DNA from: Clostridium gallinarum
GTDB lineage: Bacteria; Bacillota; Clostridia; Clostridiales; Clostridiaceae
DNA length: 40,312 nucleotides
NCBI RefSeq assembly: GCF_014836325.1
Contig: NZ_JACSQZ010000031.1
Coordinates: 1 to 40,312 of the forward strand
Reading direction: 5' to 3'
This document shows positions 1 to 40,312 of this stretch, piece after piece. Below the pieces are notes generated by a model that did no database searches, was not told the DNA's origin, and worked only from the letters and a program-made list of their open reading frames with translations. The first letter of the stretch is position 1; each line of letters starts with the position of its first letter. The position numbers and the translations under genes are program-made.

Positions 1-252
1 CATATATTTCATAAAAACAATTATTTAAAATAATGTAATCTTTTTACTATTTATAGTTTAACATCATTACTAGAAATTTTCTGTCTAATTTTGTCTTATA
101 CCAAGAAAAAACATTATACTCTAAGTATAGTAAGCTTCTTTTTTTCTTATGTAATTTTATTAAAAATCATATATTTAAATTTTATAATAAAATTTAAATA
201 TTATATATTATTAATGGTTAGAATAAAATAATCTGAAAAGGATTAAATAATT
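1..252. other. AT-rich leader region before guaC
   Basis: I see no gene here. The one notable structure is an AT-only inverted repeat, with 13-bp arms at 171-183 and 189-201 around a 5-bp centre. The end of an upstream transcription unit may lie to the left, but no clear GC-rich terminator is visible. Confidence 0.5.
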
Positions 253-281
253 TTGACAATTTTAAAAAATATATGTATAAT
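253..281 (+). promoter_or_regulatory. Sigma-A promoter of guaC
   Basis: A consensus TTGACA (-35, 253-258) and TATAAT (-10, 276-281) are separated by exactly 17 bp. Transcription should start near 288, about 57 nt before the guaC start codon. Confidence 0.9.
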
Positions 282-288
282 ATATCCT

Positions 289-332
289 GTGTACGAACTA
301 TAAATTTATATTTATAAAAATTATTCGGATAT
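289..332 (+). promoter_or_regulatory. Candidate PurR box pair at guaC
   Basis: Box 1 (289-301) contains ACGAACTAT. Box 2 (320-332) reads ATATCCGAATAAT on the minus strand and matches 12 of 13 positions of the B. subtilis PurBox AWWWCCGAACWWT. The CGAA core starts at 294 and the inverted TTCG core at 324, 30 bp apart. Two inverted PurBoxes about 16-17 bp apart are the known arrangement for PurR of Bacillus-type bacteria, and guaC is a known PurR target there. Box 1 sits at the predicted transcription start, so repression is inferred. Confidence 0.6.
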
Positions 333-344
333 GGTGAGGTAAAA

Positions 345-1328
345 ATGGATAACGTATTTGATTATGAAGACATACAATTAATACCAGCAAAATGTATAGT
401 AAATAGTCGTTCTGAATGTGATACATCTATCACTCTTGGTGGAAGAACTTTTAAATTACCTGTAGTTCCTGCAAATATGCAAACTATTATAGATGAAAAA
501 ATAGCAGCTTATCTAGCTGAAAATGGATATTTTTATATAATGCACCGTTTTAAGCCAGAAAGTAGAATGCAATTTATTGAAGATATGAGAGAAAAAAATT
601 TATTTGCTTCTATAAGTGTTGGAGTTAAAAATGAAGAATATACATTCATTGAAGACTTAGCAGCTAAAAATCTTTGTCCAGAATACATAACAATTGATAT
701 TGCTCACGGACATTCTAATGCTGTTATAAATATGATTCAGCACATAAAAAAACATTTACCTGAAAGTTTTGTTATTGCAGGTAATGTAGGAACACCTGAA
801 GCAGTAAGAGAATTAGAAAATGCTGGTGCAGATGCTACAAAAGTAGGAATTGGCCCTGGAAAAGTATGCATCACTAAAATTAAAACTGGATTTGGTACTG
901 GTGGTTGGCAATTAGCAGCACTTCGTTGGTGTGCAAAAGCTGCAACTAAACCAATTATTGCTGATGGAGGTATTCGTACTCATGGCGATATAGCTAAATC
1001 AATTAGATTTGGTGCATCTATGGTTATGATAGGTTCACTTTTTGCTGGACATGAAGAATCTCCAGGTGAAACTGTTGAAAGAGACGGAAAGCTTTATAAA
1101 GAATACTTTGGTTCTGCTTCCGAATTCCAAAAAGGTGAAAGAAAAAATGTTGAAGGAAAGAAAATGTTTGTTGAATATAAAGGTTCTTTAAAAGATACTT
1201 TAGTTGAAATGCAACAAGACCTTCAATCATCAATTTCTTATGCAGGTGGTAAGAAATTAGATGCAATTAGAAATGTTGACTACGTAGTTGTTAAAAATTC
1301 AATTTTTAACGGCGATAGAATATATTAA
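345..1328 (+). CDS. guaC: GMP reductase
   Basis: The 327-residue protein is a full-length cytoplasmic enzyme of the IMPDH/GMP reductase TIM-barrel family. It reduces GMP to IMP with NADPH, releases ammonia, and returns guanine nucleotides to the purine pool. The catalytic loop [11 protein letters not shown] places the nucleophilic cysteine at residue 175, and the flanking GFGTGGWQ and [16 protein letters not shown] phosphate-binding motifs are intact. There is no CBS pair, which separates it from IMP dehydrogenase, and the length fits the bacterial GuaC type found in Firmicutes. GGTGAGG 6 nt before the ATG supports the start. It is monocistronic between its own promoter and terminator, and candidate PurR boxes in the leader suggest purine control. 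Confidence 0.96.
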
Positions 1329-1340
1329 TATCACGCAAAA

Positions 1341-1387
1341 AAATAAATCTACTGCTAATGAATTTTAGTAGTAGATTTATTTTTTTA
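1341..1387 (+). terminator. Intrinsic terminator of guaC
   Basis: A 13-bp stem AAATAAATCTACT (1341-1353) pairs with AGTAGATTTATTT (1370-1382) and runs into a T tract. It lies 13 nt after the guaC stop. Confidence 0.85.
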
Positions 1388-1394
1388 TTATTTA

Positions 1395-1570
1395 GGAAAT
1401 TATGATAAAGTCAAATATTTGAACAACTTTATGAGAGTTATTAAGATTCGTAGTATAAGAAGTAGAGTTTTTATAATTTACTTCCTTCAATTTGCAAAGA
1501 GATAAACATTGCATGACGGTGACTTGGAGTGCATGCGACGGAGCAAGGAATATAATGTTTATTTCTTTTT
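1395..1570 (+). repeat. Dispersed structured element, copy 1 (stem type B)
   Basis: In the orientation that ends in a T-run, this copy reads on the plus strand. AAATTAT (1397-1403) pairs with ATAATTT (1473-1479) and closes a roughly 85-nt domain. That domain has its own inner hairpin, ATAAAGT against ACTTTAT (1404-1431). A terminal hairpin follows, GAGATAAACATT (1499-1510) with AATGTTTATTTC (1554-1565), then TTTTT. The apical loop holds the conserved GGTGACTTGGAG...GCGACGG core. It fills the space between convergent guaC and the gene ending at 1573. Related copies lie near 8023, 22291, 23599, 26804, 33189, 38764 and 38949. Confidence 0.85.
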
Positions 1571-1572
1571 AT

Positions 1573-2328
1573 TTATACTAACTCTTTAACCTCAATAAAT
1601 GGATTTCTATATCTATTTTTCTTTAAAGTTTTATTTCCTATATTTATAGCTTCTTTCGGACATATATTAATGCAAGCCATACAATCAGTACATTTTCCTA
1701 GCCATACTGGTTTATCATTAACCATTTTAATATTATCTACTGGACAAATTGATTTACACATTTTACATCCTATACATTTATCATTAACATTAAACCCTTT
1801 ATCTTTATTCTTAAATAAATTTTTCCAAGCATTATAAAAAATTCTCTTACTTGATTTATAATCAACTCTTCTTATTTCTTTATTTTTAATAGATTTTATA
1901 AAATTATCTAATATATCTTCATTTAATTTTATTGCTTTAAGTGCTCTCTCTTTTGTTGGATTTTTACCTGCCCTTGTATAATTAGAAATATATTTTACAC
2001 AAAGATAATTGCTAAGTTCACACTTACCATTTAAAAGTTCATTAATGTGAGAAAAACTTACTTTAGCGCCTCCGCCTCCTGTAACCCCTATTGCAAAAAT
2101 ATATGGTTTATCCTTTATATTTAATTTAGATATAAAGTCTTCTACCACTATAGGTAATGAACCACAATGAATTGGGTACACAAAACCTATTACATCATCC
2201 TTTAAATTAAAATCTTCATTTTTTATAGCATTTGGAATAGAAATTAACTCACAATGCTCTATCTTCTCTTTAATTTTTTTAGCTACATATAAGGAATTCC
2301 CTGTGGCTGTAAAATAATAAATCCTCAT
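1573..2328 (-). CDS. EFR1-type flavodoxin/ferredoxin protein
   Basis: The 251-residue soluble protein has two parts. An N-terminal flavodoxin-like fold begins MRIYYFTATGNS, where the TATGNS loop binds FMN phosphate. The C-terminus is a two-cluster ferredoxin module, with cysteines at 185, 188, 191, 195 and at 213, 216, 219, 223, each in a CxxCxxCxxxCP pattern. This is the layout of the EFRO/EFR1 family of clostridial redox proteins, which are thought to pass electrons between ferredoxin-like clusters and flavin. The partner and reaction are unknown. The gene stands alone, 107 nt after the next gene upstream, and its stop codon abuts dispersed element copy 1. Confidence 0.85.
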   Translation of the reverse strand: MRIYYFTATGNSLYVAKKIKEKIEHCELISIPNAIKNEDFNLKDDVIGFVYPIHCGSLPIVVEDFISKLNIKDKPYIFAIGVTGGGGAKVSFSHINELLNGKCELSNYLCVKYISNYTRAGKNPTKERALKAIKLNEDILDNFIKSIKNKEIRRVDYKSSKRIFYNAWKNLFKNKDKGFNVNDKCIGCKMCKSICPVDNIKMVNDKPVWLGKCTDCMACINICPKEAINIGNKTLKKNRYRNPFIEVKELV

Positions 2329-2435
2329 TCTTATTCTCCTTTTAAATTTATATATTAAATATATTTTCTAATTTTATCTTCATTAAAATAATAAGCTAAT
2401 AACTCAATTATAAATAGTTACTAGCTCTATTAATT

Positions 2436-2795
2436 TTATTTTATACTTTCATTTAATACTTCATATGTATACTCTATTATTTCAGCACAAGATACTCCAC
2501 TTTTCTTTAATTCAATACATTCAAGTGTTCCATACTTTTCTTTTACCTTATTAACTACTTCTTTTGTATATTGTCTTGATTCATTTGGCGCTTTTCCTTC
2601 TTCTCTTCCCTTTATAGCTCCAATAGAAATAAGAGCTCCTGCTATGGCACCACAAGTTCCTCCAACTGCCATACCTGTCCCAAACGGAGTTGCAAGTTGA
2701 ACTGGAATATTTAAGTTATGCTCTTCATTAAAAGTCTTTACTATAGATTCTGCACAATTATATCCTTCTTCTCTAAATTCTAATACTTTTTTCAT
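2436..2795 (-). CDS. C_GCAxxG_C_C family redox protein
   Basis: This 119-residue protein has the pattern that names the family (C_GC_C_C / PF09719). There is a cysteine near the N-terminus (EGYNCAES), then the glycine-rich GGTCGAIAGALISIG segment, then two C-terminal cysteines (GTLECIEL and GVSCAEII). The central segment is hydrophobic. Family members are presumed redox or metal-binding proteins, but no reaction is established. It begins 75 nt downstream of rluF on the same strand and sits beside the EFR1 gene, so a redox role is plausible but inferred. Confidence 0.85.
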   Translation of the reverse strand: MKKVLEFREEGYNCAESIVKTFNEEHNLNIPVQLATPFGTGMAVGGTCGAIAGALISIGAIKGREEGKAPNESRQYTKEVVNKVKEKYGTLECIELKKSGVSCAEIIEYTYEVLNESIK

Positions 2796-2870
2796 TTTTC
2801 TAAACTCACCTTCTATAATAATCTTTACAAATATATTATATCATTTATGTATTACTATATAAATTATATA

Positions 2871-3566
2871 TTACTCTTCTATTTTAGTATAAAGTTTTAA
2901 ATTTTCCACTTCTTCTTTAGTTAAATTTCTCCACATTCCAGATTCTATTCCTTTAGACACTATATTTACTATTCTTATTCTCTCTAATTTAATGACGTTA
3001 TATCCAAAAACCTTACACATCCTCCTTATTTGCCTATTTAAGCCTTGAGTTAAAATTATATTAAATGTATTGTTATTTATTCTTGTTACTATACAAGGTC
3101 TCGTAACTGTATCTAGTATATTAACTCCATTTGACATTTTGTATATAAATTCATCATCAAAATCCTTATCTAAGGTTACTATATACTCCTTTTCATGATA
3201 ACTTTCTGAAGATATTATCCTATTAGCAAGATCTCCATCATTAGTCATTAAAATAAGCCCCTCTGAATCCTTATCTAAACGACCAACTGGAAAAACATAT
3301 TCTTTGTAATTTAAAAAATCAATTATATTATTTTTTATATCTCTTGATGAAGTACAAATTATCCCCCTAGGTTTATTTAAAACTAAATATATCTTTTCTT
3401 TTTGCTTAACTTTTTCACCATCTAATAATATATCATCGCTTTCTTCAACCCACTGACCTTGCTCACAAAGCTTTCCATTAACAATTATCCTCTTATCTTC
3501 AATTAACCTACTTACTTCTTTTCTTGAACAATATCCATAGTTACTTAATAGTTTGTTTATTCTCAA
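2871..3566 (-). CDS. rluF: 23S rRNA pseudouridine synthase, RluF type
   Basis: The 231-residue protein has an N-terminal S4 RNA-binding domain (residues 1-48, MRINKLLSNYGYCSRKEVSR) followed by an RsuA/RluB/E/F catalytic domain. The catalytic aspartate is D98 in GRLDKDSEGL. The RsuA-family motif GLNRQIRRMCKVFGYNVIKLER is present in the C-terminal half. RluF modifies U2604 of 23S rRNA in E. coli; assignment to RluF rather than RluB or RsuA rests on overall resemblance and short length. The next gene upstream on this strand ends at a terminator (3602-3637), so rluF should have its own promoter in the short gap. Confidence 0.85.
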   Translation of the reverse strand: MRINKLLSNYGYCSRKEVSRLIEDKRIIVNGKLCEQGQWVEESDDILLDGEKVKQKEKIYLVLNKPRGIICTSSRDIKNNIIDFLNYKEYVFPVGRLDKDSEGLILMTNDGDLANRIISSESYHEKEYIVTLDKDFDDEFIYKMSNGVNILDTVTRPCIVTRINNNTFNIILTQGLNRQIRRMCKVFGYNVIKLERIRIVNIVSKGIESGMWRNLTKEEVENLKLYTKIEE

Positions 3567-3601
3567 AGTTATAATATCCTTTCTATTTTAAAAATTATAA
3601 T

Positions 3602-3637
3602 AACCCTCGAAAACATATTTTTAAACTATCGAGGGTT
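3602..3637 (-). terminator. Intrinsic terminator of the GGDEF gene
   Basis: AACCCTCGA (3602-3610) pairs with TCGAGGGTT (3629-3637). Read on the minus strand it is followed by a T-rich stretch. It separates the diguanylate cyclase gene from rluF. Confidence 0.8.
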
Positions 3638-3681
3638 TCATAATTAAGACAATTTATAGAAATAATAATTACACATTAAAT

Positions 3682-4362
3682 TTAGTATGTATATCTATTT
3701 CTTCCTTGTTCCTTTGATTTATATAAATTTTTATCTGCTATTTTATTAAGCTTTATTAAATCATCATCTGAAGATAGCTTAGATGATGCTAATCCCATAC
3801 TTAAAGTTATTCTATCACTTACTTTTGAATATTCATGCTTAATATTTTTATTGTAAATTTCTGCTCTTAATTTTTCTACATCTTTAATTAATTCTTCTTT
3901 AGTTTTATATGAAATCACAGAAAATTCTTCTCCTCCATATCTAAATACCATATCATCTTTAAATACAGACTTTATAATTTTAGATACTTCAATTAATGCT
4001 TTATCTCCATTTATATGACCATAATTATCATTATATAACTTAAAATAATCTATATCTATCATTATAAAACTTACTTCTTTTTTATCTTTTCGTATGGATT
4101 CAAATTTCTCATTTAAATATCTTCTATTATATAAGTTAGTTAATGGATCTATCGTATTTAATTCTTTTAGTTGTAAATTTAATATATTTATTTTTTTATT
4201 TTTTCTTATACTACTTATTAATCCACCTATACTAATTATAGTAGTTACAAACAATATTATAGCTCCTGTTTTCGTTCTTAATACCTCTTTTTCTTTTATA
4301 GTATTATTCATTTTAGCAACTATACTATCCGTGTATGCTTGATATTCTTCATTCTTATTCAT
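3682..4362 (-). CDS. Diguanylate cyclase C-terminal part (GGDEF), downstream half of a split gene
   Basis: This part encodes 226 residues from the first internal ATG. It has a coiled lead-in, a membrane segment (residues 29-47, TGAIILFVTTIISIGGLI) and a full GGDEF domain. The domain includes DPLTNLYNRRYLN, IDIDYFKLYNDNYGH and the signature RYGGEEF, so synthesis of cyclic di-GMP from two GTP looks possible. The RxxD inhibitory site is absent: FKDD stands where RxxD would be. The reading frame continues upstream without a break to the TGA at 4588-4590, giving 75 further codons rich in helical TPR-like sequence (YANIDLVLEYSREK...). The ATG at 4362 has no good ribosome binding site, so this is probably the 3' part of one gene. 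Confidence 0.8.
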   Translation of the reverse strand: MNKNEEYQAYTDSIVAKMNNTIKEKEVLRTKTGAIILFVTTIISIGGLISSIRKNKKINILNLQLKELNTIDPLTNLYNRRYLNEKFESIRKDKKEVSFIMIDIDYFKLYNDNYGHINGDKALIEVSKIIKSVFKDDMVFRYGGEEFSVISYKTKEELIKDVEKLRAEIYNKNIKHEYSKVSDRITLSMGLASSKLSSDDDLIKLNKIADKNLYKSKEQGRNRYTY

Positions 4363-4587
4363 CTCTAAAAATTTTATATATTCTGTAAAACTTTCATAAT
4401 CCTCTTCTTCATATGATATAACTAGAATTTCCTTTATTATAGAGTCTTTTATATCCGATTTAACACCTCTATTATTTAATTTTTCTAAAATACTTTTATA
4501 GATTTTAATAGTATTATCATAATCTTTATTTTCTAAATAATTTATTTTTTCTCTCGAATACTCTAATACTAAATCTATGTTAGCATA

Positions 4588-4590
4588 TCA
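4588..4590 (-). other. In-frame TGA splitting a TPR-GGDEF gene
   Basis: The TPR reading frame ends GAT-GAA-TGA, and the very same frame then continues TAT-GCT-AAC through to the GGDEF domain. The span 5679-3682 is 666 codons with this single internal stop and no frameshift. A one-base substitution (for example TCA, TTA, CGA, GGA or TGG to TGA) would explain it. It could be a true nonsense mutation, a sequencing error or, less likely, readthrough. Confidence 0.85.
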
Positions 4591-5679
4591 TTCATCACTA
4601 TGATTCTCATATAAATCTTGTGCTTTATTTAAATATTCTTTAGCTATATCTAAATTATTAAAATCTGCTTCTAATTCTACACAATTTGAATATAACCATA
4701 TCAAATCCTCAATAGAATTAGATTCATTAGCTATATTTAAATATTTTTCTTTATACATTTCATAATTTGTATAATCTCCTTTTTTAGCATAACAATATGC
4801 TAAATACCCATATACATCTATAATATTATTAGTATTTTCTAATCCATATTCATCAATAAATTGTTCATATATAGTAATAGTTTTTGCATAATTTCTTTTT
4901 ATATAATAATTTTCCCCTAAATTTATTAGACAATCATTTATAAGTGTATCATCCCTTAATTCCATTGCTATCTCTAATGCATTTACTGTATAATCTAATG
5001 CTAAATGAAATTCATTTGTTAATTTATATAATGTAGCTAAATATAAATAATCTCTAACTTTATTACTATCTAACTCTGTATAATCTAATGCTTTTATCAT
5101 TAAATTAATTGAGGCATTGATATTATGTCCACTAATTACATTTGCTTTTGCTTTTGCATAATATAAATCACTTAAAACTTCCCTTTTATTATTATTTAAA
5201 GCTATTTTTTTTGCTTCTTCAAAAAAAACTGATGCTTCTTCTGCCTTTTTTAACTTTATATAGTTACTAGATAATCCACTATATATCCTTATATCTACTT
5301 CATACTCAGTATCCTTTACATCTTTATAGTTATTATATTTTAATGCTTCATATAAATAATCTATTGATTTATAATTTTCACCTTTTACAAATTCAATAGC
5401 TCCTAAAGCATAATATGCACTTTTTATTTTAAATTTATCTTTTTTTTCATTTAATTCTTTTTCCAATTCCTGATTTATTTTAATTTCATAATCTTCTAAT
5501 TCTTCTTTAGTTAATAACGACTCTTCATCTTTTTCTATAATGCCTATTAATTTTAGAGCATATGATTTTTTTAAATTTATAGATTTATTTAATACTAGAG
5601 TTGAAGCAACACCAAATAAACTTACTATAATTATTGATATTATAATTAATAATATTTTATTTCTCTTAATTGCTAACAT
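4588..5679 (-). CDS. Membrane-anchored TPR sensor part of a split diguanylate cyclase
   Basis: This part encodes 363 residues. One N-terminal membrane anchor (about residues 9-31, ILLIIISIIIVSLFGVASTLV) precedes a long all-helical region with several degenerate tetratricopeptide units (for example YNNYKDVKDTEYEVDIRIYSGLSSNYIKLKKAEEASVFFEEA). By topology this repeat region lies outside the cell. In the intact protein a second membrane helix, encoded past the stop codon, would connect it to a cytoplasmic GGDEF domain. TPR-TM-GGDEF proteins of this layout are known in clostridia. AAGGAGAC 7 nt before the ATG supports the start. Alone, this product would be a membrane-tethered TPR protein without catalytic function. 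Confidence 0.75.
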   Translation of the reverse strand: MLAIKRNKILLIIISIIIVSLFGVASTLVLNKSINLKKSYALKLIGIIEKDEESLLTKEELEDYEIKINQELEKELNEKKDKFKIKSAYYALGAIEFVKGENYKSIDYLYEALKYNNYKDVKDTEYEVDIRIYSGLSSNYIKLKKAEEASVFFEEAKKIALNNNKREVLSDLYYAKAKANVISGHNINASINLMIKALDYTELDSNKVRDYLYLATLYKLTNEFHLALDYTVNALEIAMELRDDTLINDCLINLGENYYIKRNYAKTITIYEQFIDEYGLENTNNIIDVYGYLAYCYAKKGDYTNYEMYKEKYLNIANESNSIEDLIWLYSNCVELEADFNNLDIAKEYLNKAQDLYENHSDE

Positions 5680-5713
5680 CTACTTGTCTCCTTATAAAAT
5701 CATTCTACTTATA

Positions 5714-5732
5714 GTAAACTTCAACTGTTTAC
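5714..5732. promoter_or_regulatory. Small palindrome upstream of the TPR-GGDEF gene
   Basis: GTAAAC (5714-5719) and GTTTAC (5727-5732) form a 6-bp inverted repeat around TTCAACT, 35 bp before the start codon at 5679. An operator role is only a guess. Confidence 0.25.
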
Positions 5733-5830
5733 ATATATTTTGATTAAATAATTTAAACTCATAAACATAATTTATCATAATATAATATAGTATAAAATAA
5801 TCTTATTTTCAAGAATATTCTACTATATAA

Positions 5831-6712
5831 TTAATCTTCCAATATTTCAACAAACTTTGTAGATGCTATTGAAAGGGGAACACTCTTTAAATGACATATT
5901 CCTATACTTCTACTTGGTATTTCCTCTGAAATATTAATTTCATATAATAAACCTTTTTCTAAGTATTCTTTTGAAAATTCTTTTACTACACAAGCAATAC
6001 CTAAATTTATTCTTGCAAATTCCAATAATAAATCAAAGGATCCAAGTTCAAATTCTGGTGAAATTTTAATACCTTTAGATAGCATAAATTTTTCTACATA
6101 TTTTCTTGAATTTGAACTAGGTTCTAGAAATATTAAAGGATATCTCACTATATCTTCAATAGAAACTTTATCCCTTGTTAAATCATTATATTTTTCTCCA
6201 CAAACAAAAATATCTCTAACTTCTCCACAAGGTATTACTTCTAATGATCCATCATTAATTGGAAGATTACATATTGCAATATCAATTTCTCCTGATTTAA
6301 TTAAAGAACAAAGTTCAATTGTAGTTCCATTTATTATTTTAAATTTAAGATTAGGATATTTATTATGAAACTTCTCTAAATAAGGAAGCAAAAAGTACTT
6401 AGATATAGTATCCCCTACTCCGATTTTTAATTCTCCCATAGTTAAATCTTTAAATTCTAATATTTTTTCTTCTCCTGCATTTATTAAATTAATTGCAGAG
6501 TTTATATATTCAAATAAAAGTTTTCCTTCATTAGTTAGGACTACCCCTTTAGTTGTTCTATTAAAAAGTCTAATATCTAACTCTCTTTCTAATTGCATTA
6601 TAGATTGACTTACCGCTGGCTGAGTCATATAAAGCTCCTTTGATGCTTTTGAAAAACTTTTACTTTTTGCCACCTGACAAAAAACTCTATATAAATCTAA
6701 TTTAGTTATCAT
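5831..6712 (-). CDS. LysR-family transcriptional regulator
   Basis: The 293-residue protein has the classic LysR layout. An N-terminal winged helix-turn-helix (residues 1-62, including FSKASKELYMTQPAVSQSIMQLERELDIRLFNR) is followed by a type 2 periplasmic-binding-protein fold for a small effector (from about residue 90). It is divergent from the CofE-like gene, with a 118-bp AT-rich intergenic space, the usual arrangement for a LysR regulator and its target. Its closest named relatives by eye are the CysL/YeiE-like group, but the effector cannot be read from sequence. The divergent gene is the best candidate target. Confidence 0.9.
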   Translation of the reverse strand: MITKLDLYRVFCQVAKSKSFSKASKELYMTQPAVSQSIMQLERELDIRLFNRTTKGVVLTNEGKLLFEYINSAINLINAGEEKILEFKDLTMGELKIGVGDTISKYFLLPYLEKFHNKYPNLKFKIINGTTIELCSLIKSGEIDIAICNLPINDGSLEVIPCGEVRDIFVCGEKYNDLTRDKVSIEDIVRYPLIFLEPSSNSRKYVEKFMLSKGIKISPEFELGSFDLLLEFARINLGIACVVKEFSKEYLEKGLLYEINISEEIPSRSIGICHLKSVPLSIASTKFVEILED

Positions 6713-6830
6713 ATAAGCACTCCTTATATCACATATTCATTCTATTTATTTTACTTATATCATTAATTGGTGTATATTACAATAGTATGAAATATTTGAA
6801 ACAAAATTTTAATTGTTAGGAGAGGTTATT

Positions 6831-8021
6831 GTGGAAAGAGTTGTAGGTACAATTGTTAGAGGTCTTCGTTGCCCAATCATCAAAGAAGGAGATAGCATTG
6901 AAGATATAGTTGTAGAAAGCGTACTTAAAGCTTCAGAAGCTGAAGGATTTACTATAAATGATAAGGATATAGTTACTGTAACTGAATCAATAGTTGCACG
7001 TGCTCAAGGAAATTATGCTTCTATAGATAATATTGCTACAGATATTAAAGCTAAATTTGGTGATGATACTATTGGTGTAATATTCCCTATTTTAAGCCGT
7101 AACCGTTTTGCAATTTGTCTTCGTGGTATAGCAAAAGGTGCTAAAAAAATAGTATTAATGCTTAGTTATCCATCTGATGAAGTTGGAAATCACTTAGTTG
7201 ATTTAGATATGTTAGATGAAAAAGGTGTTAATCCTTGGACAGATGTTTTAACAGAAAAAGAATTCCGTAATTTATTTGGTTATAATAAACATACTTTTAC
7301 AGGTGTTGACTACATAGATTATTATAAATCTTTAGTTGAAGAATATGGTATTGAATGTGAAGTAATATTCTCAAACAATCCTAAGACTATCTTAAATTAT
7401 ACAAAGAGCGTTCTTACTTGTGATATTCATACAAGATTTAGAACTAAGAAAATTTTAAAAGCAAATGGCGGAGAAAAAGTTTATAGCCTTGATAATATAT
7501 TATGTGAATCTATTGATGGAAGTGGTTGCAATGAAGAATATGGACTACTTGGTTCAAATAAATCAACAGAAGAAACTATTAAGTTATTCCCTCGTAACTG
7601 TCAACCAGTAGTTGATAATATACAAGCTATTCTTAAAGAAAAGACAGGTAAAGATGTTGAAGTTATGATTTATGGAGATGGAGCATTTAAAGATCCTGTG
7701 GGTAAGATTTGGGAACTTGCTGATCCAGTTGTTTCACCAGCATATACTTCAGGATTAAACGGTACTCCAAATGAAATAAAATTAAAATATCTTGCTGATA
7801 ATAACTTTGCTGATTTAAAAGGTGAAGAACTTAAAAACGCAATATCTGAATATATTAAAAATAAGGAAGCAGATTTAGTTGGTTCTATGGAATCTCAAGG
7901 TACTACTCCAAGAAGACTTACTGACCTTATAGGTTCATTATCAGACTTAACATCAGGAAGTGGAGATAAGGGAACTCCTATTATCTTCATCCAAGGTTAT
8001 TTCGATAATTATACAAAATAA
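6831..8021 (+). CDS. CofE-like (F420-0:L-glutamate ligase family) protein
   Basis: The 396-residue protein resembles the F420-0:gamma-glutamyl ligase family (PF01996), which adds glutamate to coenzyme F420 using GTP. Conserved-looking stretches are TESIVARAQGNY, IFPILSRNRFAICLRGIAKGAKKIV and VMIYGDGAFKDPVGKIWELADPVVSPAY. A GTG start at 6831 is preferred because AGGAGAGG (6818-6825) lies just before it; an earlier TTG at 6813 would put that site inside the gene. The protein is longer than archaeal CofE (about 250 residues). Clostridia of this type are not known to make F420, so the real substrate may differ. It is transcribed away from the LysR gene and ends before dispersed element copy 2 and a bidirectional terminator. 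Confidence 0.75.
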   Translation: MERVVGTIVRGLRCPIIKEGDSIEDIVVESVLKASEAEGFTINDKDIVTVTESIVARAQGNYASIDNIATDIKAKFGDDTIGVIFPILSRNRFAICLRGIAKGAKKIVLMLSYPSDEVGNHLVDLDMLDEKGVNPWTDVLTEKEFRNLFGYNKHTFTGVDYIDYYKSLVEEYGIECEVIFSNNPKTILNYTKSVLTCDIHTRFRTKKILKANGGEKVYSLDNILCESIDGSGCNEEYGLLGSNKSTEETIKLFPRNCQPVVDNIQAILKEKTGKDVEVMIYGDGAFKDPVGKIWELADPVVSPAYTSGLNGTPNEIKLKYLADNNFADLKGEELKNAISEYIKNKEADLVGSMESQGTTPRRLTDLIGSLSDLTSGSGDKGTPIIFIQGYFDNYTK

Positions 8022-8022
8022 T

Positions 8023-8100
8023 AAAAAAATTTTAAAGTATCATATATAGATTCGATTTCAAAATATAAATCATCTTGCTATGATAACTTAAGAATTGAAA
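8023..8100 (-). repeat. Dispersed structured element, copy 2 (degenerate, type A stem)
   Basis: TTTAAAGTATCATA (8031-8044) and TATGATAACTTAA (8079-8091) match the type A arms of the other copies, and the loop keeps AATCATCTTGC. The rest of the core and the tail domain have decayed. It lies between the CofE-like gene and the terminator at 8102. Confidence 0.65.
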
Positions 8101-8101
8101 T

Positions 8102-8149
8102 AAAAAAAGTCATCTACAATGATTTAAGAATATGTAGATGACTTTTTTT
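8102..8149. terminator. Bidirectional intrinsic terminator
   Basis: A perfect 17-bp stem, AAAAAAAGTCATCTACA (8102-8118) with its complement at 8133-8149, has A and T runs that serve both strands. It would end the CofE-like gene from the left and the ABC operon from the right. Confidence 0.92.
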
Positions 8150-8154
8150 ATTTT

Positions 8155-9822
8155 CTATATCTTAAATCTATTAAATTTTAATAAAGATAATAATCCTATC
8201 ATTAATATAACTAAAACTCCATAAGCCATTGCAAGACCTAAATCATATTCAAATACTCCATTAACCATTGCTATGGAAATAGGCTTATTTTTTACTGAGT
8301 ATAAGTACGTTGATAAATTATATTCGCCTATAGATTTAATAAATCCAAGTCCAACTCCGTAAATTATTCCTGGTAGTATAAGCGGTATTGTTATTCTTCT
8401 AAAAGTTATAATATATGATGCTCCTAATGATCTAGATGCTTCTTCATAATTTTCATTCAAGCTATAAAGTGATATATTTGTACTTCTAAGTATTATTGGT
8501 AATATTGTAATAGCATAAGCTATTGGCAATATAATATAACTTCCAACCAGCACCTTATTAAATGAAAATAAATTTCTCTTATTAAAGAAATTTATCATAT
8601 TAATTGCCATTGCACTTGTTGGTATAACCCATGGAAGCATTACTAAAATTTCAATTAAAGTTCTTATTTTTCCTTTCCCTCTAACTATTAAAAATGAGCA
8701 CGGTACAGCAATTACTGTACTAAAAATAATTGCTAATACAGACATATTAAAACTATTTTTAAATGGTTCCATGGCACGAGATTTTGTAAATATTTTTATG
8801 TAATTATCTAAAGAAAATTCTCTTGGGAATATTTCTATCATCCAAGTACCTGGTTTTACAAAAGATAAAATTATAATTGTTATTATAGGTAATAAAATAA
8901 AGATAGTTATTGATAATAGTATTACTACATATATAAAGCTTAAAATTTTACTTTCTATTTTTTTAGGAGTTATTTTTATCCCCTTAACAGATGTATGAAA
9001 ACTACTTTTTCTTTCATAATATCTTAAAATTAAAAGAAACATTATTGATATTAAAGATAATAATACAACTTGTACAGAAGCAATCTCTATATGATTATTT
9101 GACTTTGCAAATAACATCTGGGTTGTTAAGACTTTAAAGCTATCTCCTATCATAATTGGTGCTGAAAAAGAGGCTACTCCTGACATAAAAGTTAATATTG
9201 CTGAAGAAAAAAGAGCTGGTTTTATAAATGGTATTATAACACTTGTGAAAACCTTAAGCTTTGACGCCCCAAGATTTTTAGCAGCCTCAATTATTGATTT
9301 ATCTATTTGTTTTATTGCAATAGATACATTGGTATAAAAATATACATACTGTGTATATGCATGTACAAAAAGTATTCCATAAAAACCTGTAAGTACAAAA
9401 GGTGGTTTTTCTAGCTTAAATAAAATTTCTATTGATTTAGTTATTAGTCCACTTTCTCCATAAAGTTGAATAAAAGCTATTACAATAATTACTCCCGGAA
9501 AAAGAATTGGTAATAAAAGTACCTTATTTATTATTTTTTTTAAAGGAAAATCAAAATAATTCACAGCTAGTGCAAGAGTTGTTCCTATTAATCCACATAC
9601 TAACACAGTTGCAAACCCTAAAAGTATTGTATTAATTACTGCTCTTTTATTAACATCAATAAAAAAGAACTCCTTATAGTACTTAAATAACTCTAAATTA
9701 TTACTATCTAGGCTTGTTATTATAGTCTTAATTGCTGGTAATAATACATATCCCATTAAAATAAATATCAAAGAACTTATTCCTATAATTTTAAATATAT
9801 TTTTTTTATTTATATTAACCAT
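8155..9822 (-). CDS. ABC importer permease, two fused modules (Fbp/Phn/Afu type)
   Basis: The 555-residue integral membrane protein is built from two tandem permease modules, about residues 1-265 and 290-555, each with around six membrane helices. Each half has an EAA loop that contacts the ATPase: IEAAKNLGASKLKVFTSVIIPFIKPAL in the first and YEEASRSLGASYIITFRRITIPLILPG in the second. This fused layout is typical of FbpB/SfuB ferric and PhnU/V-like 2-aminoethylphosphonate permeases. It is the last gene of a PHP-SBP-ATPase-permease operon, starting 9 nt after the ATPase gene. Substrate cannot be read from the permease itself. Confidence 0.9.
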   Translation of the reverse strand: MVNINKKNIFKIIGISSLIFILMGYVLLPAIKTIITSLDSNNLELFKYYKEFFFIDVNKRAVINTILLGFATVLVCGLIGTTLALAVNYFDFPLKKIINKVLLLPILFPGVIIVIAFIQLYGESGLITKSIEILFKLEKPPFVLTGFYGILFVHAYTQYVYFYTNVSIAIKQIDKSIIEAAKNLGASKLKVFTSVIIPFIKPALFSSAILTFMSGVASFSAPIMIGDSFKVLTTQMLFAKSNNHIEIASVQVVLLSLISIMFLLILRYYERKSSFHTSVKGIKITPKKIESKILSFIYVVILLSITIFILLPIITIIILSFVKPGTWMIEIFPREFSLDNYIKIFTKSRAMEPFKNSFNMSVLAIIFSTVIAVPCSFLIVRGKGKIRTLIEILVMLPWVIPTSAMAINMINFFNKRNLFSFNKVLVGSYIILPIAYAITILPIILRSTNISLYSLNENYEEASRSLGASYIITFRRITIPLILPGIIYGVGLGFIKSIGEYNLSTYLYSVKNKPISIAMVNGVFEYDLGLAMAYGVLVILMIGLLSLLKFNRFKI

Positions 9823-9831
9823 AAACTACTC

Positions 9832-10878
9832 CTAATTTTCAAGAACTATAATTGCCCTTATTGGAATTTCAAGAAAAACCTTCTCTTTTACTTCTGCATT
9901 AAACTCATCATATATATTATTAATTCTATTGGCTTTAATTTTTTCTCCCATTACATTAACAATATATTGAGTACTAACTCCGTTATATAATATCTTTTCA
10001 ATATCTCCTTCAAAAACATTAATATCTGAATTTATTTTCTCTTTTGAAATTCTAATATCCTCTGATTTTATTGATATATATTTTCCCAAACTATTTCTAT
10101 TTACTTCTAATTTAAAATTATTATTTATTATAGCCTTATTATTATAAACTCCTACCTTAAATAAATTTGTATCTCCTATAAAGCTTGCTATAAAACTATT
10201 ACAGGGGTTCATATATATTTCTTTAGGACTACCAATTTGAACACATCTTCCATTATTAAATACAGCAATTTTATCTGACATTGTTAATGCTTCTGTTTGA
10301 TCATGAGTTACAAAAATTGTTGTAATACCAAGCTTTTTTTGAATATCTTTTATTTCAATTCTCATCTTTTCTCTAAGCTTTGCATCTAAATTTGATAGTG
10401 GTTCATCTAGTAACAATACCTTAGGTTCTGTAGCTAAAGTTCTTGCAAGAGCTACTCTTTGTTGTTCACCACCTGATAATTCTGAAACTATTTTTTTATC
10501 ATAGCCTTTTAAATTTACAAGGTCTAAATATTTATTAACTTTTTCTTCAATTTCTTTCTTTTTTAACTTTTTTATCTTTAATCCATAGGCTATATTTTCA
10601 TATACATTTAGATTTGGAAATAAGGCATAGTTTTGAAAAACCATTCCTATTTCTCTATCTTCAGGTCTTAAATTAGTTATATCTTTATTTCCTAAAAATA
10701 CTCTTCCTTCTTCACTTTTAACAAATCCAGCTATTATTCTAAGAAGAGTAGTTTTTCCACAACCAGAGGCTCCTAAAAAAGTAAAGAAGCTTCCTTCTTC
10801 TATAGAAAAGTCTACGTTATCTAAAATGACTTTATTGTCATACTTTTTACATATATTCTTTAATATAATTTCTCCCAA
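9832..10878 (-). CDS. ABC importer ATPase (Fbp/Phn/Afu type)
   Basis: The 348-residue ATPase powers the adjacent permease. Walker A is GASGCGKT (36-43), the Q-loop is at FQNYALFP, the signature LSGGEQQR is at 134-141, Walker B VLLLDEP is at 154-160, and the switch histidine is H192. The C-terminal third (from about residue 235) is a TOBE-like regulatory domain, as in the MalK/FbpC/PotA/PhnT group. It lies 123 nt after the binding-protein gene, and a hairpin in that gap may lower its expression relative to the binding protein. All catalytic motifs are intact. Confidence 0.92.
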
Positions 10879-10930
10879 AATTCTTTCTTCTCCTTTAGTT
10901 AATAAAAAATCTATTATAATCTAAAAATAA

Positions 10931-10989
10931 AAAACCAAAATATTTAGTTCCAATAGTTTAAAACTTTAGGATAAAAAATACTTTGGTTT
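10931..10989 (-). terminator. Intra-operon attenuating terminator
   Basis: Read on the minus strand, AAACCAAAGTATTT pairs with AAATATTTTGGTTT and is followed by TTTATTTTT. It lies between the binding-protein gene and the ATPase gene, where partial termination would give excess binding protein. Confidence 0.75.
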
Positions 10990-11000
10990 AAATTATATTA

Positions 11001-12062
11001 TTATTCTACATCTTTAGAAGCATCCTTGATTTCACTATCCCATTTTTGTATCCAAGTTGATTGTTTTTCTGCTAATACAGTCCAATCAACATCCATAGCT
11101 TTATATTTATTTTCACTCATCCATGCTGGTGAATTTTCTAAAGCTTCAGAAAGTGTTGGCATTCTATTGAAGTTATTTGCAAGTTCTGCTTGAATTTCTG
11201 GACTACCTGCAAATTCTAAAAATGCCTCTGCAGCATTTTTATGTGGAGCATTTTTAATTACAGCAATTCCATCTGTTATTATTAAAGAACCACTTTCAGC
11301 ATCTACAATTTCTAGTGGAATATTATTTTCATCCCTATTTGAAATTATTGAACTCAATGGTGCAAAAGTAATTGCTGCTTCTTTTCTTCCTATTGCTTGG
11401 AATTGTAAAGATTCACTATTAAAATATTTTTTAGTATTTTTATCAAGAGCTTTCATAAACTCAAATCCATCATCTAATTTATTTTCCTTATCAAATCCAT
11501 ATAAAAGACTAGCATACATTGCTTTTGCTGATGATGATAATCCATTTCTAAATACTAATAAATCCTTATATTCTTCTTTAGTTAAATCTGACCAGTCCTT
11601 TGGCGCAGTATCTTCAGTTAACATTTCTGTATTATAACATAACATTACAGGCGTTTGAATTGTTCCATACCATGTTCCATCTTTATCTTTAAACATAGGA
11701 TCTAAATCATTTGCCCATGTTGGTTCAAAACTTTCAAATAAATCATCTTTTTTAAGCTCTAAAAATACAGATGATGCAGCACCATACATAATATCAGCTT
11801 GTGGATTTTCCTTTTCAGCTTTAACTCTATCTGCTAATTCTCCCTTAAGATTTATAAACTCAACCTCTACTCCAGTTTCTTCTTCAAACTTAGTTGCAAC
11901 AAACTCAAGTAAATTCTCAGGATGCGTAGAATATATAACTACCTTTTCCTCTAACTTTTCAGTTTCCTTTGGAGTATTATCATCGTTTTTGTTTACTCCA
12001 CATGCAGTTAATGATACTGCAAAAGTCATTGCTAATATACTAGCTAGTATTTTTTTTCTCAT
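11001..12062 (-). CDS. Solute-binding lipoprotein of the ABC importer
   Basis: The 353-residue protein starts with a lipoprotein signal peptide. The lipobox LTAC puts the lipid-bearing cysteine at residue 21. The mature part is a type 2 periplasmic binding fold of the iron/2-aminoethylphosphonate/polyamine class (VVIYSTHPENLLEFVATKFEEETG; ADIMYGAASSVFLELKKDDLFE). FbpA proteins coordinate iron with paired tyrosines, and I could not align these with confidence. Related AfuA proteins bind sugar phosphates and PhnS-like proteins bind 2-aminoethylphosphonate. Next to a PHP phosphoesterase, an organophosphate ligand is at least as likely as iron. Confidence 0.85.
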   Translation of the reverse strand: MRKKILASILAMTFAVSLTACGVNKNDDNTPKETEKLEEKVVIYSTHPENLLEFVATKFEEETGVEVEFINLKGELADRVKAEKENPQADIMYGAASSVFLELKKDDLFESFEPTWANDLDPMFKDKDGTWYGTIQTPVMLCYNTEMLTEDTAPKDWSDLTKEEYKDLLVFRNGLSSSAKAMYASLLYGFDKENKLDDGFEFMKALDKNTKKYFNSESLQFQAIGRKEAAITFAPLSSIISNRDENNIPLEIVDAESGSLIITDGIAVIKNAPHKNAAEAFLEFAGSPEIQAELANNFNRMPTLSEALENSPAWMSENKYKAMDVDWTVLAEKQSTWIQKWDSEIKDASKDVE

Positions 12063-12112
12063 GTTTATTCCCCTTTAGCTTTTTTATTTATAAATAATTT
12101 ATAATTATTTAT

Positions 12113-12760
12113 CTACAGTGCTTGCCCATACTTTCCATAAGCATTTATCTTTTCATATTTCCCATCAATATATACAGCTGGATGTACTTGTTTTTCCTTA
12201 ATTGCTTTTATAAAATCATCCTGTGTCTCTACCCAATCTGGAAATATTGTACAATATCTACCAACTGCTTTAGTTTCATGACAATCACTAGCTGCTAAAG
12301 TAGATAATCCTAATTCAATAGCTAAAGCAAATGCGTATAAGTTATGATGTGGTTTTGTACTTCCATTAAAAGTTTCTACTCCATGTAATCCCTTTAAATC
12401 TCTAATATTATTTCCACATCCTCTATTGTTATCTCTAAAGGGATGAGCGCATATAGCTACTCCACCTTTTAAATTTACTAAATCTATCAACTCTTGAGCA
12501 TGCATTTTTTCATCTGGAACCTTATCTAAACCGAAAACTAATACATCACCTTCATAAGTTAAAATTTCAATTCCTACAAAGATTTTGAAATTATTTTTTT
12601 TACTATATTCTAATGCATAGTCCTTAGCTCTTAAGGAATCATGATCTGTAATACATATTGCATCTAATCCCATTAATTGTGCTTGTCTTACAATCTGTGA
12701 AAGCTTTAGAAAACTATCATCTGATCCTTCAACACAATGCATATGAGTATCTATATACAT
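12113..12760 (-). CDS. PHP-domain phosphoesterase
   Basis: The 215-residue cytoplasmic protein is of the PHP (polymerase and histidinol phosphatase) superfamily. The metal-binding motifs appear in order: DTHMH (H6, H8), CITDHDSL, GIEILTY, ICAHPFR and ASDCHE. These ligand a di- or trinuclear metal site that hydrolyses phosphoesters. It is the first gene of the ABC importer operon, 50 nt ahead of the binding-protein gene, so it probably processes the imported compound or releases phosphate from it. The exact substrate cannot be read. Confidence 0.88.
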   Translation of the reverse strand: MYIDTHMHCVEGSDDSFLKLSQIVRQAQLMGLDAICITDHDSLRAKDYALEYSKKNNFKIFVGIEILTYEGDVLVFGLDKVPDEKMHAQELIDLVNLKGGVAICAHPFRDNNRGCGNNIRDLKGLHGVETFNGSTKPHHNLYAFALAIELGLSTLAASDCHETKAVGRYCTIFPDWVETQDDFIKAIKEKQVHPAVYIDGKYEKINAYGKYGQAL

Positions 12761-12778
12761 AAATTCTCCCCCTATGTA

Positions 12779-12815
12779 CTATAACTTTTTTGTAAATTAA
12801 TAAAAGTTATTATAG
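12779..12815 (-). promoter_or_regulatory. Inverted repeat in the leader of the PHP/ABC operon
   Basis: CTATAACTTTT (from 12779) is nearly the inverse of AAAAGTTATTATAG (ending 12815). It lies between the promoter at 12838-12866 and the start codon at 12760, so it could be an operator or a leader hairpin. Confidence 0.4.
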
Positions 12816-12837
12816 AAATCCTTCTAATTTTACCTTA

Positions 12838-12866
12838 ATTATACTGTTTTTTATGAATTTAATCAA
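12838..12866 (-). promoter_or_regulatory. Promoter of the PHP/ABC operon
   Basis: On the minus strand TTGATT (12861-12866) and TATAAT (12838-12843) are 17 bp apart, upstream of the PHP gene. Confidence 0.7.
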
Positions 12867-13080
12867 TATGTATTAAATTCACTTAATTAAACCTAATTAA
12901 CATGTTTTTTATAAAGTTATTTCAATAAAACACCATTAATATAAATTTTTATAATCAGGACCACCCGTCAAACGGGTGGTTTGCTCTACGCCTATAAGGC
13001 TTTGTTACTGGCTGTGCTACTCGCACTCCGAACGGTTTGCCAACCGCATATTTTCTCTGGCTACCCCTAAAGGGGTTTTA

Positions 13081-13551
13081 TTACTTGCCTTTCTTTACCG
13101 GCTCACCCGTAAACGGGTCTATATATTCCTTTAAACTCATTTGTTCATAAGCTAAATCTTCTTGAATTTGATTTTTTATATATTCTTCTATTACTTTTTT
13201 ATTTCTTCCTACTGTATCAACGTAGTAACCCTTGCACCAAAACTGCCTATTTCCATATTTATATTTTAAATTTGCATGTCGGTCAAATATCATTAACGAG
13301 CTTTTACCCTTTAAATACCCCATGAATTGCGAAACACTTAATTTAGGTGGTATACTGACAAGCATATGTATATGATCTTTGCACGCATTTGCTTCTATAA
13401 TTTCTACTCCTTTTTGTTCACATAACTTTCTTAATATTGCTCCTACATCAGCTTTTATTTTCCCATAAATTATTTGTCTTCTATACTTTGGCGCAAAAAC
13501 TATATGATATTTACAATTCCATTTACTATGTGCTAAACTACTATTATCCAT
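13081..13551 (-). CDS. tnpA: IS200/IS605-family Y1 transposase
   Basis: The 156-residue single-strand DNA transposase has the HUH motif (H60 and H62 in KDHIHMLVSIP). The likely catalytic tyrosine is Y124 in IEEYIKNQ. TnpA acts as a dimer that cuts and joins single-stranded ends through a 5' phosphotyrosine. The length matches IS200 TnpA (about 150 residues), and no key residue is lost, so it may be active. GGAGGTATCCGATATG gives an excellent ribosome binding site that is itself paired in a leader hairpin. The nearest known clostridial example is the IS200-like IS1469, but identity was not tested. Confidence 0.93.
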   Translation of the reverse strand: MDNSSLAHSKWNCKYHIVFAPKYRRQIIYGKIKADVGAILRKLCEQKGVEIIEANACKDHIHMLVSIPPKLSVSQFMGYLKGKSSLMIFDRHANLKYKYGNRQFWCKGYYVDTVGRNKKVIEEYIKNQIQEDLAYEQMSLKEYIDPFTGEPVKKGK

Positions 13552-13558
13552 ATCGGAT

Positions 13559-13613
13559 ACCTCCTTGTATTATAGTTGTGGTCGGCAAACCTACTATAAT
13601 TTTACAACGGAGG
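13559..13613 (-). promoter_or_regulatory. RBS-sequestering hairpin of tnpA
   Basis: In the tnpA mRNA leader, ACCTCCGTTGTAAAATTATAG (complement of 13593-13613) pairs with CTATAATACAAGGAGGT (complement of 13559-13575), burying the AGGAGGT ribosome binding site. Occlusion of the tnpA start by a left-end stem is established for IS200 in enterobacteria. Confidence 0.8.
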
Positions 13614-13690
13614 TTTTTTTATTTCTACTCACCGCTAGAAGCTTTCCGGAACCACAGGTAGAACCTGTGGTATTCTAAATACAATAAAAA

Positions 13691-13724
13691 TAAACTAGTA
13701 AATAAGTTAAATATTTACTAGTTC
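13691..13724 (-). terminator. Terminator after the GGDEF pseudogene
   Basis: AACTAGTAAATA and TATTTACTAGTT form a 12-bp stem overlapping the pseudogene stop. On the minus strand it runs into TTATTTTTATT. It shows that the pseudogene kept its original 3' end beside the insertion sequence. Confidence 0.75.
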
Positions 13725-14382
13725 ATTTTATCTTTATACATATTTTTATCTGCAATTTTATATAGTTCATTATAAGTTCTTCCATCTTCATTGCAAATAG
13801 CTAGCCCTAATGAACAAGTTACATTTATTTTTTTATCTTCAAATTCCATTGGAAGATTCTTTTCTTAACATATCTTTCAAAATATCTTTTATTATATACA
13901 CCTGTAAGTGAATCTAATTTGGCTGCTTCTTTGATTTGTTGATAATGATTTATATAATAATAAGTAAGAAAAAAAGTAGCTATTAATATTATTTATATAA
14001 GGGAATTTATATTTTTATATATTGTCTCAGTATCATTCCATCCATTTTTAGGATAGATAGCTATTTCCCATGTTTCACTAGGTAAAAAAATATTTTTTAC
14101 AATAGAATCCTTTTCAAATATTTCATCATATCCCCATATAAAGTCTTCATTGCTATTTGCTTTATGAACTTTTAATGAGTATAAATAATCACCTTTCTTA
14201 GGAAAAAGCTCAAATTTTTCTAATAATCTATCAAAATCTATAGTTATTGATGTAACTCCCCAAAACTTTTCTTCTCCATTATCATTAGTAAATATAGCTC
14301 TTCTATTAAAAATTCTTTTTCTAAACTTTTCAAAAACAATAATACAATTGAAATTATTGAAATAATAAGTTTTTTCAAATTA
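13718..14382 (-). pseudogene. Decayed CHASE-GGDEF diguanylate cyclase
   Basis: Pieces of one gene are readable in order on the minus strand. First is a lysine-led membrane start (KKLIISIISIVLLFL, near 14380). Next comes the distal half of a CHASE sensor domain in another frame (RRAIFTNDNGEEKFWG through SETWEIAIYPKNGWND), then a stop near 14000. A second membrane segment follows (IILIATFFLTYYYINHY), then the GGDEF start (KLDSLTGVYNKRYFERYVKK). The active-site centre is deleted, and the gene ends with CSLGLAICNEDGRTYNELYKIADKNMYKDKMN. At least one large deletion, one frameshift, one stop and loss of GGDEF make it non-functional. The IS200 element lies directly downstream. Confidence 0.85.
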
Positions 14383-14605
14383 CGCCTACATTATCTCTAG
14401 TTTATTTTAATTTTAAAATTAAACCCTTTTATTAGTAAAATCCAAATTATTTTATATACAATTATCTCACTATATTTTAATTACTTTTGTCATCGATTTA
14501 TATTAATTTATCCTAAACCTATTTTTATTTCTATTATATATATCTAGTACTTTTTAATTATCTCTTTAATATAATAAATATAATCACTTTTATTGAGGTA
14601 AAGAA

Positions 14606-15100
<495 letters not shown>

Positions 15101-15111
15101 TATATTTACAT

Positions 15112-15138
15112 AAAAAAGAGGCGTAAAGCCTCCTTTTT
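15112..15138. terminator. Bidirectional terminator between the Asn-rich gene and rnfB
   Basis: GAGGC (15118-15122), GTAAA loop and GCCTC (15128-15132) are flanked by an A-run on the left and a T-run on the right. It would serve both converging transcripts. Confidence 0.88.
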
Positions 15139-15141
15139 ATA

Positions 15142-15972
15142 TCATATAGATATTGTTAAATATTCATTAATTATAATTGTATCACTTTTTCTAATTATCT
15201 TAACTGGACACTTTTCAGCACATTTTCCACAGTTTATACATTTATTATAATCAATTTTAGCAAGGTTATTTTCAACAGTTATAGCATTACTTGCACATAC
15301 TTTAGTACATAATTTACAACCTATACATCCAGCATCACATACCATTTTAACATCTTTTCCTTTATCATTAGAAATACATTGTACTCTATATTCTGCAGTA
15401 TCAGGTATTAACTCAATAATATTATTAGGACATGTACTTACGCATTTTCCACAAGCAACACATTTTTCTTTATCTACTACTACTATTCCATCAACTATAT
15501 GAATAGCATCAAATAAACACTCATTTACACAAGATCCATATCCTAAACATCCATATGAACAAGCTTTATCTCCTCCCCCTGGAGCAATTACAGCCTTACG
15601 ACAATCTTGTATTCCATAATAATTATATTTCTTCTTAGATTTTTCACAAGTTCCACCGCATTTTACAAAAGCTACTTGTTTCTCTTTTTCTTCTAATTTA
15701 ACTCCCATAACTTCACTTATTTTATTAGCTACATTAATTCCACCAACAGGACAACTATTAACTTTAGCACTTCCAGATGCTATAGCTGTGGCTAATCCAT
15801 CACATCCTGGATATCCACAACCACCACAGTTATTACCTGGAAGTAATTCTCGAACCTTTAATTCTTTTTCATCTACTTCTACCTGTAATTTTTCTCCTGC
15901 AACTCCAAGAAGAATACCTATAATCAGTGCAGTTACACCTAAAACTGCTGTTGCTATAATAATCTCTCCCAT
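15142..15972 (-). CDS. rnfB: Rnf complex iron-sulfur subunit B
   Basis: The 276-residue membrane-anchored subunit starts with one N-terminal helix (about 4-24). The four-cysteine motif NCGGCGYPGC of the Fes domain follows, and then several ferredoxin-type cysteine sets (CVACGKCVSTCP, CIGCKLCTKVC, CINCGKCAEKCP and a CSYGC...CVNEC set). RnfB is thought to be the entry point for electrons from reduced ferredoxin. It is the last gene of rnfCDGEAB, 12 nt after rnfA, and ends at the shared terminator. All clusters appear complete. Confidence 0.95.
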   Translation of the reverse strand: MGEIIIATAVLGVTALIIGILLGVAGEKLQVEVDEKELKVRELLPGNNCGGCGYPGCDGLATAIASGSAKVNSCPVGGINVANKISEVMGVKLEEKEKQVAFVKCGGTCEKSKKKYNYYGIQDCRKAVIAPGGGDKACSYGCLGYGSCVNECLFDAIHIVDGIVVVDKEKCVACGKCVSTCPNNIIELIPDTAEYRVQCISNDKGKDVKMVCDAGCIGCKLCTKVCASNAITVENNLAKIDYNKCINCGKCAEKCPVKIIRKSDTIIINEYLTISI

Positions 15973-15984
15973 ATTAAGTCCCCC

Positions 15985-16575
15985 TTATAATCCAGCAAAG
16001 CCCATAAAAGCAATTGCCATAAGCCCTGCTGAAATTAATACTATTGGCATTCCCTTAAAGGATTCTGGTATTTCATTGTGTTCTATTCTTTCTCTTATTC
16101 CTGCAAGGATTAAGATTGCAACTAAGTATCCAACAGAAGTTCCAAAACCAGATATTATACTAAAAATAAAACTTTGTAAATTACTTGTATATTGAACTTG
16201 AACATTAGTAAGTGCAACACCAAGCACAGCACAATTTGTAGTTATTAAAGGTAAATATACTCCAAGAGCTTTATAAAGACTAGGAACATATTTTTTTAGA
16301 ACCATTTCAACTAATTGAACTAGAGCTGCAATTACTACTATAAATACTATAGTCTTCATATATTCAAGGTTAAATTTTACAAGTATAAAATTATAAATAA
16401 GATTAGTCACTGCTGAAGATATAGTTATAACGAATATAACTGCACCTCCCATTCCAACAGCTGTTTCTGTTTTTTTAGAAACTCCTAGGAAAGAACAAAG
16501 ACCTAGGAATTGACTAAGTAGTACATTATTTATAAATATAGTAGTTATTAAAACTAAAATTAAATTTTGTATCAT
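15985..16575 (-). CDS. rnfA: Rnf complex membrane subunit A
   Basis: The 196-residue protein has about six membrane helices of the RnfA/NqrE family (NNVLLSQFLGLCSFLGVSKKTETAVGMGGAVIFV; YLPLITTNCAVLGVAL). RnfA and RnfE form a pseudosymmetric pair around an intramembrane Fe-S cluster, ligated by cysteines in LGLC and TTNCAVLG, both present here. Its start overlaps the rnfE stop by 4 nt, which implies translational coupling. Confidence 0.95.
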   Translation of the reverse strand: MIQNLILVLITTIFINNVLLSQFLGLCSFLGVSKKTETAVGMGGAVIFVITISSAVTNLIYNFILVKFNLEYMKTIVFIVVIAALVQLVEMVLKKYVPSLYKALGVYLPLITTNCAVLGVALTNVQVQYTSNLQSFIFSIISGFGTSVGYLVAILILAGIRERIEHNEIPESFKGMPIVLISAGLMAIAFMGFAGL

Positions 16576-17291
16576 AATTGTCTTCCTCCTTCATCAATTC
16601 CCTTTACTACTTCTATTTTAGTGCTACATCCTTGAACAGTACATCCACTACAGCCTGTGCTACAATGATCTAAGGATGTATTTTTTTTGTTACTAGCACT
16701 AGGTGCATTAAATTTATTTTGTAATGCTGTTAAAATTGCTATTACAAAAAATGCTCCAGGAGCAAGTACAAATATAGATACTGGTTCATAGGCACTTGGA
16801 AGAACTGTAAATCCAAATAATTGTCCACTTCCTATTAATTCTCTTGCTGCACCAATAACTAAAAGACCAGCTGTAAACCCAAGTCCCATACCAATTCCAT
16901 CAAAAATAGATGGTAACACCTCATTTTTAGCTGCATAAGCTTCTGCTCTTCCAAGAATTATACAGTTAACAACTATAAGAGGAATATATATGCCAAGGGA
17001 TTTATATAAACTTTCATAAAAATATGCTTCAAGTAACATTTCTACCACAGTAACAAAAGAAGCAACTATAACAATATATGCTGGCATTCTAACTTTATCA
17101 GGTATTACTTTTCTAAGCATTGATATTAACATATTTGACATTACAAGAACTATAGTTGTTGCTAGTCCCATTCCAATTCCATTAATAGCTGCAGTAGTTA
17201 CAGCCATAGTAGGACACATTCCAAGCATCATTACAAAAGTAGGATTTTCTTTAATTACTCCATTGTAAATACGTTCTGTACATTTATTCAT
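16572..17291 (-). CDS. rnfE: Rnf complex membrane subunit E with Cys-rich tail
   Basis: The 239-residue RnfE/NqrD-family protein has about six membrane helices. The conserved cysteine motifs LGMCPTMAVT and IVVNCIILGRAEAYA match the cluster-binding site shared with RnfA. The unusual part is a C-terminal extension after the last helix, DHCSTGCSGCTVQGC, with cysteines at 210, 214, 217 and 222. RnfE is usually around 200-215 residues and the tail makes this one longer. The tail looks metal- or cluster-binding, but no function is known to me. The rnfG stop lies 3 nt before the start. Confidence 0.93.
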   Translation of the reverse strand: MNKCTERIYNGVIKENPTFVMMLGMCPTMAVTTAAINGIGMGLATTIVLVMSNMLISMLRKVIPDKVRMPAYIVIVASFVTVVEMLLEAYFYESLYKSLGIYIPLIVVNCIILGRAEAYAAKNEVLPSIFDGIGMGLGFTAGLLVIGAARELIGSGQLFGFTVLPSAYEPVSIFVLAPGAFFVIAILTALQNKFNAPSASNKKNTSLDHCSTGCSGCTVQGCSTKIEVVKGIDEGGRQL

Positions 17292-17294
17292 TTA

Positions 17295-17924
17295 TTAAAA
17301 ATCCTCCTTATTTAAAATATATTCTTCTGCATAAGTTAATGCTGAGTTTACAGCTTCTGTTACTGCAGAAGTTGTAATAGTTGCTCCACTTATAGCATTT
17401 ATCTCATCTTCTGAAGCTGCTCCTGCCTTAGTATATTTTATTTCGTTTGAATTTTTCCCGGGAAATTGTGATTTAAACTCATCATCTTTTGCCTTCATTC
17501 CAAGTCCTACAGTTTCACTAATTGAAAGTATTTCAAAACCTTGAATTTTTCCTTCTTTATCAATTCCTAAAGAAATTTGAATATTTCCTCCATATCCATT
17601 TGGAGAAGTAGCATTTATTATATAACCTATGGATTTATTATTAGATTTTGCAATTAACGCTTCATCAACATTAGTTCCATTAAATTCCTTACTCTTTAAG
17701 AATTCTTCAGATTCATCACATTTTTCTATTAGTGTTTCATTTGTTTCAAAGCTCTCTGCTTCTCCAAACATTGATCTATATGCTTTATTCTTTTCCTCTG
17801 TCCTAGCATAGGCAATAGGTTCTAATGTCATATTATTAACTGTTGCAAGTATAAATCCAGCTATAACAGTTATTATAAGAAGTATTAATGTATCTTTTAT
17901 AATTGTACTTTTTTTCTTAGACAT
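17295..17924 (-). CDS. rnfG: Rnf complex flavin subunit G
   Basis: The 209-residue subunit has one N-terminal membrane anchor (about 12-30) and an extracytoplasmic FMN-binding domain. The covalent flavin site is AISGATITTSAV with threonine T182. It passes electrons along the Rnf chain outside the membrane. The start overlaps the end of rnfD by 8 nt. Confidence 0.95.
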   Translation of the reverse strand: MSKKKSTIIKDTLILLIITVIAGFILATVNNMTLEPIAYARTEEKNKAYRSMFGEAESFETNETLIEKCDESEEFLKSKEFNGTNVDEALIAKSNNKSIGYIINATSPNGYGGNIQISLGIDKEGKIQGFEILSISETVGLGMKAKDDEFKSQFPGKNSNEIKYTKAGAASEDEINAISGATITTSAVTEAVNSALTYAEEYILNKEDF

Positions 17925-18930
17925 TTACTCCTGCCTCCTTTCCAAAAGCCTTTGGAAGAGTATATTTTTCAATAAGAGGAACAAGAATATTAGATAATAT
18001 AATAGCGTATGAAACCCCTTCTGCTGAACTTCCATAAACTCTGAAAATTGCCGTAATAAATCCTAATAAAATCCCAAATACTATTTTCCCCTTTGAAGTT
18101 ATTGGGCAAGTAACATAATCTGTTGCCATAAAGAAAGCCCCAAGCATTAAGCCTCCACCAAAAACATTTCCTATAAGGTATTCTATGTTAAATCCTTTTC
18201 CACCTAAAAGATTCATTAATATAATAAATAAAATAAAGGACCCTATATATGTCATAGGAATTTTTAGAGATATTATTCTTTTTCTAAGAAGATAAATTGC
18301 CCCTATTAATATTGCTATAACTGATGTCTCTCCAATTGTTCCTCCAGTTGTTCCAAGAAACATACTTAATAAATTATAATCCCCTCCAGTTTTTACTACT
18401 GAAAGTATAGTTGCTGATGAAACCCCATCTAACATAGCATATCCTTTTATAGAAGCATGACCATTCATTATAATTCCCTTAATTGTACTATCTGCTGCAA
18501 TTCCAAAATCAGTCATTATTCTAGAAAAAGATATAAGTAAAAAACATCTTGCAGCTAATGCAGGATTCATAAAATTTTGTCCAAGTCCTCCAAAAAGTTG
18601 TTTTACAATTATTATTGCAAAAACTCCACCTACTATTGGCACCCAAAAAGGAATAGTTGATGGCATATTATAAGCTAATAAAAGTCCTGTTACTAAAGCA
18701 CTGCAATCTCTTATTGTAATTTTTTTATTCATTCTTTTTTGAAATATATATTCCGTAATAATACAAGTAGCAACACTTATTAATATTATTAATAGTGCAT
18801 TTAATCCAAAGTTATATATTCCAAATAACCCTGCTGGTATTAATGCAATTGCAACATCAGCCATTATAGTTTTAGTACTTTCTTTACTTCTCACATGAGG
18901 TGATGCTGAAACATTATATAATTCACTCAT
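17917..18930 (-). CDS. rnfD: Rnf complex membrane flavin subunit D
   Basis: The 337-residue NqrB/RnfD-family protein has about nine membrane helices. The likely covalent FMN threonine is T174 in DGVSSATIL. This is SSAT rather than the more usual SGAT, but the threonine is kept. An upstream in-frame ATG at 18951 adds seven residues. GAGGAAAGG lies between the two ATGs and favours the start at 18930 (MSELYNVSASPH). The rnfC stop is 37 nt upstream of this start. Confidence 0.93.
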   Translation of the reverse strand: MSELYNVSASPHVRSKESTKTIMADVAIALIPAGLFGIYNFGLNALLIILISVATCIITEYIFQKRMNKKITIRDCSALVTGLLLAYNMPSTIPFWVPIVGGVFAIIIVKQLFGGLGQNFMNPALAARCFLLISFSRIMTDFGIAADSTIKGIIMNGHASIKGYAMLDGVSSATILSVVKTGGDYNLLSMFLGTTGGTIGETSVIAILIGAIYLLRKRIISLKIPMTYIGSFILFIILMNLLGGKGFNIEYLIGNVFGGGLMLGAFFMATDYVTCPITSKGKIVFGILLGFITAIFRVYGSSAEGVSYAIILSNILVPLIEKYTLPKAFGKEAGVNV

Positions 18931-18967
18931 TTTGATCTTACCTTTCCTCATAATATTTTTATAAATT

Positions 18968-20290
18968 TTATTTCTTTCTTCTACTATCTAAAACACTTTT
19001 TCTACTTTGTTTAAAAGCTTGAGTAAGTCTTCTTTTAGCTGGGCAAATATAGGTGCAACTTCCGCACTCATAACATTCCATTCCGTTAAGAGCTATAAAA
19101 GATTCATTATCAAGACCATCAACATTTTCTATTATTTTTTGAGGTATCAAACTGCTTGGGCAAACTTCTACACATCTACCACAACGAATACAAGCAGTAG
19201 GCTCATTTTCTGCTACCTCATCCTTTGTAAAGGCTAAAAGTGCAGATGATGTTTTAGTAACTGGAATATCAAGACTAAATATTGCAGTTCCCATCATAGG
19301 CCCTCCTGAAATAATCTTTTCTGGTCTTTCTTTAAAACCACCAGCTTCTTCTACTAGTTGAGAATAACTTGTACCTATTTTCACTTCAAAATTTCTAGGC
19401 TCTTTAATTGCATCTCCTGTTACAGTTATTATTTTTCTCATAAGTGGTGTTGATTCACATACAGCCATATAAATTGCAACTATAGTATCAACATTATCAA
19501 CTACGCATCCTGCATCTGCTGGAAGCATAGATGAATTAATTTTTCTTCCTGTGGTTGCAAAAATTAATTTACGTTCTGATCCTTGTGGATATTTTGTCTT
19601 AAGAACTGATATAGAAATATTATTTTCTCCCTCTACAGCTTTACGAAGAATTTTTATAGCATCTGGTTTATTATCTTCAACTGCAATTATTCCTTTAGCA
19701 TTTTTAAATAAACTTAAAACTACCTTAAGTCCTCCAACAATTTTTTCTGGCATTTCAAGCATAACTCTATAATCAGAAGTTAAATATGGCTCACACTCTA
19801 CAGCATTTACTATTACGTAATCTATAGCATTATCATCTTTTGGAGTAAGCTTAACATGATTTGGAAATCCAGCTCCTCCAAGTCCTACAATTCCTGCTTC
19901 CTTCACATAGTTTCTTATTTCTTCTTTAGAAAGCTTTGTATAATCTCTTCTTTCTCCAATTCCATCTAGCTCTTTGTATTCGTTGTCATTCTCAATAACA
20001 ATTGAAGTGACTTTGTTTCCAGAAACAGTAAGCCTTGGTTCAACAGCTTTTACTACACCAGATACTGAAGATACTATATTAGCTGAAATAAATCCTGTTG
20101 CTTCTCCAATTTTTTGTCCTGCTAGAACTTTATCCCCTATAGCTACTATTGGTTTTGCTGGAGCTCCTATATGTTGTGACATAGGATAAACTAAATATCC
20201 TTTAGGAAGAATTTCCTTTATTGGAGTGTTTTTAGAAATGTCTTTACCATCTCTCGGATGAACTCCACCCTTAAATGTACCTAATTTCAT
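18968..20290 (-). CDS. rnfC: Rnf complex NADH-binding subunit C
   Basis: The 440-residue peripheral subunit faces the cytoplasm and reduces NAD+. An N-terminal lipoyl/barrel-like region (1-110) is followed by the Complex I 51-kDa-like FMN/NADH site (GLGGAGFPNHVKLTP). Two ferredoxin-type clusters are at about residues 367-410 (CIRCGRCVEVCP and CYECGSCTYICP). It lacks the long repeat tail of E. coli RsxC. It is the first gene of the operon. The upstream 340 bp has no clear promoter that I would assign with confidence. Confidence 0.95.
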   Translation of the reverse strand: MKLGTFKGGVHPRDGKDISKNTPIKEILPKGYLVYPMSQHIGAPAKPIVAIGDKVLAGQKIGEATGFISANIVSSVSGVVKAVEPRLTVSGNKVTSIVIENDNEYKELDGIGERRDYTKLSKEEIRNYVKEAGIVGLGGAGFPNHVKLTPKDDNAIDYVIVNAVECEPYLTSDYRVMLEMPEKIVGGLKVVLSLFKNAKGIIAVEDNKPDAIKILRKAVEGENNISISVLKTKYPQGSERKLIFATTGRKINSSMLPADAGCVVDNVDTIVAIYMAVCESTPLMRKIITVTGDAIKEPRNFEVKIGTSYSQLVEEAGGFKERPEKIISGGPMMGTAIFSLDIPVTKTSSALLAFTKDEVAENEPTACIRCGRCVEVCPSSLIPQKIIENVDGLDNESFIALNGMECYECGSCTYICPAKRRLTQAFKQSRKSVLDSRRKK

Positions 20291-20583
20291 AAACTCAACC
20301 CTTTACTATTATTTTTTATTCCTTTTTTTTATTAATATGTTATTAATTAGCAAAAGTCTAGCCAACAAATTTTATATATTTTTGTATATAAGTATTATTT
20401 TTTTATAAATATTCATCTTATACCTGTAATATTCTTACTATAAATTCTTTTTAAAATAGAATTTTATTATATTGATATAATTTTTCTAATATGAGAAACT
20501 CCAATTTTAAGCTTATCATTGATTCTTTTTTAACTTTTATCATATCGATAAGGTTTAACTATTAAATATTTTTGAAAAATAAA
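20291..20583. other. rnfC upstream region
   Basis: This AT-rich gene-free stretch must contain the rnf promoter on the minus strand. I see no convincing -35/-10 pair. I also looked for a Rex redox-repressor site (TTGTTAANNNNTTAACAA-like) and found none. Confidence 0.4.
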
Positions 20584-20620
20584 ATAAGCTAGTAAATATT
20601 AAATTTTATTACTAGCTTAT
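20584..20620 (-). terminator. Terminator of the bile salt hydrolase gene
   Basis: ATAAGCTAGTAA (20584-20595) pairs with TTACTAGCTTAT (20609-20620). Read on the minus strand, a T-rich tail (TTTATTTTT) follows. Confidence 0.85.
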
Positions 20621-20630
20621 AAATTTTATT

Positions 20631-21617
20631 TTAGTTTTGATAGTTTATATCTTCATTTATTAAATAAGGAAATACTTTTACTTTGCTTTCATTTAAATCT
20701 TCCTTATTTATATCAATAGCATTTATTCTATTATTACTATATGTTTTATAATAATAAATACCCTTTTCTTGATTCATACAAGAAGAATATAAAGTAAAGT
20801 CTTCTTTCCCTTCTGGTGTCATTGCTCCTCCCTTTACCATTGCTACATAATCTAGCATATGTAAAAATTGAGGAATAGCACTTATATTATCTACTTCCGG
20901 CATTCTAGATTTAATAAATGCTATTCTTACAAATCTTGAAACTGAAGCAAAATCACCAGGAATTCCTCTAGTTCCTGCACCTACTCCTAATGCCTTTATC
21001 TCCTGATCACACCATTTTGTTTCCTTAGGATGTTCTTCTGTTAAACCAATGTATTCATTTAAATTAGTTAACTGCCAATCAAAAGTTGGATTGTTAGTAA
21101 GCACTCCTACTGTATTATCATAAATTGAAAACTTACTTTTAGTTTTTTCTATAACTATAGATTTTCCAGACTTATCAACTACCATCCAGTGAAGAGTTGG
21201 AACAGGATACTTTTCATTTAATGGCACATTTACTAATTCTATATTATTAATAGCTTCTTTAACTTCATCTACTGTTTCATGATTAAATAAAACCCAAAGT
21301 ATAAAGTCATAAGGTGCAATATTTTCTTTTCCTTCTACTTTATTTTCTTCATAATAAGCATATCCTGCAAAATTTAGCCCTGCACAAGCTAAACCTTTTT
21401 CATTCATCCCATCAGCCATTGCAGCATGATTATCTATAACACTTCCCATGCCAATAATAGCATACTTTCCTCCTACCATTTTTCCTGTTACTTTATTTTC
21501 ATATTTATAGTTTCTTGGAATAACTATTACAGATTGATTAAAATTATATTCTAAATCCATATTTCTTCCAAAAAAGTTGTTACCTTCTTTTGATTTAATA
21601 CTTAATGCTGTACACAT
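20631..21617 (-). CDS. bsh: Bile salt hydrolase (choloylglycine hydrolase)
   Basis: The 328-residue enzyme is of the Ntn-hydrolase CBAH family. It removes glycine or taurine from conjugated bile acids in the cytoplasm. After removal of Met1, Cys2 is the nucleophile (MCTALSIKS). The other catalytic residues all fall at the standard numbering: R18, D21, N82, N175 and R228 (GDFASVSRFVR). Asn82, rather than the tyrosine typical of penicillin V acylases, favours bile salts. Overall sequence closely resembles the C. perfringens enzyme. There is no signal peptide. It is monocistronic with its own terminator and marks a gut-adapted host. Confidence 0.94.
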   Translation of the reverse strand: MCTALSIKSKEGNNFFGRNMDLEYNFNQSVIVIPRNYKYENKVTGKMVGGKYAIIGMGSVIDNHAAMADGMNEKGLACAGLNFAGYAYYEENKVEGKENIAPYDFILWVLFNHETVDEVKEAINNIELVNVPLNEKYPVPTLHWMVVDKSGKSIVIEKTKSKFSIYDNTVGVLTNNPTFDWQLTNLNEYIGLTEEHPKETKWCDQEIKALGVGAGTRGIPGDFASVSRFVRIAFIKSRMPEVDNISAIPQFLHMLDYVAMVKGGAMTPEGKEDFTLYSSCMNQEKGIYYYKTYSNNRINAIDINKEDLNESKVKVFPYLINEDINYQN

Positions 21618-21736
21618 ATTATCACCTACTTTTTATAAATTTACTTTTCTTTTTATTATGCTATCAGAAGCTTTAATATATGCAATATACTAATTAAAGA
21701 ACAAGGATAACTTCAATTTCAGTAATTTAAAAATCT

Positions 21737-22078
21737 TTATATAGTTTCATTAATTAATGGTTTTTCATTTGATTGTAAATCAATTAATTTTAGATGTCTT
21801 TTTTCTTTTACAAAAATTGATTTATAAATCTTTTTTTCATTCTTCTCAAATAAAATAATTCTTGTTCCTTTATTATCCGATTCAACATTTATATTATAAT
21901 CTTCTAAATTAATTATTTCTTTTATATTATTTAGTTCTTCATACTTATCTATATCAATATTTTCTTCATAAGTTGTTTCTTCTATAATCTGTTTTTCACT
22001 TGATTTATCTTCTATAGCAGAGCATCCTAATAAAAATATTAGTGTCAAAGAAGTAAAAACAACAACTGCTTTCTTCAC
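21737..22078 (-). CDS. Small lipoprotein of unknown function
   Basis: I do not recognise this 113-residue protein. It has a lipoprotein signal peptide (MKKAVVVFTSLTLIFLLGC) with the lipidated cysteine at residue 19. An acidic linker (SSEKQIIEETTYEENIDIDKYEE) and a short, possibly beta-rich domain follow. It should be attached to the outer face of the membrane. It stands alone between bsh and dispersed element copy 3. Confidence 0.75.
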   Translation of the reverse strand: MKKAVVVFTSLTLIFLLGCSAIEDKSSEKQIIEETTYEENIDIDKYEELNNIKEIINLEDYNINVESDNKGTRIILFEKNEKKIYKSIFVKEKRHLKLIDLQSNEKPLINETI

Positions 22079-22290
22079 AATAATCCCTTCTTTCTTAAAT
22101 TATTAATTATTTTATATATCTTTTTATCTAACTTAAACAAAACCATTTTTATCTATTATACATGTTTTATTTATTTAAAAAAACATTTTACAATAACTTA
22201 ATCAACAAAATATTTCCAGCAAGTAATTCAATATGTACTAATATGTAAATTTAAATTCTTTTATTAAAATTATATTTATGATTTATTATA
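22079..22290. other. Gene-free AT-rich stretch before dispersed element copy 3
   Basis: No reading frame of coding appearance and no clear regulatory motif is visible. It presumably holds the promoter of the small lipoprotein. Confidence 0.4.
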
Positions 22291-22437
22291 AAAAAGTGTT
22301 AAAGTATCATATCCAGGTTCCGCCCTACAGTTCCAAATCATCTTGCTATGATACTTTAACACTTCTAAACTGAAGGAAGGAAATTGTAAAACTGTTAGTC
22401 ATAGGGTAATAGCTTTATAATTTCTAAAAAAATAAAA
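22291..22437 (-). repeat. Dispersed structured element, copy 3 (type A stem, variant tail)
   Basis: This is the cleanest hairpin of the family, with 16 perfect base pairs between GTGTTAAAGTATCATA (22296-22311) and TATGATACTTTAACAC (22347-22362). The loop is 35 nt with a diverged core (GTTCCGCCCTACAGTTCCAA). The tail keeps the closing sequences (GGAAATTGT and ATAATTTCT), but its interior differs from other copies. On the minus strand the hairpin ends in TTTTT. Confidence 0.85.
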
Positions 22438-22438
22438 A

Positions 22439-22483
22439 AGGAGACTATAAACAGTAAAATCAATTACTTATATATAGTCTCCT
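22439..22483 (-). terminator. Terminator of the DUF2798 gene
   Basis: AGGAGACTATA (22439-22449) pairs with TATAGTCTCCT (22473-22483). On the minus strand it runs into TTTTTTATTTTTTT. Confidence 0.88.
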
Positions 22484-22510
22484 AGCATATTCATTATGTA
22501 ATATACTATT

Positions 22511-22972
22511 TTATGCAAATTTTAATACTTTAGTAAACATAAGTCTCACTACTGGTGAAACAATAATCATATTAAGAGGTAAAGCCATAATGAAATTTCT
22601 CACTACAACCATTGGATATATTCTTAATGCTTGCATGTTAAATCCAACAGCTAGTACACTTCCGTAGATTGACATAAGTAGTACCATACCAACAACCATA
22701 CATGATGATATTGTTAATATGAGCTTAATAGGATTTGTATCTTCATTTGGCTTAACTATTTTAAATGCAATAGGCTTTGCTATTTTAGCAACTATAAATA
22801 CATCACATATAAGTGCAACAATAAACCCTAACCAAAATTCCTTTAATAAATTAGAAAATAAATTACTATTAAATCCTTCATTTAAAATCATATTGTAAAT
22901 AGTCATAAAAAGAACCATTCCAAAACACATCATTAAAGTAAATAAAAACTTTTGTCCTTTAGTTTGTCCCAT
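22511..22972 (-). CDS. DUF2798 family membrane protein
   Basis: The 153-residue protein has four membrane helices arranged as two similar halves (LFTLMMCFGMVLFMTIYNMIL and LTISSCMVVGMVLLMSIYGSVL). Each half ends in a motif rich in aromatic and small residues (EFWLGFIVALICDVFIVAKIAKPIAF; VVRNFIMALPLNMIIVSPVVRLMF). This is the DUF2798 duplication; the function is unknown. It is divergent from a marR gene. Its promoter is covered by two TTGACA-containing palindromes, so it is very likely MarR-repressed, as for efflux or stress-response membrane proteins. Confidence 0.85.
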   Translation of the reverse strand: MGQTKGQKFLFTLMMCFGMVLFMTIYNMILNEGFNSNLFSNLLKEFWLGFIVALICDVFIVAKIAKPIAFKIVKPNEDTNPIKLILTISSCMVVGMVLLMSIYGSVLAVGFNMQALRIYPMVVVRNFIMALPLNMIIVSPVVRLMFTKVLKFA

Positions 22973-22999
22973 AATTCTGCCATCCTTTCCGTCTAAAAA

Positions 23000-23026
23000 T
23001 ATTTTGTCAACTAAATTGACAAAATA
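23000..23026. promoter_or_regulatory. MarR-type operator 1
   Basis: A perfect inverted repeat with 11-bp arms, TATTTTGTCAA (23000-23010) and TTGACAAAATA (23016-23026), surrounds CTAAA. It covers the predicted transcription start of the DUF2798 gene. Confidence 0.82.
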
Positions 23027-23027
23027 T

Positions 23028-23056
23028 AGTATAGCAATTTATTTAATTCATGTCAA
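23028..23056 (-). promoter_or_regulatory. Promoter of the DUF2798 gene
   Basis: On the minus strand TTGACA (23051-23056) and TATACT (23028-23033) are 17 bp apart. The -35 lies inside operator 2 and the start site inside operator 1. Confidence 0.82.
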
Positions 23057-23067
23057 CTAAGTTGACA
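23051..23067. promoter_or_regulatory. MarR-type operator 2
   Basis: TGTCAAC (23051-23057) and GTTGACA (23061-23067) repeat the same TGTCAACTAAnTTGACA core as operator 1. Its two halves coincide with TTGACA boxes facing both genes, so it may also control marR itself. Confidence 0.8.
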
Positions 23068-23184
23068 ATTTAAATAGAATTTCTTTACTTTTATATTTTA
23101 TGGTACAATTATAAAAAAAGAGATAAAAATTATTAGGATACTCTTATTTAAAAATGCAGAAAATAAAAAAATTTAGGTGATATT

Positions 23185-23598
23185 ATGGATAACAAATTAA
23201 ATATAATAGATTTAATAAGTGAGAATCATATAAAATTAAGAAAACTTGCTGAAGACAGATGGGCAAAGACTGGTGAAGAAGAAATTTCTCATACTGAAGG
23301 ATTTCTTTTAGCTAAGATTAACATGGGTAAAATATCTATTTCAGAAGCTGCAAGACAAGCTAATATTTCTAGGCAAGCTATGTTTAAATGTGCCAAAAAA
23401 TTAGAATCTAGAGGATATTTAGAATTCGATATTGATGAAACTAATAATAAATATGCTTATTTAACTACTAAAGGAAATAACTACTGTATAAAAAGTAAGA
23501 AATTAAAAGAAAATATAGAAAAAGAAATATGTGAAAATATAGGAAAAGAAAACTTAGAAATTCTAAAGAAAATTCTTAATAAAAATCTCATTAAGTAA
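23185..23598 (+). CDS. MarR-family transcriptional regulator
   Basis: The 137-residue winged-helix protein has the recognition region KISISEAARQANISRQAMFKCAKKLESRGYLEF (about 51-83), then a wing with DETNNKYAYLTTKG. Length and layout fit a dimeric MarR repressor. Two near-identical palindromes lie in the 212-bp gap to the divergent DUF2798 gene and are its probable operators, giving autoregulation. AGGTGA before the ATG supports the start. Dispersed element copy 4 begins directly after the stop codon. Confidence 0.9.
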   Translation: MDNKLNIIDLISENHIKLRKLAEDRWAKTGEEEISHTEGFLLAKINMGKISISEAARQANISRQAMFKCAKKLESRGYLEFDIDETNNKYAYLTTKGNNYCIKSKKLKENIEKEICENIGKENLEILKKILNKNLIK

Positions 23599-23710
23599 GA
23601 AAGTGTTAAAGTATCATATCCAGGTTCCGTCGCATACGCTCCAAGTCACCTTGCTATGATATTTTAACACTTACAAACTAAAAGATTGAAAATGTTTATC
23701 TCTTTATAAA
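23599..23710 (-). repeat. Dispersed structured element, copy 4 (type A hairpin joined to type B arm)
   Basis: GTGTTAAAGTATCATA (23603-23618) pairs with TATGATATTTTAACAC (23655-23670) with one wobble. The loop has the full core. Instead of the usual tail, the copy continues AAACTAAAAGATTGAA and then AATGTTTATCTCTTTATA (23691-23708), which is the right arm of a type B hairpin without its partner. Confidence 0.8.
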
Positions 23711-23712
23711 TA

Positions 23713-25335
23713 CTATTTTGCTTTATATATTGTATTACCTTCTTTTATTGTTTCTAATACTTTTATATTCTTAATTTCTGAAGCTTTAACCTCTAATGGA
23801 TTTTTATCAAGTATTACAAAATCCGCAAGCTTACCTTCTTCTATTGATCCCTTTTCATCTTCTTCAAAATATTGATATGCAGCATTTATAGTTAAAGCTT
23901 TTAACGCTTCCATAACTGTTAATCTTTGATCTTCACCTAATATTCTACCACTTTGAGTTTCTCTATTAACTGCATTGTGTAATGCTAATATTTGATTTGG
24001 CATTTTTACTGGTGAATCTTGATGTAAGGTGAAATTCATATTTCTTTTTAATGCTGATTTTGCTGGACTTATTCTACAAGCTCTTTCTGGACCAAGTACT
24101 GATTCATAATGATAATCTCCCCAGAACCATATATGATCTAAGAAAAATGTTGGTATTATGCCAATTTCCTTCATTTCATCTAATTGATCTTCTCTAACAG
24201 TTTGAGCATGAACCATTACTGGTCTTAAATCCATATTATTATTTGTCATTTCCAATGCTTTTTTATAACATCTTATAAATTGATCTGAAGCAGCATCTCC
24301 ATTACAATGAACATTTACTTGTATATTATTTTCAATTAAGGATCTAAAATATTCAGTTACTACATCATCTTCTTGAGTTGGATACCCACAATAATCTTTA
24401 TTTTCGCCTTCTGGAGCTTCATAATATGGTTTAGTTAACCATGCTGTTTTACCTTGTGGAGAACCGTCAAGCCAAGTTTTTCCTCCAAGTAATTTATAAT
24501 GATTATAATATTTTCTTTTTGGAGTTCCTTCATTTTTTAATAATTTTAATGTTACATGTTGAACTGCATGACCTACAATATCCATTATTAATTCATTTTT
24601 TTGTGCAGCTAAGTTTAAAAGCCCATTAAAATTTTCATCAATACTTGCATCTTGAGCAGTTGTTAATCCATATGAAGCATATATTTCTTGTGCTTTTTTT
24701 ATGCAATTTAAAAGAGTTTCTACTGATGGTGTTGGTATAACCTTTCTTTTTTCCGGAGCTAAACTTGCATTTTCTTCTAATACTCCATTTGGTTCATTTG
24801 TTCCTTCTACAGTTCTAACAACTCCACCCTCTGGTACTTCATAGTCTTCACCTACATATCCAAAAGCCTCTAAAGCTTTTGAATTTGTTGTTGAAATATG
24901 TCCTGATGCATGACTTACAAATATAGGAACTTCAGTACTTACCTTATCTAAATCAAATTTAGTTGGATGCTCTTGATCTTCATATTTTGTATTATCATAT
25001 CCAAAACCTATTAACCATTCTCCATCTTTAGGTGGATTATTTTTCAATGAAGCTTTTAAGGTCTCAATAAACTCTTCCTTAGAATTTACTTCACTTAAAT
25101 TTACTATCATTAAAGTTTGAGCTACAGCTAATATATGACTATGAGAATCTATAAATCCAGGTAACATAGTTTTACCTTGTAAATCTATTAATTCAACCTC
25201 TCCCTCTGCTAACTTTAATAAATCATCCTTTAATCCTAATTTTATTATTTTACCTTCTTCTATAAGAACTGCATCTGCCATAAGTTCTTTATCATTTAAT
25301 GTTATTATCTTTCCATTAAAATATATCTTCTTCAT
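23713..25335 (-). CDS. YtcJ-like amidohydrolase
   Basis: The 540-residue metal-dependent hydrolase is of the amidohydrolase family 3 (YtcJ group). The N-terminal beta-sandwich (1-60) leads into the HxH metal site DSHSHIL. Further motifs are GLTTAQDASID, NVHCNGDAASDQ, VMVHAQTV and FTLHQDSPV, with the C-terminal sandwich strand GSIEEGKLADFVILDKNPL. The substrate is unknown; relatives act on amides, N-acyl amino acids or imides. It begins 33 nt after an MFS transporter gene on the same strand, which suggests uptake followed by hydrolysis of one compound. Confidence 0.9.
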   Translation of the reverse strand: MKKIYFNGKIITLNDKELMADAVLIEEGKIIKLGLKDDLLKLAEGEVELIDLQGKTMLPGFIDSHSHILAVAQTLMIVNLSEVNSKEEFIETLKASLKNNPPKDGEWLIGFGYDNTKYEDQEHPTKFDLDKVSTEVPIFVSHASGHISTTNSKALEAFGYVGEDYEVPEGGVVRTVEGTNEPNGVLEENASLAPEKRKVIPTPSVETLLNCIKKAQEIYASYGLTTAQDASIDENFNGLLNLAAQKNELIMDIVGHAVQHVTLKLLKNEGTPKRKYYNHYKLLGGKTWLDGSPQGKTAWLTKPYYEAPEGENKDYCGYPTQEDDVVTEYFRSLIENNIQVNVHCNGDAASDQFIRCYKKALEMTNNNMDLRPVMVHAQTVREDQLDEMKEIGIIPTFFLDHIWFWGDYHYESVLGPERACRISPAKSALKRNMNFTLHQDSPVKMPNQILALHNAVNRETQSGRILGEDQRLTVMEALKALTINAAYQYFEEDEKGSIEEGKLADFVILDKNPLEVKASEIKNIKVLETIKEGNTIYKAK

Positions 25336-25368
25336 TATATCCCTCTTTTTTCAGTTAAATTATTTATA

Positions 25369-26649
25369 CTATTTATTATGTCCTATTAACTCTCTTTTAT
25401 CTTTTTTTAACATTTTAATTGCAGTTAATAATAAAACATATCCTGTAACTACACAAGCTAATATTACTAACCATGCTGTAGTAAAGACTCCTGTCTTATC
25501 TACTATAAGTCCAAAAATAGTAGATCCTCCTGCAAATCCAAAAGCAAAGAATAATTGTATAAATCCAAGCATAACACTTGAATCTTTTTTCCCAAATAAA
25601 TCAGTTGCCATAAATGCTGGGGCTGACATATATGAAAATACATTTAATCCATATGCAATTGAATATAAATATGCAAGGCCTTTTATATTCATAGCTAATA
25701 ATAATGCTATTACAGCTGTTGATTGAAGAATCATTGATAATGTCATAGTTTTTAAAGTTCCCAATTTATCAAATAATACTCCTCCACCTACATTACCAAA
25801 TAAACAAAATACTGCAAATAAAGATCCTAATATTCCTACTACTGCTGATGGTAAATTTAATCCATTTGTAAAATAAGTTGCATATTGTGTACTTAACGCA
25901 GATATTGATATCCCTACTATTGCATATCCTATACCAAAAATCCAAAATGCTGGTTTCTTAACATTCTCTGAAACACCCAGTCCTTCAAACTCTTGAATAT
26001 GTAATTTTTTTAAATCTTCCTCTACTGTATCATCATTTAAATTTATTTCATCTTCTTTTGGTAATCTTATAAATAATAATATAATAGGTAAACTAACTAT
26101 AGCTGAAACAACACCAAATATTGCATAAGTTATTGATGAACCATAGTGAGATAATAAATGTTCTGTTATTTGTTGTAAAAATACATTTCCTATTGAACCA
26201 CCGGCAAAAGCTATTCCTAAAGCTTTACCTCTTCCTTTCTTAGGAAACCATTGTTGTATAAGATATGGTACAGCTAATGCAGAAAAGAATATACATCCTA
26301 TTTGACAAATTGCATTCCAAAAATAAAATTCTGGTAATGTGCTACTTCTACTAAACATAAAGAATCCAAAACTTGAAACCATTGTTCCTGATATGAATAT
26401 AGTTTTTATTCCTACTTTTCCAAATAACTTACCTAGTATAGGGGATGCTATTGAAGAGGCTAAAGCTCCTATTGTAAATATCAATGAGAATCCTGATAAC
26501 GTAAATCCAAACTCACTAACTACATGTGGTATAAATAGTGGCTGTATATTTTGTGCTATTCCAAATGGTATTGCCTGTATTACCATACATATAAATACTA
26601 TAAAATATTTTTTAAAATTATTATGATTTTCTAGTGTAACTTTGTTCAT
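25369..26649 (-). CDS. MFS transporter
   Basis: The 426-residue protein has twelve membrane helices with a central cytoplasmic loop (about residues 190-215, LPKEDEINLNDDTVEEDLKK). The helix 2-3 loop motif is GKLFGKVGIK. It resembles oxalate/formate-antiporter-like (OFA) and monocarboxylate porters, which exchange or import small organic acids. GAGGG 6 nt before ATG 26649 supports that start (MNKVTLENHNNF) over a weaker one at 26691. It precedes the amidohydrolase gene and probably imports its substrate. Confidence 0.88.
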   Translation of the reverse strand: MNKVTLENHNNFKKYFIVFICMVIQAIPFGIAQNIQPLFIPHVVSEFGFTLSGFSLIFTIGALASSIASPILGKLFGKVGIKTIFISGTMVSSFGFFMFSRSSTLPEFYFWNAICQIGCIFFSALAVPYLIQQWFPKKGRGKALGIAFAGGSIGNVFLQQITEHLLSHYGSSITYAIFGVVSAIVSLPIILLFIRLPKEDEINLNDDTVEEDLKKLHIQEFEGLGVSENVKKPAFWIFGIGYAIVGISISALSTQYATYFTNGLNLPSAVVGILGSLFAVFCLFGNVGGGVLFDKLGTLKTMTLSMILQSTAVIALLLAMNIKGLAYLYSIAYGLNVFSYMSAPAFMATDLFGKKDSSVMLGFIQLFFAFGFAGGSTIFGLIVDKTGVFTTAWLVILACVVTGYVLLLTAIKMLKKDKRELIGHNK

Positions 26650-26803
26650 ATTTATCCCTCTTTTTCTTCTTTCGTTTTCTTTCAAACTCATTTTATTCTT
26701 TTTTTTATTATTTGTTAAATACTTATATTTTATGTTTTATATAATTTAATACTTATATAAAAAGAACAAAATAAAACTTCTATATAAATTCTCTTTATTT
26801 CCT

Positions 26804-26992
26804 AAAAAAAGAGATATACATTGTATTCCTTGTTCCGTCGCATACGCTCCAAGTCACCGTCATACAATGTGTATCTCTTTACAAACTGAAGGAAATTATT
26901 AAAACTCCAATTCTTACACTACAAATTTTACTACTCTCATAAAATTATCTACAATTGTTCCATAGATATAATTTCCTAAAAAATAAAAAAAT
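26804..26992 (-). repeat. Dispersed structured element, copy 5 (full length, type B stem)
   Basis: This is the most complete copy. The hairpin GAGATATACATTGTAT (26811-26826) pairs with ATACAATGTGTATCTC (26862-26877), and an A-run at 26805-26810 becomes a T-run on the minus strand. The tail domain closes through GGAAATTAT (26891-26899) and ATAATTTCC (26968-26976). It contains an inner hairpin TATCTA/TAGATA (26946-26968). On the minus strand it follows the 2H phosphoesterase gene. Confidence 0.88.
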
Positions 26993-27064
26993 GAATTTAT
27001 TAACAAGCAATTAACAAATTCACTCAAAAATATATAATTACTAGTTCTACTAATAACTAAATCA

Positions 27065-27592
27065 TTATTTATTTAAATTCCATACAACTATATCTCTAAG
27101 GGGATTTGTTTTAGATAGTGCAATTTTAGTCACTTTCCCATTAAATATACTGAAATTTTTATCTAATTCTTGAAATGCTAAAAATAATTCTTCTCTTGTA
27201 AGCTTTTTACCAATAGTTGTGTGTGGTATCCATTGAAATGGTAAATAAAATTTACTAATATCTATATCATCTAAGAAGGATAACCCTTCATATATATGCA
27301 CTGATAAATTATGTAAATACTCATTTAAAATTGGAGTTAAAAAAACAACTGAAGATTTAAATGCCCCTATAGATGCAAAGGTTATTAAGCCTTCTTTTCT
27401 ATTTTTTATTACTTTGTCTAATACTTCTATAACACGTTCTTCCTTCTTACTTTGAAATGCTGCAATAGTTATATGTGGCGGAACATTATTATCTATCATA
27501 AAAGTATTTCCACATTTATCAGCTACCTTATCTATAAATCCCTGTATTTTATTTGTTGATTTATCGTCAAAATATAAAGATACTAAATACAT
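27065..27592 (-). CDS. 2H phosphoesterase (2'-5' RNA ligase family)
   Basis: The 175-residue protein has the two H-x-T/S-x signatures of the 2H superfamily, HITIAAF (from residue 41) and HTTIGKK (from residue 128). Family members hydrolyse or ligate 2'-5' or cyclic phosphodiester bonds in RNA or small nucleotides. The specific substrate is unknown. It stands alone, with dispersed element copy 5 downstream as its likely transcript end. Confidence 0.88.
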   Translation of the reverse strand: MYLVSLYFDDKSTNKIQGFIDKVADKCGNTFMIDNNVPPHITIAAFQSKKEERVIEVLDKVIKNRKEGLITFASIGAFKSSVVFLTPILNEYLHNLSVHIYEGLSFLDDIDISKFYLPFQWIPHTTIGKKLTREELFLAFQELDKNFSIFNGKVTKIALSKTNPLRDIVVWNLNK

Positions 27593-27700
27593 TTTTCCTC
27601 CATAAAATTTAAAACTTTAGCTACAATTTTATCTTATTTTTATTAACTTTTCATTCTTTAATTATATAAAATAATTAAGCTTACAATAGGACTATTGATT

Positions 27701-28444
27701 TTAATTATTTTTATTATTAGGTTCTATTACCTTAATTAATAATTTATAAAGACCCTCACAATATATTTTTTGTATAATATTAAGCTTTACACCTGGAAAA
27801 TACTCTTTATCAAGCCATCCTTTTTTTATCCAATACTCCTTATCTATAGGGAAAATATTTGTTGCTAATGCTCTTTGAATATTATAAGTATAAATTTCTT
27901 TAAAGCTAGGCTCATAACATTTTCCTTTAGACTCTATTAATTTAATAAATTGTACAAGCTCCTTTTCTTCTATAGGTTGATTAAAATTCCTTCCATTTCT
28001 AGAGATAGTTCCCCCTAAAAAAGCACCCCATTGAATCATAACTTCTTTAATAGAATTTAAGGTATTTTCTAATCCAGACCCTTGAGTATTAGCAATAATT
28101 AGAGTTGGCTTTTTTGCTATTTCACTCCTATGAAACCAACTACAAGTTCTATCTATAAAAGTTTTTAATATTCCACTCATATTATTTAAATAAACTGGAG
28201 TTCCTATTACAAGCCCATCACTTTTAATTATCTTTTGCATTATTATATTAGCTTCATCTTTAATAAAACAACTACCCTTTAAAATACATGCTTCACATCC
28301 CTTGCAAAAATCTATTTTAAAACTAGATAGACTTATAAGTTCTGTTTCGTAACCTTTATTCTTTAATATATCTTCAATTGAGCATAGTAATTTATAAGTA
28401 TTTTTCTTTCTATTACTTGAGTTAATTAAAAGTATTTTTTTCAT
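27701..28444 (-). CDS. Flavodoxin-fold NAD(P)H-dependent oxidoreductase with Cys motif
   Basis: The 247-residue protein starts with a flavin-phosphate loop (LLINSSNRKKNTYKLL). A cysteine motif follows (DFCKGCEACILKGSCFI), as in iron-sulfur flavoproteins of anaerobes (NADPH-dependent FMN reductase family, PF03358). It may bind FMN and possibly one Fe-S cluster, and would act as a cytoplasmic electron carrier or reductase. A roughly 70-residue extension after the flavodoxin core (KEIYTYNIQRALATNIFPIDKEYWIKKGW) is of unknown role. It is not clearly in an operon with its neighbours. Confidence 0.85.
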   Translation of the reverse strand: MKKILLINSSNRKKNTYKLLCSIEDILKNKGYETELISLSSFKIDFCKGCEACILKGSCFIKDEANIIMQKIIKSDGLVIGTPVYLNNMSGILKTFIDRTCSWFHRSEIAKKPTLIIANTQGSGLENTLNSIKEVMIQWGAFLGGTISRNGRNFNQPIEEKELVQFIKLIESKGKCYEPSFKEIYTYNIQRALATNIFPIDKEYWIKKGWLDKEYFPGVKLNIIQKIYCEGLYKLLIKVIEPNNKNN

Positions 28445-28537
28445 GGCATATCCTCCATTTATTAAAATATATATTAAATCTTTTTTTATTTTATTAACAT
28501 ACCAAAAATGATAGCTAATTTCTCTTTTAATAAAAAT

Positions 28538-28579
28538 AAGTATAGATATCCATTGCTATTGCAATTTTTATCTATACTT
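28538..28579 (-). terminator. Terminator of the beta-glucoside operon
   Basis: AAGTATAGATA (28538-28548) pairs with TATCTATACTT (28569-28579). On the minus strand it is followed by ATTTTTATT. Confidence 0.8.
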
Positions 28580-28665
28580 ATCATTATATAGAATATATAC
28601 TATTTAATATCACATATATTCTAAATTTATCAAATTATATGCTATATTTTTATAAAAAGCCTATA

Positions 28666-30147
<1,482 letters not shown>

Positions 30148-30162
30148 TTAATCAATTCTAAA

Positions 30163-32010
30163 CTAAATAATAGTCATAAGTCTTTCTCCAAAGCTAATTT
30201 GTTTCTTATCTGATACTAATACATCTGTATAATCATTTGAGTTAGTTACAACTATAGGTGTTGCTATTTCATATCCAGCTTCCTTTATTTTATTAATATC
30301 AAAGCTAATTAATAAATCACCTGCTTTTACATTATCGCCTGCTTTTACAGATGATTTAAAATATTTTCCCTCTAATTGAACAGTATCCATACCGATATGA
30401 ATTAAAAGTTCAATTCCATCTTCTGATGTAATTCCAACAGCATGTAATGTAGGAAATATAGCTGAAATCACGCCATTTACAGGAGATGTTAACTTGCCTT
30501 CTGATGGAATAATTGCAACTCCTTTTCCCATAATCCCACTTGCAAATGTTTCATCTTTAATTGTAGATAATTCAACAACTTCACCTTTTAAAGGAGATGT
30601 TATTACACCTTCTTTGTTTAAACTCTTTACTTCAATTGAATCTGTATTTTCAGTAGATTCTTCATCTTCTATATCTTCAAAACCTAAAATAAATGTTAAA
30701 ATAAATGTAACTACAAAACCAATTACACATCCAATAACTGCATGTAATAAATTATGTGGATTTTCTGTTATAAAGGCAGGTAATGTTGCAAGTCCAGTAA
30801 CTCCCATAGCAGATCTTGCTACACCAAATGCCCCAACGTATATTCCTCCTGCAAGACCACCTAGTACAACAGCAAGTAAAGGTTTCTTTAATCTTAGGTT
30901 AACACCAAACATAGCTGGCTCTGTAACTCCAAGAATAGCTGTCATACTAGTAGAAGTAGCAACTTGTTTTAAATCTTTATTCTTTGTTTTTAAAGCTACT
31001 GCTAATGCTGCAGCACTTTGAGTAAAGCTATGAACTAACATTCCTGGCCCTACAATTCCTTCTACTCCTGTAGTTGTATAAGCAGTAATAGCAATTGGTC
31101 CTAAACTATAATGCATTCCTGTCATAATAAGGAATGGAAATGTTGCTCCCATAATACCTGAAACTAACCATCCAGCATATGTATTAATAGATGATACAGC
31201 AATTGCAAGATAATTACCAATAATAGTCCCTAAAGGTCCAATAACTATTAATGTAATAGGTGCCATAATAAGCATAATAATTAAAGGTTTTAAAATAGAT
31301 TTAACTACACTTGGTGAATATTTTTCTGCAAACTTTTCAACATATGACATTACCCATACAGCCATAATTATAGGAATTACAGATGATGTATAAGTTGCTT
31401 TAGTAATTGGAAGTCCTAAAAACTTTACACTATTACCGTCAGCCATTAATGCTGAAAAATTCGGATGTAATAAAACACCAGCTAAAGCAATTGCTAATCC
31501 TACATTACATTTAAACTTAACAGCTGAACTCCATGCAAGTAACATTGGTAAAAAGTAATACGCTGAATCGCTTATAAAAGTTAAAATACTATAAATTTGA
31601 CTATCTGGTTGAATCATATTAGCTGATTTTAATATAACAAGTACGGCTTTTATCATTGCACAACCAATCATTGCCGGTAAAATTGGTGTAAATACTCCTG
31701 AAAGTGTATCTAATATAGTAGCAACTTTACCTTTTTTTACCGAATTAGTTGAACTACCAGTTTTAAAATTTCCTAGTTTAATAATTTCCTTATAAACATT
31801 ATTTACATCATTTCCAATAATAACCTGATATTGCCCTCCACTGTTAGAAACTCCCATGACACCTTTAACTTTCTTAATAGCCTCAGTATCTGCATTTCCA
31901 TCATTTTTTAGATTAAAACGTAATCTCGTTGCACAATGAGTAACGTGATCAACATTTTTTTCTCCACCAACAAGCTCTAATATGCTAGCTGCAATTTTTC
32001 CATAATTCAT
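30163..32010 (-). CDS. bglF: Beta-glucoside PTS transporter EIIBCA
   Basis: The 615-residue single-chain PTS permease has domains in the order B-C-A. EIIB (1-90) has the phosphocysteine C26 in THCATRLRF. EIIC (about 100-455) has around ten membrane helices. EIIA (about 480-615) has the phosphohistidine near H538 in LLIHIGMDT. It imports and phosphorylates beta-glucosides. TTGGAGGTAATACC before ATG 32010 fixes the start; longer in-frame translations would run into the upstream terminator. Expression needs LicT antitermination at the leader hairpin (32050-32134). Confidence 0.95.
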   Translation of the reverse strand: MNYGKIAASILELVGGEKNVDHVTHCATRLRFNLKNDGNADTEAIKKVKGVMGVSNSGGQYQVIIGNDVNNVYKEIIKLGNFKTGSSTNSVKKGKVATILDTLSGVFTPILPAMIGCAMIKAVLVILKSANMIQPDSQIYSILTFISDSAYYFLPMLLAWSSAVKFKCNVGLAIALAGVLLHPNFSALMADGNSVKFLGLPITKATYTSSVIPIIMAVWVMSYVEKFAEKYSPSVVKSILKPLIIMLIMAPITLIVIGPLGTIIGNYLAIAVSSINTYAGWLVSGIMGATFPFLIMTGMHYSLGPIAITAYTTTGVEGIVGPGMLVHSFTQSAAALAVALKTKNKDLKQVATSTSMTAILGVTEPAMFGVNLRLKKPLLAVVLGGLAGGIYVGAFGVARSAMGVTGLATLPAFITENPHNLLHAVIGCVIGFVVTFILTFILGFEDIEDEESTENTDSIEVKSLNKEGVITSPLKGEVVELSTIKDETFASGIMGKGVAIIPSEGKLTSPVNGVISAIFPTLHAVGITSEDGIELLIHIGMDTVQLEGKYFKSSVKAGDNVKAGDLLISFDINKIKEAGYEIATPIVVTNSNDYTDVLVSDKKQISFGERLMTII

Positions 32011-32045
32011 GGTATTACCTCCAAAACTTATTTTATTTTTTATAT

Positions 32046-32134
32046 AAAAAGACCTAGAGTCTAGCAAATACATAGCTATATAAACTATATATTTGCTAAA
32101 CTCTAGGTCTTGCCTGCCCAATCAGTAACAATCC
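32046..32134 (-). promoter_or_regulatory. LicT-type RAT antiterminator and terminator before bglF
   Basis: On the minus strand a RAT element (32134 to 32106; begins GGATTGTTACTG and contains GCAGGCAAGACC) overlaps by 5 nt a 20-bp terminator stem (32050-32070 with 32090-32110) that ends in a T-run. Folding of the RAT, stabilised by bound LicT, excludes the terminator. This is the established BglG/LicT mechanism. Confidence 0.95.
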
Positions 32135-32151
32135 TAGTTATCTCAATTATT

Positions 32152-32997
32152 CTATTTTTTCATTTTTTCTTCCATCACAACTCTTCTAATATGAACTGTT
32201 AAATATACTAATTCCTCTTCTGTTAGTTCTTTTTTGTAATCATGATTGACTAAATCTCTAATTTTTAAGCTACATTCATATTCATCTTTATATTTATCTC
32301 TTATAATATCTTGAAACTCTACATCATTAGTTTCAATAATTTTATTACTAAACAATCTGTAAGAAAAAAACTTCAAATGCGTAATAAATCTCATATAATT
32401 TAAGGATTCTTCATTAAAGTTTATTTTGTAATTATACCTAACTAAATTCAGAACTTTTTGGATTAACTGGGTCATTTCCATTACCTCTTCCATTTCCGAA
32501 CCTAATTCTGCATTTACAATATGTAAGGCAATTGATGCTGCTTCATCTTCTGGTAAATCTACATTAAACTCTCTATTAATTGTCTCTAAACCCTTTAATG
32601 CAATTTTGAATTCAGATGGATAAAACTTTTTAACTTCCCATAATAAAGCATTTTTAAAGTTTAACCCATTTAAAAATCTCGATACCGCAAAATTAATATG
32701 ATCAGTTAATGTAATATAAATATTTTCATTAAGGTCTTTTCCTAATGTTTCTTTAGCCTCTTTAATAATACTATCAGATACTGCCATATATTCTGCTGGT
32801 ATTTGAGCAAGCAGTGCATATAACTTTCCAGCAACATTTTTAGATTTTAAGAAAAATTCTTTTTCTATTTTTTCTTTGTCTACCTCGTCCCCTTTTTTCT
32901 TTTGAAAACCTATTCCACTACCTAAAAGCATTACTTCTTGTCGCCTAACATTTATTGCACAAATTACATTATTATTGATGATTCGCGTAATCTTCAT
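32152..32997 (-). CDS. licT: BglG/LicT-family transcriptional antiterminator
   Basis: The 281-residue regulator has an N-terminal CAT RNA-binding domain (residues 1-55, MKITRIINNNVICAI and GSGIGFQKKKGDEVD). Two PRD domains follow (about 65-170 and 172-281), whose conserved histidines are targets of PTS phosphorylation (ITLTDHINFA, SIALHIVNAE, LTVHIRRVV). Bound substrate changes PTS phosphoryl flux and lets LicT bind RAT sites. GGAGAT before ATG 32997 supports this start over one at 33024. Its own leader holds a second RAT/terminator, so it also regulates itself. Confidence 0.95.
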   Translation of the reverse strand: MKITRIINNNVICAINVRRQEVMLLGSGIGFQKKKGDEVDKEKIEKEFFLKSKNVAGKLYALLAQIPAEYMAVSDSIIKEAKETLGKDLNENIYITLTDHINFAVSRFLNGLNFKNALLWEVKKFYPSEFKIALKGLETINREFNVDLPEDEAASIALHIVNAELGSEMEEVMEMTQLIQKVLNLVRYNYKINFNEESLNYMRFITHLKFFSYRLFSNKIIETNDVEFQDIIRDKYKDEYECSLKIRDLVNHDYKKELTEEELVYLTVHIRRVVMEEKMKK

Positions 32998-33034
32998 TTT
33001 ATCTCCTTTTCTTACTATATACATTATTGGACAT

Positions 33035-33109
33035 AAAAAAAGACATTAATTAACGCAAAAAATTATATTTGCATTAATTAAGGTCTTGCCTGCTTCCCAG
33101 TAACAATCC
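33035..33109 (-). promoter_or_regulatory. LicT-type RAT antiterminator and terminator before licT
   Basis: A second RAT (33109 to 33082; GGATTGTTACTGGGAAGCAG followed by GCAAGACC) overlaps a terminator stem (33041-33059 with 33068-33086) that ends in seven Ts on the minus strand. It lies between the operon promoter and licT, giving a positive autoregulatory loop. Confidence 0.95.
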
Positions 33110-33139
33110 TACTAAAAATCATTATTAATTTATATAACT

Positions 33140-33168
33140 ATGATATCTTTTACAATATCATTTGTCAA
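33140..33168 (-). promoter_or_regulatory. Promoter of the licT-bglF-bglA operon
   Basis: On the minus strand TTGACA (33163-33168) and TATCAT (33140-33145) are 17 bp apart. The spacer contains an inverted repeat ATGATAT/ATATCAT (33140-33161), a possible operator. No obvious CcpA cre box was seen. Confidence 0.75.
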
Positions 33169-33188
33169 TATATAATTTAAAAATACTA

Positions 33189-33334
33189 TAAAAAAGTGTT
33201 AAAGTATTATATCTAGGTTAGCCTTACATCTCCAAGCCACCTTGCTATGATATTTTAACACTTACAAACTGAAGGAAGGAAATTATTAAAACTTCACTTC
33301 TTATACTATAAGTTTAGCTTCTCTCTAAATTACT
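33189..33334 (-). repeat. Dispersed structured element, copy 6 (type A stem, truncated tail)
   Basis: GTGTTAAAGTATTATA (33196-33211) pairs with TATGATATTTTAACAC (33246-33261) through 16 positions with two wobbles. The core is partly diverged (TTAGCCTTACATCTCCAAGCCACC). The tail keeps only its hairpin-side half and stops at the permease stop codon (33335-33337). On the minus strand it is the likely transcript end of the purine operon. Confidence 0.85.
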
Positions 33335-34900
33335 TTATACATATTCAAATTTTTCTTGTGGCTCACACCACTTATTTCTTCCTAAGTGCATTAAATATGC
33401 AAGTATTGAAAAAATAACATATCCAATTGCAAAAGGAGATTTTATATAAAATCCTAATTCTGCACTGTGTATAAAGCCAAAACATGATAATAATGATGCT
33501 ACTAGTGATGTTATAGCTACTTTATCTAATCTATTGTCAATTATAAACACTGTTACAGTTCCTAGTATAAGACCTATAATTATAGCTCCTGATTTTACTT
33601 CTGCAAGACCTCTCCACATTACACCATTATCTATTAAATATTGAGATACATCTGCTGAATATCCAACTACCCCTGATTCAAGTGTTTCTGTCCATTTATC
33701 TGCTAAACCAACTGCTCCTGTGATTTGTGTAAATAAATAATCTGCTACTGGTGGTATCATTGCAACTACAATTGCTGCATAATGTTTCACCTTAACGTCT
33801 TTAAATGATTGACAAACCATTACTGTTGAACACCAAAGATAAGTTATTGCTGCAATTGCTGGTGGTACTAAATTACTAAAGAATGTAAATAATCCAAATA
33901 CTCCTGCAATTCCTAATAATAATCCTCCAACCCATGAATATCCTATTCCTACCCCTGACTTCTTAAGACCTCCATGACCTAGCCAAACTGTATTTGGAAC
34001 AACTCCTCCAAAACAAGCTGAAATCATTGTACAAATACCATCTGCAAACTGAGTTATTCTAACATTATAATTATCTCCTGCTGCATTTGCTGCTTCAACA
34101 TTATCCATAGTTTCAATAAAATTATATATTTCAATTGGAATAATAATAGTTAAATATGGTACGACAACTACAAATCCATTTATCAATGCTTGTATAGATG
34201 TAACTGGATTTGGCATATAAAAACCTACTCCTGAAAAATCTATATGTGTTCTTCCTAAAGCTAAAGAATATACAATTCCTCCTATAATGGCTAATACTAA
34301 TGGTGGGAATTTTCTTTTAAATAAATATCCTCCAAATACACCTACCATAGCTACTAAAAGAATTGGTAAGCCTATAATAGGATCACTAAATACATCAAAA
34401 ACACCTTGAGTTGCCATCCAAATGAATCCTATTCCTGCAACAGTGCCTAAAAGTGCTGCTCTTGGAATCCTCTTTTTCATCCAAGGGCCTATAAAACCAC
34501 CTAAAAATTCAACAAATCCTCCAATAAAACATGCTGCTACTGCTGCTGACCAAGTTAATTCTGGATCACCTAATGCATAATGTAGTGGCATAATAACCCC
34601 ATATAAAATAACAAACATTGCTGGAGTAGATACTCCTGATGGTAATGCTGTTACATCTGATCTACCTTCTTTTTTACCAAGTCTATATCCCATATATGAA
34701 TAAAAGAATCCACTTACTAAAAGTCCTATAGACATAGCTGGAATAACTCTTCCATAAACAATTTCATCAGGCCAAGCTAATACTCCTGATAAAGTAGCTA
34801 TTACAATTAAATAATTTACAATATTATTTGTAAGTGTATAAGTTAATCCACCTAAATCCTCTGCTTTGAAGAAAGGAATTTTTAAAGTAGTTTTCATCAT
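33335..34900 (-). CDS. NCS2-type purine permease
   Basis: The 521-residue protein has about twelve to fourteen membrane helices and resembles the AzgA-like/NCS2 nucleobase transporter group (TALPSGVSTPAMFVILYGVIMP; IIIPIEIYNFIETMDNVEAA). It most likely imports adenine, hypoxanthine or xanthine by cation symport. The exact base is not readable. Its start lies 21 nt after the first adenine deaminase gene, so the three genes form one operon in which imported adenine could be deaminated at once. Confidence 0.85.
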   Translation of the reverse strand: MMKTTLKIPFFKAEDLGGLTYTLTNNIVNYLIVIATLSGVLAWPDEIVYGRVIPAMSIGLLVSGFFYSYMGYRLGKKEGRSDVTALPSGVSTPAMFVILYGVIMPLHYALGDPELTWSAAVAACFIGGFVEFLGGFIGPWMKKRIPRAALLGTVAGIGFIWMATQGVFDVFSDPIIGLPILLVAMVGVFGGYLFKRKFPPLVLAIIGGIVYSLALGRTHIDFSGVGFYMPNPVTSIQALINGFVVVVPYLTIIIPIEIYNFIETMDNVEAANAAGDNYNVRITQFADGICTMISACFGGVVPNTVWLGHGGLKKSGVGIGYSWVGGLLLGIAGVFGLFTFFSNLVPPAIAAITYLWCSTVMVCQSFKDVKVKHYAAIVVAMIPPVADYLFTQITGAVGLADKWTETLESGVVGYSADVSQYLIDNGVMWRGLAEVKSGAIIIGLILGTVTVFIIDNRLDKVAITSLVASLLSCFGFIHSAELGFYIKSPFAIGYVIFSILAYLMHLGRNKWCEPQEKFEYV

Positions 34901-34921
34901 TATAAAATACCTCTTTTCTCA

Positions 34922-36655
34922 TTATTTTGCTTCAATATCAATAAATTTAAATTGTGTTACATCAAATAGTCCCATATCTGTTAACTTAATTTCTGGTATA
35001 ACTGCTAGCGACATAAAGCAAAGAGTCATAACTGGTTCTACTTCTTTACTTACAAATAAAACATTATGAGCAACTTCATGTATATTTTTAAGCTTTTTAT
35101 CTATCCATTCTCCAGTTTTATTACTCATAAGACCTGCAATTTCCATAGGCATGCTTTCAATTATCTCTCTATTATTTACAACAATTATTCCGCCACCTTG
35201 CTTAATTAACTCTTCTACTGCATAAGCCATATCTTCATCATTAACACCAACAACTATAATATTATGAGAATCGTGAGCTATTGATAATGCTATAGCGCCT
35301 TCCTTTATTCCATAACCTTCAAGTAAGGCAACAGCAACATTTCCTGTATTTTGATGACGCTCAACAACTGCTACCTTAACTACATCTTCATTTGAATTAT
35401 AAATAAATTCATTATTTTCATTTGTACTTACATTTACTATATTCTTTTTAGTAACAACTCCACCTGGAAGAACTTTTATTGTATGAGCTTTTTCCGAATT
35501 AATTTTTAATTTTAACTTGTCAATTGAAAAATCTTTAACATGAAAACTTCTCTTAGTATCTGATATATCATATTTAGCTATTGGTAGTTTATATTCTCCA
35601 CCTTCAGCTACTTCTTTTCCATTAATAAATACATTATCTACATTAAAATCTTTTAAATTATCAAATAACACAATATCAGCTCTAAGTCCTGGTGCAATTC
35701 CTCCTCTATCTTCTAATCCATAACATTCTGCTGCATTTAATGTAGCCATTTGAATTGCTATAATTGGATCTATATTTTCTTCAACACACATTCTTAAACT
35801 ATTATCTAAATGTCCATCATTTAATATAGTTTTGGGTTGCATATCATCTGCACAAAGAAGACATCTCTTACTATTGTAAGGAGTAACTCCTTTTGCTAGA
35901 GTTCTTAAATTATGACAGGCAGAGCCTTGACGAAGCATTACATACATGCCTCTTGATATTCTGTCATGCATATCCTCTATAGTTTCACATTCATGATCCG
36001 TCTTAATTCTTGCTGCTGCATAAGCATTTAAATTTTTTCCTTTTAATCCTGGACTATGACCATCAATAACCTTTCCTGTGTTTTTAGCAATAATTAATTT
36101 ATCTAAAACATCATCATGTCCTAATGTGACTCCTGGAAAATTCATAAATTCCCCTAATCCCTGAATTTTATCACTAGACATGATTTCTTCCATATCTTTT
36201 GCATCAATTTTCGCACCTGAGTGTTCAAAAGGAGTAGCCGGAACACATGATGGCAACATCATTCTTATATCTAATGCTGTTCCTTCTGCTGCATTTAGCA
36301 TATAATCAATTCCCTTAAAACCACAAACATTAGCAACTTCATGAGGATCTGCTATTATTGTTGTAGTACCATGAGGAACAACTAATCTGCCTAGTTCCTC
36401 TGGACTAACATAAGATGATTCTATATGGATATGTGCATCAATAAATCCTGGTGCTGCGTATTTTCCTTGTGCATCTATAACTTTTACACCTTCATAATTT
36501 CCAATTCCTGCTATAATATTATCAGAAAGTGCAATATCCCCATCTACAATAATTCCATTATAAACATCAACAATCTTACAATTTTTAATTACTAAATCTG
36601 CTAAAACTCTACCAGCTGCTATATCAATTAACTTTTTAAATTTATTTTTTTCCAT
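34922..36655 (-). CDS. ade: Adenine deaminase
   Basis: The 577-residue amidohydrolase of the AdeC type converts adenine to hypoxanthine and ammonia. All expected metal-site residues are visible: HIH (H75, H77), E169 in GLGEFMN, H200 in DGHSPG, H221 in TDHE and D270 in CADD. The family motif ADPHEVANV is intact. The C-terminal domain has the usual HDSHNIIVVG segment. It is 18 nt downstream of a divergent paralogue and just ahead of the purine permease, all in one operon. Confidence 0.93.
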   Translation of the reverse strand: MEKNKFKKLIDIAAGRVLADLVIKNCKIVDVYNGIIVDGDIALSDNIIAGIGNYEGVKVIDAQGKYAAPGFIDAHIHIESSYVSPEELGRLVVPHGTTTIIADPHEVANVCGFKGIDYMLNAAEGTALDIRMMLPSCVPATPFEHSGAKIDAKDMEEIMSSDKIQGLGEFMNFPGVTLGHDDVLDKLIIAKNTGKVIDGHSPGLKGKNLNAYAAARIKTDHECETIEDMHDRISRGMYVMLRQGSACHNLRTLAKGVTPYNSKRCLLCADDMQPKTILNDGHLDNSLRMCVEENIDPIIAIQMATLNAAECYGLEDRGGIAPGLRADIVLFDNLKDFNVDNVFINGKEVAEGGEYKLPIAKYDISDTKRSFHVKDFSIDKLKLKINSEKAHTIKVLPGGVVTKKNIVNVSTNENNEFIYNSNEDVVKVAVVERHQNTGNVAVALLEGYGIKEGAIALSIAHDSHNIIVVGVNDEDMAYAVEELIKQGGGIIVVNNREIIESMPMEIAGLMSNKTGEWIDKKLKNIHEVAHNVLFVSKEVEPVMTLCFMSLAVIPEIKLTDMGLFDVTQFKFIDIEAK

Positions 36656-36673
36656 TTCAATTCACCCTCTATA

Positions 36674-38458
36674 CTACTTATTTTCGATAAGTTCTAAAAT
36701 TGGATCAAAGGTATCTAATGCTATACAATCAACTGGTCCAACATCTGTAATTGCATAGTCTGGAATTGCTGTAATTGGTAAAAAGAACATGTACATTAGT
36801 GGTTCTGGTAAATCACATCCTAATTTATTTGCTGCTTTGTTTACTCTTTTTTCCCACTCTGATATAACTTCTGCTTCTAAATCACTTGCTATTCCTCCAA
36901 CAGGTAATGGTAAAAATTCTAAAACTTTTCCATCACATACTACAACTTGTCCACCACCATTTTCTATTAAGTGATTAACAGCTATAGACATATCTTCTGC
37001 TGATGCCCCCATAACTATTAAATTATTATCATCTGGTGCTGCCGTTGAAGCCATTGCTCCTTTTTTAAGCTTCCATCCTGAACAAAACGCTAAAGATTTA
37101 TTTCCATTTCTTCCAAATCTCTCTAAAACAGAAACCATTACTGCATCTTGCTCTGTATCTGGAAGTACTATTCCCTCTTTAATTTCTAATACTACATCTC
37201 TTCTCTTTCTAACAAATGGACCTTTAACATCCATGGAAAGAACTTTAGCTTTTCCATTTTTAATATTTACTTTGTATTCAAAATCTTCTTTAGTTGTTTT
37301 TTTACATTTCAATTCTCCTGTTAAAACAGAACTTCTTTTTGGCGCCTTTAATTCGTAAGTTAATTTTCCATTTTTAGCAACTAACTTACCATTAGTTATT
37401 ACTGTATCTACTTTAAATTCTTCTATACTATCTACTAATAAAATGTCTGCTATCCTTCCTGGTGAAATTGAACCTATTAAGTGATCTATTCTATAGGCTT
37501 CCGCACTATTAATTGTAGCCATTTGAATTGCATTCATTGGATCTACACCTTCTTTAATTGCTAAACGTACAACATTATCTAAATGACCTTTCTCTAAAAT
37601 ATCAGAAGCAGTTACATCATCTGTACAAAAGCTTACTCTTCTTGCTAAATAAGGATTAACTTCTGTTACAGCTCTTATATTTTCCTTTAAAAAATGAGTA
37701 ACTGATGATTCACGGATAAGCATATGCATTCCTTTTCTCATTTTTTCAACTACTTCTTCATGATCATAACTTTCATGATCTAATCTTATCCCTGCACAAA
37801 GGTAACCATTTAATTCTTTTCCTCTTGCCATTGGTGCACATCCAAATACAGGTAATCTATTTTTAGCTGCTACTTCTATTGCTCCTAAAGTATTTTCATC
37901 TTCTTCAGTCACATACTCTCTAACTGTTTCCCATACGCCAAAGCATTCTGGCCACTTTTGAACTTCTTCATGAATTTCTTTTGTAAAATTAAATGCAACT
38001 GTTGATTCTGGAAAAGTGTATGGTGTTTTATACGGTGCTCCCCAAAAAACTTTTAATGGGCTTTGTTTTATTTCCTCAAAAACTTCTTTTAAACCTTCTA
38101 ATCCTGAAACGGAAATATATTCATCAAGACCTGAAATCATACTAGTTGTTCCACAAGGAACTACTGCTTTTGCATAACTTGTAATTGAAAGTTTACTACA
38201 TTCACTATGGATGTGACCATCAATAAGACCTGGTACTAAATATTTTCCTGTTGCATCAATTATTTCAGTATTTTCATCTATATATTCTGATACATCTCCA
38301 ACTGCCACTATTGTATCTTCATATATTGAAACATCTGCCTTATAAATTTCGGCTGTCATTACATTTACAAGATTACCATTTAGTATCACTGTTTGAGCTG
38401 GTATAATACCTCTTCCAGCACGGATAAGTTGTTTTAGATTTGTCATTGTTTGTTTCAT
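36674..38458 (-). CDS. Divergent adenine deaminase-like amidohydrolase
   Basis: This 594-residue paralogue of the next gene has the same two-domain layout and an HIH motif (H82, H84), a candidate metal glutamate E177 in VWETV, H228 in LDHES and D280 in CTDD. Two family landmarks are altered. The metal-ligand histidine of DGHSPG is a cysteine here (C207 in FGCAPM), and the ADPHEVANV motif is replaced by SGLDEYISVS. B. subtilis YerA is a comparable divergent relative of AdeC. The protein may therefore deaminate another purine or pterin rather than adenine. It is the first gene of the operon, with TTGGAGG before the ATG and a structured leader. Confidence 0.85.
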   Translation of the reverse strand: MKQTMTNLKQLIRAGRGIIPAQTVILNGNLVNVMTAEIYKADVSIYEDTIVAVGDVSEYIDENTEIIDATGKYLVPGLIDGHIHSECSKLSITSYAKAVVPCGTTSMISGLDEYISVSGLEGLKEVFEEIKQSPLKVFWGAPYKTPYTFPESTVAFNFTKEIHEEVQKWPECFGVWETVREYVTEEDENTLGAIEVAAKNRLPVFGCAPMARGKELNGYLCAGIRLDHESYDHEEVVEKMRKGMHMLIRESSVTHFLKENIRAVTEVNPYLARRVSFCTDDVTASDILEKGHLDNVVRLAIKEGVDPMNAIQMATINSAEAYRIDHLIGSISPGRIADILLVDSIEEFKVDTVITNGKLVAKNGKLTYELKAPKRSSVLTGELKCKKTTKEDFEYKVNIKNGKAKVLSMDVKGPFVRKRRDVVLEIKEGIVLPDTEQDAVMVSVLERFGRNGNKSLAFCSGWKLKKGAMASTAAPDDNNLIVMGASAEDMSIAVNHLIENGGGQVVVCDGKVLEFLPLPVGGIASDLEAEVISEWEKRVNKAANKLGCDLPEPLMYMFFLPITAIPDYAITDVGPVDCIALDTFDPILELIENK

Positions 38459-38483
38459 ATTTTTCCTCCAATAAATAAAGTTT

Positions 38484-38538
38484 TAGATACCCCGGCTATT
38501 AAAGCGATCCAGGTTTCCCGTCCTGCAGTTTGTATCTA
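38484..38538 (-). promoter_or_regulatory. Compact structured leader of the purine operon
   Basis: On the minus strand TAGATAC (38538 to 38532) pairs with GTATCTA (38490 to 38484). This closes a 55-nt domain with an inner CAGG/CCTG hairpin around ACGGGAAA and a GCTTTAATAGC hairpin. It ends 25 nt before the start codon. The three-way-junction outline recalls small riboswitches, but the sequence does not match the purine riboswitch core and I cannot name a class. Confidence 0.55.
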
Positions 38539-38578
38539 GACGAATTTAATGGACTGTTAATAATATTTTCGTTTTGTA

Positions 38579-38622
38579 TATCACGATTATTATTTTAATT
38601 TTAATATAAATTGTTCGTGTTA
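38579..38622 (-). promoter_or_regulatory. Candidate PurR box pair at the purine operon
   Basis: On the minus strand box 1 reads TAACACGAACAAT (38622 to 38610, 10 of 13 PurBox positions). The inverted box 2 (38579-38591, TATCACGATTATT on the plus strand) is weaker, with 8 of 13. The core starts are 30 bp apart, the same spacing and orientation as at guaC. Box 1 covers the predicted transcription start. Confidence 0.5.
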
Positions 38623-38627
38623 TTTTG

Positions 38628-38656
38628 ATAATATCATATATTTTTTTATAATACAA
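38628..38656 (-). promoter_or_regulatory. Promoter of the purine salvage operon
   Basis: On the minus strand TTGTAT (38651-38656) and TATTAT (38628-38633) are 17 bp apart. Transcription would start near 38621, giving a leader of about 160 nt. Confidence 0.65.
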
Positions 38657-38763
38657 GTATTTATAAATATTTTTAGTAAATATTCTGTATATTCTAAAAA
38701 CCCAATAATACTTTATTTTTAGCTAGTAACTTACTTATAAAATTCTAACTATATATCTAAAAA

Positions 38764-38948
38764 TAAAAAAGTGTTAAAATATCATATCCAGGTTCCGTCG
38801 CAAGCTCCAAGTCACCTTGCTATGATATTTTAACACTTCAAAACTGAAGGAAAGAAATTATTAAAGCTCTAATTCTTACACTACGAATTTTGCTACTCTC
38901 ATAAAACTATCTACAATTTGTGCATAGATATAATTTCATAAAGAATAA
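38764..38948 (-). repeat. Dispersed structured element, copy 7 (full length, type A stem)
   Basis: GTGTTAAAATATCATA (38771-38786) pairs perfectly over 16 bp with TATGATATTTTAACAC (38821-38836). The loop core is shortened (TCGCAAGCTCC). The tail closes through GAAATTAT (38854-38861) and ATAATTTC (38930-38937), with an inner TATCTA/TAGATA hairpin. On the minus strand the hairpin ends in TTTTTT. Confidence 0.88.
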
Positions 38949-39045
38949 AAAAGAGATAAACATTATATTCCTTGCTCCGTCGCATACGCTCCAAGGCAAT
39001 CTCATACAATGTTTATCTCTTTGCAAACTGAAGGAAGGAAAGTAT
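38949..39045 (-). repeat. Dispersed structured element, copy 8 (type B stem, tandem with copy 7)
   Basis: GAGATAAACATT (38953-38964) pairs with AATGTTTATCTC (39008-39019). The loop has the complete TCCGTCGCATACGCTCCAAG core. Only the start of the tail (CAAACTGAAGGAAGGAAAG) is present. It begins within a few bases of the end of copy 7 in the same orientation, so a type A and a type B copy stand head to tail. Confidence 0.88.
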
Positions 39046-39069
39046 AAAGAGTTAATAATAAGGCATAAC

Positions 39070-39185
39070 TTTTTATTAATATTTACTATACAAGTATCTG
39101 TGAATTCTCCATCCTCAACATCACTTGCTATTACATCCTTCACCGGTTGAAATTTATCTCCTATAGTTATAGAACTTAGTAATAT
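39070..39185 (-). pseudogene. Remnant of an Ig-like (DUF5011-type) surface-protein domain
   Basis: The minus strand reads SSITIGDKFQPVKDVIASDVEDGEFTDTCIVN, a close match in style to DUF5011/Ig-like domains of clostridial surface proteins (typically GDKFDPLKGVTASDNEDGDLT). The frame has no start or export signal upstream and loses similarity after IVN, where it meets dispersed element copy 8. It is best read as a leftover of a larger deleted gene. Confidence 0.5.
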
Positions 39186-39189
39186 TTCT

Positions 39190-39313
39190 TATAATATTAG
39201 TAATAATTCTAAAGATAAGGTTATTAAAATAATTAGTTTTTATTTTAGAACTAAAATTTATAATAGCTATTAAAATAGCTATATTTTTATTGATAATAGT
39301 TTAAATATATTTA
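39190..39313. other. AT-rich gap with small hairpin
   Basis: Apart from a short ATAGCTAT-TAAA-ATAGCTAT hairpin (about 39262-39282) followed by Ts on the plus strand, nothing is seen. The hairpin may be an old terminator. Confidence 0.35.
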
Positions 39314-40207
39314 TCATTTATTTCTTATAACCTTTAACAATTTATCTATATATATCTTATCCATTTGCACATATTCTGAACCATTTTCACTTGATTCCTT
39401 TTTAGCTCCACTACTCATAATATATTTATCTATATCAACATATTCTTGCCAAGTATCATAATCATATTTATCAGAAGGCTGAGTCATAGATGGGTAAGCT
39501 AATTTAATTATTTTACCATCTTTTAATTGAATATTATAAAAAAATTCTCCCTTACTTCTTCCCCTAAGAATAAATCCAGTATTTACATACGATACATCAC
39601 TAAAGCTATATCTAGTGCCTTTTAAGTTATAAAAGCTATAATCATAAATACCATCTTCTGTAACTACCACTACGTTAGTTAATACTAAGTATAAAAGAGG
39701 AATAATTATTAATATAGTGACTACATTAATCTTTAAGAATTTGAATAACCTCTTTTTCATAAAAGAATCTTTTTCTTTTCTTGAAAATAGCAGGCTAACC
39801 CTAATAGCTACTATTATAAGTATTACAAATAATAAATATGAATATGGAGATTTTATAAGATAAGTTATATACTCTCCTTTTATAAATATTTTTTCTTGTA
39901 TAAATGAGATTCCCATATAAAAAGCTATAAATGCTATTACTATTACTGCTATCAATAGGATATAAAATATAAATGATACTATATGACTTAACACTTCTAA
40001 TGCTATATTATATTTCTTATTGTACACTTTTAAATAATTTCTAACATTAAATAATACTAAAGCAATTCCAATAATAACAAAAACTATGTTTAGTACTATA
40101 TCTTCATAATTTTTATCGTATATATTTATGCATAGCCAAAGTATTGGTCCTAAAGCTATAAGTATAGATGAGAATAATCCATATTTAATATATTTTTCCT
40201 CTTTCAT
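39314..40207 (-). CDS. Unrecognised multi-pass membrane protein
   Basis: I do not recognise this 297-residue protein. About five membrane helices are visible (roughly residues 9-28, 36-55, 70-98, 118-139 and 158-179). A C-terminal soluble domain of about 115 residues follows (VVVVTEDGIYDYSFYNLKGTRYSFSDVSYVNTGF...), with alternating strands like a PH-type or DUF5673-like fold. AAGGAG before the ATG supports the start. It is monocistronic, and copies 7 and 8 of the dispersed element lie downstream. Confidence 0.75.
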   Translation of the reverse strand: MKEEKYIKYGLFSSILIALGPILWLCINIYDKNYEDIVLNIVFVIIGIALVLFNVRNYLKVYNKKYNIALEVLSHIVSFIFYILLIAVIVIAFIAFYMGISFIQEKIFIKGEYITYLIKSPYSYLLFVILIIVAIRVSLLFSRKEKDSFMKKRLFKFLKINVVTILIIIPLLYLVLTNVVVVTEDGIYDYSFYNLKGTRYSFSDVSYVNTGFILRGRSKGEFFYNIQLKDGKIIKLAYPSMTQPSDKYDYDTWQEYVDIDKYIMSSGAKKESSENGSEYVQMDKIYIDKLLKVIRNK

Positions 40208-40312
40208 TTTTTCTCCTTAAACTTATATTTTAAATTTATTTAAATAAAATGTTTTAAATAAGAATGAAAATTGTTTTATTTTTCAATAAAATTAGTTAAT
40301 ATTGTATATAAT
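40208..40312. other. Upstream region of the last gene
   Basis: AT-rich sequence that should contain the promoter of the membrane protein gene. No convincing -35/-10 pair was identified. Confidence 0.35.

Follow-up and report, generated by a model that had tools for sequence, protein, structure and literature searches.

A twin-hairpin intergenic repeat family of Clostridium, likely an EFAR-like miniature mobile element rather than a new RNA gene

The stretch of Clostridium gallinarum DNA analyzed here (40,312 nt, called the window) carries related sequences at eight intergenic places, and the question raised by this locus is whether they represent an undescribed RNA, as a preliminary description of the sequence had proposed as a possibility, or a mobile DNA element. 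Based on the high copy number, the arrays, the placement behind terminators and an orientation that tracks replication rather than genes, a mobile DNA element was found to fit better than an RNA, and this twin-hairpin family is likely a miniature mobile element of the EFAR-like kind rather than a new RNA gene.

The repeat unit contains, in this order, a first hairpin (HP1, GGAAA…TTTCC), a CCTTYAGT box and a second hairpin (HP2). The stem of HP2 (∼18 bp) varies in sequence by subfamily, its apex has the form GACTTGGAGC…GCGACGGA, and a T-run stands at the 3' end of most copies of the C. gallinarum genome. HP2 by itself is ∼80 nt long, whereas a complete unit can reach ∼185 nt; typically, the two stem-loops lie adjacent in a unit of ∼170 bp that is present in many copies, HP1 being absent from some. 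Among 210 copies, the CTTYAGT box was exact in 124, the HP1 left arm was missing in 95 (two of the 210 had no linker in this analysis) and the left end was recognizable in only 111. The 5' ends were variable while HP2 was kept, the apparently fixed 3' end being partly an artefact, since an HP2-based model cannot find copies without HP2. No terminal inverted repeats were seen by eye, and T-runs flank both sides, which could be a target duplication or part of the element.

The eight places proved to be related in sequence, as first described: five hold well-preserved copies, two are partly decayed and one is a remnant. When covariance model R1 was run over the sequence without filtering, the five strong copies (copies 5, 1, 8, 7 and 4 of Table 1) scored 93 to 63 bits and the two loop-decayed copies 38 bits (copy 3) and 24 bits (copy 6), the last value being similar to what certain unrelated hairpins reached in this run. 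The sequence at 8023-8100 (copy 2) was missed by R1 and was visible as a remnant by repeat alignment only; it folded hardly better than its shuffles (z -1.4), compared with z-scores of -3.0 to -8.4 for the other seven. The core GGTGACTTGGAGC (up to 3 mismatches) was found eight times in the window, against a shuffle mean of 2.3 with 1 of 100 shuffles reaching 8; seven of these matches were family copies, the one at 17026 was not, and 8023-8100 was not among them. Two stem sequences, AGAGATAAACATTGTAT and AGTGTTAAAATATCATA, lie below the one common apical core of the strong copies. Complete versions of the ∼100-nt domain folding through GGAAATTAT/ATAATTTCC, described earlier for the complete copies, were found at 1393-1485, at about 26890-26985 and at 38843-38940, and a truncated one at about 33270-33333; the copies at 22291 and 38949 have a different, shorter hairpin domain in this position and the copy at 23599 has none, so this domain is modular.

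Table 1. Repeat copies and one neighboring host hairpin in the window
Feature	Position	Strand	Basis
Host intrinsic terminator-like hairpin with T-run, upstream of copy 1	1340-1389	+	Read from sequence
Copy 1, complete; HP2 stem type B (1492-1572)	1388-1573	+	Repeat alignment, model R1; left end read from sequence
Copy 2, decayed remnant; HP2 stem type A	8018-8104	-	Repeat alignment; z -1.4; not in R1 scan
Copy 3, HP2 (22290-22368) of stem type A, loop decayed; short HP1	22290-22437	-	Alignment, R1
Copy 4, HP2 (23597-23676) of stem type A, apical motif intact	23597-23705	-	Alignment, R1
Copy 5, complete and the best preserved; HP2 (26804-26884, 93 bits) of type B and long HP1	26803-26985	-	
Copy 6, HP2 (33190-33267) of type A, loop decayed	33189-33334	-	Alignment, R1
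Copy 7, complete; HP2 type A (38765-38842) and long HP1	38762-38946	-	Alignment, R1, fold
Copy 8, HP2 type B (38946-39026) and partly decayed short HP1 (GGAAAGTATA type)	38946-39113	-	

Copy 1 is composed of a long-type HP1 from TAGGAAATTAT at 1393, the linker CTTCAATTTG, HP2 and a T-run, and it lies directly 3' of the terminator of an IMPDH-family gene (345-1328). Copy 2 is located between an F420-ligase-like gene (6813-8021) and a terminator-like hairpin, copy 3 directly behind the terminator-like hairpin (about 22440-22482) of a DUF2798 gene, and copy 5, with its left end TAGGAAATTATA at 26967-26978, also behind a terminator-like hairpin. In copy 4, a leftover type B arm (about 23689-23705) precedes HP2; the HP1 of copy 6 is truncated exactly at the stop codon of the gene at 33335-34900; and copy 7 stands head-to-tail with copy 8, directly behind its T-run.

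Genome-wide, the core pattern was found at 167 places with at most one mismatch and at none when read backwards, which greatly exceeds chance. The covariance model gave at least 150 matches in the C. gallinarum genome, where 108 distinct copies were used, and the family was present in 15 of 68 genomes of the genus with greatly differing copy numbers (the per-genome counts are lower bounds), including at least 58 matches in genome G081 and at least 55 in G087. For G004, 55 of 75 matches were fetched and 54 were used in the replication analyses (one lies on the origin contig); the 34 matches of G016 gave 15 loci and 18 copies; and all 41 matches of G065 entered the replication analyses, with 30 loci used for covariation, target, box/T-run and HP1-arm analyses. 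These searches bear out that the family is dispersed, intergenic and structured and that its apical core is conserved. In Rfam, no family was found for the repeat at the gathering threshold in the window and ten loci or at a relaxed threshold in two window stretches, in agreement with the preliminary description. Elsewhere in the searched loci, Rfam matched tRNAs and one fluoride riboswitch. A single query (window 38740-39120) gave no match in plasmid and phage records, and a strict 21-base core pattern searched against genome contigs listed no Enterococcus record. Carrier species include Clostridium paraputrificum and C. sartagoforme. Eight exact matches in viral contigs, none with flanking stems, and one match to the core pattern in Acidobacteria were taken as chance.

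Of the 111 copies with a recognizable left end, 64 had a terminator-like hairpin with a T-run no more than 25 nt upstream, compared with 3, 0 and 4 of 111 in the controls; in arrays, this hairpin is the HP2 of the preceding copy. The left ends begin right after a T-run, and head-to-tail arrays are present. Copies without the HP1 left arm had a terminator-like hairpin instead in 41 of 95 cases (controls, 2 and 14 of 95); with G016 excluded, where this hairpin is mostly a repeated one particular to that genome, the figure was 31 of 78. Group IIC introns also sit behind terminator hairpins, strand-specifically, and the position of the repeats is like theirs in this respect. One clear case of an empty site was obtained: the 8021 site (copy 2), occupied in the window, is empty in G015, which could reflect loss in the relative instead of insertion here. 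The sites at 22291, 23599 and 33189, compared with G065, G069 and G032, were not alignable between the genes. Regarding gene context, 211 copies (three at locus edges) comprised 106 sense and 23 antisense copies between co-directional genes (106/129 sense), 63 at convergent and 16 at divergent sites. A sense bias relative to co-directional genes would also follow from a function at gene ends.

The orientation of the copies was analyzed relative to replication. The strand carrying the motif had leading-strand sense, and is therefore on the lagging-strand template, in 36 of 41 copies of G065 and 49 of 54 copies of G004 (85/95 together), with replichores assigned by dnaA and skew in G065 and by skew alone in G004. 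At convergent or divergent gene sites of these two genomes, 24 of 28 copies followed replication (p 0.0002), or 20 of 23 when only ORFs of at least 150 aa were counted. By local GC skew, 87 of 108 copies of the C. gallinarum genome showed the same orientation (33/45 at convergent or divergent sites, p 0.002), as did 32 of 40 copies in seven further genomes (17/19 at such sites). The strand call rests on GC skew except in G065, and local skew was correct in 77 of 81 copies with an assigned replichore. No strand bias was observed in G016 (8/18 overall, 2/6 at convergent or divergent sites), and the T-run is missing from many of its copies. Higher transcription of leading-strand genes could mimic part of the bias. 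In most genomes examined, the orientation follows replication, not genes.

Between subfamilies, the stems are replaced and the apical motif stays. Between genomes, the left arm had an identity of 0.44 (0.32 when shuffled) versus 0.75-0.98 for the two motif halves, the latter values being inflated because the motif helped to find the copies. The CCTTYAGT box, though common to the family, diverges faster (10-17%) than stem and apex within the subfamilies of the C. gallinarum genome. The fixed apex, the exchangeable stem and the common foot box are likely a recognition signature, readable across eleven genomes. A k-turn in the apex, judged by eye, was not supported.

With a probability of about 0.6, the family consists of miniature mobile elements; a putative factor acting in trans would recognize them on the lagging-strand template and copy them as folded single-stranded DNA. 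The apical motif of HP2 would be the recognition site, and a moving element would restore a terminator with its own 3' end and so offer a landing place to further copies; individual copies would have no conserved function of their own. With this family, the multiplication of small hairpin repeats that lack an obvious transposase becomes a testable question.

As to class, the best reading is an EFAR-like miniature insertion sequence. We take EFAR and Efa-1 to be the same family, for which Venditti et al. in 2007 reportedly described a modular build-up with stem-loops as integration targets; the present repeats are alike, 64 of the 111 recognizable left ends lying behind a terminator-like hairpin and one site being empty in a relative. 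Efa-1 of Enterococcus faecalis is a double hairpin of 163 nt in 65 copies (PMC2267715), and EFAR is listed among bacterial MITEs (PMC3733652); the shared size (about 160-170 bp), the tens of copies and the pair of adjacent stem-loops connect it to our family. The shared apex under exchangeable stems and the replication bias do not appear in the passages on EFAR/Efa-1 in these two sources (PMC2267715, PMC3733652). The host genus also differs, and the likeness is one of descriptions, not of sequence. The arrangement and sequences of the BOX and RUP repeats differ from those of the HP1-box-HP2 repeats. BOX and RUP of Streptococcus pneumoniae are, like our family, high-copy intergenic repeats of a low-GC Gram-positive genome (PMC2267715).

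Non-autonomous derivatives of the IS200/IS605 type, with HP1 and HP2 as end hairpins and a Y1 (HUH) transposase acting in trans that was lost from several genomes, are a rather unlikely explanation. The hairpins at both ends would suit it, as would free stems below a fixed apex, which are expected for a protein reading a folded hairpin; moreover, the preference for the lagging-strand template (85/95, but not G016 with 8/18) is that described for IS608 and ISDra2 (PMC6006769). However, the Y1 transposase (PF01797) was absent from 5 of the 15 carriers (G065, G081, G087, G074 and G007), among them G081 and G087 with their numerous, closely similar copies (arm identity within G087, 0.87). The IS200 copy of the window was rejected as a link, its end hairpins being its own and unrelated, and no gene-bearing relative sharing the ends was found in the fetched loci. 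When 687 ORFs lying near 193 loci were clustered, inspection of the 25 largest clusters by eye revealed no transposase. REP sequences, likewise high-copy hairpin repeats, are proposed to move as single-stranded DNA by the Y1 enzyme TnpA-REP (RAYT), carry GTAG/GTGG or CGTC at one end and measure 20-40 bp (PMC6006769, PMC3733652); the present family has, read by eye, a CTTYAGT box instead of such a tag, is larger in HP2 and in the whole unit, and lacks a consistent partner Y1 gene. Y1 transposase and reverse transcriptase were both rejected as partners, with no consistent co-occurrence with the family.

A functional structured RNA is unlikely; the copies would then be 3'-UTR elements or small RNAs, with the conserved apical internal loop as the binding site of a protein or ligand and with the T-run as the point where transcription stops. 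Covariation was strong: 23 of 23 stem pairs changed on both sides, and 92.3% of cells were paired versus 64.5% when shuffled, in an alignment fitted to the covariance model. The sequence-specific apical motif common to species with unrelated stems, the sense position behind genes and the hairpin with a T-run in most C. gallinarum copies also agree with an RNA. Within subfamilies, however, the motif was hardly better kept than the stems (motif/arm divergence 2.1/3.2%, 5.3/4.7% and 8.7/9.9% in three subfamilies, with arms required to have at most 4 mismatches), and one-sided stem changes in 102 C. gallinarum copies showed no excess of G·T (11) over A·C (12). Since apex and stems diverge about equally and G·T equals A·C, the constraint seems to apply at the copying step, and there is no sign of copies being kept as RNA after insertion. 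An orientation that follows replication where genes do not decide, the uneven copy numbers within the genus and the lack of an Rfam match also argue against an RNA, and the RNA role proposed in the preliminary description is weakened. RNA discovery should take heed of this case: a mobile DNA hairpin can also give rise to strong covariation and a conserved loop, so covariation by itself should not be taken for a functional RNA.

A replication parasite without any transposase, for which terminators are landing sites, each insertion restores a terminator and the stems mend themselves by intrastrand templating, is quite unlikely. Here, the nascent lagging strand, ending 3' in an A-run, would stall at a terminator hairpin and re-anneal to the T-run of a copy elsewhere, and HP2 and HP1 would be copied back to the next T-run before the strand returned. 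If true, this would explain the T-runs at both ends, the head-to-tail arrays, the lagging-template bias and the missing enzyme, as well as some shortened copies starting at the internal T-run of HP1 (TTTT|ATAATTTCC) and the excess of paired two-sided stem changes over unpaired ones.

It is improbable that the family is no more than an intrinsic-terminator repeat that has expanded through ordinary duplication and recombination and persists because additional terminators are of use. A long conserved apex is not known to be required for intrinsic termination. HP2 with its T-run does appear terminator-like in sequence, and convergent sites outnumber divergent ones (63 vs 16); however, 64 of 111 left ends already have a terminator-like hairpin directly upstream, many G016 copies lack the T-run, and the strand bias follows replication. 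The earlier claim that the family is more than a plain terminator stands.

Retro-insertion in the manner of group IIC introns, in which a transcript whose 3' end is fixed would enter the DNA behind terminator hairpins through target-primed reverse transcription, is highly improbable: a structured DNA target is described for these introns (PMC10190682) and the 5' ends vary while HP2 is kept, but RVT_1 was absent from 8 of 15 carriers, including the C. gallinarum genome, G065, G016 and G084, Rfam gave no group II match in the stretches searched, and the fixed 3' end is partly a product of HP2-based detection.

Several contigs of the C. gallinarum assembly terminate in a copy, so the family probably breaks short-read assemblies.

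When the window, contig 69 of the C. gallinarum genome (3.43 Mb, 144 contigs), was scanned with R1, a covariance model of the HP2 hairpin built on 13 hairpins, the dispersed hairpin family reported at eight places by the preliminary description was confirmed, seven places being recovered by R1 and the eighth, at 8023-8100, being a remnant. In the unfiltered scan, five copies scored 63-93 bits and two decayed ones scored 38 and 24 bits, and single-strand folding gave z scores of -3.0 to -8.4 in the seven copies and of -1.4 in the remnant. The hairpin common to all eight places reads, on the strand carrying the apical motif toward the T-run (the motif strand), as a variable left arm, GG(T/C)GACTTGGAGC, 2-5 variable bases, GCGACGGA(A/G)C, a right arm and a T-run; one apex is carried by two stem sequences (types A and B).

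The left end of the repeat was recognizable in 111 of 210 copies, in which the order was T-run, A-T-T-N-T-Y, TAGGAAANTATA, a first hairpin (HP1), CCTTYAGT, HP2 and T-run. The foot of HP1 (GGAAA/TTTCC) is constant, whereas its body is of at least four types, two of which occur with both HP2 types in C. gallinarum, the other two being seen there only with HP2 type B or unclassed HP2. The exact CTTYAGT box was found in 124/210 copies, vs. 10 and 2 in two downstream controls. Head-to-tail arrays with a spacing of ∼183 bp were also observed, for example in contigs C5 and C81 of the same genome and in the window. The arrangement at locus L029 suggests a rearrangement at the hairpin foot.

Coordinates of repeat copies and neighboring features
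Sequence	Positions	Feature
Window	8023-8100	Remnant copy
Window	12940-13660	IS200-type insertion sequence with its own end hairpins
Window	13081-13551	Open Y1 transposase frame of that element
Window	23599-27064	Amidohydrolase and MFS transporter genes, repeat copy at each end
Window	27065-27592	Gene with a counterpart in C. nigeriense
Window	32045-32115, 33036-33091	Hairpins beside a LicT-type antiterminator gene, beta-glucoside PTS operon
Window	34922-38458	Two neighboring diverged adenine-deaminase-like genes
Window	38764-39113	Head-to-tail array
Locus L029	about 1440-1480	Shortened, inverted HP1 left end adjoining an HP2 copy
Locus L142 (C. nigeriense)	1339-1411	Fluoride riboswitch (Rfam RF01734) shortly upstream of a repeat copy

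In the C. gallinarum genome, the 13-base core occurred at 167 places with at most one mismatch and, read backwards, at none, and at least 150 R1 matches were obtained. The family was found by R1 in 15 of 68 genomes of the genus, with from 1 to at least 68 matches per genome, and an order-wide search (17/225 genomes) returned the same 15 together with two from other genera of the same family. The exact 21-base pattern was present in 14 stretches of the genome_contigs collection, 13 of them belonging to Clostridium and spread over four species or isolates (C. nigeriense 5, C. sartagoforme 3, MAG28 3 and C. paraputrificum 2); the fourteenth, which lacks the flanking stems, was rejected as a chance match.

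Between genomes, the stems change and the apex stays. Agreement was 0.44 for the left arms (shuffled 0.32) and 0.75-0.98 for the motif halves, the latter being high by construction because copies were located partly through the motif itself. The right arm was within 3 mismatches of the left-arm complement over 16 compared positions in 204/243 copies. Among 103 distinct hairpins from three genomes, two-sided changes occurred at all 23 stem pairs, in a count where changes inherited by many copies are counted many times, and 92.3% of cells were paired, compared with 64.5% after shuffling and 29-61% with slid partners, in an alignment that leans to structure because it was fitted to the model.

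A terminator-like hairpin with a T-run ended within 25 nt upstream of 64/111 left ends, compared with 3/111 at 100 bases upstream, 0/111 on the other strand and 4/111 downstream, although not all 64 are host terminators, since in arrays the upstream hairpin is the HP2 of the preceding copy. In copies without the HP1 left arm, such a hairpin occupied its place in 41/95 cases (controls: 2/95 upstream, 14/95 reverse strand), for which 31/78 is the fair figure when genome G016 is left out, because its cases are mostly one repeated hairpin. In the relative G015, 88% identical up to window position 8021, a terminator-like hairpin comes after the gene and the repeat is absent, which may reflect a gain here or a loss in G015. 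Among 211 copies (3 at edges), 63 lay between convergent and 16 between divergent genes, and of those between co-directional genes 106 were sense and 23 antisense. The amidohydrolase and MFS transporter genes form a block with a repeat copy on either side; in C. nigeriense, without those two genes, a marR-like gene is followed after ∼115 bp by the counterpart of the next gene.

The orientation of copies follows replication rather than genes in most of the genomes examined. In C. nigeriense (one scaffold of 3.8 Mb, dnaA located at 187 kb, intergenic GC skew flip at 2.12-2.20 Mb), the motif strand had the leading-strand sense, i.e., that of the lagging-strand template, in 36/41 copies, and in genome G004, with replichores assigned from the skew of sampled stretches, in 49/54. 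Because most genes point with replication, the test was restricted to sites where genes disagree, and in these two genomes orientation agreed with replication in 19/23 convergent and 5/5 divergent sites and in 3/4 sites between co-directional lagging-strand genes; restricting the count to ORFs of 150 aa or longer did not alter the result (20/23 convergent or divergent sites). Local skew, which was correct in 77/81 cases where the strand was assigned otherwise, gave 87/108 overall and 33/45 at convergent or divergent sites in C. gallinarum, and 32/40 and 17/19 in seven further genomes. G016 showed no such bias (8/18 and 2/6), so that not every subfamily has it.

The nearest described kind known to us is EFAR/Efa-1 of Enterococcus faecalis; Venditti et al. 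(2007) reportedly describe the two as one family and stem-loops as the sites into which EFAR inserts. The repeat is probably (about 0.6) a two-hairpin miniature insertion sequence that seeks out terminators and acts at the level of single-stranded DNA, a variant of the EFAR kind; the probability is not put higher because HP1 and HP2 types do not all combine freely and some upstream hairpins belong to preceding copies. Efa-1 has 163 nt, 65 copies and two adjacent stem-loops (PMC2267715), EFAR is classed among MITEs (PMC3733652), IS608/ISDra2 share the preference for the lagging-strand template (PMC6006769), and group IIC introns resemble it in having a structured target (PMC10190682). No earlier description of the Clostridium family was found among titles and abstract openings, mostly from outside subscription journals.

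No mobilizer was recognized among the candidates examined; it may have been lost or may not be a classical transposase. A Y1 transposase was present in 10/15 carriers of the repeat vs. 33/53 non-carriers and absent from carriers G065 (C. nigeriense), G081, G087, G074 and G007; a reverse transcriptase was present in 7/15 vs. 38/53 and absent from C. gallinarum; and no transposase was seen in the 25 largest clusters of 687 ORFs near 193 loci. Copying without a transposase would be a bold alternative to the EFAR-like insertion sequence.

The preliminary description had proposed a possible undescribed RNA, of which the structured family stands and the RNA interpretation is weakened. Maintenance of the motif strand as a folded RNA would be expected to favor G·T over A·C; in the two C. 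gallinarum subfamilies (102 copies), one-sided changes from Watson-Crick stem pairs gave G·T 11, A·C 12 and other mismatches 22. Two-sided changes were paired in 30 cases and unpaired in 3, suggesting that source copies are where new stems originate. Apex and arms diverged alike within subfamilies (2.1/3.2%, 5.3/4.7% and 8.7/9.9%), so selection is visible between subfamilies and not on resident copies, as expected of a replicating element, although weak selection on resident copies may exist; the box diverged by 10-17%.

The IS200-type copy in the window has ends unrelated to the repeat, and a link between the two was rejected. Contig C101 carries a second copy of that element, containing one stop codon. 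The LicT-side hairpins, which include weak R1 matches and inverted repeat I16, are likely antitermination or terminator sites of that gene, outside the repeat family. The second adenine-deaminase-like gene scored under the family cut-off (383.8 vs. 472.5 bits).
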